64,000 nucleotides of DNA, taken from contig CM066303.1 in NCBI GenBank assembly GCA_033807695.1, positions 1,302,001-1,366,000 on the forward strand, written 5' to 3'. The DNA is from Daedaleopsis sinensis. Lineage: Eukaryota > Basidiomycota > Agaricomycetes > Polyporales > Polyporaceae. How positions within the stretch are numbered: the first letter of the stretch is position 1; every line of letters starts with the position of its first letter. Below the pieces are notes generated by a model. That model was given only the letters and a program-made list of their open reading frames with translations. It ran no database searches and was not told where the DNA came from. Positions 1-64,000 of the stretch are shown one piece after another. Both the position numbers and the translations under genes were made by a program.

Positions 1-419
1 ACACCGCACACGCTCGAGATATTCTATGTTGTCGGAGCATGGAAGTTGTACACTGAGTAGGAGTCCGGGGCACTCTCTTTGGAGGACTACTTCGCGCTCA
101 CATTCTCATCTCTGAGGGTATCCAGACGGGCGACAAGAAACCCCTCCTCCCGGGTCCGCCGGCTGCTCCCCGAATCACTGGCGTCGCGTGTCGGACAGCG
201 CGAGACTCACCCACGGTTCTGGACGCGTGTCTGCTTCCCGAGCGACATGCATGTGCGGTCGTCTTCGGCGTCGACTTCCATTACTCATGCCGGTGTTCCT
301 TCAGCTCATCGTCCAGGGGCGCAGTCAAAGTGTTCAACACATACGGGGTAGCGCGGCGTTCCGTCGTCCCCTTGGAGGAGCTCTAAGTCTATTACTCAAG
401 GAAACGAACGAGTCTTTCC
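1..419. other. No recognisable gene
   Basis: I see no exon with recognisable homology here. The N-terminal part of the HET relic that follows should lie in this stretch if it had ever been complete, but no HET start signature (MWLL... / GYAILSH...) can be read in any plus-strand frame, so that part is lost or too decayed. Confidence 0.5.
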
Positions 420-2210
420 GTGAATGTGACGAGGCCACAAATCACAATGCAGTATGTACACCAGACTCCAATCACGATGTCCATGCGTTGCCCATTGCCT
501 AGGGGACGCGCTATATCAGGAAGAAACCCGCACGACCTGGTCTCCCTCAAGATCAAGAAACTCGTCGAAATTACGAGACACCACGGTTATGCGTTGGCAT
601 GGATTGACACCTGCTGCATCGACAAGACGAGCAGCGCTGAGCTCTCGTCGGAGGCGATAAACTCCATGTTCCGCTACTAATCCCTGGCGCTAGTCTGCTA
701 TGCATTCTTGCACGACGTCGACACTGACCGGGCCTTCCGAGTCAACACCTTCAACGGGGTTGCTGGTATGCCGATGGCACCGACGAGGGTGGACCCTCCA
801 AAAACTCATCGCTCCCCGAGTCGTCCTCTTCCTCTCCAGCTCCTGGGAGCTCCTCGGCTCGAAATCCGAACTCGTGGATGTGCTGACGGTGGTCACTCAA
901 GTCTCCGCGACCATCCTACTGTGCGAACAAAGCGTGATGCGGATGAGTGTCGCACAGCGCATGTCCTGGGCAGCGATGCGCGAGACCACCCGTTTGGGGG
1001 ACGAGGCTTACTGTCTACTGGGCATCTTGGATATTAGCATGCCGACGCTGTACCGCCGAGGACGGAGGGCGTTTTGACGCCTCCAGGAGGAGATTATGAG
1101 GCAGTCTTGGGATACCACAATCTTCGCCTGGGGGCCCCAGTGCAGCTTATCGAAGCTGGCATCGAAGCCTTCGAGATCCTTACAGCGCGCCTGAGGGCTG
1201 TTCTCCAGATGACCCTCTGACTTCAGCGAATGCTATGGTATTGAGCTTCGTCCTGATGAACCCCAGTGGACACGTTCAGATGTGAGGCTCTTCTATCGCC
1301 TCATCATAGAGTTAAGATGGATGGCTAACACGATTGCACTATAGGACTGTATGATGGTCGACATTCCAGTCTTCACCACTATGCCAAACGCTTGTTGATG
1401 CTCGAATCCCAATCGTCAATATTGATGGCAGGTTCTACGCTGATCCTTCTTGGTCGATATGTGGGGACCCGCTCTTGCTTCTGCTCCACAGTCGTCTCCA
1501 ACCCACAGCATCGACAGCCCAAATATACGACGTAGGCGGCTGTGCCATGTCCGCTTTCCTTCCGGTGCAGAAGAATCAATCACACCGGTATGGAGTAGCA
1601 TCTGTACGGTAGCGAATGACACGAGTCTACCGCAACCCGCCTCAGCGCTCTACTTTCCCATGAACCACGGCTTCTATCCAGCAATCCGCTTTTCTATCCA
1701 AGTTCGGGGCGAAGAACGCGTCAGTGACGAATGTCGTCTCGGGGATACGAGGACGTCTGGTTCAAACTGCCCCTTGCCTTCCTCCATACGTTGGCCCAGA
1801 GTGGACCGAGATGCTCCTCGCACCCACCGCCTGTCTACCCTACATCGCCCCACATTCAAAGCAAGCGGAGTATTGAGTAGCGAGGCACCAGTCGCTCGGG
1901 GCTTCCACTTGGACGTGACACTCGTAGAAGGGGAACCAGACCATTCCGAGTTCACTGCCACATGCATGCCCCGCCGACCACATCCTAACATGGCCGGGCC
2001 TCAAGAAACGCTTCTCCGTCAAGATGCGCCCAGGATGCGCCTCGGGCGACTCCGATACGACTGCGCACGCGTTCAAGCTCGTCTTTGTCCAGGACTCGTC
2101 AATCACCCTGGCCGATTGTCTCAATATTTGTCACGATGGACAAGTCCTTGTAACAATCTCTCGAAGGCCATGCATGCTCCGCTGGTGAACGCTTCATCGT
2201 GTTAGTCCAA
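420..2210 (+). pseudogene. Decayed HET-domain gene
   Basis: Fragments of a HET (heterokaryon incompatibility) protein are readable in order but in different frames. At 540-677 the core WIDTCCIDKTSSAEL...INSMFRY ends in a premature TAA. At 760-1074 another frame gives RRGWTLQKLIAPRVV, then AQRMSWA and DEAYCLLGILDISMPTLY, stopping at a TGA where the intact relatives read on through RLQEEIM. At about 1395-1600 a third frame gives ARIPIVNIDGRFYADP and YDVGGCAM, matching the part of intact copies that follows their SITPHG motif. There is an extra S in AELSSEAI relative to the three intact copies in this window. At least one frameshift and two stops make it non-functional. It is transcriptionally parallel to the STE3 gene downstream and is probably an old member of the local HET family. 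Confidence 0.85.
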
Positions 2211-3243
2211 TCCCATGCATTCTTGCACGCCGTCGACTCCACTGACTGGGCTTCCTGAGTTAATACCTCGTGTGAGCTTACCCGAGCCCGCGATCGAGGT
2301 CACGGTAGACGGTGCCGAGCGTGGTGAGACTTTTGATCTCCAATGATCAGGCTTGTTGACGACTTGCAGTCAGCGTACGTACTGGTTACTTGTTACCTCA
2401 CGCCAGCGGTACCGTAGCCATACTTACTTAGCCGATGTTCACGCGTTCACGCCCCACAAAAGGCAACGTAGGCGCCGGTAGACACGTGGCTGCAGTTACT
2501 ATCAGAGTCGGCGATGCATCATCTCATGACTGCCACCACCTTCTCTAGACTCTGTGATCAATGACCACGGCGCTCCTAACACTCAAACCAGTACTTGCTA
2601 GCACCAATCTCTTCATACGCATAGACTCACGACAATTCCACGCCAACGGCTTGCTGACGCTTACTTTCAACATTGGTCACGGTACCATCGTCGGATGCCG
2701 TAGGGATCAAGGCGAGCTGTCTGTGGTCAGTACGCCATGCTTTGAACATGCCTTTTGCTCATCTTCGATTGTTCACACCGTAGCTCTGAGCTGCTGTAAG
2801 CGACGCGTCAGTCTGTGCAAAACATTGGGAACACCTTTCTTGGCCCATCAAAGCAATGTCCATATCCGGTCACTCACTTATGGTCGCTTCACCGAAACGG
2901 TGCGCGACCTCTCGAGCTCCGCACTAGAAGGCCGGCAAATCGTGCTCGACGTCGAGGTGACGCTGAGCTGTGTTGTGCTCGGGTTGTCCATCCTTGTACT
3001 TGATCCACCGGCGCGGGCCTCGGGGAATGCAGGCGACGGTTCAAAATTCGTGATAATATCGACGCCCGCAACGACTGGGCTTCTGCGCTGCCCACCGATA
3101 CCGATACCCAAACCCAATCTCAATCTCTAGTAGTCCCTCGCTCGACGCGACACCTCGTCCTTCCTTCCTGATCCCGCCACCATCCATCCATCCTGTCCTG
3201 TTGCGACAACTCGAAGCCCCGACAGAGTTGAGAGCGCACCAAG
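2211..3243. other. Intergenic, upstream of pheromone receptor
   Basis: Plus-strand open frames here (for example 2561-3130) lack codon bias, homology or splice structure. I see no CAAX-ended pheromone-like peptide. A pyrimidine-rich stretch (about 3110-3200) lies immediately upstream of the receptor start, as is common for basidiomycete promoters. Confidence 0.4.
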
Positions 3244-5190
3244 ATGCGCACTGAGCTGCCAGCCGTGTCCTTCGTATGCTTGGGCCTGCTCGCCTTCTTG
3301 TCCCCCGTCTTCCTACACTCCCGCAACATCGCGGTCGTGTCGCTTGTAGCGTGGCTCGTCTGCTGCAACCTGGTCCACGGCATCAACGCCTTGCGGTGGG
3401 CGGGGAATGAGGTGGATCATGCCCCGATATGGTGCGACATCAGTAAGTCGAGCCATGCTGGTCTCCTGCGATATTCCCTGATATATGAGTGTGAAAAGCG
3501 ACGAGAGTAGTCCTAGCTGCACAGATGGCGTTGCCGGGGTGTGCCTTCGTCTTGGCTCGACGACTGCGCAGTTGTGCGATCGGCCAGGAAGTCACGCAGA
3601 AGGCCTACACGTTGATGCAAGATCTTACATTCACACTAATCATTCCCATTGTCTACATCGTTCTTCGTAGGTCGTCATATCTGGCCCACTCGCTATACCA
3701 AGCTGACCTGATTCCTTTTAGATGTTATCGTGCAACCCCATCGTTTCGACATCGCCGCCGACTTTGGGTGCGCCCCATCTATCTATACGTCGTCCGTTGC
3801 CATAATTCTCGTCTGGATTCCGCGACTCGCCCTCTGTATTGCTACGCTCGTATATGCCTCCCTCGCCGTCCGCGGCCGCCTGGATAGCGGTCTCGTCTTC
3901 TTCAGCCACATGCAAGACTCGCCACGTCTCAACATCTTCTCCTTCGTCCGTCCTCTCTTCACGTCCGTCATGATCATGGCGATCGTGCTCTCCACCACGA
4001 TCGTCTCGCTCTACGCTAGGGTCGCTGCCATCGGCGGGCTGCAGATGTGGTCGGTGGACAAGTGGGATGTAGTCCATGCGCACATGACGGAGGCGTTCGT
4101 GGTCGCCCCGACGTCGCGCCTCGACCTGATTAGCGTCGCGGCCGAGTGGTGGGTCGTCCCGGCCAGCTCGTTCGTGGTGATTGGTATGACGATCCTGGGG
4201 TTGTTCTGCCGTGCGACAGGCGACAGCTCGCGCGGATACCAAGAGCTCATGCGTTGGTTTCGCACGAACGTCCTCCGACGTCCCTCTCGCGACTCGTCGT
4301 CCAACGGGTTTCGAGGAGAGATGATCAGCAGCACGCCCTCGTCGCCGACGCTAGTGGGAGACCGCAAGTCGCTCTTCGACGTCTGGAACCCCACTGCGCC
4401 CGCGAAGGTCAAGCTCGCCCACCTCCCGCGCCTCGCTATTCCAGAACGGCCCCAATCGTCTACGTCGTCTTGCGCGTCGCCCGACGACCCATTCGTAAAG
4501 TCGACCAGGACGTACGTCGAGTCGCCCACGGGCCGTGAGGTACTCGGGCTGCCCCCGCTTCCGCCTGCGCTATACTCGCCCCCAGCCGGATCCGGATCCC
4601 CTTCACCAGCCCCAGCCACGACGAAGACGACGTCCCCCGCGAGCAAGTCGCCCAAGCCTGTGCGACCGGCACGTCCGGATCCGATTCTGTCCGCGGAGTC
4701 GTGGCCCCGGCCGCCTTCTACGGTGCCCACCTCGCCCACTCCCCGCACGCCATCTCCGAAGTCGAGCGTCTCCCCCATCCACGTGCAGCCGCCCTCCCCC
4801 ACTCCCGCACCCGCACCCGCAACCGCGCTCGACCACGCGTCCTCATACGCGTTTGCATACGCATATCCGTACCCGTCCCCGCGTCCCCCCATTCCCCCGC
4901 GCCCGGCGAGCGTGCTGTCGATCCCGACGAGCCTCGCGTCCTCGACGCTGAGCATGGGCGGGTACTACGACGACTCGAGCCTGAGCGAGCCGCACGTCGT
5001 GCCGTTCCAGGACCACCTGGACGCTCACAACGCGGCGCATGGGCTGGCGGTCCCGAAGCACCTGCGCAGGATGCGGAGCCGGGACGTGTTGCCGCGGAGC
5101 TTGAGTGCGCGGGAGCGGGAGCGCAGGCGGCAGGGGTCGGATGCGCTGTCTGGGATCTACATGACCGTGGTGAAGGAGACTAGTGTCTAA
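3244..5190 (+). CDS. STE3: STE3-type pheromone receptor (divergent)
   Basis: Class D fungal GPCR that binds farnesylated peptide pheromones at the plasma membrane and signals through a G protein to the mating MAPK pathway. Exons are 3244-3442, 3499-3666 and 3722-5190 (introns 56 and 55 nt), giving 611 aa. The ATG at 3244 opens directly into TM1 (SFVCLGLLAFLSPVFLHSR). The STE3 signature APIWCDI at the end of exon 1 is followed by TTRVVLAAQMALPGCAF and later by QPHRFDIAADFGC, which matches the family QGHRFDI...GC motif. Seven hydrophobic segments end near residue 285. The C-terminal tail of over 300 residues is Pro/Ser-rich and low in complexity, longer than in the second receptor of this window. 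Divergence in the TM2-3 region (RWAGNEVDHAPIW instead of a W..NAIN.APVW type) suggests either a non-mating receptor-like gene or a distant allele class. No pheromone gene is evident beside it. Confidence 0.9.
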
Positions 5191-5797
5191 CGCTCTGTGC
5201 AGACACATGCTCTCCGCGCACGAAGGCTTCACCTACCGGTTCTCACCTAACATTTCTATGCGTCCTTTCTCCGCTAGGTCGAGGTTCTCCGAGTCGTCTA
5301 ACCATCATGTTCGGACTCGCGTTATTCGTCCCTTGCTAGAAGTCATTCATTTTTCTTTCATCATGCTCTAGCATTCCAACTCTGTAGCTTTTCACCACTC
5401 TGTAGCATACCGCCCATCTGTAGCTTATTCCGAAGTCGTGTGCGGCGCGAATGGATTGATCCTTTCAGCGCTCCGACTTTCTCGTTTTGGTATGACGCGT
5501 TTAGTGCGCCTGTATGTCAGTGACGCCACCGACTCTCATCCGACGCATCGACGACGGCGGCAACATCGCTTGACAACTACCACCACCACCACCACATCCA
5601 AAGGTCCCGGCTCATTCTGCTGTGCGGTATGAAGACCTGTGTTCATTAGCACAACACGCCCGAAGCTCGTGTACGACTGCGCGGTCTCCACACGTTTACC
5701 CCGCGGACTCGGATTCGCAACCACTGCCAGGCATCCTGCTCACACCCCGGCTTGCTCACGACCCCCCACGACCCGTACACCTCTCCATCGTTCAGAC
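5191..5797. other. Intergenic / 5' UTR with a short Cys-ended ORF
   Basis: The region between the receptor and the next gene holds a short ORF (5438-5632, 64 codons) whose last residues are GPGSFCCAV. A (CCA)n/(ACC)n microsatellite lies at 5575-5595. It is probably mostly 3' UTR and promoter; the ORF is discussed under findings as a very weak pheromone candidate. Confidence 0.35.
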
Positions 5798-7538
5798 ATG
5801 GGTAATCAAGCTGCGGAGGCTGGGCCATCGCGCCGAGCCGTCCCCACGAAGCAGGCGGCGGAGGGCGGGGGCGAAGGCGAGGACGAGATGGAGGGCGCGA
5901 GCGGTTCTGAAGCGTCGGCGAGCGATGTTGAAGGCGAGTCCCAGGACGAGTCTACCGAGCAGGAGTACCACGACGCCCCCTCCGCACGCTCTGGCTCTAA
6001 GGGGAAGGGGTCCCCGGCTGCGGCCAGGCGGGCTCCTGCGACGCCCTCCCAGGCGGTACCGACGACGAAGAGCAGCGCCTGGACGGACTTGGACCTCTCC
6101 ATCATCGTCGCTCTTGTCTCGCCCATCGGGAACTGGCTCACGGGCGGGGACCACATCAAGAACATCTTCCTCATCATCCTCCTCATCTTCTACCTACACC
6201 AAATCATCGAAAGTACGTCTCTTTCTGCTCGTACTGTGGCCTCTGAGATTTGTTACTGACTATATGGGCTCTGGAACAGTTCCCTGGCAGCTGTACCTGG
6301 CCGCACGTCCTCGCAAATCATCTGGGCGGACACCAGTCCCTCGTGCGGATGAAGACAAGGATGAACGACTCGCCCACCTCACGGCGCTCGCTCGCGGAGA
6401 ACTACGTCGTAGCGAGATACTCTACCTCTCAATCTCGATCCTGTCCCCATTCATCGGCGCCGCGTTCCTGCGCTGGGTGCTCTCCGCGCTCGGCGACCAC
6501 GACACGCTCACCTGGTTCAGCACCACGCTCTTCGTGCTCGCGACCGGCGTCCGCCCGTGGTCGCATCTCATCAACCGCCTCAAGGACCGCACGCGCGAGC
6601 TGCACACGGCGCTGCACTACCCCGACGAGGACTCCCTCATCCGCCGCTCCGAGCACTCCGAGCGGAAGCTGCGCACCGCGCTCAAGCGCGTCGACGCCCT
6701 CGAGCGCGAGCTCCGTGCCCTGCGCGACAGCGTCGAGCGCCTGCAGCAGCTGCGCGAGGTGTGCGACGACATCACGGAGATGCTCGGGGACGTCGAACGC
6801 ACGGCGAAGCGCAGCGAGCGCAAGGGCGACGCGAACCGCGCGGCGCAGAACGTCCGGATCGCTGCGCTGGAGCAGGGCTTCGTCCAGCTCGACGAGCGCC
6901 GCAAGCGCGACGTCGCCGCCTTCGAGGCCGCGGGCATCCGCCTCCCCAAGATCAAGGGCGACGCGGTCCTGCAGCGCGCCCGCTCGACGCTAGCCACGCT
7001 CCTCGACAAATTGCTCTACGTGCCCCGCGCGATCCTCCTGTTCGGCCTCGAGGATTCGTACAGCCAGCACGAGCACAAGGAGTTCCGCCTCGGCGCGTTC
7101 ACGAACGGGAACGGGGGCACAAACGCGAACGGGAGCACGAACGGGAGCACGAACTCAAACTCAAACGGTAACGGCTCCCTCGCTCATCCGCGCATCCGCA
7201 GTCCTGACCGCGAGAAGCACCTGCCGCACCTCGTCCCGCGCCTCGCGACGATCCCCGAGGCTGAGCACTCGGACTCGGACGAGACGTTCGTCTCCGACCG
7301 CGAGGGCGCCGCCCCGACCACCCCTGGGTCCTCGCCGCGCAGGAGCAAGAGCGTCGGCAGCGGCAGCGGGCCGTCGAGCGAGAACGGCCGCTCGGGGAAG
7401 GCGGGCGCGCTCGGGGGGGCGGGGGGACAGATGGTGTACGAGTTCGCGCAGGGCGCGGTGCTGTGGCCGTACCGCGCGAGCGTGCGTGTCCTCGTCGCGG
7501 TCCTCCCGCCCGTGCAGCGGGTGCTACCTCGTGTTTGA
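5798..7538 (+). CDS. Coiled-coil multi-pass membrane protein, unknown function
   Basis: Exons 5798-6212 and 6280-7538 (67-nt intron) encode 557 aa. The start is the MGNQAAEAGPSRR methionine, the first ATG of the open frame after a pyrimidine-rich leader. Residues 1-100 are acidic, Ser/Glu-rich and disordered. Hydrophobic segments follow at about 105-140 (SIIVALVSPIGNW, NIFLIILLIFYLHQII) and about 190-235 (YLSISILSPFIGAAFLRWVL, STTLFVLATG). A long Arg/Glu/Leu coiled coil with heptad spacing (HSERKLRTALKRVDALEREL and onward) runs to about residue 370. An Asn/Gly repeat linker (GTNANGSTNGSTNSNSNGNG) and a short hydrophobic C-terminus (AVLWPYRASVRVLVAVLPP) complete it. I do not recognise a named domain. 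It lies head-to-tail 0.6 kb behind the receptor. Confidence 0.85.
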
Positions 7539-8028
7539 ATGGACCTTGTGGCTTCGGATTCGGCTTTGGATTGGGACTAAGTAGGAAAATCGTCTTTCGT
7601 CTTTCGTCTATATACGTCTTTCGTTTCGTGCTAAGTATCTGCTATCGTTCGAATTCCATGTCTCACCTCCGCCCTCATTCCTCGTTCGCTGTTAAGTCGG
7701 TCGTCTCCCGCCCACGTATCCTGTATCTCCGTTCGTGTGTAGTATTACCATACACCTGCACTTAGGTGTTGTAGCTATTCGTCCGTGCCTTGTCGTGATC
7801 CGTCTGCTTAGTACTCTAGATACCCTGTATGTGTCTCACGACCGCTCCGTAATGGTACACACCGAGTTTCCTATGGAATCTAAATACAACGTCGGTGCAA
7901 CTCATGTCTGCCACTTGGAATCCCCCATATATGACTGCTGTACCATGCGCGCAACTGCATGAACAGCAACGATGCGGCCGCATATCTGCACGCAGATAAT
8001 AGTGATTGGTGCATATGGCTCCGCTATT
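7539..8028. other. Intergenic, convergent gene ends
   Basis: This is 3' flanking sequence between the convergent membrane-protein and HET genes. T-rich, ATACGTCTTTCG-like repeats at 7585-7640 probably belong to the 3' UTR. No gene is seen. Confidence 0.5.
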
Positions 8029-10454
8029 TCACAAAAGAACATGACCACTGTCTCGCCAAGGCAGCAGCGGAGGCTTAAACACGACCGGGCTGCTCCGCGC
8101 GTAAGCGTCGCTCAGCGGCGGATGCTCGTCCCTATCGACGTCGCCCGCATCCCGCGCGGCGAGGTCCCACTCCCATGGGTACAGATGCACCACGTCGTCG
8201 CCCCGCGGCGGCGCGAGGGCATCGTGCAAAACCTCCCTGACTGTGTCCAGCGCGGTCCTGAGCGCGGCGACGAACCGGTTGCCCGTGCGGTAGCCCCACT
8301 TGTGGCGGAGGTCGCCCTCGGCTGCCCAGTGCTCGTTGAGCGTGAGGCACTGCGCCGCCCGCGAGCGCGTGTGCTCAAAGCCGAGCACCCACGTCCACAT
8401 GCCGCGCGGGCACCTCGCGATGTACTCCGGGTCTGGGTTGCACTCGTCGTAGCCCGGGGGCGGGGGCGGGCCGTTTGGGGGGCGGAAGGGGACGCCCTCG
8501 AGGGCCTCGATCTTGCGCAGCCCGTCGCGCCAGTTCGAGAAGTGGTCGTGGGGATCGTGGGAGTAGACGCCGCCCAAGCCTGGGACATAGGTCGTGCCGA
8601 GGGAGAAGAGCATCTTGACCCACACGAGCCGGTGGCGCGAGACGTACTGGAGCCGCCAGCGCGGGTAGAACTCGTCGCAGATGCCGATCTGGATGGCGCA
8701 CTTGAGGGCGCAGGCGAGCTTGGGGTGGCGATATGTGTAGCTGATGGTCATCGGGTCTTTGCCATTCCATGGGACCTGCCCGTTGTGGGTTGCGATATCA
8801 GATACGTGTTCCTTCGGGAGGCTGCGCAAGAACTCTTCTGGGAAGCGGAAGACGGGCTTGAAGACGTGGTTGAGCGGGACGTAGAGAGGCGGTTTGGGGT
8901 GCAACGACGCCACGCGATTCGCCAGGTACAGGTCCTGCCATTCTAGCTGCATAGAATCCAGGGCAGGGAAACCCTGAACGTTTGCGGTGCTGTTGTGTCC
9001 AGCAGGTGCCGTCGCCGGTACTCTGATCATGCGGCGAGGGAGGTCATTCTCGTCGCTGGGAGGAATTCCGATGTCATATACATCAACAGTGCTGACCGTG
9101 GTGCGCGGACGCTGCTTGAGCACTAGCAGGAGCCTATCTTCGCCCTGATAACATGTCAGGTCTACGAACATGTAGCCATCAATTTCCACTGCGAGCGCAT
9201 GCACCAGGACGCCATGAGGTGTAATTGAGAATGTCATTATTTTGTCGAGGTCGTCTTCTTCGTCAATATGAGTGGTCTAAGCGCATGTTCAGCTATCACT
9301 GGACCACATATGACCCAAAGCAAAGGACATACATCGTCATGGTTCGTTGTGCCGCGCGTGTCATCTGCGCTAACATCATTCACATTGCTCGTGTCGTCCA
9401 CATTATTATTTGAGTCGTTCACATCATTCGATTCGTTCATGTCAGTCGAACTGTTCGCGTTGCCGGATTCGTTCGCGCTTTTCGCGTTGGTGACGTCGAA
9501 CGCATTCGCATTCGCATTCGCGTCGTCTTCATCCTTGCCAATCGTGCGAGCCAAGCAGTCCATCCCGCCGCACAGCCGGAAATCGGACGGCTTCAACGCA
9601 AACACGCCCGCGACGCCTTCCTCGTCGCGATGACTGTCCAGATTGTACGGATGGCAGACGGCCCCCCACGCAAAGAGCGTGGTGTCGGGGGACTGCCGCA
9701 TGATTTCCTCCTGGAGGCGCTGGAACGCCTTCCTGCCCTCCCCGTAGAGCGTCGGCAAGTTGATGTCGAAGATCCCCAGCAGGCAGTACGCCTCGTCCTC
9801 GGGGCGCGTCGTCTGGCGCCCGGCGGCCCACGACATGCGCTGCGCGACGCTGATGTCGTTGGGCTTCTTTTCTAGACGCAGTATGGTCGCGGGGATCCGC
9901 GTGATCACCTGCAGACCCTCGGCGAGGTCCGCCCTCGAGCCCAGGAAGTTCCAGTCCTTCGAGAGGAAGTGGACGACTCGCGGGGCGATCAGCTCCTGGA
10001 GCGTCCACCCCCGCGTGTGCCATCTGTCGCGGGCGAACAGGGTTTTCTGGACGTTGCGCGGGTTGCACACCGTGTCGATCATCCTGGCTGGGGAGACGGT
10101 GCGGACCTCGCGGAGATACACGTAGCACACGAGCGCGAGGCTGTAGTAGCGGAACATCGAGTTGATCGCCTCCGAGAGCTCCGCGCTGCTCGTCTTGTCG
10201 ATGCAGCATGTGTCGATCCAGGCCCACTTGTAGCCGTGTGCCTCGGCGACCTCGCAGCACCGCCGTATTTTGCTCGAGACGAAGCCGCGCGGGTCTTCGC
10301 CTGACACGGCACACCGCTCTCGGATCCTCTGGAGGTCCTGGAACGACTGCTCGTCTTGGAGCCATGTGTGGGAGAGGATCGCATAGCCTTCTTCGACCTT
10401 TTCCGGTGAGATGAACCAGTGTAGTGTGAAATCATGGGTCTCCAGAAGCCACAT
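8029..10454 (-). CDS. HET-domain protein (HET plus long C-terminal region), copy 1
   Basis: Heterokaryon-incompatibility-type protein; family members trigger cell death or immunity-like responses after non-self fusion, but the specific role is unknown. Exon 1 (10454-9333) and exon 2 (9276-8029) are joined by a 56-nt intron with a GTATGT donor and TTAG acceptor, giving 789 aa. HET-domain hallmarks in order are GYAILSHTW, WIDTCCIDKTSS, RWHTRGWTLQELIAPR, ISVAQRMSWAAGRQTTR and YCLLGIFDINLPTLYGEG. After the intron comes MTFSITPHG and a long C-terminal region shared in outline with the other two HET genes here. I chose MWLLETHDFTL as the start because both other copies begin MWLLN; an in-frame ATG exists at 10553. 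Before the intron lies an Asn/Asp/Ser repeat (DDANANANAF, NESNDVNDSNNNVDD), a likely hypervariable tract. The gene is convergent with the upstream membrane-protein gene. Confidence 0.9.
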
Positions 10455-11167
10455 ATCTGCTAATTGGAGGTAGCCTATCAGTGTGTCACTGCATATCGTG
10501 ATATCAGCAGACAACCAAGGTGTGAGCATTGAGCGAAATACTCTGTTTCCCAACTTCGGCCTAAGGTTGCGCGGGAAATCTGAGAAAATCGGATATCAGC
10601 GGTCATTTAAGTCGCAGTCACGTTAGACTCTTACGAAGTGAAGCGGCTTGATTGCTGCAAAAGCACTACTGCTCGCACAAGGGTCACGGTGGCGACTACT
10701 AGGTAGTAGGTAGCGTGTTATGTCAGTACTGTGCGAAAGACAAACTGTGGTAGTTTGTCGAGGGGTGTGCAGAATCTTCTAGTTATCTGCTAGAGAGCAT
10801 TATATGTAGAGCGGTAAGACGAGACGCACTTTAGCTTGTACTGGTGGAGGAAAGCGACGAGTTGTGGGCGCTACGCGCTCATCGATTTATTTCGCCGTGG
10901 AATTTGGAACTCAACAGACAACCGGACGGCCTCGTGGCCTCTCGTCTCAGCGATGGAACGAGGCCCTCGAGTTATTTGTTGATTTTCAAATTCTACAGGC
11001 CATGGGAGAGATGGCCTTTCTGGCTCTCCTGGCATGTCATGAATTCGAATATCCACAGCTTCTCGACGTCGAGAACAGATCTGCAGCTTGAAGCTTGAAG
11101 ATTGAGGAGTAGATTTCCACCATCTCCTGTTGTACAGTCGCTGAATAAAACATCACACCGAAACAAC
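10455..11167. other. Intergenic
   Basis: This is promoter-side sequence of HET copy 1 and 3' flank of the DUF6533-like gene. A purely open stretch (about 10844-11098) contains inverted short repeats around an XhoI-like CTCGAG and GGCCATGGGAGAGATGGCC, but has no recognisable protein similarity. No gene is called. Confidence 0.4.
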
Positions 11168-12281
11168 CTACACCTCTTCAGAATAACTGTCGCTCGAGCT
11201 GGACTCTGCCCAGCTTCCTCCTGGCCCTCCACCATGTCCTGTCTCCAAATCAGGTTGCCTGTCATGGCCCGTGTGGGTTTGCGCTGCATCGCAATACCCC
11301 TGCACATGCACCTGTTTTGAGGCGACCTTCTCGATCCACCCACAATCATCTAGCACTGCCAGATCTTCCGACGACGTAGAGTCCGACCCCGACTCGGACT
11401 CGGACTCGGAGGTCGCCGCTCCACTGGCAGGCACAATTGTCGACCCGACCGGCCCCACGATGCGGGCGAAGCTCACAGACCCGCTGGAGCCCACAGAGAA
11501 GTGCAATGGGTCGTCCGAGTTAAGTTTCAGTTCCTGGCCGTTCGCTTCTTGGAGGTCCAGGATGAACCGGTAGACGAGTACGCATGACAGCCTGCAGGAC
11601 GGTTGTGCAGTTAGCGGAGGGGGAGGGTACATACGAGACTTTGAGCGAAGGACTTACGGGTCGGTGAATTGGCCGATACCACTTGCGTGCGTGGTTAAAA
11701 CGCCGAGTATCTACGACATGGCAAGACGTTAGTCCCACTAGTTGAGCTTCGCGGATGCGCGTGTGGACGACTCACCAAGGACAGTGTAAAGGCGAGATGC
11801 AAGACGTTCAGGATGAACAGTGATCTGCTCAAACGAGACGTGAGACTTTAGTGCCAGATTAGTAGACCGGTAGGGACTCGGACTAACATGAAGTAGATCG
11901 TTCCTGAGGAACTCGCTTCGTCGTCAGCAACAGTGGAACATTCAATCGACAACGAGGCACAACACACCATTCCAAAGCAAGATATTTGCAAACGTCATGC
12001 GACTCCGCTCGAGGTGGTATGCTCGCCTAAGGTAGTTGACACCCAGCGTCCGCCACGTAATAGCTATCAGGATGATATCCGCGAGGATGAGTCCTCCTCT
12101 CGAGACGACAGGGACTACACGGCCAATCTCGTCATGCTCATGGAAGCATTGCATATCTCGTTTAAGCGACGCACATCTGAAATGACCAATGAGCAATGAC
12201 CGCTCTGCGTCAGCACGCGCTGTCTGCACACATTCAACAGAGGACGGCCCACGTACATGATATTATCCGTTTGTGTCGTAG
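11168..12281 (-). pseudogene. 3' half of DUF6533-like membrane protein gene, cut by the 22-kb element
   Basis: C-terminal exons of a basidiomycete multi-pass membrane protein whose 5' half is at 34254-35152. In minus-strand order the exons read TTQTDNIM (crossing the insertion site), SRGGLILADIILIAITWRT, a 16-nt micro-exon giving GTIYF, SLFILNVLHLAFTLSL, ILGVLTTHASGIGQFTDP and finally LSCVLVYRFILDLQEA followed by an acidic Ser-rich tail ending at 11168. The pattern of two conserved late TM helices, then a VYRFILDLQ-type motif, is typical of DUF6533-containing proteins. Every splice junction is GT-AG and all exons are open, so apart from the insertion the gene looks intact. The first 7 bases (12275-12281) are one copy of the target duplication. 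Confidence 0.85.
12275..12281. repeat. Target site duplication, left (GTCGTAG)
   Basis: The 7-bp direct repeat GTCGTAG lies immediately outside the left tip of the element. An identical copy is at 34254-34260. One base (the final G) could equally be assigned to the element tip, so the true length is 6 or 7. Confidence 0.9.
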
Positions 12282-12289
12282 GTAGATTA

Positions 12290-12650
12290 TACACCAAGGC
12301 ATATTTGCCCTCGGTTTAAAAACCGCGCGGACATTTATGCCCCCTCCCCATCACCGCCCAGGCCTCCGCATCAACCGGACGCCCGCCACATTTTGATGTC
12401 AGCGCCTGTGCCTCCTGCGTGCGCCTTGCCGTGCCTCCCGGCGCTCCTCCCGCCACGTCACCGCATCACCGCAGCCCCCGACATGTCTTTGAACCCTCGC
12501 CCGCCCTCCCGCCCAGCGACCCCGTGCTCTGATGCGCGACGCGCGTGTCGCCTCCGCCTCTCGCGACGCCTCGCACGCCCACGCCTCCTCAACATCTATC
12601 CCCGCCATCGTCCCGTCCCGCCATCGTCCCGTCCGTCCTCCCGCTCCTCT
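12290..12650 (+). repeat. Left terminal inverted repeat
   Basis: This arm matches the reverse complement of 33885-34245 almost base for base. It starts TACACCAAGGCATATTTGCC and soon forms a nested palindrome: the outer arms GGCATA...TATGCC (12297-12341) enclose CGGTTTAAAAACCG. The remainder is C-rich, with the short repeat CCCGCCATCGTCCCGTCCCG near the inner end. The match ends abruptly at about 12650. Confidence 0.9.
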
Positions 12651-12990
12651 CCGCGCGCCCCCCACCCTTTCCCCGCCCGATTCCTCGCTCACGGACAGCG
12701 AGCCAATACCGATTTTGTACGCGCCGGCGCGCCGCGCCCGTCCTGTACCGAGGACCAGGCAAGCATCAGGCGCGCCGATTACGAACTCTATCCTCTCGCC
12801 GCCTTAGGAGATATCTCGGGGCCACGATTCAGTTGCCCGCGTTCCTGGATGTATGTAGTTAATCGAAGCTTAGTCAATAAAGCAACTGCATATGGTCTTC
12901 AGCGAAGTGCATTCAAATTGAATCGCTCAACCAAGTATACAATGACGTCACAATATGAGTAACACGCGTGCAAGAAACATATGCCCTATT
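12651..12990. other. Spacer between left TIR and HicA-like gene
   Basis: Unique sequence, becoming A+T-richer after 12800, with no coding signal. It probably holds the 3' region of the adjacent minus-strand small gene. Confidence 0.4.
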
Positions 12991-13550
12991 CTAAGCTTGG
13001 ACAAAGTCTAGCTTATCCCATTCATACGTTGACACTAACTTCCTCCTCAGACTGGTATCTCATACGCGTCAGTGGTCATGCCTTATTCGAACAAATACGA
13101 AGCAAACGTACTTTTCTTGAAGATCATCTGTTAACCTATGGCTTGGATGAGGCTGGATCGACATTGTTTGCCTTGGTTCAATATAACAATGCACTATATG
13201 TGTACGTACCTCGTCGAAATGGAATGGCCTGCCCCATGGGATAGACGGTCCCGGGACAAAGACGCGTGCTGACCCCCTCCCCCTGCCAGATTTGCCGTTT
13301 TTGCACTTGCCCGATGTCTTGTACGCGAATCCAATACTTTTCATAGCCTGTGTGCACAGTCAGCGCGAATCGTGGCGAATATATCACGCATAGAAACGTT
13401 ACCGCCACAAAATCTGCCCAGTTCAAACGGCACCGCGCCCCGGGTCCTATCTTGAATATGGATGCGAAAACCTACGATGGGTGAGTACTACTTACATCCC
13501 AATACTGTCGTACTCACCAAGTACAGCTTGCCTTTCACGATTATAGGCAT
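12991..13550 (-). CDS. HicA-like small protein, left copy
   Basis: A five-exon gene of roughly 115 aa reading outward towards the left end. It starts at the ATG at 13548-13550 (MPIIVKGKLY) and stops at 12991. A GT-AG intron follows KLYL, another splits DFVA|AMKSIGF, and two more flank the PHPSHRLTDDLQ exon. Key segments are RCRLNWADFVAAMKSIGF, GRGSARVFVPGP, PFHFDE and PHPSHRL. This order (W.DF..AM...GF, then GSx..F.P, then a His/Pro-rich end) is that of the HicA superfamily, a small dsRBD-like fold used as mRNA interferase in bacterial toxin-antitoxin pairs and present as a domain in fungal proteins. The catalytic-type His of a bacterial GSH motif is Ala here (GSA), so RNase activity is doubtful; RNA binding is an inference. 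A near-identical gene (32769-33326) sits in mirror position at the other end. Confidence 0.75.
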
Positions 13551-13819
13551 CTTGCGGCCAGCCGGGAGCTCTGTGAGATGCGCAAGACGCGTCCAGCAAC
13601 GAGCTCGCCGCGCGCTGCCCGGCCCGTCTGATAGGGTTCATCGACGAGCGCGCAGAGCGCCCGTGTCCTCCCCGGTGTCCTGCTTCTGCGCACACCATCC
13701 GTGAGGCGTCGTCGTTGTGAGTGTCCGCAGTCGTCTATCGCGAGCGAGGCCCAGATCGTGTACGTTGCTGTCGGTGCCGCCTTGGCAGTGCAAGCGCAGG
13801 TGAGCAGGTGAGGGGGAGT

Positions 13820-14290
13820 GTGCAGGGAGGCGAGTTGAGTGCGAGGGCCACGGCGACGGCGACGGCCGAGAGCGTCTGCAGAACAATGTGCGAGGGTGAG
13901 TCCTAGAGCCAGTTTGCGAGGGCGAGAGCGCGTCCGAGTGCCAGGGCGTGTGCGCGAGAGTAAGTGCGAGGGTGTGGTCGCCGGCGCACGTGCCCATGTG
14001 AGTGTGCGACGGCGAGGGCGAGGGGCTGTGAGTGCGAGTGTACGCACACGAGGCAGTGTGCGAGTGCGAGTGCGAGTGCGAGTGCGCGAGTTCGAGTGCG
14101 AGTGCGCGAGTGCGAGTGCGAGTGTGCGAGTGCGAATGCGAGGGGGAATGGCGAGGTGCGGGAGTTTGGGGCAATGGCAAGGAGCGGGAGTTTGATCGCG
14201 AGGGCGAATGCGAGTGCGCGAGGGGGAATGCCAGTGCGCGAGGGCGAATAGGTGCGAGGGCGAAGGCGAGCGCCGGCCCCAGCGCGAGCG
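13820..14290. repeat. GAGTGC-type hexanucleotide microsatellite
   Basis: Imperfect runs of GAGTGC/GAGGGC occur on the plus strand, densest at 14030-14150. Long arginine- or serine-rich open frames over this stretch are repeat artefacts. It lies directly inside the left HicA-like gene and upstream of it, between that gene and the transposase 3' end. The remaining non-coding bases 13551-14574 show nothing else. Confidence 0.8.
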
Positions 14291-14574
14291 CGATTAAGGG
14301 CGTACTCGCGGGGGTGCGATGATTAACGCACTCACCAGGGCACGTTGCTTGGCGGGGGTGTGGTATATCGTGCGCCCTGCAGCCGACCGGCCATCGTTCT
14401 GTTGGAGCGCCTTCAAACCTACACGTTGTCAAGGCCGCAGGCCTCGCGCGAGTTCAATATCCGCGCGCCGTGGCGTTGTTCCGAGCGATGTGTGTGGCAG
14501 CGGTTGGCGCGGTGCCCACTTGCTCGCAACGCCTCTTGCTAGATAGTGCGGACTTGCTACGCGCCGCCGCCCTT

Positions 14575-17500
14575 CTAGCTGCTGCCCGCTCGCGGCATGC
14601 CAACACCCTGCTCGAGGTTAGAAAGTACAATGGCGACACGTACTGCGTGCTCACCTCATATATCGTCGTTGGGAACTTGCGCTCCGCGTTATCGAGCAAC
14701 CTCGAGAAACGTACGATTTGCCTTCATTAGGTTAGCTGGTAGGCCCTTGTCAAGTACAAATCATTGCTCACCTCCCAGCATATGCTGCAGCGCCCAATCG
14801 CCCTTCTCTCGACCACTCGATTCGTCGTTGTTCCCAAGCATGTCGCCCATGGCGATAGCTCTCCACAGTGCGAAACATTTCCTCCCCGACTGTTTCGTGT
14901 TCCTCGGTCCATCGCGCGGCGAGCGCGCTGTAGCGGAACCAGTGGACCCGGAGACCTGCAGACAAGATATCAGTAGGCTATCGTATAGTGTTCTTGCTCG
15001 TTACTCACTCTCCTGTAGGAACACACGGACGTTCCCATCCTTGGCCTTCTCGATAAAGGAAAAGTCGCCCCAGATCCAAGATGGGAGGCGATGACTGTCT
15101 CCGAGGGACTGTTCTTCAAATAGCAACACGAACGCCTTGCAGTCATTGTCCTCTAGGGGTTTCAACTTGTCGGTTTCGGCCATCCCTAAGGACAGAAGTA
15201 TCGTGCGTTGCTCACGATACCGGGCTTTCGCTGTATTGATGGCCTTCTTCTTGTTCTCCAGTCGTCGGTCAATAGCAGTCGTTGCAATGACTCCTGAACA
15301 GGTTTTGCGGCGTGCTGCCAACGTCGCGTGTGTTGTGAGATGTACTCGCAGGTCGTCGAGGGCATCGACCGCATAGCCGCGCCGAAGTTGCATCTCAAAC
15401 CGTACTGCTTCGCCCAGGGCGTCGTGCTTGCGAATGGGCGGCGGATAGTCTGAAGGTAAAGCAAGCACCGGTAGGTCGTCCAGTTGGGTCACTAACTCTC
15501 CCCGCTTGAGATCCTCTCCGTCCGCACGCCGCCGTTTGCGACGCTGCGCATGAGAGATCGGGTTCGGATGGGCTAGTCCGTCATCGTGGGCGGCTTCATG
15601 CACGAGTTCAGCGTTGCCCGTCCCTCCCACTGGGCCGCGCGCAGCTCGCTCACGTGCCGCGGGGGTCTCCAACGTGTTCATGGCCAGGTTGACACACGGC
15701 TGCAAATATTGGTCGCGACGCTCACGAAGCCCTTTGATTCGTTCTTCCATGGCAGTGATTTTGGCCGCCAGAGACTTATCCAGCGCTTTCTTCGACGCGG
15801 TCGACTCGACGTCCTCGCGCAAATCGCACCTATGCCCCATGTGAGGAAAGACGTGGGGCGTGGTAGAATGTTACCTACCGGTCCTTCTCGAGCTCGAGTA
15901 TGTCGTGGATAACACCAGCGAGCCCGGCGCCGCGCGTATTGCCCCCTTTCGCCAACTCTTGTATCATCTCAGTGGCGATCTCTTTGGATGTAAGACCTAT
16001 ATGTCGCCCCTCTATGAGTATTTTTGGACATAAGGTGCGAGACTCAGTACGACCCACCAAGCTCTTCCGGCGGCTCGTACTCATTCGGAAGGCTGTGATG
16101 TTCCTTGATATTCACCACTTTCTTCTTCCAATCGGCCTCGCGCATTTTCCATTGCTCTAGGACGTCTGGCCCGCACACATCTTTGATGCTGTCCTCGAGA
16201 GTCTCGAGATACTCGGTGACGCGCGCACGCTGTTCCTCGCTATCGCTCAGTTTCTTCAGCAGATTCGTCACTGTGGTAACAATGTCAGACGGGAGCTGCT
16301 GCATTGGCACTGGCTTACCCATGTCGTGGAGATGCCGGACGTTCTGGTCGTTGACGACAGCGTTGAGTACGTCGTGGCGGTGACCTGCCGACATTTCTTT
16401 GGTCGCGCGAGAAATCGCATTGATCCAGGCCCACAATCTCTCGCACGTCTCGCCATCGGTCATACAGCTGCACGGGAGTAAGTTAAGCGAAAATCGCTGG
16501 CGACATTCGCGTCGGTGCATCTCCATATGAAACTTGGGAACACTGGCTCGAATGTCGGGCAGATCCGCAGCATTGATGGACTTCATTTGTTCCAGGAGCT
16601 CGGGGGTGAAGTTCTCATCCAGTCGGATCCCCAGACGGACGATGTACTGACACATAATGTCGTACATGAGGACGATGAGGTGCAGTGGGAGGTATTGTTG
16701 CAGAGCCGACACGAGGGCCACATCCACTGTCACGAACCTGCGCGGGCGGGTATCAGCACAACGGACTGGGACCTAGGAAATGTGTTGGACGCACCGTTCC
16801 CCACCCTGAAGGTCCACGATCCCTCCCGGCAAAGTGCACATGTGCCTGCACACGACCGCTACGATGCCTGACACACTGCCTTTATATTTGCCGTACTCCA
16901 TGGCGCCGAACTCGGAGCATGCACTCGTCTGAATGCCTCAGTCAGCGACGAGCGTATGTATGCGCGATACACGTACATCTTTGTACTTGGTTTGAGGAAC
17001 TTTGGCTTGATAGGTCGCAAAATCTTGCTCGTGAACGAAGTACCCTGCACCCATGCTCAAAGGGAAATCTGCTGGGTCAGTGTGTTTGTACTTCAAATTG
17101 AAATGGAAGTTGCCGTCGATCGATGCGTGGAGGGCGTCAACGTGTCTAAGCAATGGCCGGTTTGAATGACAAGCTCTATCGCGACCATGGGTACACGTAC
17201 TGGTAGGCCTTGTCTCTCCCTTCCCAGCCCGGTCGCATGTTGACCCCCGGTAACGGGCACGCCGGGCAGGATACTGTGAGCGCGCGGGGTTGTAACTCTT
17301 CGTTCGGCCGCACTCCTGCTCGTCGACACGCTTTCAAAAAACTATACTCCCGGAAGGAGGTGTTCATCTCGCGGTAGCGTTCCTGAGACGAGTTAAACGC
17401 AAAGCGAGCATGAGGCTTTGTTGCCACTCACGGCGACTTCTTCGGTCCTCACCCCGTCCGTACAACGCTTGAGATATTGCACGTAATCGTGCAGATTGAC

Positions 17501-18043
17501 TTGGGCTTGCAACGTCAGTCCATAGAAGGCTTCTAGCGTCGACAGCGTCATCGCGGTCTTCGGCCGGTCCCAAGTCGCCGGCCAAAGACCTGCCGCAATC
17601 AACTGTTCGGGCTCGCTCGGGCCAGGCGAGCATCGACAGTACGCCACGTCCACTTGCATGAGGCCATGTTCGTGGATGATTGTCGTGTCGCGGATATATG
17701 CCCGCGGGGCGCTGCCGTTCTGCAGTTTGGGGATGTTGGGACACGATTGCGCTCCATGACCGAGGAATAACACAAAGTCTAAGTCACTCATCGTCATTTT
17801 TTCCCAGATTCCTTGGTTGTTGTTCCAACGTCGCAGCCGGTCGAAAGGACGATGGCGATGCCCGTGCTTGATGCAGTTGCGACATTGCTCTGCCAACAGG
17901 GGGCAATCTTGACACTTGTACCATACGCGAGTCTCGTTCACTTGCTGGCATTCAGAACAATGCTCCCCGTTCCGTGGTGGGTGCTCGCGTTCATCAAGTG
18001 AGTCTTGGGCCTTCGGAGCCGGGTCTCGCAGGAAATGGGCCAT
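14575..18043 (-). CDS. CxC2-type KDZ transposase
   Basis: Transposase of a Kyakuja-Dileera-Zisupton element. The N-terminal CxC2 cysteine cluster reads HCSECQQVNETRVWYKC, CPLLAEQCRNCIKHGHRHRP, then IIHEHGLMQVDVAYCRC. The catalytic region spans several exons. First comes ASIDGNFHFNLKYK with PLSMGAGYFV (about 17135-16985). Next comes CSEFGAMEYGKYKGSVSGI with GGIVDLQGGE|RFVTVDVAL. Then follow VLMYDIMCQY and, near 16440, MTDGETCERLWAWINAISR with SAGHRHD. Later exons form a helical Glu/Arg-rich tail (LRVHWFRYSALAARWTEEHE), with a plausible stop at 14575. Inspected junctions are clean GT-AG, for example donors at 17431 and after KAYQ, and no internal stop is needed. The start MAHFLRDPAPK is the first Met of the exon. 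An extra 5' exon in 18264-18737 (disordered, basic) is possible because related proteins have longer N-termini. It is transcribed opposite to the four genes on its right. Confidence 0.9.
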
Positions 18044-20453
18044 GGTTTCCGAGGGCTTTGAAGTGGCCAGCGGACAACACGGAGGATGATTTCGGGTGTG
18101 GTCAGTTCGGGCCTGGTCATGGTGGTTGCAGATTTCTCACCAAGTGCCTCTTCGATCTTACATTCCCTTTCTCCCCTTTTGCGCTGTCGTCCCCTCCCTC
18201 AGGTGCTGCTCCCTTCTGCTCGGTTGGGTGTCAGTGACTCATACAATGTTGTCGCATAGAGGTCTAGCTAACCTTCTCTGCATCGCCCTCTGTCGCTTCA
18301 CCGCTGGCCCTCGGCACTCCTGCTGCCAGTCGTGATGGGTCCTCACGCCCCTGCCCCGTCTGCGGTTCAATATGTCTTGCACGGGCTGATGAACGAGTGG
18401 GTGATTCACGCACCTCCGGTAGCCCGGATGATCGATTCTGTGGTCCATGTGGCGCCGGGAATACGTTGGGATGACCTCCCGCGTCGGTCGGGCCTAGCTG
18501 AGTGTGTGGGCGTTGAGTTTGGCCCACAAAGACACTGGGTTCGCCTAGGTTGCCTGTCGCCGATGTCACAGAGTGGCCTTTGACGGAGAAGTCGAACAAA
18601 GGTGCAGGGATTGGTCGCCGGGAGGTAGCTTGGGCGGTCGGCGGTTGTTCACCTCTTGTTCGAGCCTGTCTGCGCGAAGCGTTTTTGGATGGACTAGATA
18701 AACCCGGTATGGGTTTGCGTCGCATCTCAGATCTCACTGTCGGGAGTAGATGCTACTGTGGGGTAGATGATGAGTAGAAGGCGAGCTCGGATCCGCTGTC
18801 AACGCGCTTGGGTACAGGCGCCCTCGCGTTTTGGCGACTACTGTCTCTCGTCGGGCTGCTTATGGACACACAGCTTGGTCGTCGGTCATGCGATCCGCGC
18901 AAAGCGTTGTCAATGAGCTACAATGCGGACAACGTGTGTCTCGCATTTCAATGCGATAAGGTACCTAGAATAGGACATTACATAGAGTGGTGCGCCCGAC
19001 CGAGGACGACACAGCACACGAGAGACGAGCTTGGTAGGTAGGTTTTTCGAAAGGTGAATGGCCATGATGGCACTGGGGGCATTTGTTGAATGTCTTACTT
19101 CCATACCATCGGTCCCCTGCCATACTCGACCTACTCACCTGAGTGCTGCGTGCTAGTGATGTGTTCCACGTATCTTCCAGTCGAAGTGACAACGTCATTG
19201 ATCTCCAGTAGGGGTGGCGATAAATATGCGCTGGATGGGCCTATGGCAATGATCGCGTACCTGCTCCTTCGTCGGCTGGAACACATACCCCTTGCTCCCT
19301 GTGGCTTTGCTCAATCGCAACCAGACGTCTGTCCCTTGCCTGCTCCGTTCCTCGTTGGGTCCTCATCCAACAGGGGATCGATGGCGCGTGCTTGGGGGTT
19401 AGGAAGAGCGGCCCAGCTGCGAGTTCTAAGCGGGAGGACCTGATCGTCCCACCGAACTGCAGAGTGTGAGGTCACGCGCACATCACAGCTCAAATAGCAT
19501 GAGATATGCGCGCACACCGGCCTATTTGGACTGGGGTGGCTGCTGTGTCGGAAGTTAATGTGCCGATGCGTGGACGCGGTGTGCCATCACTCACAATCTG
19601 GCCACAGTCGGGGGTCTAGGTTGGCGGCGACACACGTGAGGACAGTCGAACAATCGAGGTGGCACTTGGAGACGAAGATGTAGACGAAAATCGAGGGGGT
19701 CGGAGGGTACGCAGGGCAGTACTCGCAGAGTGGCTGTCGCTTGACGTTATTGCTTAACATGCAGCGCGGCATTGTACAGTTGTACTGCGTCGGTCCAGCC
19801 CGGTGATCATCGGCGCGGACTTTCAATATACTATTCCGCAGTGAGACTATGCTTGTTGCTTTCTTATGCTCGGCCAAAGTGATTGAAGCACACGCCTGTC
19901 GGACTCGGAATCGGAGACTCAGCGGGAGGTGGCTCACGTGCCTGAGCTACTTTCGCACACCTTAGGGCAACCGCCGGTGGACAATTGAACTTGAAGCAAA
20001 CTTGAACGGCTGCAGTGCACTTCAGCATCGACACACTCTGCCCGCCTCCCCATTCCTCGCCAAATCTTCTCTGTCTTTCCGACTTCGGCTGGACTACTTA
20101 ACCCACACTCCTAATCTAAGAACTCGTTCTCGAGTACGTCCAGCATCCCACCCCGTTCAGCTTATTGCCATCCGGTCAACGTCCTGCGTCCAACGTTGCG
20201 TCCGCGAACGTGTTGCTTGCTATCTGAGCCGGCAGCCGTGCGCGACGCTGGTCCCCTCTCTGTCCCTCGCACACGCTCAGAGCCTTGTGCGATACAGATT
20301 CCCCTCGATCTTCCTCCACCCCCCCATCGTCTCTCAACCGCCACCCCCTCGGCGCAATCCCCACTGTCCTATCCCGCCCCTTCGTCCGCCCTGTCCCCCA
20401 GGTCCCCCATCCCCGTCCTCGTTCCACTAGGTGAGCACTCACCTCGTCACTCA
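18044..20453. other. Divergent promoter region of the element
   Basis: About 2.4 kb lies between the minus-strand transposase and the plus-strand cargo genes. A minus-strand open stretch at 18264-18737 could be an additional 5' transposase exon. A minus-strand frame at 19587-19937 has several cysteines but no recognisable pattern. The CT-rich stretch 20300-20450 just before the next gene looks like a basidiomycete core promoter. No firm gene is called. Confidence 0.4.
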
Positions 20454-23028
20454 ATGCCACCGCCCTCTGGCTCTCCGATGACCGGCCCTAGCGATAGGGT
20501 ACCTCCTTCCACGCCTCCTAAGTTTCCGAAATTCAAACGGTACGGACGTGAGCATGAGCCCGACCATCCTACGCCTCGCGCTCCCTCCCCCGAGGTCCAG
20601 GAAGCGTTGGATGACCTGGTACACGTCCCCAACATGTAAGTGTGACGTTTCAATGGTCGCAATGAGAGCACTCACACTGTTTGCAGTTCGAGCAAAGATG
20701 TCGCTCTCGAGGTAGAAGGCGACGACCTATCTGATGGTAGCGAGTCCCCGGACGCCGAATCTTCGCCCTCCTCCGCCACAGAGGATACAAGTGAGCCTCC
20801 TCGTCTGAAGGTGAATCGCTGGGGAGATATAGCGTTCCGTAAGTCTCGTGCTCATATTCAGTGAGTCACAACGATCTGACGTACTTCTAGTTCCGACGCG
20901 CAAGTGGTATCAAGCCCTTGTTGCAGCTCAAGCCGGCTTCGATCGCATGGTCATCACTTCCCCTAATACGCAATGGGTACCACAATATCCTCGGGAGACG
21001 GCGGTGATCGAGACGTACCAGGATGGACGCTGGGGCTTGCATGAGTACTCTGCGCATCCCCAGGATCTCTGTCGGGGATGGTGGCACCTGGCGTGCATTC
21101 CGGTAGAGCGTGCGTATGGAGCCGCGGTGTTGTTCGAGGTGCTCGACTGCCACAGGGATTGGGAGGCCGACTCTTCACTCGGTTTCGATGGCCTGGGGTA
21201 CATTACCCTCGACCGGCAGGTGGAGCTCATGGAAGCTGCGAAGGACGCCATCAGCGCTTGTGAAAAACAGAAGTTCCCCAAGTCAGTCCGCAAGTACGCT
21301 CGTTTTCTGTCCACCATTCTTCAACAGTTCGTCGATCGCATGCGTCATCTCCCCGCGACTCCGATGGTGGCAATTGCCGTCGCAGCGCACGTCCAGCGGC
21401 TAAGTCTGGAGCTCGTAGGCCTGAAGAACTACATGCGCGTCGTCGTCCCCAGGCTAGAGAGTAACAGAGACTACGCAGATGACGTTCTCCCTTATCTAGG
21501 GGCCTTCGTGCGTGAAGGGAGCGATGCCGCGACATTGACTCGAGTAGGTATCCCCGTCTTTTTCCTGCGCCCGTTGACACATCAGCTCGCTGTGTGGGCG
21601 GTTGTGGAGGCGTGCTCAACATTTTACGTCGTGGAGACCAATCGCTGCAACCCCCCAATCCTTCATCGCCCGCAGGCTTTCGCCGGCGTGGGGAATTTCT
21701 CAGGGACCTGGCAGCGAAACATGGTGCTCGCCGTTTCGAAACACTTGGGCGGCGCTCACCTGTCCACGCTATCGCTTGCTGAAGTACCAGACGTCCCGGA
21801 CTCGCGCAAACCCCCGGCGGATAGTGAGCAAGGGAAGGAGAAGCGGCAGAGGTTAGAAGGACCAGAGGGACGAGGGCGGCAGTTGGCGATGGTGGCAGCA
21901 GCGAAACCTGTGGGGGACGTGCCCTCTTCCCAAAAGAAGGCACACCGCGGCCGCCGTGGCGGGGCTAAGCGCAATTCGGCGGGAGGGCGCGCTTCCGCTA
22001 TGCCTGAAGGATCAGGCGCCTCCCAGTCGTCGGCCAAAGCGGCCGCGTCACCAGCTCGCCAGCCGGCCAAGACATATGTCGCCCCTCTGTTCTATCAACT
22101 TTCCGCAGCATGGGAGATCGCCCTTCAAGCGGCCTCCCCCGTTCCGCGCACAGCTAGCGCTTTTTACTTCTACCCGCCGCCTTTCCTTTTCGATACAATC
22201 TCCGAAGCCGGGGCGTCCATCGAACCTCTCACTGGCGCGCGTGCCGCCTTCGCGCGCTACGATGACAAGGTCAATCGATACATCCACAACTTCGTCCGAA
22301 TCCGTCCTTTCCTACGTGCGCGCATCTTCGACCCGTCCCTCACCAACAAACCCCTGAGCATTGCCGAATGGCGTGCGGCTCTATGGGGCGACTACCAGCC
22401 CAAATGTCATCCTATCCAGCAGCAAGGGTCCGCAGGAGATCGTCGGCGCGCGAAACGTCGTCAAGACGGCCACAACGACGTTAGCCGTGTTCTATCGCGC
22501 GTCGCCAACTTCCCGTCGTACGACGCGATGATGGTGGCGCCATATGACGGCGAGGAGGTCAATTACTTGACCGCGTCCTCGTGTCCCGCACTCCGTCGGC
22601 GCATCCTTTGGGAATGTCATGAGATCAACTTCAGGGCGGAGGTAATCGCGCTGGACACCCTCCTGGTCGAGAGCCCGGCTTGGTGGGAGGTTCACCGATG
22701 GCAGCGGGAGGCGGACATCACCACTTTGTGGGGCGAACCGCAAACAGTAACAAGTGTGGTGCCCAGGTTAGATGACGAAGATCGCCAGTTCCGGTGGCAT
22801 TCAGATCCTGCCGACCCTTGCGCTAAGGCAACCCTGATCGCATTTCTCGCTGTGATCAAGATCTGGCCGGAGTGCCCCGTTTTCCTGGCTCAAGCCGCGC
22901 GATGCGAATGGGACGACTCGGAGTTTGCGGAGATCCAGGCCCAGGCGATTCAGTTCTACGTACGTACTTTCGTGAAGACCTTCCTGCGCCTCCCGACCCC
23001 CCCGATCCCGTATCCTGTAGGTATGTAA
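20454..23028 (+). CDS. Transposon-borne protein of unknown function, cargo gene 1
   Basis: Exons 20454-20635, 20687-20838 and 20891-23028 give 823 aa; the start is MPPPSGSPMTGPS. Residues 1-100 are Pro/Ser/Asp-rich. The folded part begins at LPTRKWYQALVAAQAGF and includes LSLELVGLKNYMRVVVPRL, YLGAFVREGSDAATLTRVGI, PVFFLRPLTHQLAVW and, after a basic Ala/Lys-rich linker, RRRILWECHEINFRAEVIAL and FLAVIKIWPECPVFL. I recall proteins of this layout as a large anonymous family in Agaricomycete genomes, but I cannot name a domain. The last codons are followed by GTATGT, so a short extra 3' exon is possible. It is the first of four co-oriented genes and appears intact. Confidence 0.7.
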
Positions 23029-23278
23029 CGCACATACATGGACGATTTTGTATTTAGTATTGTAAATGTATCTCCACCTAACTGACCAGACATTTGAGGT
23101 AAGTAATCCTCATCTCGATTCCGGGCCTTGGCGTGCTGACAATGTGACTAGTGTGACCTTTACAACCGGGCGAGTCGAGGATACGCAGACTCTGTCCCTC
23201 TTTCGTCTAAGTTCGCCGCTCACCGTAAGTCTCCCCCCTCAGCTCGTCCCCCAGCACCTCCGCCACAACTCTACCGCT

Positions 23279-25494
23279 ATGCGTCAAAATTGGAAAGCGA
23301 CGGACTACGAAGTCGATTTCATACGTGACCAGTACAACTCGCCCCCGATTCAGACCCTGCTGGCGACTGAAGGGCCTGATGCTTTCGGGAAGGCCACCGA
23401 CAGTATTTGCCAGGCCTTGCTCGCTCATTTCACCAGTCCTTACCAAGGTGAAACCCTCGACGAATATCGCAAGCGACGCCGCAACGCCAGTGCGAGGCAG
23501 AGACCGAAGATCTTCCAGTTGCCCCCAGAGACGCAGGCGGAGTGGGATGCGCGAATGACGCACATCATGCCTCAGGTGTGTAGTCTAATGACGTTCCATT
23601 CGAGATACTGAGGCGTATTTCTAGTACATCTCTGACCGCATCCGGGCGTGGCATCGCGAGGCCAAGAAATACGGATCTCCCTCTGCCCAGATGCCTCCCA
23701 TTCCCACTATCCCTGCCCCGAAAAGGCACCGGGCTGTCAGCGCCTTCGACGTGTATTGTAGGCGGACGCAATACGGCGAGGAAGTCAACGAAGACTCCAT
23801 CGCCGAAGGAAGGTTCGATGTTGGGGCCTACCGTCGTGACGCTCACTTGCGATGGACCGTCATGACCGCTGAGGAGCAGGCGCCGTTCGAGGTGTTGGCC
23901 GGCGAAATCAACGGCCGTGCGTCTCCGTCCCCGTCCGAAGATGAGGCCATGGTAGAGGCCGAGTTGACCGTCAAACCCCCGTGAGTTTCGCCTGTGCTCC
24001 CTGTGTTATGCGCACACTAACACGTCACCTCAGGCCCGCCGAAAACATAGCGGAGTGGCTGAGTGAGGTTCTGAACGTGTTGCACACTCGGTGCAACTGG
24101 GCAGGCACCATCATGGTCGGTGGCCCCGATGAGGATGGGGAGACGAAGACTTTCATGTGAGCAACATGCTTCATTATGTGTCTCAACGCTGATCGTGGCG
24201 GGTCTGTAGTCGTTCGATCGGACAAAATCGTGACGGGACGGATTTTCAGACAGCGCTCCAAAACAGTTGCAAAATCAGTTACACCGCTCTAGAGAGTATG
24301 CTCGCCTACTGGATTGAGCTAGGCCGGAAGGGTACGTGAGGAGTAGTGATCTTACTCCGACGCTGATCATGATTCCAGATCCCACCGAGGCCGAGAAGGC
24401 ATCTGAACAGGAACGATTGCTACACATGACGATCCAATTACTCGCGAGCAAGAACGTTGTGAGCCGTGATGACGAGAACGTGTTGGTCCGGTTGGGGAAC
24501 GCGATCCAGGATAGTACGTGCTGGTCCGTGTCTACAACTGGTCTAAACTCTGAGCTCCCCCGCAGTGTTGACTTCGGGGAGCGATGGCGGCCGGGAGGTC
24601 AACGACGAACGACGTTCTCCTGATGCTGCAGATGACATGTTTGCAGCAGCGAACGACGAATACCTCCGTCAAGTGGCCAATCGCACTCCGTCTCCCATCC
24701 CGCCTGAACCCAGTGCCCCCATAGAATTCACGCAGGGAGAGCGATACACACAAGTGGATGACATCGTTCAACGGAGTGCGTGTACCATCCTGAGGGAAGT
24801 CTGAAGTAAGCTAACTTAGCTTTGCAGTGCCGATGACTATGGCGCTGGCGGCTCGGATGGACGAGGCCTTCGACATTGAAGACATTCCCCCACCCCTCAG
24901 TACAGACTCTGACGGCGACAACATGGTAGATGCCCAGCGTAGTCAACCGCCATCCCCACCGGGGGGGAATGTCGCGATAACTACCGAAATCGTTAACGCT
25001 CCATGGCGCCGTACTCCTGCAGGCGAGGCATTCGCAGCGGGTCACATGGGCACTACTACGACCGTGACCGCCGCGGTGACGGTTAACGAAACTGGCACAT
25101 TCGGCGTGACATACGCGTCCTCGAGCGGATCCTCCGCGACACCGAGTGGGTCCTACGCGACACCTGTTACCTACAACAACTCGAAGAGAGCGGCCGACAC
25201 CGAGGAGGCTCGCGCCGGCGACGCTGCCCCGAAGAAGAGGCGCCCTCGCGCGCGCAAGTCGGCCGGGGTACCCATGGCCGACGCCAACGGGGCCGAGCCC
25301 TATTCTCGCCCCCATCGCGCGTTCAAACCCACTGCGAAGATGGCGCAGCTAGTCGAGTAAGTAATTATCACCAGTGCTGGCGTCGTCGTGTTCGCATCTC
25401 ATGGGTCACCAGGGAAAAGGCCAGGAAAGGGAAGAGAGGTAGTCTGGGAGCGTCGGGTTCGGGGTCGGCAGGTCCAAGCGGCAGCGTCGCTTGA
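23279..25494 (+). CDS. HMG-box-like DNA-binding protein, cargo gene 2
   Basis: Multi-exon gene starting MRQNWKATDYEVDFI. Exon 1 is 23279-23575 and exon 2 is 23625-23980; at least four more short exons run to a final exon at 25413-25494. Exon 2 carries KRHRAVSAFDVYCRRTQYGE, then AYRRDAHLRWTVMTAEEQAP and FEVLAGEI, which has the spacing of an HMG box (basic entry, SAF..Y, helix, W..M..EEQ.PFE). The C-terminus has a basic patch (APKKRRPRARKS) and continues across a GTAAGT intron at 25357 into EEKARKGKRG and a Gly/Ser tail. A nuclear DNA-bending role is inferred. HMG domains have been reported as partners of KDZ transposons in basidiomycetes, which fits its place here. Confidence 0.7.
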
Positions 25495-25722
25495 AGATAT
25501 TAGAGAGTATTGTGGCACTGGGATATCTAGAATATTTCGCGGGCGAGATTTGATTGATATAATATGCGTTAGTGCGCTCCAGCGCCTCACTCACGGGTTC
25601 CTTGCTCCCCAAGCTTCCGGTGCGACTAACAGTAGCGCGTCTAGCACATCACTCCGAACTGAACGAATCGCTCGCCCCACCTGTTCCTCCTCCGCACCAC
25701 CACCACCTGGTCCTGTTCATCA

Positions 25723-26868
25723 ATGCAAGCTCGCATCGTTTTTTGGCAAGAGGTGAGAGCTCACAGTTATGTCCTAGCGAGCCCATCTGATCTCGCCCAA
25801 GGATGGCGACTTTCCGCTGTTGCGGACGGTTGCTTTCACGCCGGGCCAGAGCGTCGCATTGCGCGAAATACCCTGGCTCGTCGACATGTACGACGACTTC
25901 AATCCGACACTCTTCGAGGTCTACTGTGTGGAGCGTGGCATGTGGGGTGTCAAGACTCTTCACCTAGGACGTTTGAAACGCCTTGAGATTATGCCAACAG
26001 TGCTGATCCGATCCGCTGGCGTTGAAGACTGTCCCTTGTTTGGACACGAGCTCGAGAACATCTACCGTGACTTGGGATGGCCCGCTGCGTCAGTGAACAT
26101 CCCCGAAGTAGACAACCGTCTAGAGAAGTACTACCGATGCTTGCGAGTGGTTCTTTGGACACAGGTACGCCGTTCTGCGAAATTGCCAGCACGAGCTGAA
26201 CTTGTCACAGAACGGCAAGGACCCGCTGGTGCACATCATCAACTTCGGCTCCGACAACGAGGTCCACCTCGAAGATTTCTTTCTCCTCGACAACGATTTG
26301 GAGGACCGTGTCAACGTCCACCTATACTACCCGGACGAACAAGATTGGCACATTCAGACGGTCATGTGCTCCTTCTACGTCGAACCCGAATACGATACCA
26401 TTCTGCTCAAATTCACGGAGGTGACGGTGACGCTAGGATTTGGACGTGAGGTCGCGGAGTTTGCGAAGCTATTCCAACCACAGGAGGATTTCGGGGAGTC
26501 AGCGTACGCCACGGACGCACAGGTGAGTATCTTCCTTGGTAAACGGTCTCGGCTCACACGTGTGTCAGACGTGCGCCGAACTGGCCAGGCAACTCTCAAA
26601 GGGACTGGACGTTCACACGACATCTGCCTTCAACTATCGCGCGGGCGTCGAACGGGCGGAGTGGGTAACCGACTTCGAGGATAGTGACCTTGGTAGCGAG
26701 GACGACGGTCCTGGTGGTGCAGCCAGTAATGGGGTTGATAACGGCGGAGTAGGTACTGTAGGGGAGATAGCAAACGCGGGAATGACTGGGGAGAAGCGCA
26801 ACCGCCCCGACGACGGGTCCGACGACGAGGATGCAGAGCACCGTGTACGTCGGGCCCGGCACGAGTAG
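25723..26868 (+). CDS. Transposon-borne protein of unknown function, cargo gene 3
   Basis: Four exons (about 25723-25752, 25802-26163, 26211-26520, 26569-26868) encode roughly 330 aa. The start MQARIVFWQE precedes an intron and then DGDFPLLRTVAFTPGQSVAL. Further segments are YDDFNPTLFEVYCVERGMWG, YRDLGWPAASVNIPE, HIINFGSDNEVHLEDFFLLD and VTLGFGREVAEF. The tail is acidic (DSDLGSEDDG, DDGSDDEDAE) and ends RRARHE. No Cys/His cluster or catalytic signature is visible and I do not recognise the family. All exons are open, so it is not obviously decayed. The start is less certain than the rest because the first exon is short. Confidence 0.6.
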
Positions 26869-27412
26869 AGGAACCCAGTTACGCACTGCTCACGCTTCAA
26901 CCTCCTTACCTGTTACCCACGGCGATGTATCCTTGCGCGCGCAAATAACCGTATCGTTGGCTCACGCTGCAGGCCTCGCCTTGCCGCGCCGGTTCGTCGT
27001 CATCGGGCTGAGCCAACGCTCGCAGTAGCAATTCTGCCTGCCTTCACTCCGTGGGCTGTGTGGACCAGCAGATCGATTTCGGGTCTCAAGATGGCGACGT
27101 CGGTTGGAAGAACGTTTCAGCATGCGTTTTGTGCTAGTTCTTTTGCACTCCGCCGCTAGCTAATAGGATATTTTTCAGGGACCCGGGCGGGCATGTATAT
27201 ATGCAACCGCGCAGATACATCTAGCATGGTAACTGGGGGAATATTTCTAACATATTATTATCATTAATATCCAAACATATATTGAGCCCTCAAAGCAGCA
27301 CCGCCGCTGGACAAACCTATATACTACCACCCCGTGTCGTACTCAGATCGCTCTTCTTACCACCTCCTCTCAGGTCCAACCACTCTCGTTTAAACTGTAA
27401 CCCTCGACGCTC
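26869..27412. other. A+T-rich spacer between cargo genes
   Basis: The stretch 27170-27290 is markedly A+T-rich compared with the rest of the element (TATTATTATCATTAATAT at about 27253). It may serve as promoter or terminator sequence. No gene is seen. Confidence 0.5.
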
Positions 27413-29165
27413 ATGCCTGTCCACTCGCGCCTCACCTCCTCCCGCCACATCATCGTGCCTCTCCGGGACGCGCCGACCAGCAAGTACAGTCCCGAACGAC
27501 GTGCTTTGTGTCACGTCGACGCCGACAAACGCTTCCCTGACTTCCCGGATGTTTGCCCAGCGTGTCAAGGGCGCACCACGCGCCTCTGGCTCCAAATCTG
27601 TTACGATGACCCTATTGCTGGACTCTGGAGTATGGCGGTGAGTGTAACACGACTAGCAGGGGACCCACTCGAAATCTGACGCTACGTTTGCAGTGCGACA
27701 ACAAGAAATGCCGCCATGTGCACATTCCCGAGCAGGTTGGGCCCACGGGGATGCACGCGGCCCAAATCACCGCATTGGTACACGAAGAGGCCGCATCCGC
27801 CGCTACCCAGTTGCAGATCCACGAGGACGCCAAGCTCGCCCGAGAGCTGGAAGCAGCCCAACGCACGACGGCCAGAAACTCGAAGCGGGCGGGAAAGATT
27901 CTAAACACTGTTTACCGCGAGGAGACGAAGAAGGCGACCGTGAAGGCCCGCGTGCGCAAACAAGACGCAGCTGCCCATTCGGCAGCGAAGGCCCTGCGCG
28001 CCAAGTTGGCTTCGGGAGACGTGGGTGTTACTCGTCGTCGTGCCCCCAAGGTGTGTGCTGCCGATACTACACAATCCCACCCACTCACAGCAGGTATAGC
28101 AGAAGGCTCCTCTCCCCGACGTTGAGCGCCAGGGAGCGATGCTAGTTTGGACGAAGGTCCGCACATCTATATCCAGAAGAGTATTGACCACCTGCTAACT
28201 ATGAGACCTCTGCTGCCAGGACTCGGAGCCCCCTACCGAGCATGACATCGTCATTCCGGCCAATGGCAAGTTTAACATCGCGAAACACGCCGCACTGCTC
28301 GGCCTCTACTTCAAGTTCTGGGTGGCAGACGAAGCGGCCTGGGTGTGGGAATTGAACTCACCCGTTCAAGTCCCCCGCGACCACACCACTGTCCTTGTGC
28401 GCATGGATGGAGTGCGCGCCCCGCAAGGCTTCGCTGACCAACTCCACCTCATGGAGAATTACCGCGGGGACACGGAGGCCGCGCGCGCGCGCAATCTCAA
28501 AGCGGCGCAGAGCCACTTGATCGACGTCAACGCGCGCGAGTGGGACGTCGGCCACGTCTGGGTGACATTCTGGTGGAAGGTATGTGGACGTGCACAGCCA
28601 TGCGTACGTGTCTGACAACGCGCTCTAGGACTATGTCGAACCCCGCGTTTGGAACATGGCTTATAGCCGCCCCACCGTGATCAACCTCAGCGATCACGAC
28701 GAGGTCATCAACCTGTGGAAACAAACTGGCTTGCCCGCTCAGGTAGACGTCTGGATGCAAGCCCGCGGCGACTGGAAGACGTACGACATCCGGGATGATA
28801 TTCCGGTTCCAGGTACACAGTTCTTGATGCTCATCCGCTTTCCCGACATCGACGGCCTCGTCAACTTCCCGGTGGAGCTGTACGCCCTGGAGCACCCCCA
28901 TGCTGCACGCCTACCGTTCGCATCCATGCCGCGCGCAAGCCGCGCCCTTTCGTCCGCAAAATGTCTCGCCCGCGCCGGCACAGGCTCCTCGTCCGACTCA
29001 GTCAACTCCGCGGTCAAGAATAAGACGAAGATGAGCGGCAAGTCTCAACGCGGTGCTCCCGCGGGACCCTCGCGCCACGAAGGGGATTTGTCGGAGGTGG
29101 GCGTCGCTGTCGCTAGTGCGGTTGGGGGGCCCGCGGCGATGGACCTGGACGACTGGATGTTTTAG
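27413..29165 (+). CDS. Cys/His-cluster protein of unknown function, cargo gene 4
   Basis: Exon 1 (27413-27637) and exon 2 (from 27694) join to make the cluster CPACQGRTTRLWLQIC...CDNKKCRHVHI, four to six possible zinc ligands interrupted by an intron. An Ala/Lys/Glu helical region (TKKATVKARVRKQDAAAHS) follows. Later exons give IAKHAALLGLYFKFWVADEA, HVWVTFWWK|DYVEPRVW and QVDVWMQARGDWKTYDIRDD. The C-terminus is Ser/Lys-rich and closes MDLDDWMF. The Cys cluster is reminiscent of the CxC-type clusters that accompany KDZ transposases, but I cannot assign it to a numbered class. It is the last of the four co-oriented genes that read towards the right end. Confidence 0.65.
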
Positions 29166-30027
29166 AGAGTGCGCGTTCTAGAACTGCGCGCTATATCTTC
29201 AACTAACCTTATGTCACACAGGGCCCCGGGGTCATCGTGCAGAATGCTCGCGCCTAGCTGATAGAATATTACAGGCGCAGCCCGCATGAGACCATTTCCA
29301 CTCCTTTCGTCTAGCCTTTCGTATGCGGTACGCAGCCATTTTCAACGCTCGCTTCAATACCACTCACCGCCAAGAGTCTTTGATATTTCTACGCGCATCC
29401 ATCCCTAATAAGTGTCATGTATCTACGTATTAATTATCGCAGGGTTGCGCCCGATGAGCTTTGGGTGCCCTTCGGGAGAGCGCGTACGCGCATAACTACA
29501 ACGAGTCATCACAGACGATAACCGGCCATGAACGCGATCGTATACAAGTGCCACTGCAGCGCGCGGGGTTGCACAGCGATGGCCGTTTGAGATGAGTCTC
29601 AACGCCTGCATCCTTTTGGACAAAGGGTTACTGACGCATGTTACTAGGGCGAATCGGGAATAGGAGCAAAGTAGAGTGCAGCAGTATGCGCTGGGCACGA
29701 AGGGAAATGCTGTACTCGTACTATAGACAATGGACCTCGCGGCGCGCGGGTGTCGCGAGCGCTTGGGCGCGCGGGTCCGCATCAATGTGCGAACATGCGG
29801 CTCCCGTGAAAACCGACCCGTGCGCGTCGTAGAATACTGACCACACACTCTCTCTCCCAACATCTCCCCCCCCCGGACCTACTCTGTAACTCCGACCAAC
29901 CACGTCTCAACGCAAGCTATGGGATTCGAGTTAACAAGGTATCAATGCCCGGGCGATTACAGCGCGCACTCGTCTGCAGGCGCGCAAGACCGAGGGGGGG
30001 ACGGGGACGTGGAGCGTACGGTGCGCG
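29166..30027. other. Spacer, no gene seen
   Basis: There is no convincing coding segment. The minus-strand frame 29423-29863 shows no splice structure or conserved pattern. Confidence 0.4.
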
Positions 30028-30796
30028 ATGCACCAATGTAGCGGTCAGACGACACTTACCACGTACGACATCCAACAGGGAGGATGGGGTAGCGATGACT
30101 GGCAGCGCGAGCGTTGGGGAGACCCGGTTGGAGGAGGGTGGGGACCGAATGCAGACCAGGTGAGTATCCCACCTAGAGCCCCGGTTTTCAACGGCCGATT
30201 GGGCGCACCTAGGAGACGTCGAATACATGGGCGGCCCCGCCTCCTTGGGAATCAACCATAGATGTGCTGGAAGATACGAGGGGCCCTGACACCGACATTT
30301 GGAGGCCGGGAACAGCAAGACTGCTCATCCTTCCGAGCGTTGCCCGGCGCGACGCTGACGTCGCCGACATTGAAATCCGAGTGGACTTGCCTAATTTGGC
30401 AGACGATTCTGAAGGATGGAGACGGTCGAGAGCGGTGAGTGCCAGACATACGCATACGTGCATCGTGTTGACCCACGATAGATCGCTTTCCCTACTACAC
30501 TGGATGCTGCCACCACCTGGAGGGATGGCCCGCCAGGAGACTTGCCCATGGACTCATTGTTCCACGCCGACAGACATGGGCTGTCGCAGTTGTTGGCCAA
30601 CCTGCGCTACTTCGGGTCCGGTGCACGAAGGGACGCACAGCTTGAGGATGAGTGGCGGCGGTTCACCCTGGTCGTTCTGGAGATCTGCCACGACATACAT
30701 CTTAGCAACGACTCCCGCTTGACTACGCTTTGGGTAGAAGCTCGTTCGTTTTTACCGGTGAGGACGCTTCTGGGATGTCAGGTACCACATCGCTGA
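30028..30796 (+). CDS. Possible fifth element gene, structure unresolved
   Basis: Open segments read MHQCSGQTTLTTYDIQQGGW up to a GTGAGT donor, DTDIWRPGTARLLILPSVAR with ADVADIEIRVDLPNLAD up to another GTGAG donor, and DLPMDSLFHADRHGLSQLLA with LEDEWRRFTLVVLEICHDI. They look protein-like in composition, but I could not join the first two in phase, so the gene may be misread or broken. No family is recognised. Sequence to 31400 contains further short open frames without support. Confidence 0.3.
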
Positions 30797-32009
30797 CTAC
30801 CTGGGCCATGATGAAAGCCGGAAGCATTCCAGGGCGGGGAATCGGCGCAAGCCATGGCAGACATCGCGGAAAGAATGGATCGATGGGCGAGCGGCCCCCG
30901 CAACTGACAAGCATGGAAGGAGCGGCTCGGGCGCGTGGCGCCACGAATCTTTGGAGTCTGTGTGCATTTTGTAACGCGCGGACAGGAACAATGGACAGCC
31001 GTTGAGTGCCTGGGTTACCAGAAGGAGGACAAATCTCACATAGTGTGACCACGGGTAGGTCGGTGGACGATCACTGCTACCTGCAAGAGCGTTCGATTGT
31101 TTGTGCCGAGGGCGCCATGGATGAAAACTGCCAGATGCACTGATATGGAGATCGCGTTTCAAGCCGAGACTGACCTCGGAGTATGGGCTAAGAAAGTGTG
31201 GATTTGCAAGGGTGAGCAGTCGACTTCGATGAGCACACACAAGAACTCACTTCTGCGCACTTTTGCGACCAGAGCCAGCGAAGACCAGAGCGAGCGAACG
31301 GGACATCAGCGAGACACGGAAGCCGACGATGCAGACGGGGCGAGTGCCGTGACCCAAGTCCGCGGAGTGCGCTACACGTCCGCGGGCAGATAACTCCCAC
31401 AGGCCTCCACCCTGCCCAGAGGAGCGGGTAGCTGTGGCGGTCGCCGTCGAGCTCGCACTCGCACTACGACACCGCCAAAAAGGGTTTGCCGACATCTCGT
31501 GGGGTGGCAGGCGTCCTCCCTGACACACCAGGCGCTGCACGCCGACGGGCCCATGCGGCAGGACCCATCACTCGCAACTCGAACCTCGAACGCGAGTGAA
31601 CACTTGTTTGCATCGTCGCCGCTCACTGGTACCCTGGGCAACAATGATGACAGGCGCACTCGCACCTACACTGGCGCAGGTCAAGGTCGCGGAAGGGGTG
31701 CGGAGCACAGTCAGTCGCACTTGCGCAACGCACGTGCCCTCGCCCTCACCGTAGCCGGTGTGCCAGATGGGGGCGGGGACGAATTGCACGCTATGAGGCC
31801 CAGGCGACACATGTCACTGTACGTGTGGGGAGCACGACGAGTGTCTTTGGGGTCAGCGTCGGTGTCGCCCTCGCACGCGTGGGTTTGGCGGGCGCGCGTT
31901 GTGGGTGCGAGACGCGAGCGACGCACCCCACGCAGCGTTGGCGGCCTCGGTCTCGCCTTCGCGATCGTCGTGGCTGTGGCAGTGACCGGCGTGGTAGAAG
32001 TTGAGGGAG

Positions 32010-32560
32010 GGGGGCGCACGACGTGTTCCGCGTGAGCGACGCACGCCCGGAAGTCGAGCGCGAGGATGGCGTGGCCGTCGTCGTCGCTGTCGCCTGCGTT
32101 GTGGGCACCGTGGCAGTTGGGCGAGGGGGGCGCGCGACGCGCCACGCGTGAGCGACGCCCGCCCGGGAGTCGAACGCGACCGTTGTCGTGGCCACCGTGG
32201 TAGTTGGGCGAGGGGGGCGCGCGACGCGCCACGCGTGAGCGACGCACGCCCGGAAGTCGAGCGCGAGGATGGCGTGGCCGTCGTCGTCGCTGTCGCCTGC
32301 GTTGTGGGCACCGTGGCAGTTGGGCGAGGGGGGCGCGCGACGCGCCACGCGTGAGCGACGCCCGCCCGGGAGTCGAACGCGACCGTTGTCGTGGCCACCG
32401 TGGTAGTTGGGCGAGGGGGGCGCGCGACGCGCCACGCGTGAGCGACGCCCGCCCGGGAGTCGAACGCGACCGTTGTCGTGGCCGTCGTCGGCGGTGTCCC
32501 CTGCGTCGTGGGGACCGTGGTAGTTGGGTGAGGGGGGCGCGCGACACAGGGCCGCACACC
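32010..32560. repeat. Tandem minisatellite, 87/116-bp units
   Basis: Units share ACGCGTGAGCGACGC; the recurring GTGAGCGACG lies at 32148, 32235, 32351 and 32438, giving periods of 87, 116 and 87 bp. The longer unit differs by a 29-bp insertion. Overlapping arginine-rich open frames on both strands (about 31711-32586) come from the repeat. It lies just upstream of the right HicA-like gene, mirroring the microsatellite near the left one. Bases 31401-32009 hold nothing I can name. Confidence 0.85.
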
Positions 32561-32768
32561 CGTGCCCTTGTCTGTGACGATAGCAAGATGATCTACAAGA
32601 AAGGGAGGGAACAGACGTTGAGCGCAGGACTGCGCAGGACCGAGGAGACCGGCGCTTTGTGCGCTCCCCGGCGAACTCTATCAGAGGGGAGGCCGAACGC
32701 GGCAGCGCGCGTCGAGCTCGTGGGTGGACGCGTCCCGCGGTTCCAGAGAGCTGTACCTAGGAAGAAAC

Positions 32769-33326
32769 ATGGCTCTAGTTGTGAAAGACAAGCTGTACTC
32801 GGTAAGTCGACGAGACGAGGAGCTAATGGAGTACTCACATGCGCGTAGGTATTCGCGTCGATCTTCAAAATCGGGCCTGGCGCGCGGTGTCGGCTCAACT
32901 GGAACGACTTTGTGGCGGTAAAGTCTCCAACCAACTGTGACTCGATGTCCTTGACGCTGACAGGTAGCTCAGGCTATGACAAGCATTGGGTTCACGTACA
33001 AGAAGAATGGGAAGAAGGGCAAGAAAGTGAAAGGCGGCAAGGGAGGAAGAGGGTCGGCGCGCGTCTTTGTCCCGGGACCAAACATCCCGTCGCAGAGAGC
33101 TTTCCACTTCGACGAGGTAAGTACGTTACGCTGATGCATTGAGCACGACATAAACGTTAGGACCTAGCCGCACCCGAGCCACCGATTGACCGACGATCTT
33201 CAAGAGGAGTACGTGCTTCTCATCTATTAATACTAATGTACCCACTGACCTGTACCGTGTACCAGGATCAGGAGGAAATTGGTATCGACATATCAATGGG
33301 ACAAGAGCGATTTCGTGCACGCGTAG
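32769..33326 (+). CDS. HicA-like small protein, right copy
   Basis: Five-exon paralogue of the gene at 12991-13550, about 115 aa, reading outward towards the right end. It starts at the ATG at 32769 (MALVVKDKLY) and stops at 33326. Shared segments include FASIFKIGPGARCRLNW, AMTSIGFTYKKNGK, GRGSARVFVPGP, FHFDE and PHPSHRLTDDLQE, followed by RRKLVSTYQWDK. Intron positions are the same as in the left copy, including the split within DFVA|AM. By eye the two proteins agree at about four residues in five, clearly less than the terminal repeats do, so the genes are not simply part of one homogenised repeat. The GSA motif again lacks the bacterial HicA-type His. Function unknown; the position suggests a role linked to the element ends or the element's expression. 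Confidence 0.75.
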
Positions 33327-33884
33327 GAGTCGATGACCTCAGGATGTTCAGATGTCGACAACGTTGAGTTAGCCAATATGACGTCATTTTGTACATTGAT
33401 CGGGCTAGATATATACATTGCATGCATACACTACTATACTACTGATGTACACATAGCGCCCCCCGTCTATATTGATACTGCGTACAGCACCCTCCGCACG
33501 ACCAGGGAGGGCAAGGGCGCGCGAGAGGTCCAGCCTGAGACACGGTAAGTACGCCTAGCATGGCCCAAGATGAACACATGTAACGGCGTGTCGGCGTCGG
33601 TTATTATGCTCGGTGTATCGTCGGGACTCGGGAGACCAGTTTGATGAAGTGAAGTCAACGATGTGGGCTGGCAGTACCTCAGTGAGGCGGCAGCGACAGA
33701 GCATGCGTCGCTGGCCAGTGGGACAGAGCTGCCAAGAGGACAGGCGCGGACAGGCGCGGCGGAAGACGAGACGGGCGACAGGCGGGCGAGACGCGCTGGG
33801 GAGACGCACCAGAGGAGCCGGCACGGGGTCGCTGGGCGGGAGGGCGGGCGAGGGTTCAAAGACATGTCGGGGGCGAGAGGAGCG

Positions 33885-34245
33885 GGAGGAGCGGGAGGAC
33901 GGACGGGACGATGGCGGGACGGGACGATGGCGGGGATAGATGTTGAGGAGGCGTGGGCGTGCGAGGCATCGCGAGAGGCGGAGGCGACACGCGCGTCGCG
34001 CATCAGAGCACGGGGTCGCTGGGCGGGAGGGCGGGCGAGGGTTCAAAGACATGTCGGGGGCTGCGGTGATGCGGTGACGTGGCGGGAGGAGCGCCGGGAG
34101 GCACGGCAAGGCGCACGCAGGAGGCACAGGCGCTGACATCAAAATGTGGCGGGCGTCCGGTTGATGCGGAGGCCTGGGCGGTGATGGGGAGGGGGCATAA
34201 ATGTCCGCGCGGTTTTTAAACCGAGGGCAAATATGCCTTGGTGTA
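33885..34245 (-). repeat. Right terminal inverted repeat
   Basis: Inverted partner of 12290-12650. One substitution was noticed (CGCGAGAGGCGG context near 33970). Just inside the repeat, about 50 bp of it (GCACGGGGTCGCTGGGCGGG through ACATGTCGGGGG, at about 34008-34060) is duplicated at 33821-33873, an extension missing from the left end. Bases 33327-33820 are otherwise unremarkable. Confidence 0.9.
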
Positions 34246-34253
34246 GACGGCTC

Positions 34254-34260
34254 GTCGTAG
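34254..34260. repeat. Target site duplication, right (GTCGTAG)
   Basis: Identical to 12275-12281 and immediately outside the right tip GTGTAGACGGCTC. On the minus strand it is the CTACGAC that codes part of a Ser-Thr-Thr in the interrupted gene. Confidence 0.9.
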
Positions 34261-35152
34261 ATACCGTGTACCCGCACCCGAATATAGGATCGACGACTCC
34301 GTGCAGGCCCAACGCATATTGTGCCTACAGCAGAACCAGTCAGTCAACGCGGCTCGTCCAGCCTGGAAAGTAGTGTGCTGCCACGTACAAAGTTGACGGC
34401 CATGGGAGCGAGGGAAAGGACGGTGATGAGTGCCGAGAGGGCCCAGCTCTTGCACAGCGCGTACGCTCGCATCCCGGAGAACGCTGCCGACGGTACCCAA
34501 CACGGACCCGGCGCCAGTCAGCGGCTTTGCTATGTATGCAGTACAGGACAGCGGCGGTGCGCACCTGCAACGGGGAAGTAGCGCGAATACACGATGATCG
34601 CAGACATCTTCGTGAGCAGATCGCAGCTGTCGGGGCCAGAGGGCGCGACGCATACGTGCCGTCAGCCAAACCGATATCTCCGCACCCCAGTGAAAAATCA
34701 AAAGCTGACCTCTTCAAGGTGATGTCAGCATCCATCGGCCACCATCACCCAGACAGCATGAATGACGAACGCACCTGAAAGTACCGTGGGTCGTTCTTCA
34801 CTATGTTCACGGCGATGTTCCACAGCGTCGGGTAGCGGAGGACGAGGAAGAGCGCGGCAGTGACCGAGAGCCGCCGCCGCCGCCAGATAAACTCGACTTC
34901 TTCGACGAACGTCACAAGGAAGTCGTACACGAAGAACGCTGGAGACGGGGATGGTCAGATCAGATATCGTGCTCGACGACAGCGAGAGGACGAGGAACGT
35001 CTCACCGTTGCTCGCGATCGCAGCCGCAGAGTTTGCGTGGCTGCGTGATAGAGAGAAGCGGGTCAGCCGCGTTGTCGGCCGTCTGGCACGAGGTGTACTC
35101 ACTAAGAACTGTAAACGGCGACGAATTCGGCGATCTCACCAGGAGAGGACAT
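34254..35152 (-). pseudogene. 5' half of DUF6533-like membrane protein gene, cut by the 22-kb element
   Basis: N-terminal exons at about 35152-35103 (MSSPGEIAEFVAVYSS), 35040-35006, 34938-34785, 34626-34565, 34493-34389 and 34324-34254. Key segments are HANSAAAIASN, FFVYDFLVTFVEEVEFIWRR (the DUF6533 hallmark), LSVTAALFLVLRYPTLWN, CDLLTKMSAIIVYSRYFPVA, FSGMRAYALCKSWALSALIT and VDPIFGCGYTVST. The last codons reach the insertion point; the protein continues at 12281 as TQTDNIM in the same frame. Family members are basidiomycete multi-pass membrane proteins of unknown function, possibly receptor-like. With 22 kb inserted inside an exon the allele is almost certainly inactive, though an allele without the element should encode a full-length protein. 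Confidence 0.85.
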
Positions 35153-36324
35153 TTTGCGCACAGTGCAGTGGGTGTAGTCGTCTCGAGAGCGACCTGGCAA
35201 GGCTCATATACTACCGCCATGGCCGCCAAACTGTAATCTCCGCCGCGGGCCCAGGAGTCAGGACCATGTCGATCACGGTACCGGTGCAGTGTTGCCACGG
35301 AACCACCTGCCGACCGCACTGTATGGTGACTACCGGTGACTATGGCCCACCTTCCTGTTCTTGCCGCCGGGACTGCAAGCATTAAACAGATGCGGTGCCA
35401 GTTGTGTAGCGAGCATAGGTTGCACCGACACCATTGCCAATATTAATGTTTGCCAATCGACGATAGTGCCTGCAATGTAAATCCCGTCGATCCTGTAACT
35501 TTGCAAACAGCGCGGCTGTGATCGTACACTGTAACTATAGAAGCACGGCGCCATAACCATATGCGCGGCCGTCTCAGTTTGGCAAGTGTACGTAGTGAAG
35601 AGCGTACTGACCTCGTCGAGGTAAGTAGTGGACATCGGATCTTCACTTCTGCTGTTCGTCAGGTATCAGCCACGCGGGTAGCTCGTCGGAGCGAGCGCAT
35701 CATGGTATCGCCTAGCCTCCTAGGCAAAGTGAAGGGACATCTATGGACATCGCATTTGCATCTATTTGCATTGATGCTCGTCAGGCACGGCGAAAGGTGG
35801 AAGTATTGGACTGATGACATGCGCACTCGGTACTCAGCATCGACTCATAAAGGGGAAAGTGAAACACATACCAGAAGGTACTTGCTAGGACGCACTGTGA
35901 AGCATATCAACATCTTCCCATATATCGCGCTGCGGCGAACTTTGGTATCAGTATGGCCGCAAATTAGATGATTATCATGAAGTGTCATTGCTACATATGG
36001 CGTACAAGCATGGCCCATAATACATCTAGCATATCCAACCCTCAGCCAGCTTTCAACTCCGGACAGCATACATCGACGAAACGGACAAACGTATTTACCT
36101 CATACCGAGCACGAAGCATGTTGCAGGATGCATCAGCTCCCAATCGGCTCCCAGCCCTCTCTGGAGGCCGTTGGTCCAAGCGTGCGGGGCTTCATGTTAT
36201 GCATTGCACCCTGCCCATGCCCGTGCCCGGATGGAGTATCGTCAACCGCGTTCGTGATGGAATATGTCATGGAGTCGTTCCGAGGTGATCAGGAACGAAG
36301 AAAGCAGCGAAAGAACGACGGCGT
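35153..36324. other. Intergenic
   Basis: Sequence between the start of the interrupted membrane gene and the 3' end of RPL10A. No coding pattern is seen; it probably includes the RPL10A 3' UTR. Confidence 0.5.
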
Positions 36325-37260
36325 CTAGTAGAGACGGACAGGCTTGCCCATCGTCGACTTGATGTGGAGCGACTTGACGTTCTGCCAGTTCTTCTTGAGC
36401 AGGGAGACGAGGAAGTTGATGCCTATGGAATGTGGGTTGAGTATGTGAATGAGCACCGATCACCAATATGGCTCACTCAGCATGACGTTGGCGAGGACCT
36501 GGTCTTCGCTCATCTGGACGTGGCCAACGGCGACACCCAAGCAAAGAACCTTCTTGAGCTGGAACTTGATGGTCGAACGAACCTCGTTCAACTTGTTCCC
36601 GAGGTCTTCCGCGTGCGAGACGGGGGTGGGGAACTTGCCGGCTGGATAGGAGTACGCGTGATCGGTGGGTGCTCAGGAACTGGACAAACGATGGACATAC
36701 CCTTGGAGAGACCGGGACCGAGCAGACGGGGAATCTGCTTGATCAGAGCCTCAGAGGCCAAGAAGGCGTCGTAGCTCTTTGCGAGCTTCTTGACAAGCTT
36801 CTTGTTCTTGTTGAGCCTGCGATGATTCGTAAGGGGGAGAGAAAGAAGGATTCTGGGCGAGTACGCACTTCTTCAAGTCGTCAACCGACTTGTACTCAAG
36901 GTCGATCTGCTTGGCGCGATCGATGTCCGCAGCGTCGGCCAGGATACAGATGGACATGCGAGGGCGGGGGACGTGGGGGAGCCTAGGATGACGCATGGGT
37001 CTTGAAGTATAGTGTAGTATCACAGCATAGTACGCACTTGACGGTTCCAGAGAAACGCTTGTCACGCTGGGGGTCGTAGTTCTTGAGACCAATCTGGAGC
37101 TCGACCGTCTCGACAAAGTTGCGCTTCTTCTCGCCGTTGGACTCAGCAAGGAGGTCCTTGATGGAGCCCCGCACGCTTGCCACTGAAAGCTTGCTCCCGC
37201 TGCGCAAGCATCGTAAGCATAAGTTCAATGGTCGAAGGTGGTTCTACCGACATACCTCAT
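36325..37260 (-). CDS. RPL10A: 60S ribosomal protein L10a (uL1)
   Basis: Universally conserved component of the ribosomal L1 stalk. The first exon is only 5 nt (37256-37260, ATGAG), then a GTATGT intron, then exon 2 from 37193, together giving [20 protein letters not shown]. Following segments are [80 protein letters not shown] sequence and [20 protein letters not shown] ending PVRLY at 36325. Length and motifs are those of a full L10a protein (about 215 aa). A highly intron-rich 5' end with a tiny first exon is usual for basidiomycete ribosomal protein genes. It is a good syntenic anchor for placing this region in related genomes. Confidence 0.95.
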
Positions 37261-38142
37261 GCTTTTTGATGAAGTTTGGATAGTCTTGAGGGTTGACGAT
37301 GGCGTTCACCACGTCGCGTACAGAAATCTCGTCGCGGTGACGGGCGTGGGAAGAGACTGTATAGCGTGACGGTGGCTTGTCACATGTCTAAACGCCCATC
37401 GGGTGGCTCCGATTCCTCTGTCGGAAATTGCCGTACCCCAATCTGGATGACTAAGTATCTATTTGCCGTCTTTTGCCCATCTGACATCCATCTATGGCAA
37501 TTTTAGGCCCATCCGTCGCAATCTGATACATTTTTAAAGGCCATTTTCGCCCTCAAATTTCCATCTTTGCCTCCCGGATTTCAACATTCACCCAGATATG
37601 TCCGGATGGGGTTACCCTAAATACCGACATTCCGAGGGTCCGAGGGCGCGCTAACGAAGGCTATTGGCGCCGACTCGCACTTGCTAAATACTTTCACTCT
37701 GATTATCCAAACGGAAGACTAAGTGCGTGCTCACTAGTACTAGAGAGTCGACTTCTCCTCGTTGCGACCTGTATCTCAGTGGCTGCACCATGAATCTTGA
37801 GCTTGGGTCACTGAAGGCGGCGCGAAACAGACGTGGCAGGAACTTCTAGGGGATATCGACTTGTCTTCTCTGAGTCCTACTACCTAGCCTTTAACTGGAA
37901 CTGCCAAAGCACGGGAGATATTGATGGGGCTATCAAGTGTGTGTGTGTTTGGAGAATCTGGACGTTGGTGCGGTGGAATGCGAGTCTCTCGTTCAAGTTA
38001 CATGTGCCACAACGGCCGACACCCCTGAATATGTACTTATGTACACAGACTCAGAGCGGAACTAGTCGACCGGCCTTACGGGTTAAACTTGGGCGCGCTG
38101 AGTCTGTCGTGGGTGGTCATAGTGCCAATACAGTCGTCGACA
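37261..38142. other. Intergenic, RPL10A promoter
   Basis: Promoter side of RPL10A. The region 37400-37620 carries several CCCATC/CATCT-type short repeats. No gene is seen. Confidence 0.45.
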
Positions 38143-41032
38143 TCACTCATCATACAACGGTTCCTTCGTCGCCGCAAGCTCACATGCAGACACATCTACT
38201 CGTACACGTTCCACGACGCGAACGAACGCTGCTCTTCTTACTCCTTCCGCGCTCAGAACAACCTCGTCTTCCTAGAGTCAAATGCCAAGGTCCTAGCAGT
38301 CCATTCGTCAATCCCTCGAAGTCGCATGGACACCATCCCAACTCACCTGCTCAATCATCTCCCTCGCGATTGGGTGGAAGTAGATCTTGTTCGCCTCGTA
38401 CGTCCCTACCGCAAGCTCCCTGTCCACCTTCTCAATCGCGCGGAACGTCGGCCGGTTGTACTTCATGCGCCCTTTGATGACCCCGGAGCCGTCCGTGCCC
38501 GTGACCCACTTCGCCGCGGGCGACGCGTACTTGTGCGCCGCGGACGACGCGGGGTCCAGGAGCGCGGCCATGTAGAACCGCCAGCGGAGCTCGACGTTGT
38601 GCGTGTCGAGGAGGTCGTAGAGCTCGCCGAGGTGGGTGATGTGCGTCTCCGGGAGCGCCTTGTAGAGCTGCAGCTGCTCGAGGAACACCACTGTGACGGC
38701 GTGCGGTCAGAACTGGGAGGTGCTGAGGGGAAGAGGACGGGCGCTGACGCACTCTTCTCGTTCGCGCTGAAGGATGCGACGTCGCTCGGCTTGAAAGGGA
38801 GCTTAGAGACATCTGTCTCGGAGCGGGAGTTGTCCCACTGCGAAGCCAGAGACAGAGCCGGCGAGATTAGCGACTGGTCGTATGGCGCCGGCATGTCCAC
38901 CGGGAGTGTAAGACCTTCGCCGTATAGCCATTCCTGACGCTCTCATCAGAGACACATTGCCCAGAGAGTGCGAAGCCAATGCGCGGCGTACCTCCCATTG
39001 GACGTCATTGAGGGCCTTGATCTGTTCCGCGCTTCCATGCGTCTCCCAGTACTTGAACAGATGGCTCTTCCACATGTCCGTCGTGATGCTCTGGCCCATG
39101 AACGTGTTCACATAATCCAACACGTATGGGAGGAACGCGTCGAGGCCCCCGAGAACCGTCTCGAGGTGCAAGAGGAAGTTCGAGCCCTTCTCGTACGGCA
39201 CGTCGCTGTACGCAATGTCGGGGTTGTCGCCGGGTTGGTAGTCGATGACGAGCCGCTGGTACTGGGGCTGATGCTTGTTTTCGAACTCGTACAGCGAGTC
39301 GAGGAGGGCCTTGTACCCGATGAAGTACGCGAGACCGCGGTCCGCTGCAGTGTGGATTGTCTGGAGAAGGACGCGCTCCATGTACGTCGTCCAGCCCTCG
39401 TTGAGCCAAAAGTGTGTCGAGTTTGCTTGCCTGCGCGTGCGGAAGTAAGGGTTCCGGGGAAGACAGTGCATACGGAGTACGCGCGTACGTACGTAATGCT
39501 GTTGCCGAACCACGAGTGCGAAAGCTCGTGCACTACTACATCGACCTGAGGCAGTTTCAGTGCGCATGCAAGAGTTGTACCAAGTCAGGAGACGCACGAG
39601 GGAGCGGTCGCCGACGATCAAAGCTTCCGAACACTAGGTTAGCAATAGTTCCTATGATGCGTCCGCTGTACAGTGGCCCTCACCGGGAGTGACGAACGTC
39701 AGGCAAGGGTTCTCCATACCACCATACGGGAATGACGGGGGCAGAACCAGGACGTCATACACTTGGAACCTGTACGGCGGCAACATCTCCTCCGCCTTAG
39801 CCAGAAATCTGGAGATATCAGACGACCGTGAGTGCTCGTTCGGATGGCGTGACACTGGGCTTTACGCGGTGGACAGACTTACTTGGGCATATCCTCGCTG
39901 AACTCATTATACGCGTCGTCGATGGTCTCGGGCTCCGCCCAGATGCCGGTCGTCCATTCCTTGCCCGGGGCTTTGGGGTTCTCCCGGTAAGAGAGCCGCC
40001 CCACAGCGACAGCGATGAGGTACGTCGGGATCGCGATGGGCTATTTTGGGACATGGGTTAACTGAGCTGCAGGACTCGATGCGAGCTCGACCTAGGAGCT
40101 CACCTGCGTGTACTTGTAGGTGACGACATCCTTGCCGATCTCCTTGCCGCCATGCGGGGGCCCGTTAAGAGGGGGAGACACGCGTATGGCGGAGAGAAGG
40201 GCGGGCAGCACGGCGGACACCTGCGCGTTGTAGGTCTTGTGCAGTAGTCGAATCAGCATGCTTGAAACCCCACTGGCACAAAGCAAGAAGCGCGAAGGAA
40301 TGACTCACTACTTTGGCCGAGGATGTGTCTTGCAGGGGGGCTAAGCTCCTGGCGTAGATTGGCTGGCACTGGCTGAACATGAACGGGAACAATTTCCCCT
40401 GCGTTTGTCTGTGAGGACGCGCGGTCACAGTCAGTGCTACATTCAATGAAACCCGTTCGGCATCGACGTACTCTTTCTCCAGCCACTGTAAAGCTCTGCT
40501 CTCTTCGGTAGTCTTGTAGAAGACTTGAACCTTCACCGTATCGCCGGCCTTCAAGCTGCCGGCTGGTGGAAGCGTGATGCGCAGCGGCCGCCCGATGTCA
40601 TTAAACTGCGGGCCAAGCGCGAACTACCCGATGTGCTCGTCAATTGACTACTCGACACCCGGCAGAGGTCAAGAGTGTTCTAGCGAAATCGTGATAACTC
40701 ACGCTCATTCACTGCTAGCACACCTAGGACCGCACAAGACGGAGTCCTCACCGTGGTTGGCTGGTCATTGACGAGGACTTTGGTAATGTTGAGTCCGATC
40801 GTATCGAAGCTAGTAAATGTATATATCAGCGGTTGTCTGCGGGGGAAAAATATGGGGTGCGCGGAACGTACACGACCTCCTCGGCGTTGTCGACCTTAAG
40901 GCGCATAACGTGAGTGACAGAGCCAGTGATAGCCTTCAGCTCGAAGTCGATTGCCCAATCAAGGTCTATGTGCTCGGAGGTCACCTCTTTCCAGTTCGAC
41001 TGCGAGGATGGGTCGTCTGGTAGATTGGACAT
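38143..41032 (-). CDS. M1 zinc aminopeptidase / leukotriene A4 hydrolase-like, copy 1
   Basis: Gluzincin aminopeptidase of the LTA4H subfamily; it cleaves N-terminal residues from peptides, probably in the cytosol. The start is [17 protein letters not shown] at 41032, matching [18 protein letters not shown] in copy 2. Read on the minus strand: [20 protein letters not shown] (N-terminal beta domain), [20 protein letters not shown], the substrate motif [18 protein letters not shown], the zinc motif [13 protein letters not shown] and the third ligand in [19 protein letters not shown]. Then come [17 protein letters not shown] and the helical C-terminal domain ending IAREMIEQ. At least ten introns are present. 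After MIEQ a GTGAGT intron leads to [10 protein letters not shown] and a stop at 38143, a tail unlike the short LGIGSSVKV end of copy 2, so the terminus is uncertain. All catalytic residues are present. Confidence 0.9.
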
Positions 41033-41802
41033 GGTAGGCGTATGCTTGTTGTTCGAGGGGGTTCGATATCGTGCAAAGAGATGAGGGCTCGAGACGTGGA
41101 CTCCGTAGCATGATGCTCCTTATGTACGTTAATACCAGCGCTGGCCAGGAGCATGTTCTGACAGCGACTGTACGTAGCGTAGATACGTTCTGAACATCTC
41201 TGACATGGGTGCGGCACAATTGACAGAAGGAATGGGTCGGTATGGCTCCTATACCGGTCCTCGTCCGCTCACGAAATGGCTCGCTATTTGGTCCTGTTCG
41301 ATTAGGTAGTTTCGACGTCGCCTCTGCACTGTCGATAACGACCCCTAGCCCATCTTCGATGATCCTCGTGAGAAGTACAAACGCTCTTCGCGCACGAGGT
41401 CGCTCACGCATCCCGTCAGCCCCCACATCGTGGCCAGGACACCGTCCACCGACATCCTTCTGACGCCGAAGAGAGAATGGAAGGATACGCCTCGCACACC
41501 TCTCTGGACTGCAGGGCACCCTTATAAGCAATATGAGAAGCAAGAAGCGCTGAGAGATGACATGGTTATGGCATACATGTAGAGCTTGCGTTTACGAGAA
41601 CGTCGGGACAGGAGCCAGCCACGATCAAGACGTCTGGAGAGTACTAGTAGTTGTCTGGCGCTCGCGATTGCTGCTTCTGGTGAATGAAAGGGGAGCTGTA
41701 CTCCCTATCGCCAGTATGCTATGGGAGTCTACAGCGGGGTCGTGGACAGCACTTGTATCTTCCTCGAGGTCGCGTGAAACGTCTTCCCAGCTCAAGTCTC
41801 GA
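41033..41802. other. Intergenic
   Basis: Sequence between aminopeptidase copy 1 and HET copy 2. No exon, repeat or RNA gene is recognised. Confidence 0.45.
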
Positions 41803-43823
41803 TCAGAGCCATCGACGGGCTGCGCGTCGCCCCCGCAATAAGCATGCCATATCCCGGAGTGATAGATGAAGGGGACTCACCAGACCGCTGTCGCTCTCAG
41901 CAGTAGCAAGATGATTTGGAGAGGCACAAATGCCTATTGGCTGCATGGCCAAGGTTTTCGTAGGATTTAGGCGACACGGTTGGAAGCTCAGAGTGAATTG
42001 GTAGACCTCAGAGTCTCTAGGGCGACCTATGGTCTTGCCGACCGTAAATGTTCGCTCGAAATTGCTCCAGCGTAGGATGTGATCTTCAGGGCACCTGTGG
42101 GTAGGACTCGCGGGCGTGTTGAAGTCACCATCTGGCTGTATGTTTGCCCAAAGGCATCCACGATCCGAGCCATTCTGTCCGTCATCAGAGTGGGCGAAGC
42201 ACTTCCCTAGCTGTAGCACGAACCGTCCGCAACGACTGGCGGACAGTACCTCGTCGACCCGAAAAGTGATCCGTGCAGGCGGCTGACCGGTCCATGGCGC
42301 GTGTACATTCTCTGCTTCGGCTATCTTGACCTTGTAGTATCTCGAAGGTAAGTCGCCCCAGGGTTGGTCGACCTCTGTGAGATTGGAGATGCGGACGGGA
42401 GAGGACCAGCTGTAGTCCATAGGTAGTATGACGGTCGCCGTATCCGAAGCGAGGTAATCAGAGGAGAGAGCACCGCCAGATCCGTGAACCTGCGAAACGT
42501 AGAGGGTGTGCCACGACAGTTGTTGTGAATTTTTGGACGCGGCGGTGGTATAATCGTCGTGAGTGAGTTCGAGGATGCGGCGGGATTTGCTGCGGGAATC
42601 GTACGTGCAAGTCACTACGTGATACAGCGAGAAGGGACCCATTCTGTCTCTGCTAGACAGCCTCAGAAGCAAAAACAAGGGGATTCCCCGAGGGTCCCGC
42701 GGGTCCACGTCTGTGGACCTGTCCTTGATATACCAGTTGAGGTGTGCAAGGAGCCGCCCGCGGTAGACGAAACAAGGCAGACGTGCACGGACCCCGTGTG
42801 GCGTGATTGAGAACGACACAATATTCTCCTGCTCTGCGCCTACACTCTACTACGTATGTCAGTCTCTGCCTAGTTCAACGGTACGAACGGATGGCTTACA
42901 TTTGTGCTGAAGTGTGTTTGAGAGGCGTATCCGATATCCTTCGAGCGACAGAAATCAGTAGGTCTGGCAGCGAAGAGTCCCGACGCAAGGTTCTCGTCCT
43001 CACGGTCCTCTTCCTCCATCTCAGTCATCGCAAAAATGCACCGGGGGGGACGCCATGCAAAGAGAGTGGTATCCGGGGAAGTCCTCAGGATCTCTTCCTG
43101 AAGCCGCAGAAACGCCTGCCTGCCCTCCCCGTAGAGGGTGGGCATGTGGATCCCGAAGAGGCCGAGCAGACAGTACGCCTCGTCCTCCTCCCGTGTCGTT
43201 TCTCGCCGCGATGCCCACGACATGCGCTCCGCCACGCTCCGAGCCTGAGCGCGTTCCTCCAGCCGGAGCACGGCGGCAGGGACACCCGTGATGGACTCCA
43301 GCTCCTCCGCGAGGTCTGCTTTAGATCCGAGAACGTCCCAGCTGTTCGAAATGAGGAGGACGAACCGCGGGGCGATAAGTTCTTGCAGGGTCCAGCCCCG
43401 TCTATGCCACCGGCTGCGCGCAAACGGCGAGATATGCCGCCCCCGCTCGAACGTGAATGCCCCTTCGGTAGGCACATCGTGGAGATACGCGTAGCAGACT
43501 TTGGCCATGGCGTAGTACCGGTACATGGAGTTGATCGCCTCGGAGAGCTCGGCGCTGCTCGTCTTGTCGATGCAGCAGGTGTCGATCCAGACCCACACGT
43601 GCCCGTGCCGCCGCACGAGCTCGCAGCAGCGTCTGATCTTCTCGCAGATGTTATCGCGCGGATCGGTGCCGGAAGCGGAGCATCGCTTGTGGATCTTGCG
43701 GAGATCCTTGAAGGACTGCTCGTCGTCGCCCCAGCAGTGCGAGAGGATAGCGTAGCCGCCGTACACCTTCTCCGGAGAGACGAAGAACTTGAGCTGGAAT
43801 GTGCGGCTGTTGAGGAGCCACAT
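41803..43823 (-). CDS. HET-domain protein, copy 2
   Basis: Exon 1 (43823-42900, 308 codons) and exon 2 (42828-41803) are joined by a 71-nt GTAAGC...GCAG intron, giving 649 aa. HET motifs are YAILSHCWGDDEQSF, WIDTCCIDKTSS, RRGWTLQELIAPRF, SVAERMSWASRRETTR and YCLLGLFGIHMPTLYGEG. Exon 2 opens ENIVSFSITPHGVRARLP and has PRDPRGIPLFLLLRLSSRD, WTGQPPARITFRVDEVL and a C-terminal region like copies 1 and 3. Exon 1 has exactly the same length as exon 1 of copy 3 (48473-50484), to which it is most alike. The start MWLLNSRTF is preferred over an upstream in-frame ATG at 43859 by comparison with the other copies. The product probably acts in non-self recognition; the ligand is unknown. Confidence 0.9.
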
Positions 43824-44671
43824 TATGGCTTTGGAGAAATAGCTAGGTGTTAGCAACACCGTGACAACCTGTGGAAAGAGGACAGGCCTACTCCTCTAGG
43901 TATTAATGGGTTCGCCCGGGTCTGTCAGCCTGTGACTGAAGAGAAGAACAACTGTGAGCTACTCAGGAAATCAACTCACTGGGTCCGAAACGCCTCCAGA
44001 GGTGGTGGTAGAGGAACTGCGAGCGTACCACATCTTCGCAGGTACATAAAGTAGGTCTCACTGCCGTGCACAGCCTCCGCTTGAGGAGGAGGAGGAGGAG
44101 CCTCGAGGAAGGTTATTCGGCTTATTCGATGTACATACGTTGCAGACAGACGCCCAATAGAGGAGAAGGGAGGAGATGGGTACTACATACATGGCTAGTC
44201 CGGTAGCCAACTGGACCGCTATCAAGGAAGATTCTTGCACTCATGCTTGCACACTAGGATGGTTCCAACGCAACCGGTTTCTATTCCCCGGCTGGCTAAA
44301 AGTGCACACAACAACAACCTCTACAAGGGTAGAATACATATGAATATGATTAACCGACTGCGCGGCCGAAGGAGTGTGAGGTAGTACGAGTGTGGGGGTA
44401 TGATGCTAACAAATACAGTGGTAGGGATCGGGACACGGGACCTAGAGACCAGAATCCGAACGGGGACAGATGCGAACACGACGGGGACGGGAACGGGGCA
44501 ACACAGACGAAGCGGAGCATGATAGTGTGGTGTGAGGACGGAAGCATGAGCGTGTAGGGGGTTTTCGCGATAGAGGCGTGTAACGGAGGGGAGGATGTTG
44601 CGATGACGAAAGAGATAGAAGGTGTGGTTCGTGTGTCGGATGTTCAGATTGATGGTCGCCTGCTTGCAACC
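43824..44671. other. Intergenic
   Basis: Sequence between HET copy 2 and the receptor gene, including a purine-rich GGAGGA run (about 44088-44100) and, near 44450-44650, the receptor 3' UTR. I searched the small open frames on both strands for CAAX ends and found none. Confidence 0.45.
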
Positions 44672-46198
44672 TCATACCATGTCGATCGAGTTCTGGCGTA
44701 CCGAGCTCGGCACGTCCGCCTCCTGGCGCGTCGGTGAGGCGGGGTCGTGCGCGCGCTGCGGCGGGCGCGGGAAGTCGATGCGCGGCACGGACGCGAAGTC
44801 GATCGGCGACGTCGGCGCAGTCTCCGTCTTGCCCTCGACGGGCGACGAGACGCACGTGCTCGAGCCGCCGACGGAGCCGCCGACGGGCGAGTACGGCGCC
44901 TTCTCCTCGAGGTCCCCGACGGAGATCGAGATGTTCGTCGAGAGCCGGTCCGAGAAGCTGTCGAGCGAGTCGCGGCGCGGGCCGCGCTGGACGAACGTCG
45001 GGATCGTGACGCGCCCAAAGCCGGACTTGGACTGCATGCCCGAGCCGGAGCCCGTCGACGAGAAGCCGGTGCTGCGGTCGAAGGTCGTGATGCCGACGCG
45101 CTTCGCGACGGACGAGAGCGCGAGCTTGTAGTGCCTGCGCGCCTCCTCCGCGAGCCCGAAGAAGCAGAAGAAGATGAACGCGCAGCAGATCGGCGCGAGG
45201 AGGCGGAAGTACATGACCTGCACCAGGTCAGGGCTTGCGCGCCACGCGAGCGCAGACTTGCGGTTCACGCGCGAGAAGCCCCAGTGGAGGTCTGCGAGGC
45301 CCTTGTACTCGTACATCGGGCCGACGGCGAGGTTGGTGACGATGTTGTAGATCGTGAGCGGGATGGTGAAGAGCACCTCGATGGCCGCGAGGCCCATCAG
45401 CCGGAAGTATCGGTTGAAGGTGAGGTTGTTGTTCGACGCCATGAGCTCGTTGAACTGCCGCCGGCGGTGGAAGAATGCGCGGAGGGTGAGGATGCAGTAG
45501 GTCCCGGAGACGAGGCCGATGGGGAGTGGCCAGGACACGTATAGCACGTACGCGAGCCACACGTTCGGGTAGGTCTCGATGCAGCCGATGCCCTCGAGGA
45601 TGTCGAATCGGTGGCCCTGGTAGAACCAGTCTGCGTGGGGAGATTAGGAAGGGGAATGATGCGTGAGGGAAGCATGAGACTCACAGAGGCAGATACCGAT
45701 AACGGGGATCCCAAGACCGATTGCCAGGTCGGAGAGAAGGTTTCGCCTCTTGTCAGCGCGAGTGATCGACACCGCGGAGACGTTGGCGATGTGGTAGAGG
45801 CGGCGGTTGATGACCAACGACGCACAGCATACACCTAGGCCTGAGCCGATAGTGAAGCGGGATGCTGGAAGTAGCGGTCAGTTCTGCTTGAAACTTCGCA
45901 CCTGGGCCTGAAAGACTCACTGATGTCGCACCAGACCGGGGCCACGTTAATCGCGTTGTCCCTCCAGATCATCATGTTGATGAAGTTGAGGAGGCACTGG
46001 CCACCCATCCAGAAGATGTACATCACGCAACCGACGTTCCATGCTGCGCGCGCCCTCTTCAATGTCGACGTCCCCGGGATTATGGGATTGACAAAACGTA
46101 CCTTCCAGGTGCCAATAGAGCGGAATGGCAATGAGAATAGCACCGAGCAGCTGGAAAGCTGCAATGATGTCGACTTGAACCAGCCAAGGGAGAGCCAT
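44672..46198 (-). CDS. STE3: STE3-type pheromone receptor (canonical)
   Basis: Exons 46198-46102, 46043-45921, 45864-45685 and 45630-44672 give 452 aa. Homobasidiomycete hallmarks are present: LPLYWHLEA-like IPLYWHLEAWNVGCVMY across the first intron, NAINVAPVWCDI across the second into TSRFTIGSGLGVCCASLVIN, RRLYHIANV, and YWFYQGHRFDILEGIGC. Seven TM segments end by about residue 300, with YFRLMGLAAIEVLFTIPLTI as TM5 and LLAPICCAFIFFCFFGLAEE as TM7. The Ser/Pro-rich cytoplasmic tail has RDSLDSFSDRLSTNIS-like sites. This is the stronger mating-receptor candidate of the two in the window. It sits at the centre of an inverted HET/aminopeptidase duplication. A pheromone precursor partner was not found in the adjacent 2 kb. 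Confidence 0.95.
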
Positions 46199-48472
46199 TT
46201 CGTCGAAGACCAGTAGTATTCAGGGCTACTGAGTGTACAGAGGGGTACAGAAGCAGCAGATTGGAAGGCGTTGGGACGGCGGTGTGCTGCGTAATGCGCG
46301 GGGAGGGGAAGCTCGCGATGTGCAGCTGAGGAGCGACTGCTGGCAGATTCCCCTTCCACGACGCTCTACTTTAATCCACCTCCACTCTCTCTACCCCGCG
46401 CACCAATTCGGGCGCATCTTTGTACTCGGCTACGTTCGCGGCCAGCGTAGACACAGTTGGACACCACATCTGGGTACTCACCTTGAGTTTCCTAATCCGG
46501 ACACTACCTTGTCCTGCAGCCGGATTTGGAATTTTTGAGTGATCTTGACACATGGCGTTATGGTCACCGGGGGAAAAAGTGGGTTCTCCAGAGAAACACC
46601 AGATACATGTTCCCAGGCTAATGCCAAAATGGGGGTCAAAGGAGAGGCCACAGATGGAAGGCTGTAACTCTACCCAAAAGGGACTCCCTTTGACGAGCCC
46701 GCTCGTAAACGCCTTCGCGCTTGAGCGAAACTCGAGCGGGCCGTACCCGCAACGACCGTATGTCAGCAGCCCGTCGAGATGTCGCAAAAGGACAAGAGAT
46801 GCGGATAAGGTAGTCGAAGTAATCGCCTGAAAGACAATGTCGCCAAGTGGCCCAAGTTACTTGCGTTGAACGCCGAACGGGAAGCAGATTTGAAGAGATG
46901 CCACGAAGGCTGAGGCCAGCAATGCAGAGTACAAGCGAGTTATCGGAATGAGAAGAAAGAGGTCGTCAAGAAGTCCTCGACAAGGTAGAGCGGTCGGACA
47001 GATGCAGACACGAGTAGAGCACGGTTCATGAGGAGGATCGGATTGCGCACCGACAGCTTGTGTGTCCAGGGATATCGCAGGGGATTGACAGTAGTCGTTG
47101 GACGCAGAGTCGTCAGGAAGGAGGAAGGCGTCGCTCAGGATATATGTACGCACCGGCACACGCCATTGTCTTGCACGCGAGTGGCACTAGCGCCGAAAGT
47201 TATTGTCTTGCTATCGGGGGATCAAATCTGTGTGGTATATGTACACACCTGATGGACACCTTACATACGGCAAGAGCGGTCTTGCCAAATAAGTTCAGGA
47301 TTGAATATTGAGATTTGAGGAAGGCAGTACGTCGGTTGAGGGAAAGCCGGCTAAGTCGCGAGGAGGCGGAAATTCAACATGTTCAGAGTTGAAGACACAC
47401 CTCAAGAGCGTGCTGAAACTTCTTCCTTTTGGGTCCTAATAGAAGCCCTGTTGAAAAGCATCAGTGGAAAAATGAAGACAGTGAAGAGGACGAACTTGGC
47501 ACATCTAGCCTCGGTAGTACGCACTCGAATCTCTACTCCTTCCAATCGCCCAGCGCTGAGTATGCTCATGGAGGATTTCACATCGCACGAGCTGTTTCTA
47601 CTGCAGCGATACGGGACGGTGAGTGCAAGTTGACGAGGATGGGAGGAACGCAGGACTCGTGGTGGTGATAGCGCAGTGCGGGATAGCGAGTCGCGACGGT
47701 CTGGCGACGGTCGCAGAGCCTTGCCGGAATAGGCAGTGATGCGCCTTCTGTCACGTGCAACGGGCGTCTACGTATCCGAGTGCGTCAACTCGATCGTCAC
47801 TGCTTCTTACTACCGCGACGCGCGTAACCCCATCGTCGCATAGGCTCGCATGCCAGCCTCTCGTATTGCGTCCCTTAATAGAGAGGCTGGTATTACTTGA
47901 GAGGGTGGGTAAGGGACCCCCCCGTGAGAACGTCGGAGTTTTAATGCGGAAGCTCACACACACCTTCGCCACCGTATGGCGTATTGAGCAGTCGAATTTT
48001 GGCTTATTAGCAAGAGCTTCAGCTCGAGGATTGATTGTGCACTTTCAATGAGGCTAAAATTGGACCCAAACGTCCTGCCATGAGCGTCGAGGCTGAAGGC
48101 TCTAGCGCTCACTCCTGGGGTGCACGGTGGCGGTGATTTCATATAGGCGCTCACTGCGTCGGATTGGCACTCCGACGTTCTCACGGGGAGGTCCCTTACC
48201 CACCCTCTCAAGTAGAACAAGCCTATCGTCGCAGGTACATCCTTGTCCAACTATTCATGTTCTACCGCGAAGTAACAAGTAATCAGTCCGCTGACTGCAA
48301 ATAACCAGTGCTATAATTGAAGTCAAGAGTACCATCGACGCCGGACTCCCTTCCCTAGCGAGTTTGACCTTGGGTTTACAGCCTCTGGCAATAACCTATT
48401 TGTGAGTGGTCAATATGCACCTAGCACAGAAAATTTTACTGTTTTTACTGCCTCGACACAGCTGCTACGCCC
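46199..48472. other. Intergenic with hairpin element
   Basis: 2.3 kb between two divergently transcribed genes (receptor, minus; HET copy 3, plus). It contains the inverted-repeat structure at 47897-48211. An ORF at 46552-46830 ends EVIA, superficially like a CAAX end but without the cysteine. No other gene is seen. Confidence 0.5.
47897..48211. repeat. 315-bp hairpin-type inverted repeat
   Basis: The left arm (47897-47939) begins TTGAGAGGGTGGGTAAGGGA and continues through GTGAGAACGTCGGAGT. The right arm (48169-48211) is its reverse complement with about one mismatch and one indel in the C-run. A second, weaker inverted match lies inside (CTTCGCCACCG near 47965 against CGGTGGCGG near 48125). 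No target duplication is evident. It may be a miniature inverted-repeat element or a regulatory hairpin. Confidence 0.75.
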
Positions 48473-50484
48473 ATGTGGCTCCTCAACACACATACCTACA
48501 AACTCACACCGTTCGTGTCGCCTGAGACAGTGAGCTCGCCATACGCCATCTTGTCGCACTGCTGGGACAACGACGAACAGTCATTCCAAGATCTACACAG
48601 GATCTACGAGAATTGCGCCGCCTCAGGGATCGACCCCGGAGAGCTACTCTGCGCGAAGATCACTGGGTGCTGCAAGCTCGTGCGCAGTCATGGCTACGAG
48701 TGGGTGTGGATTGACACCTGCTGCATCGATAAGACAAGCAGCGCCGAGCTCTCCGAGGCGATCAACTCGATGTATCGCTACTACTCCCTGGCCGACGTCT
48801 GCTACGCGTATCTTCCGGACGTCTCTCCCCGCGATCCCAGAGACCTTGGGGTTGCTTGGTCTGCGACTTTTGCTTGGAGCCGGTGGCACAAACGGGGCTG
48901 GACCCTACAGGAACTGATTGCACCCAAGATGCTATTGCTCCTCTCGAATACTTGGGATGTCATTGGGTCCAAGGCAGACCTGGCCGGCCAGCTGGAGTTT
49001 GCTACTGGAATCCCCGCCTCCGTACTTCGTCACGAAGCGCGGCACGAGGATATCTGTGTCGCACAACGCATGTCGTGGGCGGCGTCTCGAGAGACAACAC
49101 GAGTAGAAGATCAGGCATACTGCCTGCTCGGACTGTTCGGTGTCAACATGCCAACGCTCTATGGCGAAGGGAAGAACGCCTTCCGTCGCCTCCAGGAGGA
49201 AATCATGAAGACCTCGGTCGATACCACCCTCTTTGCATGGCAGTGCCCTTCCCTAGCTCCCGCTGGGTTGAATGTCGACTTGAGTCTCCGCAATATGGAG
49301 TCGACAGGGCTCCTGGCCACCGAGCCAGCTCAGTTTGCCAACTCCGGTGACGTCAACTACGCCCCGGGAATGTATAAAGCCATTCCAGCAGGCGATGTGA
49401 GGACGTTTTTATTAACTGTTGCACGACACGAGCTCATTTTCTTCTCTGATAGCCATCTAGGAATATAGATGTCATGTCCTTCATCACGACGCCGCACGGC
49501 ACTCGTGCACGACTGCCCGTCGTCACTAGTACAGGCCGCGTACAGCTCAAAATTGCGACGCTCGGTTGGTCTCGGAGACGAAGCGAAACCGCTACCCAGC
49601 GAGGCCCCCACTCCCGCTCAAAGCCCATCGACAGATCTAGCGTCGACGTCCCGCTCTTTATGGTCCTCCTCCCCGAGCCAACGGATCGGAACTCATCTCT
49701 TCCACTGTACAGCGTCAGCCGGCACAAACGCGGCTACGACCACGTACCCATGCCAGTCCGCCCTACTGACTATCAAGCCATCCTCTCGACCACATCCTGG
49801 GGCCCGGACGACCACCGTGCACCGGCGTGGGAGACCATATACCTCGTGCACACTCGCTCGCCCGACTCAGACCCCGGGCCCATCCTGACACCACAGCTGA
49901 GGCCTCCCATGGAGCGGGCGTGGGCTGCGCCGGTACGCATCTCGCGAGTGCGTTGGGAAGCCGCCGCCCCGCTCTCCGTTACCGTGGTCGGGGTCGCGAA
50001 CGTGGACATGCCGTGGAAAGGCGATCCCCCAGCCCAAATCACCATTCGCGTTGGTCGCACCGCTCTGGCTCCCGTTGCGTCCGGTCCCCCGCCCTACCAT
50101 TGGCACCAGCCCGAAGTCCGACTGGTGCTTCAGCTGGGACTGTGCGAGGGCTACGTATCACCAGAGGCCCGTAACCCCGTTTGGGCGAATGTCCAGCTCG
50201 AGAGCGACGTGACCCTGAACCCTACAGCTTCCACTGGTCGTCAAGCCCACGACTGTCCCGCAGACCACGTCTTGACATGGCCAGACTTAGAGAAGTCATT
50301 CGTTCTCGACTTGGAACACGGGTTGCCAACGTATTCGGGCCTGGCTCAGAGTCGGAAGTTCGACGTTCGGTTCGAATTCAGTCGCTGCCGGTGGAACCCC
50401 CAGGATTCGCTTGAACTGCGAAAGGTTAGAATTCGCGAGATGGGGATCAGCGCATCGGAGCCCGATCCCGACATAATCGACTAG
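48473..50484 (+). CDS. HET-domain protein, copy 3
   Basis: Exon 1 (48473-49396) and exon 2 (49453-50484) with a 56-nt GTGAGG...GATAG intron give 651 aa. HET motifs are YAILSHCWDNDEQSFQDL, WIDTCCIDKTSS, KRGWTLQELIAPKM, CVAQRMSWAASRETTR and YCLLGLFGVNMPTLYGEG. Exon 2 begins PSRNIDVMSFITTPHGTRAR and has VDVPLFMVLLPEPTDR, MPWKGDPPAQITIRVGR and RLVLQLGLCEGYVSPEARNP. The start MWLLNTHTYKL is the first Met after a T-rich leader. It is the mirror-image partner of copy 2 across the receptor gene, transcribed away from it. No stop or frameshift is seen. Confidence 0.92.
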
Positions 50485-51470
50485 TTTGTTCAACAAGTCG
50501 GCGTCGCATATGATACTTATCCGCTCAAGCGTAGTGCACTCAGGAGGGAGTCGGAGGCGGGAACCGCTCGAGGTCAAAGCAACGCTACTAGGTCATCACC
50601 ACGAGCGCTTGTACTGTTTTCTTGCATCCCTGACAGTGATCACCCCCTATGATTTGTGCTATCCTACGCACGGGCTCGGCCTTCCGCCCGGTGAGCGCGA
50701 GCGTAGCGCGGCGTAGCTCTCAGAGCGCAGTATGAGAGACTTTTGAGGCGCCATCAACGACTCGAACACTGGCAGCACTCCCACTAGCGGACGGTGATCA
50801 TTCTAGGAGCTGATGCATGATGTCTTACAGGTACTCAGAAGGAAGCACCTACTTCAGTTAAGAGGTACGTCCCACTGAACGCGCTTGTGAATCACTATCG
50901 TGACCACCTCGTTGACTCTCTGACGCACTCAGCTCCATTACGAACTCTGGGTTCCATCACTACGTACTTGAAAGGCATGGGATCTCGGCTTGACGAGTCT
51001 TCCATGTCCTCTCCAGCGTCAACAACGCCACCTGTACTGAGTCTGTAGATCGTTTGCCAGCCGGAAAAGCTCTGCCAGCACGCGCTCCGTACAGCTAACG
51101 CGTAAAAGTATGCGCCATCGCACTGACATGTGTCTCATACGCAGTGTCGTTGGGAAGGTGTGTGCTATAGTGGTCTCAGTAGAAGCAAAGCTGATCCATT
51201 CTCTCTGTCAGGTCCGGTCTCGTGGCCCACATTTCGACGTTGAGAAGTCTCGGATGCACCTGCCTTGCGCTGTACAGTTGCGTCAAGGGGACGAGCGCTG
51301 GAATGGTACACAGTCGCCAGAGCATGGTATAAGACGATGGGCACCGTTCGTACCTACCAACCTATCCTTGCGCTTGGGACCTGAGACTCACCAGTCGACT
51401 TTGATCTGATCCATCATACCTCTGAGTCCCCTTCTCTGTCCATCGCGTCTCATCCTTTCATTAGCGCACA
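50485..51470. other. Intergenic
   Basis: Sequence between HET copy 3 and aminopeptidase copy 2. Short open frames only. I looked for CAAX-terminated peptides on the plus strand and found none. Confidence 0.45.
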
Positions 51471-54232
51471 ATGTCCAACGAACTTCCACCCGACCCTGCC
51501 ACCCAGTCTAACTGGCAGAAGGTAGCTTCGAAGAGCGTCGACTTCGACTGGACGGTCGACTTCGACCAACAACTCATCTCGGGATCAGCTACCCACACCC
51601 TCCTTGTTATGGAAGATGGCGTCACTGAGGTCATGTAAGCCTTCCTGCCGAGAGCCGCTGCGACAGGCAACAATTTAACAAATATGTTGACGTTACCACT
51701 CCTTTTTCTAGCTTCGATACTTTCGCGCTGAGCATCACCAAGGTCGTTGTCGTCGGCCAGCCCAAAAGCGTACGCTCTCCTGCCAATACTTTCGCTGTAC
51801 CTTACACTCATTGAACACGTATTGCAGGACTACTTGATCGGTCCGAAACATGAAGTCATGGGCGAGCCACTGCATGTCTATTTCTCGTCCCCTCTCAAAG
51901 CAGGCGACTCGGCTTCCGTGCAAATTTTCTACAGCACCACCAAGGAATGCACAGCCATACAATGGCTGGACAAGGAGTACGTCTCTATCATTTATTCGAA
52001 CCTTTCAGAGACATCCTCATCGCTAACGACATGCAAGACAAACTGCAGGGAAGACCGACCCCTACATGTTCAGCCAGTGCCAGCCTATATATGCTCGCTC
52101 CATGGCTCCGCTGCAGGACACATCGTCCGTGAAGATCGTATGTTCCGCGTCTGTCGTTCTCATCCACGAACACCGTGACTCACAACAGCACAGACATACA
52201 CCGCGAAAGTTGCCTCGGTCCTCCCGGCGCTGCTGTCCGCGATCCGCATCTCTCCTCCACTGGACGGTCCGCCACACGATGGAAAGGCAATCGGAAAGGA
52301 CGTAGTCACGTACACGTATAAACAGGCATGTGTAATATCACTGATACGTTCACGTGCAATCCGCTCATGTTTGGTTGCATAGCCTGTGCCAATCCCCACA
52401 TACCTCCTCGCGATCGCAGCGGGTAATCTTACCTATCGCGAGTTTCCCAAGGTCCCTAACAAGACATGGACCACCGGAATCTGGACGGAGCCTGTGACCA
52501 TTGAAAAGGCGTACAAGGAGTTCTACGAGGGCATCCCAAAGTGCGTGGATATTCCGTCACTCCCTCTATCAGAAGCTCATCTCATGTAATATTATCGTCA
52601 GATATCTAGCTACCGCAGACTCGGAGAAGATGTTTCCTCCCTATGAATGGCAGGTATATGACCTCTTGGTCTTGCCGCCGTCTTTCCCGTACGGTGGAAT
52701 GGAGAATCCCTGTCTGACATTCGTCACTCCGAGTACGTTCTCGTGACTGGCATCGAGTTGTTTTGAGAACTTATGCAAGATACAGGTCTCATTGTCGGTG
52801 ATAGCTCCCGTGTAAGTACTTCAGGCTTTGTTTTCGGCGTGATCAGTCGAGACGCCCATCTGCTGACTGTACCCCGCCGTATCTAGGTTGACGTATGCGT
52901 ACACGAGTTAACCCACTCCTGGACGGGCAACGGTGTAACGTATGACCTACCGCCGCTGCTTCCGCCGCTTGCGCTAAAACACCTCATACAGCAATGCCAA
53001 TATGGACCACTACTGGCTCAACGAGGGCTGGACCGTCTACTTGGAGCGCGTCCAAACGTGCCACACGCCCGCCGAGCGCGGGCTCGCGTACTACATCGGC
53101 TACAAGGGGCTCATGGACGACCTCGCCAAGTTCTCCAGCACGCCCAAGTACCAGCGGCTCGTCATCGACTTCGACTACGGGGTGAACCCAGACGACGGGT
53201 ACAACCAGGTGCCGTACGAGAAGGGCTCGAACTTCCTCCTGCACCTCGAGACCGTGCTCGGGGGCCTCGAGGTGTTCCTGCGGTACGTGTACGCCTACGT
53301 GAGCGCGTTCATGGGCCAGAGCATCACCACGAAGATGTGGAAGGACCACCTGCTCGCGTACTGGGAGAAGAACGGCACCGCGGCACAGGTGCAGGCTCTG
53401 CAGGGCGTGGACTGGCAGGTGCGAATTATAGTTTTTCGCACTTCTAGCAGATGGACTGACCTCTCTCCGCTGCTGGCACGAATACGCGAAATGTACAGGG
53501 ATGGCTGTACGGCGATGGGCTCAATCTACCGGTCGATATGCTCTCCCAGTACGACACCTCGCTCGCCGAGAAGGCACTCAACCTAGCGAAGCAATGGATT
53601 GCCTCTAAATCTAAGCCCGTCTCCGAGCTTCCCTTAAAGTCCGACGACCTCACAGACTACTCCGCCAGCCAGAAGAGTAAGTTCTATCCCCTTCATATGG
53701 TCTCTATTACTGGGGTCGCTATGCCCGCATCAGCTAACCCGATCTTGCTCCTCGTTCGTCTCTCCGTTTCTCTGGCCCTGACTGTCGTACAGTGGTCTTC
53801 CTCGACGCGCTGCGAGCGTGCGTGTCCGACGCGCTTCCCGAGACGCACGTCACGTACCTGGGCACGCTCTACGCGCTCAGCGACTCGCACAACTCTGCCC
53901 TCCGCTGGCGGTTCTACATGGTCGCCCTGCTCGACCCCGCGTCTCCCGCGGCTAAGACGTACGCGCCGCTCGCGATGTCCTGGGTCGTCGGCAAGGACGG
54001 GAGCGGGATCTTGCAGGGTGGGATAGGGGTCTCCGTGGCGACGTTCGGCGCGGTCAATAAGGTCGACCGCAAGCTGGCCGTGAACACGTACAATGATAAC
54101 AAGAAGTACTTCCACCCGATCGCGCAGCAGATGATTGAGAAGGTGAGTGATGTCCTTTGCGTATCGTGGTGAGCTGCCAATATCTGATTGGATTGTCAGG
54201 AACTCGGCATCGGCTCTAGTGTCAAAGTCTAA
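51471..54232 (+). CDS. M1 zinc aminopeptidase / leukotriene A4 hydrolase-like, copy 2
   Basis: Paralogue of 38143-41032 in opposite orientation. It starts [18 protein letters not shown] at 51471. Motifs in order are [55 protein letters not shown], the zinc motif [15 protein letters not shown], then across an intron [18 protein letters not shown], and [20 protein letters not shown]. The C-terminal helical domain has [20 protein letters not shown] and ends [10 protein letters not shown] at 54232. HEXXH and the distal Glu are intact, so activity is expected. At least ten introns are present. A stretch within 53990-54050 ([17 protein letters not shown]) differs from [17 protein letters not shown] at the same place in copy 1, where the LTA4H family carries a conserved Arg/Lys site, so copy 2 may have altered substrate-carboxylate binding. 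Confidence 0.92.
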
Positions 54233-55534
54233 CTCAAAGGGTTGTCGGACACCGGCATAAGTAGCGAACAGGAGGATATGGATTGGCCTCTTGTGTCAAC
54301 GATGTCGGAGTCAGTCCTCTGAGCGACACTCCGCGAGGCAAGTGAGATGGCGATGGGACACGACGATCTCGGAAAAGCAGTACTAATTCACATAAGTTGT
54401 CAAAGCTAGGATGTACTTATGTCGCGTTTACTGAGCCCCAAGAGGGCATGTTTGGAATTGCAGATGAGCAACTTTTGTCGGACCAGCTGGGAGCACCGCT
54501 AACCGTTCAGAGGCATGATAGTTCGTTCCGTTATTACTCCTGCACGCTAGTCCAATCCTAAGCATTCTTGCACGACGTCGATGCCCAACTTCCTGGGAGA
54601 CTACCTCATGTACTAATAATTGATACAGAACGTTTCAGCCTGGCATATATCCACCACGAAACGCCGAGGAGTAGCCCTCAATACTGCGACCGAGGTCCAT
54701 TGGCGATATATTGCAGCTAAGAGGCCCTGCAGCTCCACTCGGACCAAAGGATGTCGTCTGCGCAGTTTAACGCTGCATTTAGGGTTGTTTGGGGACGACC
54801 AAGCTTGAGAGCAACCGCCCAGACATGTTGTACCGTAAGACATTTGAAATGGCACAGAGCAAATTCCGTGTTGAATTATGTCGGTTAAAATCTTCGAGAC
54901 TAGTGAGATAGGTACTAGGTATTAGTTAGTAACCTTATCGCCGCCGACCGACGCAGGAGGCTCGCATACCCGCGAGCGTGTATGCGTAGCCAGTATCTAA
55001 CAATAAGAACGGTGTTTAGGTGTGGACTGAGGCTCGGGCAATGCAATTCTTACTCACATCATTTCGGCTACGGCATGCGCGAACGTCGGTAGTGGACACG
55101 AATATCCACTCGCAGCGAGAGACTTGGAGCTCATCCTGATCTAGGGTAGGGGTGCATCGCTGTGCTTGCACCGTCGTGAAGGGTGTTTGAAAACAAAGAC
55201 CAGAATAGCCTTCGGATGGCGCGCTCGGTGACAGCTTCCGCACTGCGCCCATCAAAGCATTTGTCACTGCATGCGTGACATAACTCCACCGAACAAACCA
55301 CAACCCCCGATATGTCGATGCGCCGTGCCCTTGGATGGAGTGGTGTTGCGACTGTCCGACAGTTTCGCAGTCTGCACGAACAGCATGATGCAACGCGCAG
55401 AGTCTGGGACGCCCGCGTCTTCGTCAATAAAAGGGCCTGCAAGTCAAGGTCAGCAGCCAGATCCCCAGACTCGAACTCGACGCACAACCAACCCACTCAG
55501 CCAACCCACCCCAGCCCTTCTTCTCTCAATCACC

Positions 55535-55904
55535 ATGTTCTTCAACGCCAAGACCGCTCTCGTCTCCGTCGCCGCCCTGCTCTTCGTCGGGCAGGCGATG
55601 GGCGCGGCCCTCATTGCCACAGACCCGGGTTCGTGCCCTCTGCTCGTCTCCCGTTGGCATCCCGAAACATTGTGCTGACTTGGGCCCTCGCATTCACAGT
55701 GTCCGCTTGCAACTGCCCCAACAACTGCAGCCACACCGCGGGCTCCAGCTGCAAGTTCTTCTCGGGCCCTTCCAACAGCTCGCCGGTGTCCTCTGGCCGT
55801 AAGTGTTACCTGGAGCGAGGGGTCAGGTATCGCAGTGACTGACAAATTATGGACGTACAGACTGCGTCGACCAGAGCGGAACCCTGACCTGCATTGTCTC
55901 CTAA
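55535..55904 (+). CDS. Small secreted cysteine-rich protein, copy A
   Basis: Exons 55535-55628, 55700-55798 and 55861-55904 give 78 aa. Residues 1-25 (MFFNAKTALVSVAALLFVGQ, then AMGAA) form a clear signal peptide with Ala-X-Ala-type cleavage. The mature part has six cysteines: ACNCPNNCSHTAGSSCKF, FSGPSNSSPVSSG and HCVDQSGTLTCIVS. Six Cys and about 50 residues suggest a disulphide-stabilised extracellular peptide, an effector-like or antimicrobial-like protein. It is not a pheromone precursor because it has a signal peptide and no CAAX end. A pyrimidine-rich ACCAACCCAC-type leader precedes the start. Function unknown. The proximal copy is followed 0.2 kb downstream by a transposon insertion. 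Confidence 0.85.
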
Positions 55905-56097
55905 GCAGGCTCACCGTTCGCTTGCGTCCGTGCGGTAGTCATATCACCCACATCCCGAGTCGCACACATGGGCTGCGGAAAGAGGGGAAGCGAAGGATAG
56001 GACTGCCGCATACGAAGGATATGTTTTGTAACACTTTGTACAACGACTTATAATTGTATCTGCTGATCGACGTGTTGGTGTGTCATGCTGAGTCGTC

Positions 56098-56104
56098 AGG
56101 TGAG
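56098..56104. repeat. Target site duplication, left (AGGTGAG)
   Basis: Direct repeat of 57071-57077. The unoccupied duplicate at 63061-63067 has a single AGGCGAG in the same context, which shows that the repeat arose by insertion. Confidence 0.9.
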
Positions 56105-57070
56105 GTAGATTATACACATGGGCTTGCAAGATGCCCGGTTTCTAAACCGGTCAGACTTGCAAGCCCCAGGAACAGTGATGCAGATCAGTGCGCCCGTCGC
56201 GCGCTCTGATGCTCATATCAGCGCGTGCGCAACGGGCCCACTAACGAGCAATAGCCGAGCCATCGCTGATGGGGCTGCCCGCCGCCTCTGCTCGCCTCTG
56301 CCCGAGTTGCGAAGAGGGAGAGCAGCAGTAGGGGGCAGACAGAGTCGGTGACGTTGACGGGGAGCCTGAGGAGAGGCGGGTAGAGGCAACGGGCAGCGGG
56401 GAGGCGGGAATACCAACGGCGGGAACATTAATGGCGGGGAGAACGGGCGCGTTTTCAACGCCCGACGCCCGCATCAACGCCCGCCACCTGAATCCCCGCC
56501 CGCCACCTGCCGCCTGCCGCCTGCTGCCTGCCTCCCATCGCTTCCAACATGTTCCCGCCGCCGCCTATACTCGATTGATGAATGGGAAGAGTTTCGGGGG
56601 TAGGCCGTGCGTCAAAGGTGGATCATGAGCGAGTAGAGGAGGCGGGCGGAGGTCGCGGACGGAGGCGGCGGGCGCAGCCTGCGGCGGCGGCGGGGGGAAG
56701 CGATGGGCGCTGACGGGGATGGCATTGATGCCGGCAGCCGTAGGGATTGATGAACTTCATCGATGCGACGGTTCTCCCCGCCGTTCGCCTCCACCTCTGC
56801 CCGCTACCTCTACCCGCTGCCTCTCCCTCACCCAATCCCTCCCAGTCCAATAACCACACACAGAGCAGTGACAGGCGGAGGCGGCGGGCAGAGGCAGCGG
56901 GCAGACTCGTTGGTAGGAAGTCGGCTATTGCTCAATAGTGCGCCCGTCGCGCGCGCTGATGCTCAAAAGCGCGCGCGACGGGCGCACTGATCTGCATCAA
57001 TGTGCCTGGGGCTTGCAAGTCCGAGCGGTTTAGAAACCGGGGAACTTGCAAGCCCATGTGTAGACGGCTC
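56105..57070. mobile_element. 966-bp non-autonomous relative of the 22-kb KDZ element
   Basis: The tips GTAGATTATACAC and GTGTAGACGGCTC are identical to those of the 22-kb element, and the duplication size is the same (7 bp), but the internal sequence is unrelated. Terminal inverted repeats extend for about 150 bp. Each end holds a strong palindrome: the arms GGGCTTGCAAG and CTTGCAAGCCC enclose CGGTTTCTAAACCG. A second hairpin of GCGCCCGTCGCGCGC type follows (56188-56225, 56938-56990). The middle (56250-56930) is purine- or pyrimidine-biased with imperfect GGCGGG/CCCGCC repeats and encodes nothing. It is presumably mobilised in trans by a KDZ transposase such as the one at 14575-18043. Confidence 0.88.
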
Positions 57071-57077
57071 AGGTGAG
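57071..57077. repeat. Target site duplication, right (AGGTGAG)
   Basis: Identical to 56098-56104 and followed by TCGAATCGTGTCGAGAGTC, which continues the duplicated flank seen at 63068 onward. Confidence 0.9.
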
Positions 57078-57105
57078 TCGAATCGTGTCGAGAGTCAAGT
57101 ACTGC

Positions 57106-58140
57106 CACATGGCCGAGCCAGCAGCGGTGTTTAAACCAAGTTCGAGTGCGTGGTGTGGCGTGCGGCTGAGGGCGAGTTAGGTGAGGCAATTGAACAGGGC
57201 AGTAGCGGCTTGTATGACGGCGCTTAACAGCGATCGGTGGAAGCGTGGTCTTTCCGGATGCGAACAGTCCGCGGGGGGCAATCGAGCATAGTCGGCCCTC
57301 AGGGTGACCGACGTATAATCTGTATAGATACACACTTGAGCTTGAGCACTGGTGATAGTCGGTGCCAAACAACGGTGTACGTGCCTTCGCAATGGTTCGT
57401 CTGGTCCCCTGCCACGTCCTCGCTTGAGATGATATTCGGAATGTTTCGGACTGTACGCGATGACAGGTTGCGCGTGCTGAGTACACTAAGCAAGGATTTG
57501 AAGCAGCAGTAGATGATGGCTGAACGCTTGACGTTCAGTTTCCGTACTATGTGCGATCTACCTCGGAGGAACCGACTTAACATCATGATGCATTCATCCA
57601 TCGTCGCTCTTTCGAACAGAGGGTGCGTGAGTATGCGCCCGTGTATATTCCTCTGGCAGTAAGACGGGCTCACATTTTGAGATCTTTTCTACCGCATCAA
57701 GTGTAAGTGTCAGGGAGCTTGAGAACTTAGTATTCAGTGTGAGTTTTGAGTCTTGTAAAGGGATGCTGGTATCTCCACAGCGGCGGAAAGAGCCGGCAGT
57801 ATGAAGCTAGCAGTCGAAGATAAGTGCAAGAGGAAGAGGGGATGGAACCTGGCCAAGCTGCCACCCTGCTGCCACCTGCCGCCTGCCGCCGCGCCTACAG
57901 GCTAGACGTTCATGTTTGGAGCGCCGACTGAAACCTTACCTTTGCCGCATCCAAACAGATCCAAACCCGAGACCCTCCAGCCTCCTCCCCGTCATCTAGT
58001 CAGCACAAGTGGATCTCGCGACTGCACATCGCGCTTTAGACGTTGATTTCTGATATAGATCTGACGGCTGATTTGCGACAACGCCTGTCTCAAACAAAGA
58101 CCACCATTGCTCCTTAAATGTCATCGATTCACACATAACC
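57106..58140. other. Intergenic
   Basis: No gene is recognised. Near 57860-57900 there is a CTGCCACC/CTGCCGCC run. CAAA- and CTCC-rich sequence at 57950-58130 is likely promoter and leader of the MYND gene. Confidence 0.4.
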
Positions 58141-59395
58141 ATGCCGAAGCTTCAAGCATACACTCACCGCCTGCCAGAGGATATACCGGGATTCGAAAAC
58201 CAGGACTCTCTCCTCATGCTCATCAGCAACACGCAGTATGCGCACAACAACGTCCCTGCCTTGGATGTGCAATTCATCTCAATCTCGCGGCACCTCATGA
58301 CGACCTCGTTCTATAGCCTCCTTGCTCTTCCAATGGATGACGCAAGAATGTTCGAGCTAGGTCTAAGGTACGGTGCCCTGAAAAGGCTGCCGCAGACAGT
58401 GTATCAAGTAGCACATGCTAATATCGCATTTGCACCTACAGATATTACTCCGGCTGTACCGTGAAGCAGTGCAATATCCCTCGTGCCATGTCTCTCTGGG
58501 AGGAGCTCCTTGAGCCGGTGGACAACACGACGCACGCGAACACTTCTCCCTGGGGTTCTCCCGAGTTTAGCCTCTCCGCACGCGCTGCTTCCTGCCTCGC
58601 GCGGGCCTACTTTGAGCTGCAAGAATGTGCTTTGCAGGGCAAGCCGATCGCTCCAGATCCCGATCCAGCTGGGAATCACGACCGCATTCTCCCAACAAAT
58701 GTCCCCGACAGAGCCCTCTCCGACCAGTTCCTGTATCTCTCCGCCCTTTACGCAGAGACTGCTGCTCGTCTCGGACTAGTGAGCCCGCTAGTGCTCCACA
58801 TCACACGATATCTTGTGCAGACGATGAAGGGCAGCGCGGTCGACGTGCGGGTGTCGAGGCAGTATGGAAGATTCACGCACCTGTGGCGTGCGTACGACGC
58901 ACGTAACGCCGAGGTCGCAGAGGAGGAACGCAGGCATGCCGCGAAGGTCTCCAAGGCTCCCAACGCATACGTATGTGCTGGACCAGGCTGTGGGATCGAA
59001 GGATCGCAGAAGAAAGCGTTGATGCGGTGTGCCGGAAAGTGCCCCGCGCACCGCAAGCCGCACTATTGCAGCAAGGAATGTCAGAAGAACGTAGGTTCGG
59101 AGCGATTTGACTTAAGACTGAGAACTCACATAAGTGGACACAGGACTGGAAGGGTCACAAACGCTATTGCAAGCCTGACAGTGAATTTCCTGGCGAGATC
59201 GAAGCCGGCTCACAGCGGTCGGTCAGCGCCGCAAGCCTGGAAGAACCACCTGAAATGCCAAACGGGTATGAGGGTCCGGAGAGGTCTATAACGATGAATC
59301 TCCCCGGGATGGACGAACCACTTATTCTTGAGTCCCGCTATCTCACACCGGAGCTGATGAGGTGGATGCGCGATATGACGGTTGCGCCCAAGTAA
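58141..59395 (+). CDS. MYND zinc-finger protein
   Basis: Exons 58141-58367, 58442-59090 and 59144-59395 give 375 aa; the start is MPKLQAYTHRLPEDIPGF. The N-terminal two thirds is helical and TPR/Sel1-like in feel (ARAASCLARAYFELQECALQ, DQFLYLSALYAETAARLGLV) but not assignable. The MYND finger follows at about residues 240-300: YVCAGPGCGIEGSQ, RCAGKCPAHRKPHYCSKEC and, across intron 2, QKNDWKGHKRYCKP, which supplies the C-C...C-C...C-C...H-C ligands. The C-terminal part (LTPELMRWMRDMTVAPK) is typical of basidiomycete MYND proteins. Such fingers mediate protein-protein contacts; the partner is unknown. Confidence 0.9.
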
Positions 59396-59869
59396 CCACT
59401 TTGACTCGGCAGCCTTCTTGTACGGCATGAAGAGTGTATACGCATGCCAGTGGTGTGTACCACATTCGCCACAGAACAGTACACTCTAAGAGTATGTATG
59501 TTCAGAGTGAAACCCGAAACTCACGAGTCAAGTCGGATGTACTTACTAGGGGCCCGGTGACTCGGACCTTTGGCAGTCGCTCCCACATGCGCCTGCCTTC
59601 GTCCGCCCTTATTTTCGAACACCTGTTACCGGGACCTGTGCATGTCTCGCGCATGGGCTAGTCACGTATCATACCCATTACCTCTGTATGGGTAGTCTGG
59701 GCTCATACTAGACCCCAAGGCTCAGACTACATATCGTCCTGCGCAACGGGCGCTCACTGGCATATGCCGAACTCTCGACGTAATATAAGTATGCCGCAGC
59801 CACCGTTCTGCAGCGTCTCTCAGTGCAGCGGTAGCGGCTATTTGGTCAGTTGGATATGCTTCTTCGCGC
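59396..59869. other. Intergenic
   Basis: 3' flank of the MYND gene. No feature is seen up to the LINE remnant. Confidence 0.4.
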
Positions 59870-60585
59870 TATACGCTTACTGTCCTCCTCCGCGATATAT
59901 CCGATGGACTCCAAGTCACTGTGGCATTAGAGGCAACGAACTAGCGGACAAGGCGGCGAAGGAGGCGGCGAGAGGTGTCGGGGCGAGACAGACAGACACC
60001 GGCCCGTCTTACACGCACCTTCGAAGATTGGCGAAAGAAAGCGTACTCCGAACCTGGCAGGGACAATGGAGGGCTCGAAAACAGGCCGCACAGGAGACGA
60101 CGCGACGGGGAAACCTGTACTCGGCCGCGGATCGCTTCGAGCCTAAACTCACACCTCCGAAACACTTCATCACCATCCCGAGTCGACAAGCGTACGGTCT
60201 CACCATGCAGAGCCGTACAGGACACGCCTTTTTAGGCGAGTACTACCAACGTTTCGTCCCATCTGAACCCACTACCTGCCCATGCGGCGCGAGCTTCCAG
60301 ACTCGCCGTCACGTCTTGCTTGAATGTCCGCGATACGACGACCACCGCCATCTACTTCGCCATGGAGACCAAATGATGACCGTCGAAGACATAGTTGGAA
60401 CCGAGGAAGGCATCGCAGCCTTAACACGCTTCATCACCGCTACAGGCGCGTTCACGAAGACCGGGGACGCGACTGTCGCAGCTACAGACCGAAGGGCGTC
60501 GGAAGATCAGCCGAATCGTCGCCGCCGTGGCGAACGCGAGGACCGCGAGGAGGAGTCGGGGAGAAGAAGAGGTGAACACGATTGA
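59870..60585 (+). pseudogene. 5'-truncated LINE (non-LTR retrotransposon) end with RNase H
   Basis: The open frame reads IRWTPSHCGIRGNELADKAA, the C-terminal RNase H motif (W.P.H.G..GNE.AD) found at the end of Tad/I-like fungal LINE ORF2. It is followed by LTMQSRTGHAFLGEYYQRF and the zinc-knuckle-like PCGASFQTRRHVLLECPRY. The reverse transcriptase is missing, so this is a dead 3' remnant. The tail after RRASEDQ is Arg/Glu-rich. 5' truncation is expected from incomplete reverse transcription. Confidence 0.85.
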
Positions 60586-60924
60586 ATAGATTCCATATGG
60601 ACACTACCCCGGACGCACACACTTAGACATACACATGACAACGTTGATATTCCGCCCCCCAAGTCTCATAGAGACGTAGACACCATACGATAGAGCTACC
60701 TACATTACGACTACCTACCAAAGTGACACTGCGTCTTGGCGCGCTTGTTCGCCTGCTTACGCAGTATAAATATACAGATTTTCTCTCTCTCTCCTCCTCC
60801 GCGATAGGATCCGGAGTTAAGGAAACTGGGGCTCTACCACATACGTACGCGGCTATCTGCTTAATTACCTTAACGCCACTGGCACCGGATGGCACTCCCT
60901 TGAACTCGGATGGAGACGCGTGAG
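60586..60924. other. Intergenic
   Basis: Contains TCTCTCTCTC at about 60781 and possible degraded upstream parts of the third secreted-protein copy. No signal-peptide exon could be read. Confidence 0.4.
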
Positions 60925-61111
60925 CGGTCATGGCCCTGGGACTAGGTGCTGCAAGTTCTACTCCGGACCCTCTGACAAGTCTCCGATTCTTTCTGGCCGT
61001 GAGTGCCTCCGGTGCGAATGCGGGGTCTCGAGCAGTCCAGCTAACAGAACCTTCCTTCTTTGCGTAGACTGCGTCAACGAGAGCGGCACTCTCACTTGCA
61101 TCGCCTCCTAA
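60925..61111 (+). pseudogene. Third small secreted cysteine-rich copy, 5' part missing
   Basis: Exon 2-like (up to 60998; TRCCKFYSGPSDKSPILSG) and exon 3-like (61068-61111; DCVNESGTLTCIAS) segments match copies A and B, with the intron in the same place and phase. The signal-peptide exon and the CNCPNNC segment are not found upstream; GHGPGTRCC replaces SHTAGSSC. It is probably a truncated pseudogene or a strongly diverged paralogue. Confidence 0.7.
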
Positions 61112-61594
61112 GCGGCCCAACTGCGCAGGAATGTTTAGCAATGCGGTGGTCGAATCACCCGACTCCTAGAACAGCAGGAGGAGGTGATCACAAGACAATG
61201 ACCCCGTACGCAGTATACATGTGGCCCGATGATATGTACAACAAATATATTGGCAAAGGTTATTCGCTTCATTTGAAAAGCTGTCCGACACCGAGCATTC
61301 AAGTGTGTGAGTCTGTTTCCGAATAAATTGAGAGTATGATGCGTTTATCATAGGCTGCTTACCTGCTACGTTCTACTCTGCAGCTACTCAATGTGTGTGC
61401 GAGTCGTACACTGCATCCTCTGCAGAAGGTTAGTCAGTGTCAGTGATCCATAATACATACACTACATATATCGGATTACTACTACATGTGTAACGGGCTG
61501 TACAATGCCGACATTAGAGTCCGCAGATAGATTACAGAATAAGTTGGGACTATTGCGCAGCGCTCTTTCGATACTTCTAATTACGTTTTAGCCT
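61112..61594. other. Intergenic
   Basis: A+T-richer sequence before duplicate B; no gene or repeat recognised. Confidence 0.4.
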
Positions 61595-63095
61595 ATGTAT
61601 ATACCAAGAAACGCCGACAGGTAGCCTTGCTAATGCGACGTCGGAGGTCCATTGGCGTGAGATGTCCACGACGCTCGGACATACAAGGCGATATATTGCA
61701 GCCGAGAAGCTCCACCCGGGTCAAGGGATGTCGTCTCCGCAGTTCAACGTTAAGTGATGTATTTCGGCTTGTCATCAACCGCTAGGATTGCATCGGTGTG
61801 GGGACGACGAGAGCCATCGCCCAGACATACTGTACCGTAAGGCATTTGAAATAGCACAGTGCAAGTTTCAAATACCGTGTTGAACAGGTGAGATGTCGAA
61901 CTAGGTCAACAGGTCAACGTTCAACAGGTACTAGTACGAACACTTCACCGATCGATGCGAGAGGCTTGCATACCCGCGAGGGTGGATGCGTAACTAGTAT
62001 CTAACAATAAGCAGGTTTATACTCAAGACGCAGCTCGAGCAATGCAATTCTTACTCACATCATTCGGGTACGGCATGCGCGTATTGCCATGACATGAATC
62101 TCCACTCGCAGCGAGAGGCTTGGAGCTCATCTTGATCTGGGGGAGGGGTGTGTCGCTATGCTTGCACAAAGGTCAGAATAGCCTTCGAAGAGCGCGCTCG
62201 GCCACAGCTTCTGTACTGCGCCCATGAAAGTATTTGTGACATGCGTGACATTGCTCCACCGAACAAACCACAACCCCCGATACGTCGATGCGCCGTGCCC
62301 TGGATGGAGTGGTGTTGCGACTGTCCGACAGTTTCGCGGTCTGCACGAATAGCATGATGCAACGCGCAGACTCTCGGACGCCCGCATCTTCGTCAATAAA
62401 AGGGCCTGCAAGTCAAGGTCAGCAGCCAGATCCCCAGACTCGAACTCGACGCACAACCAACCCACTCAGCCAACCCACCCCAGCCCTTCTCTCAATCACC
62501 ATGTTCTTCAACGCCAAGACCGCTCTCGTCTCCGTCGCCGCTCTTCTCTTCGTCGGGCAGGCGATGGGCGCGGCCCTCATTGCCACAGACCCGGGTTCGT
62601 GCCCTTCGCTCGTCTCCAGTTGGAATCCCGAAACATCGTGCTGACTTGGGCCCTCGCATTCGCAGTGTCTGCTTGCAACTGCCCCAACAACTGCAGCCAC
62701 ACCGCGGGCTCCAGCTGCAAGTTCTTCTCGGGCCCATCCAACAACTCGCCGGTGTCCTCTGGCCGTAAGTGTTACCTGGAGCAAGGGGTCAGGTATCGCA
62801 GTGACTGACGAATTATGGACGTACAGACTGCGTCGACCAGAGCGGAACCCTGACCTGCATTGTCTCCTAAGCAGGCTCACCGTTCAATTGCGTCCGTGCG
62901 GTAGTCATATCACCCATATCCCGAGTCGCACACATGGGCTGCGGAAAGAGGGGAAGCCAAGGATAGGACTGCCGCATACGAAAGACTTACTTTGTAGCAC
63001 TTTGTACAATCACTAATCGTATCTGCTGATCGACGTGTTGGCGTGCCATGCTGAGTCGTCAGGCGAGTATACTTGTGTCGAGAGTCAAGTCCTGC
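61595..63095. repeat. Segmental duplication, copy B (empty site)
   Basis: Direct duplicate of 54640-57105 about 7 kb downstream. At 63058-63085 it reads GTCAGGCGAGTATACTTGTG, an uninterrupted version of the site where copy A carries the 966-bp element. Confidence 0.85.
62501..62870 (+). CDS. Small secreted cysteine-rich protein, copy B
   Basis: Exons 62501-62594, 62666-62764 and 62827-62870 give 78 aa. The mature protein appears identical to copy A in the parts read (ACNCPNNCSHTAGSSCKF, VDQSGTLTCIVS), apart from an N for S in FSGPSNNSPVSSG. Signal peptide, six Cys, intron positions and promoter (from about 62240) are conserved. A few single-base differences from copy A lie in the introns and flanks, so the duplication is recent or homogenised. 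Function unknown; likely secreted. Confidence 0.85.
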
Positions 63096-64000
63096 TAGAT
63101 GAGACAAGTGTCGCAAGAGGATGTGGATGAGAGTTTGCAGGGGAGAGAAAGGACAGATTGAAGGTGACACAGGAGGTCCACGCTGAGAGCCAACCAGAAG
63201 CAGAACCGACTAGAACGTTGACTGCGCGATAGACCGTACGGGCTAGGACCAAGACCGCACGGTCTAGAACGATTGCCGACAGTACGATCGTGTCGATAGT
63301 GAGTGACAACGAGGACAATCACAACAATCATGGCGGTCAACTTGACCAAGTTGACGACGTTGCAGACGATAGTGAAGAAGACTACCTCCAGTGACCGACG
63401 AAAGAAGCAGATGGCAGCGGAAAGAGCCCGGCTGTTCTTATGACGACGCGGAAGACAATCCTTGAGGTCTTGCTGAACGATGGAGCGTGTGCGTAGAGAC
63501 AGCGGGCGAGCTACCGCTTAACGACGTTGATGGAGGCTTGTCCAGGGGTTCATGTCCGTTTGAGATCGCGCGTGTAGAGAGAATCCATTTATGCGTAGAG
63601 TAGAGTGTCTACAAGAGGCAGACGGTGAGCGCATTGAAGCCGTGAGCGAGGTAGACAGTGCTGAGCGAGAGGATCGGTGCGAGTCGGGGTGTAGGTAGGA
63701 TGGGCGACTCGCCCAGGTCTTGAGCTTCAAGAAATATAGCGTAGTACGTGTTCTGCGTAGACGAGTGGTGTACGGAGCGGGAGAGGTGGAGACTCACTCT
63801 AAGCGGGGGGAAGCGGGGGGTTTATGTATTGACGTCTGACAGTCGGTCGTAGTCGCTGGCAACTGTACAGTAGCACGTGACCGCGTCTTGCTCGCGACTC
63901 GGCTCCTGCCCGAAGCCCGTATATCCGTCGCCCAACTCCATATCGACGACCCTATGTACACGTGAAAGAGGCAGCGGTAGCCTCATCTGCCTCGAAATGC
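63096..64000. other. Right end, no gene recognised
   Basis: Low-complexity GAC/CGA-rich sequence at 63180-63370 and short minus-strand frames at 63518-63800 have no similarity that I can name. Confidence 0.4.

Follow-up and report, generated by a model that had tools for sequence, protein, structure and literature searches.

A 21,972-bp KDZ transposon with conserved extra genes and no TET/JBP match splits a DUF6533 gene of Daedaleopsis sinensis

The window, a stretch of 64,000 nucleotides of the Daedaleopsis sinensis genome (assembly GCA_033807695.1, contig CM066303.1, positions 1,302,001 to 1,366,000), contains a KDZ element, here called W, at positions 12282-34253, with a length of 21,972 bp. 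W sits in the STE3/pheromone-receptor region of the chromosome, the core with receptor and pheromone genes lying about 63 kb away; when the window was scanned for pheromone genes with a simple CAAX pattern, three matches came up, none of them convincing. A preliminary description of this DNA mentioned neither that region nor the short relatives of W, its conserved extra genes or its asymmetric tips. The features are listed below; the gene models of W are our own predictions.

11400..12274, minus strand: host gene interrupted by W, 3' half (3' end beyond the model)
12275..12281, no strand: left target-site duplication GTCGTAG, with an exact copy at the right side
12282..12289, plus strand: left outer octamer GTAGATTA, outside the inverted repeat, close forms being kept in family copies
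12290..12649, plus strand: left terminal inverted repeat (TIR), 360 bp
12991..13690, minus strand: left copy of gene G, a small coding region, inverted repeat of the right copy (partial model)
14610..18043, minus strand: gene A, transposase of the KDZ superfamily carrying a CxC2 cysteine cluster, from profile matches and homologue alignments
20478..23028, plus strand: gene B, modelled at 799 aa and without a Pfam domain, a conserved partner in the KDZ lineage of W
23279..24724, plus strand: gene C, modelled at 391 aa, one stretch weakly resembling an HMG box
24839..26868, plus strand: gene D, modelled at 469 aa and without a Pfam domain
27413..29165, plus strand: gene E, modelled at 511 aa and without a Pfam domain
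30213..30904, plus strand: region F, conserved coding blocks without a gene model
32641..33325, plus strand: right copy of gene G
33821..33874, no strand: partial 54-bp third copy of a TIR segment, adjoining the right TIR
33886..34245, minus strand: right TIR, 360 bp
34246..34253, plus strand: right outer octamer GACGGCTC (as read on the plus strand), close forms being kept in family copies
34254..34260, no strand: right target-site duplication GTCGTAG, with an exact copy at the left side
34261..35050, minus strand: host gene interrupted by W, 5' half, coding for a DUF6533 membrane protein (start codon not located)

The preliminary description had recognized a 22-kb KDZ transposon with GTCGTAG at both tips, and both statements were borne out by the length of 21,972 bp, the PF18758 transposase and the exact 7-bp copies at 12275-12281 and 34254-34260. 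The tips had also been placed at the ends of inverted repeats of about 360 bp; arms of 360 bp do exist, but they begin 8 bp inside the tips. The arms (12290-12649 and 33886-34245) were 100% complementary over 360 bp without gaps, and a gapped extension of the alignment gave 372 matches in 380. The tips themselves are asymmetric, the outer 8 bp differing between left and right, and both octamers recurred in relatives as close forms.

When W and one copy of the duplication were excised, ...FGCGYTVST was joined in frame to TQTDNI... in the host gene. The earlier proposal of a join of GYTVST to TQTDNIM within an exon thus held for the frame and for the exon, but the M is likely intronic, the host exon probably ending just after TQTDNI, to judge from its sequence. 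The spliced host protein matched DUF6533 (PF20151) with an E value of 2.5e-11, a match that passes the cut-off, and no Pfam family was matched by pieces of either half read in a single frame. Since PF20151 lies wholly in the right-hand half, the join was tested by homologue alignment instead, and homologues were continuous over the site, the Daedaleopsis nitida homologue P0040 reading GYTVSTTQTDDI unbroken across it; that two halves of one DUF6533-like gene flank W, as first described, was therefore upheld. No empty allele was present in the assembly, in which the right flank is single copy, its only other match being one of 81 bp. The host allele carrying W is predicted to have lost its function.

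Gene A was modelled in exons 18043-17432, 17382-17201, 17145-16977, 16928-16795, 16737-16058, 15996-15879, 15829-15009 and 14955 onward (minus strand), with coding conserved down to about 14610 and the 3' end only partly modelled. The KDZ core PF18758 was matched at 9.1e-29 with a single exon and at 7.4e-34 with an early spliced model, and the CxC2 cluster PF18803 at 1.4e-23. Residues D275, D374, E444 and E447 (numbering of the early gene model) were invariant in all 13 aligned transposases, an alignment that included 12 of 27 database proteins; D275, D374 and E444 or E447 are presumably the catalytic D, D and E. The exon joins 1-5 and 5-7 were open and the next was read from a homologue match, so that the reading frame is intact across the modelled exons, in agreement with the open transposase previously noticed. 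Starship elements carry a DUF3435 tyrosine recombinase, and no match to this hallmark was found in the 14 element open reading frames scanned.

A search of the genome with the left end of W yielded 45 matches, that of W included. From these, 18 copies with both ends recognizable were built, 3 of about 22 kb and 15 of 0.85-1.46 kb, the latter with no room for a transposase. All 18 showed an exact 7-bp duplication adjoining near-identical outer octamers, for which the chance expectation is about 6e-5 per copy; when lengths of 3 to 15 bp were tried, only 7 bp gave an exact match. Two of the copies (L020 and L021) share their flanks and represent one segmental duplication, hence 17 independent sites. 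Seven matches with one recognizable end or an unexpected end arrangement (L014, L022, L024, L025, L028, L035 and L036) were left out of this count.

The near-identical terminal repeats had been taken to imply a recent event, an argument that the comparison of elements does not bear out. Arm-to-arm identity within elements ranged from 94 to 100% (100% in W and 98.8% in its relative E10), versus about 76-77% between the ends of W and E10, which rules out TIR identity as a clock; the arms thus seem to become evened out inside individual elements. In cut-and-paste elements the TIRs are not reset upon insertion, and therefore repeat identity cannot be used to date the insertion of W. The family as a whole is recently active, judging from near-identical short copies at different sites: L011, L012, L015, L016 and L017 resembled each other at 99.1-99.9% while occupying five sites, flanked by five duplications. 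Their inner sequence differs from that of W and their ends were only about 74-76% identical to its ends, so that these recent moves are not assignable to W itself. The closest long copy showed 82% nucleotide identity with W over the core, the closest gene B protein among the matches listed showed 91%, and no near-identical sister of W was found in the assembly.

Coding regions B to F were kept, in the same order and orientation, in all three long copies. Between W and E2, dN/dS was 0.06-0.20 in each of 11 blocks of the extra genes, 4 of these values being bounds because silent change was saturated; between W and E10 the constraint was weaker (0.39-0.46 for C, 0.35 for D and for part of E, and 0.52 for F). 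Antisense frames were also among the conserved blocks, so that a shared open block is by itself no proof of a gene. With this reservation, at least five gene regions beside the transposase look preserved by selection. Among the matches listed, gene B occurred at 16 loci, at 13 of which it was open across 704 or more of 713 residues, with gene D downstream at 13 and gene E at 9. For gene C, 11 of 13 were HMG matches. Gene B gave no fold, with none of 37 structure matches at E <= 0.001 and a weak model (mean pLDDT, 58.3), and the profiles of B and E matched no solved structure at E below 0.05; the roles proposed for B to E below thus rest on conservation. Gene G had no Pfam match; it may resemble HicA-type domains.

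At 14 of the 16 loci listed for gene B, B and a KDZ core stood in divergent orientation. Its pairing with the KDZ row L050 was rejected, the orientation being wrong and L050 lying inside a stretch that splits one B gene. In turn, TET/JBP lay in line with a KDZ core at 21 of 22 loci. The two sets of KDZ cores did not overlap at all (P = 0.046 for non-overlap alone, which is weak), and in the tree the B-type transposases formed one clade (support, 0.951) and the TET-type another (0.955). With the profile used, the window contained no Tet_JBP match, versus 22 in the whole genome. Distant B-like genes, by eye, stand away from the listed KDZ cores; Plavaka was dismissed as their partner, no Plavaka row lying within 40 kb by eye among the matches listed.

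With PF18758, the candidate D/D/E residues, the CxC2 cluster and a 7-bp duplication, within the 7-8 bp expected of KDZ elements, W shows the features of the KDZ superfamily, and its duplication of 7 bp in 18 of 18 copies (lengths of 3 to 15 tried) differs from the 8 bp of Zisupton and Dileera. It had been supposed that fungal KDZ elements with exact ends and a known target are rarely delimited. The excerpts consulted contradict this: in Cryptococcus, jumps of KDZ1-3 into FRR1 were recorded together with duplications of 4-8 bp (PMC12810828), and Kojima in 2025 set element ends by duplications in many fungi (PMC12730594). According to the same excerpts, Cryptococcus neoformans KDZ1, KDZ2 and KDZ3 resemble W in the CxC cluster of their transposase, in TIRs that are likewise long (139-241 bp) and in gene insertions with duplications, but are 9.2-11 kb long, carry CxC1, make 4-8-bp duplications and have the transposase alone named (PMC12810828), whereas W is a multi-gene element of 22 kb with CxC2 and 7 bp. 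The KDZ elements of Marasmius oreades resemble W in their TIR motifs and in the non-autonomous elements of the same genome, and the excerpt consulted names no genes like B to E (PMC8290104). In the portion consulted on the Cryptococcus MAT locus, KDZ insertions likewise occupy a basidiomycete mating-type region, yet they are of about 11 kb and inside MAT (PMC12510652), compared with 22 kb and about 63 kb off the core for W. The insertion in MSH4 of Pleurotus was discarded as a precedent, the insert having CxC5/CxC6 and no KDZ transposase nearby in the excerpt (PMC7641404).

Also similar in character are the Kyakuja elements of the Agaricomycetes, which, in the excerpt consulted, share with W the superfamily, the 7-bp duplication, the occurrence in Polyporales and an extra gene beside the transposase (PMC12730594). 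That W should be a narrow-sense Kyakuja whose TET gene was lost is nevertheless improbable. The TET-positive Kyakuja families are described there with 5'-CA..TG-3' ends, no TIRs and TET/JBP (PMC12730594), whereas in W the ends are G..C, the 360-bp TIRs are set in from them by 8 bp, TET/JBP has no match and there are at least five other coding regions. Furthermore, the TET-type KDZ elements of D. sinensis have right ends in ...TATG, another gene arrangement and a clade of their own, outside which W falls in a tree built without named Kyakuja proteins.

A join error between unrelated contigs, against which the preliminary description had cautioned and for which there was no further supporting point, is very unlikely on sequence grounds, as family tips with a matching 7-bp duplication stand at both junctions and homologous proteins are continuous across the join. 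A real insertion might still be an old one, fixed and dead, retained because recombination is lacking near the pheromone-receptor genes; the lack of a near-identical copy and the STE3/pheromone location, where transposons may persist, would fit, but the modelled parts of the transposase and of B to E are open, the host exon, once joined, reads openly to either side of the junction and short relatives have moved recently, and we regard this as unlikely. Less probable still is an origin of the extra genes as host genes picked up by chance, passengers that perhaps serve the fungus rather than the element. Neither a Pfam family nor a fold could be assigned to them, and the distant B-like genes away from KDZ cores agree with such an origin; chance cargo, however, would vary among copies, whereas the same genes were found in the same order and orientation in elements with nearly saturated silent sites, with B beside a KDZ core and D after B at most of the listed loci.

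We therefore favor, with a probability of roughly 0.8, the reading of W as a 21,972-bp KDZ transposon lying in an exon of a DUF6533 gene, likely inserted there by a transposase of its own or of a relative, and carrying additional genes, B to G, that probably aid its movement or its escape from silencing. The transposase would cut outside the asymmetric outer octamers, stagger the target by 7 bp and paste the element there, and the short copies may likewise be moved in trans by a transposase of this family. The proteins of genes B to E would serve the element's own life cycle as transposition cofactors, with protein C as a possible HMG-type DNA bender among them, or as anti-silencing factors, where another KDZ lineage of the same genome would be served by a TET/JBP dioxygenase. 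A bolder proposal, which we advance only tentatively and consider somewhat doubtful, is that of a separate KDZ lineage devoid of TET/JBP, with its own conserved toolkit of at least five proteins that match no known fold (including a possible HMG-type DNA-bending box) that supplies cofactors and anti-silencing defence and drives a swarm of 1-kb elements via asymmetric tips.

The KDZ superfamily itself was already known; what is new here is a TET-less KDZ element with conserved extra genes. In the excerpts consulted, the KDZ literature has so far dealt mainly with the transposase and with TET/JBP. A lineage that has no TET but selected companion genes would offer a defined protein set for tests of cofactor or anti-silencing functions, and the presence of TET and TET-less lineages in one genome would allow a direct comparison of methylation and activity. 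Substrates for such tests are at hand in the short copies, given that the ends are exactly known and the 7-bp rule holds.

The preliminary description had placed GTCGTAG at both tips of the KDZ transposon of the window (W), and this was confirmed: the element is 21,972 bp long and lies between GTCGTAG at 12275-12281 and GTCGTAG at 34254-34260. The tips had also been taken as the ends of inverted repeats of about 360 bp. The length was right, with two terminal inverted repeats (TIRs) of 360 bp each that are 100% complementary, but these begin 8 bp inside the tips, and the outer octamers are unlike at the two ends (GTAGATTA on the left, GACGGCTC on the right). A GAGTGC-rich stretch (13889-14269) and a tandem array of 203-bp units (31994-32545) lie beside the left and right copies, respectively, of a small subterminal gene, G.

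The proposal that W splits a DUF6533-like gene whose halves join in frame also held. Once joined, the flanks read in frame on the minus strand from ...DPIFGCGYTVST directly into TQTDNI..., and the spliced, partial host protein, with ten database matches at E <= 0.001, matches DUF6533 at 2.5e-11, the domain lying within its right-hand half. Its closest relative by BLASTP, P0040 of Daedaleopsis nitida (63% over 92% of the query), runs GYTVSTTQTDDI unbroken across the insertion site, and the annotated P0040 protein is without the stretch just after GYTVSTTQTDDI. No empty allele is present in this assembly, since the right flank of W is single copy. Among database proteins related to the host protein, to the transposase and to the W gene B, those that are named come mostly from polypores, so that the genome is probably that of a polypore. 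We consider the insertion of W to be real, with a probability well above 0.95.

In the whole genome (51.6 Mb, 24 contigs, with the window at C4:1302001-1366000), the left end of W rendered 45 matches, W itself counted. Both ends were found in opposite orientation in 18 copies, a tally that leaves out seven further family loci whose ends could not be paired.

Copies with both ends, in addition to W
C10, 22,081 bp: long copy E10
C2, 21,985 bp: long copy E2
852-1463 bp: 15 short copies

All 18 copies showed an exact 7-bp duplication adjoining near-identical outer octamers, with one left-type and one right-type octamer in each. They represent 17 independent sites, given that two short copies, L020 (C2:4021726-4023251) and L021 (C1:4878071-4879341, shorter by 255 bp), have the same duplication and flanks and so form a segmental duplication. 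No strong target motif was apparent by eye among the duplicated 7-bp sequences. Single family ends at C3:2617197-2619680 (L028) and C11:482956-484956 (L035) lie approximately 10 kb ahead of further B genes (C3:2628107 and C11:493251, respectively) and are probably two more long copies, the far end of each being unrecognised.

The near identity of the TIRs had been read as the mark of a recent event, a reading that was not borne out. The two TIR arms of W are 100% identical along their 360 bp, and those of E10 and E2 agree at 98.8% (339 bp) and 94.1% (759 columns), respectively, whereas the ends of W and E10 are only ∼76 to 77% alike (82% in the core); TIR identity therefore gives no insertion date, and the arms seem to have been evened out within an element. 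Reading frames that stay open on either flank of W, and within its transposase, are indirect evidence for an insertion that is not very old. For its part, the family has been active recently, judging from five short copies (L011, L012, L015, L016 and L017) that are 99.1 to 99.9% alike over 582 to 973 bp and lie in five places with five different duplications. Their identity to the ends of W (∼74 to 76%) and to those of E10 (∼72% beyond the shared tips) singles out no one long copy as their probable mover, and no sister copy above 82% identity to W was found in this genome.

The transposase of W (A, minus strand) matches CxC2 (1.4e-23) and KDZ (9.1e-29). Its exons, guided by the homologue P0013, are stop-free through joins 1-5 and 5-7; the join after these was taken from the homologue match only, and the 3' end of the model is incomplete. 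Residues D275, D374, E444 and E447 do not vary across an alignment of 13 sequences. The plus strand carries B, C, D, E and a conserved coding region, F, and G occupies both subterminal positions in opposite orientations. Protein-level blocks for A to F are common to W, E10 and E2, and G is clearly shared with E10 but only weakly with E2; the list of conserved blocks also holds some antisense frames. Between W and E2, dN/dS (Nei-Gojobori) was 0.06 to 0.20 in 11 of 11 blocks, four values being rough upper bounds due to saturated silent sites. Between W and E10, it ranged from 0.08 to 0.52 over 11 blocks, the highest values corresponding to F (0.52), C (0.39 and 0.46), and D and one E block (0.35). 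No Pfam family exceeded the cut-off for models B, C, D, E and G. When three C sequences were combined into a profile, 13 solved sequences matched at E <= 5, and in 11 of these the match was to an HMG box on the same stretch (best E, 0.039); C as a single sequence gave no Pfam HMG match at E <= 1; this is only a hint that C may resemble an HMG box. The left G of W (12991-13690) shares 77.6% identity with the G at the right end of E10 and only 68.7% with the one at the left end; the right G of W is at 32641-33325, and the tips and core of both elements are collinear. The G genes thus seem to have swapped positions between the two.

B was found at 16 loci at >=36% identity. In 13 of these, the frame stays open for 704 or more of 713 residues; one is cut in two by a later insertion, and two are in other pieces. 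The KDZ pairing used 113 rows from among the listed part of 175 matches, after dropping rows for the N-terminal piece of a gene already counted. A KDZ core lay within 7 kb of B at 14 of 16 loci, in all 14 upstream and on the opposite strand, and the other two had none nearby among those listed. D followed downstream at 13 of the 16 loci and E at 9. For 21 of 22 Tet_JBP matches, the KDZ rows listed include a same-strand core downstream, and B and TET were never within 30 kb of each other; this non-overlap taken alone gives P = 0.046. A FastTree built on 61 KDZ cores from the genome placed 14 of 15 B-labelled rows in a single clade (0.951) and all 12 TET rows in a separate one (0.955). The tree omitted 9 of the 21 paired TET rows, 8 of which had the same score, or almost the same, as a row that was kept. 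The node above the B clade has a support of 0.049, so that the tree does not place this clade within KDZ. The odd B-labelled row (L050), a core from another clade, is wrongly oriented and sits within a stretch of ∼14 kb that splits a B gene near residue 404-410 (C11:1087695-1103633), which looks like a KDZ element nested within a second one. Distant B-like genes (22 to 31% identity) were also seen, six by eye with no KDZ core nearby among those listed.

Distant B-like genes
C7:1058834-1060781, no listed KDZ core
C7:2845304, no listed KDZ core
C7:3008804-3010744, no listed KDZ core
C9:162335, no listed KDZ core
C3:2724317-2726285, no listed KDZ core
C3:4467944, no listed KDZ core
C4:3347130-3349031, ∼2 kb from a KDZ core, same strand

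The TET-type copies examined are ∼97 to 99.9% alike in long pieces, and their right end, ...TATG, is in keeping with CA..TG ends on that side. In published work, TET+ Kyakuja has 7-bp duplications, CA..TG ends and no TIRs, and Dileera and Zisupton have an 8-bp duplication (Kojima 2025, PMC12730594); Cryptococcus KDZ1-3 (9.2 to 11 kb, TIRs of 139 to 241 bp) jumped into FRR1 (PMC12810828), the Cryptococcus MAT locus contains KDZ elements (PMC12510652), and KDZ ends have been characterised in Marasmius oreades (PMC8290104). Among the papers searched, which were other than Iyer 2014 (reportedly the one that defined KDZ), none pointed to a gene set like B to E by title or abstract start, a weak negative given that the genes are nameless.

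Seven STE3 loci were found in the genome, and six of these are on C4 (1,305,265-1,418,166), together with both pheromone matches that passed the cut-off (1,401,503 and 1,405,327). W (C4:1,314,282-1,336,253) lies between two outer STE3-like genes, ∼63 kb from the pheromone/receptor core; this is a location only and carries no claim on mating.

Genes around W in the window
3265-4182, plus: STE3 pheromone-receptor-like gene, one side of W
9240-10595, minus: HET-domain (heterokaryon incompatibility) gene, 3.9e-10
45128-46047, minus: STE3 pheromone-receptor-like gene, other side of W
48473-49465, plus: HET-domain (heterokaryon incompatibility) gene, 4.7e-12

W is an insertion product with conserved ends, an open transposase and conserved extra genes, and its short relatives have moved recently. 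Movement would be by cut-and-paste with a 7-bp stagger, the cuts being made outside the asymmetric octamers, and the short copies may have been mobilised in trans. B to E would serve the element, and it is fairly likely that they act in its own life cycle, either as cofactors or in anti-silencing, with neither role favoured.
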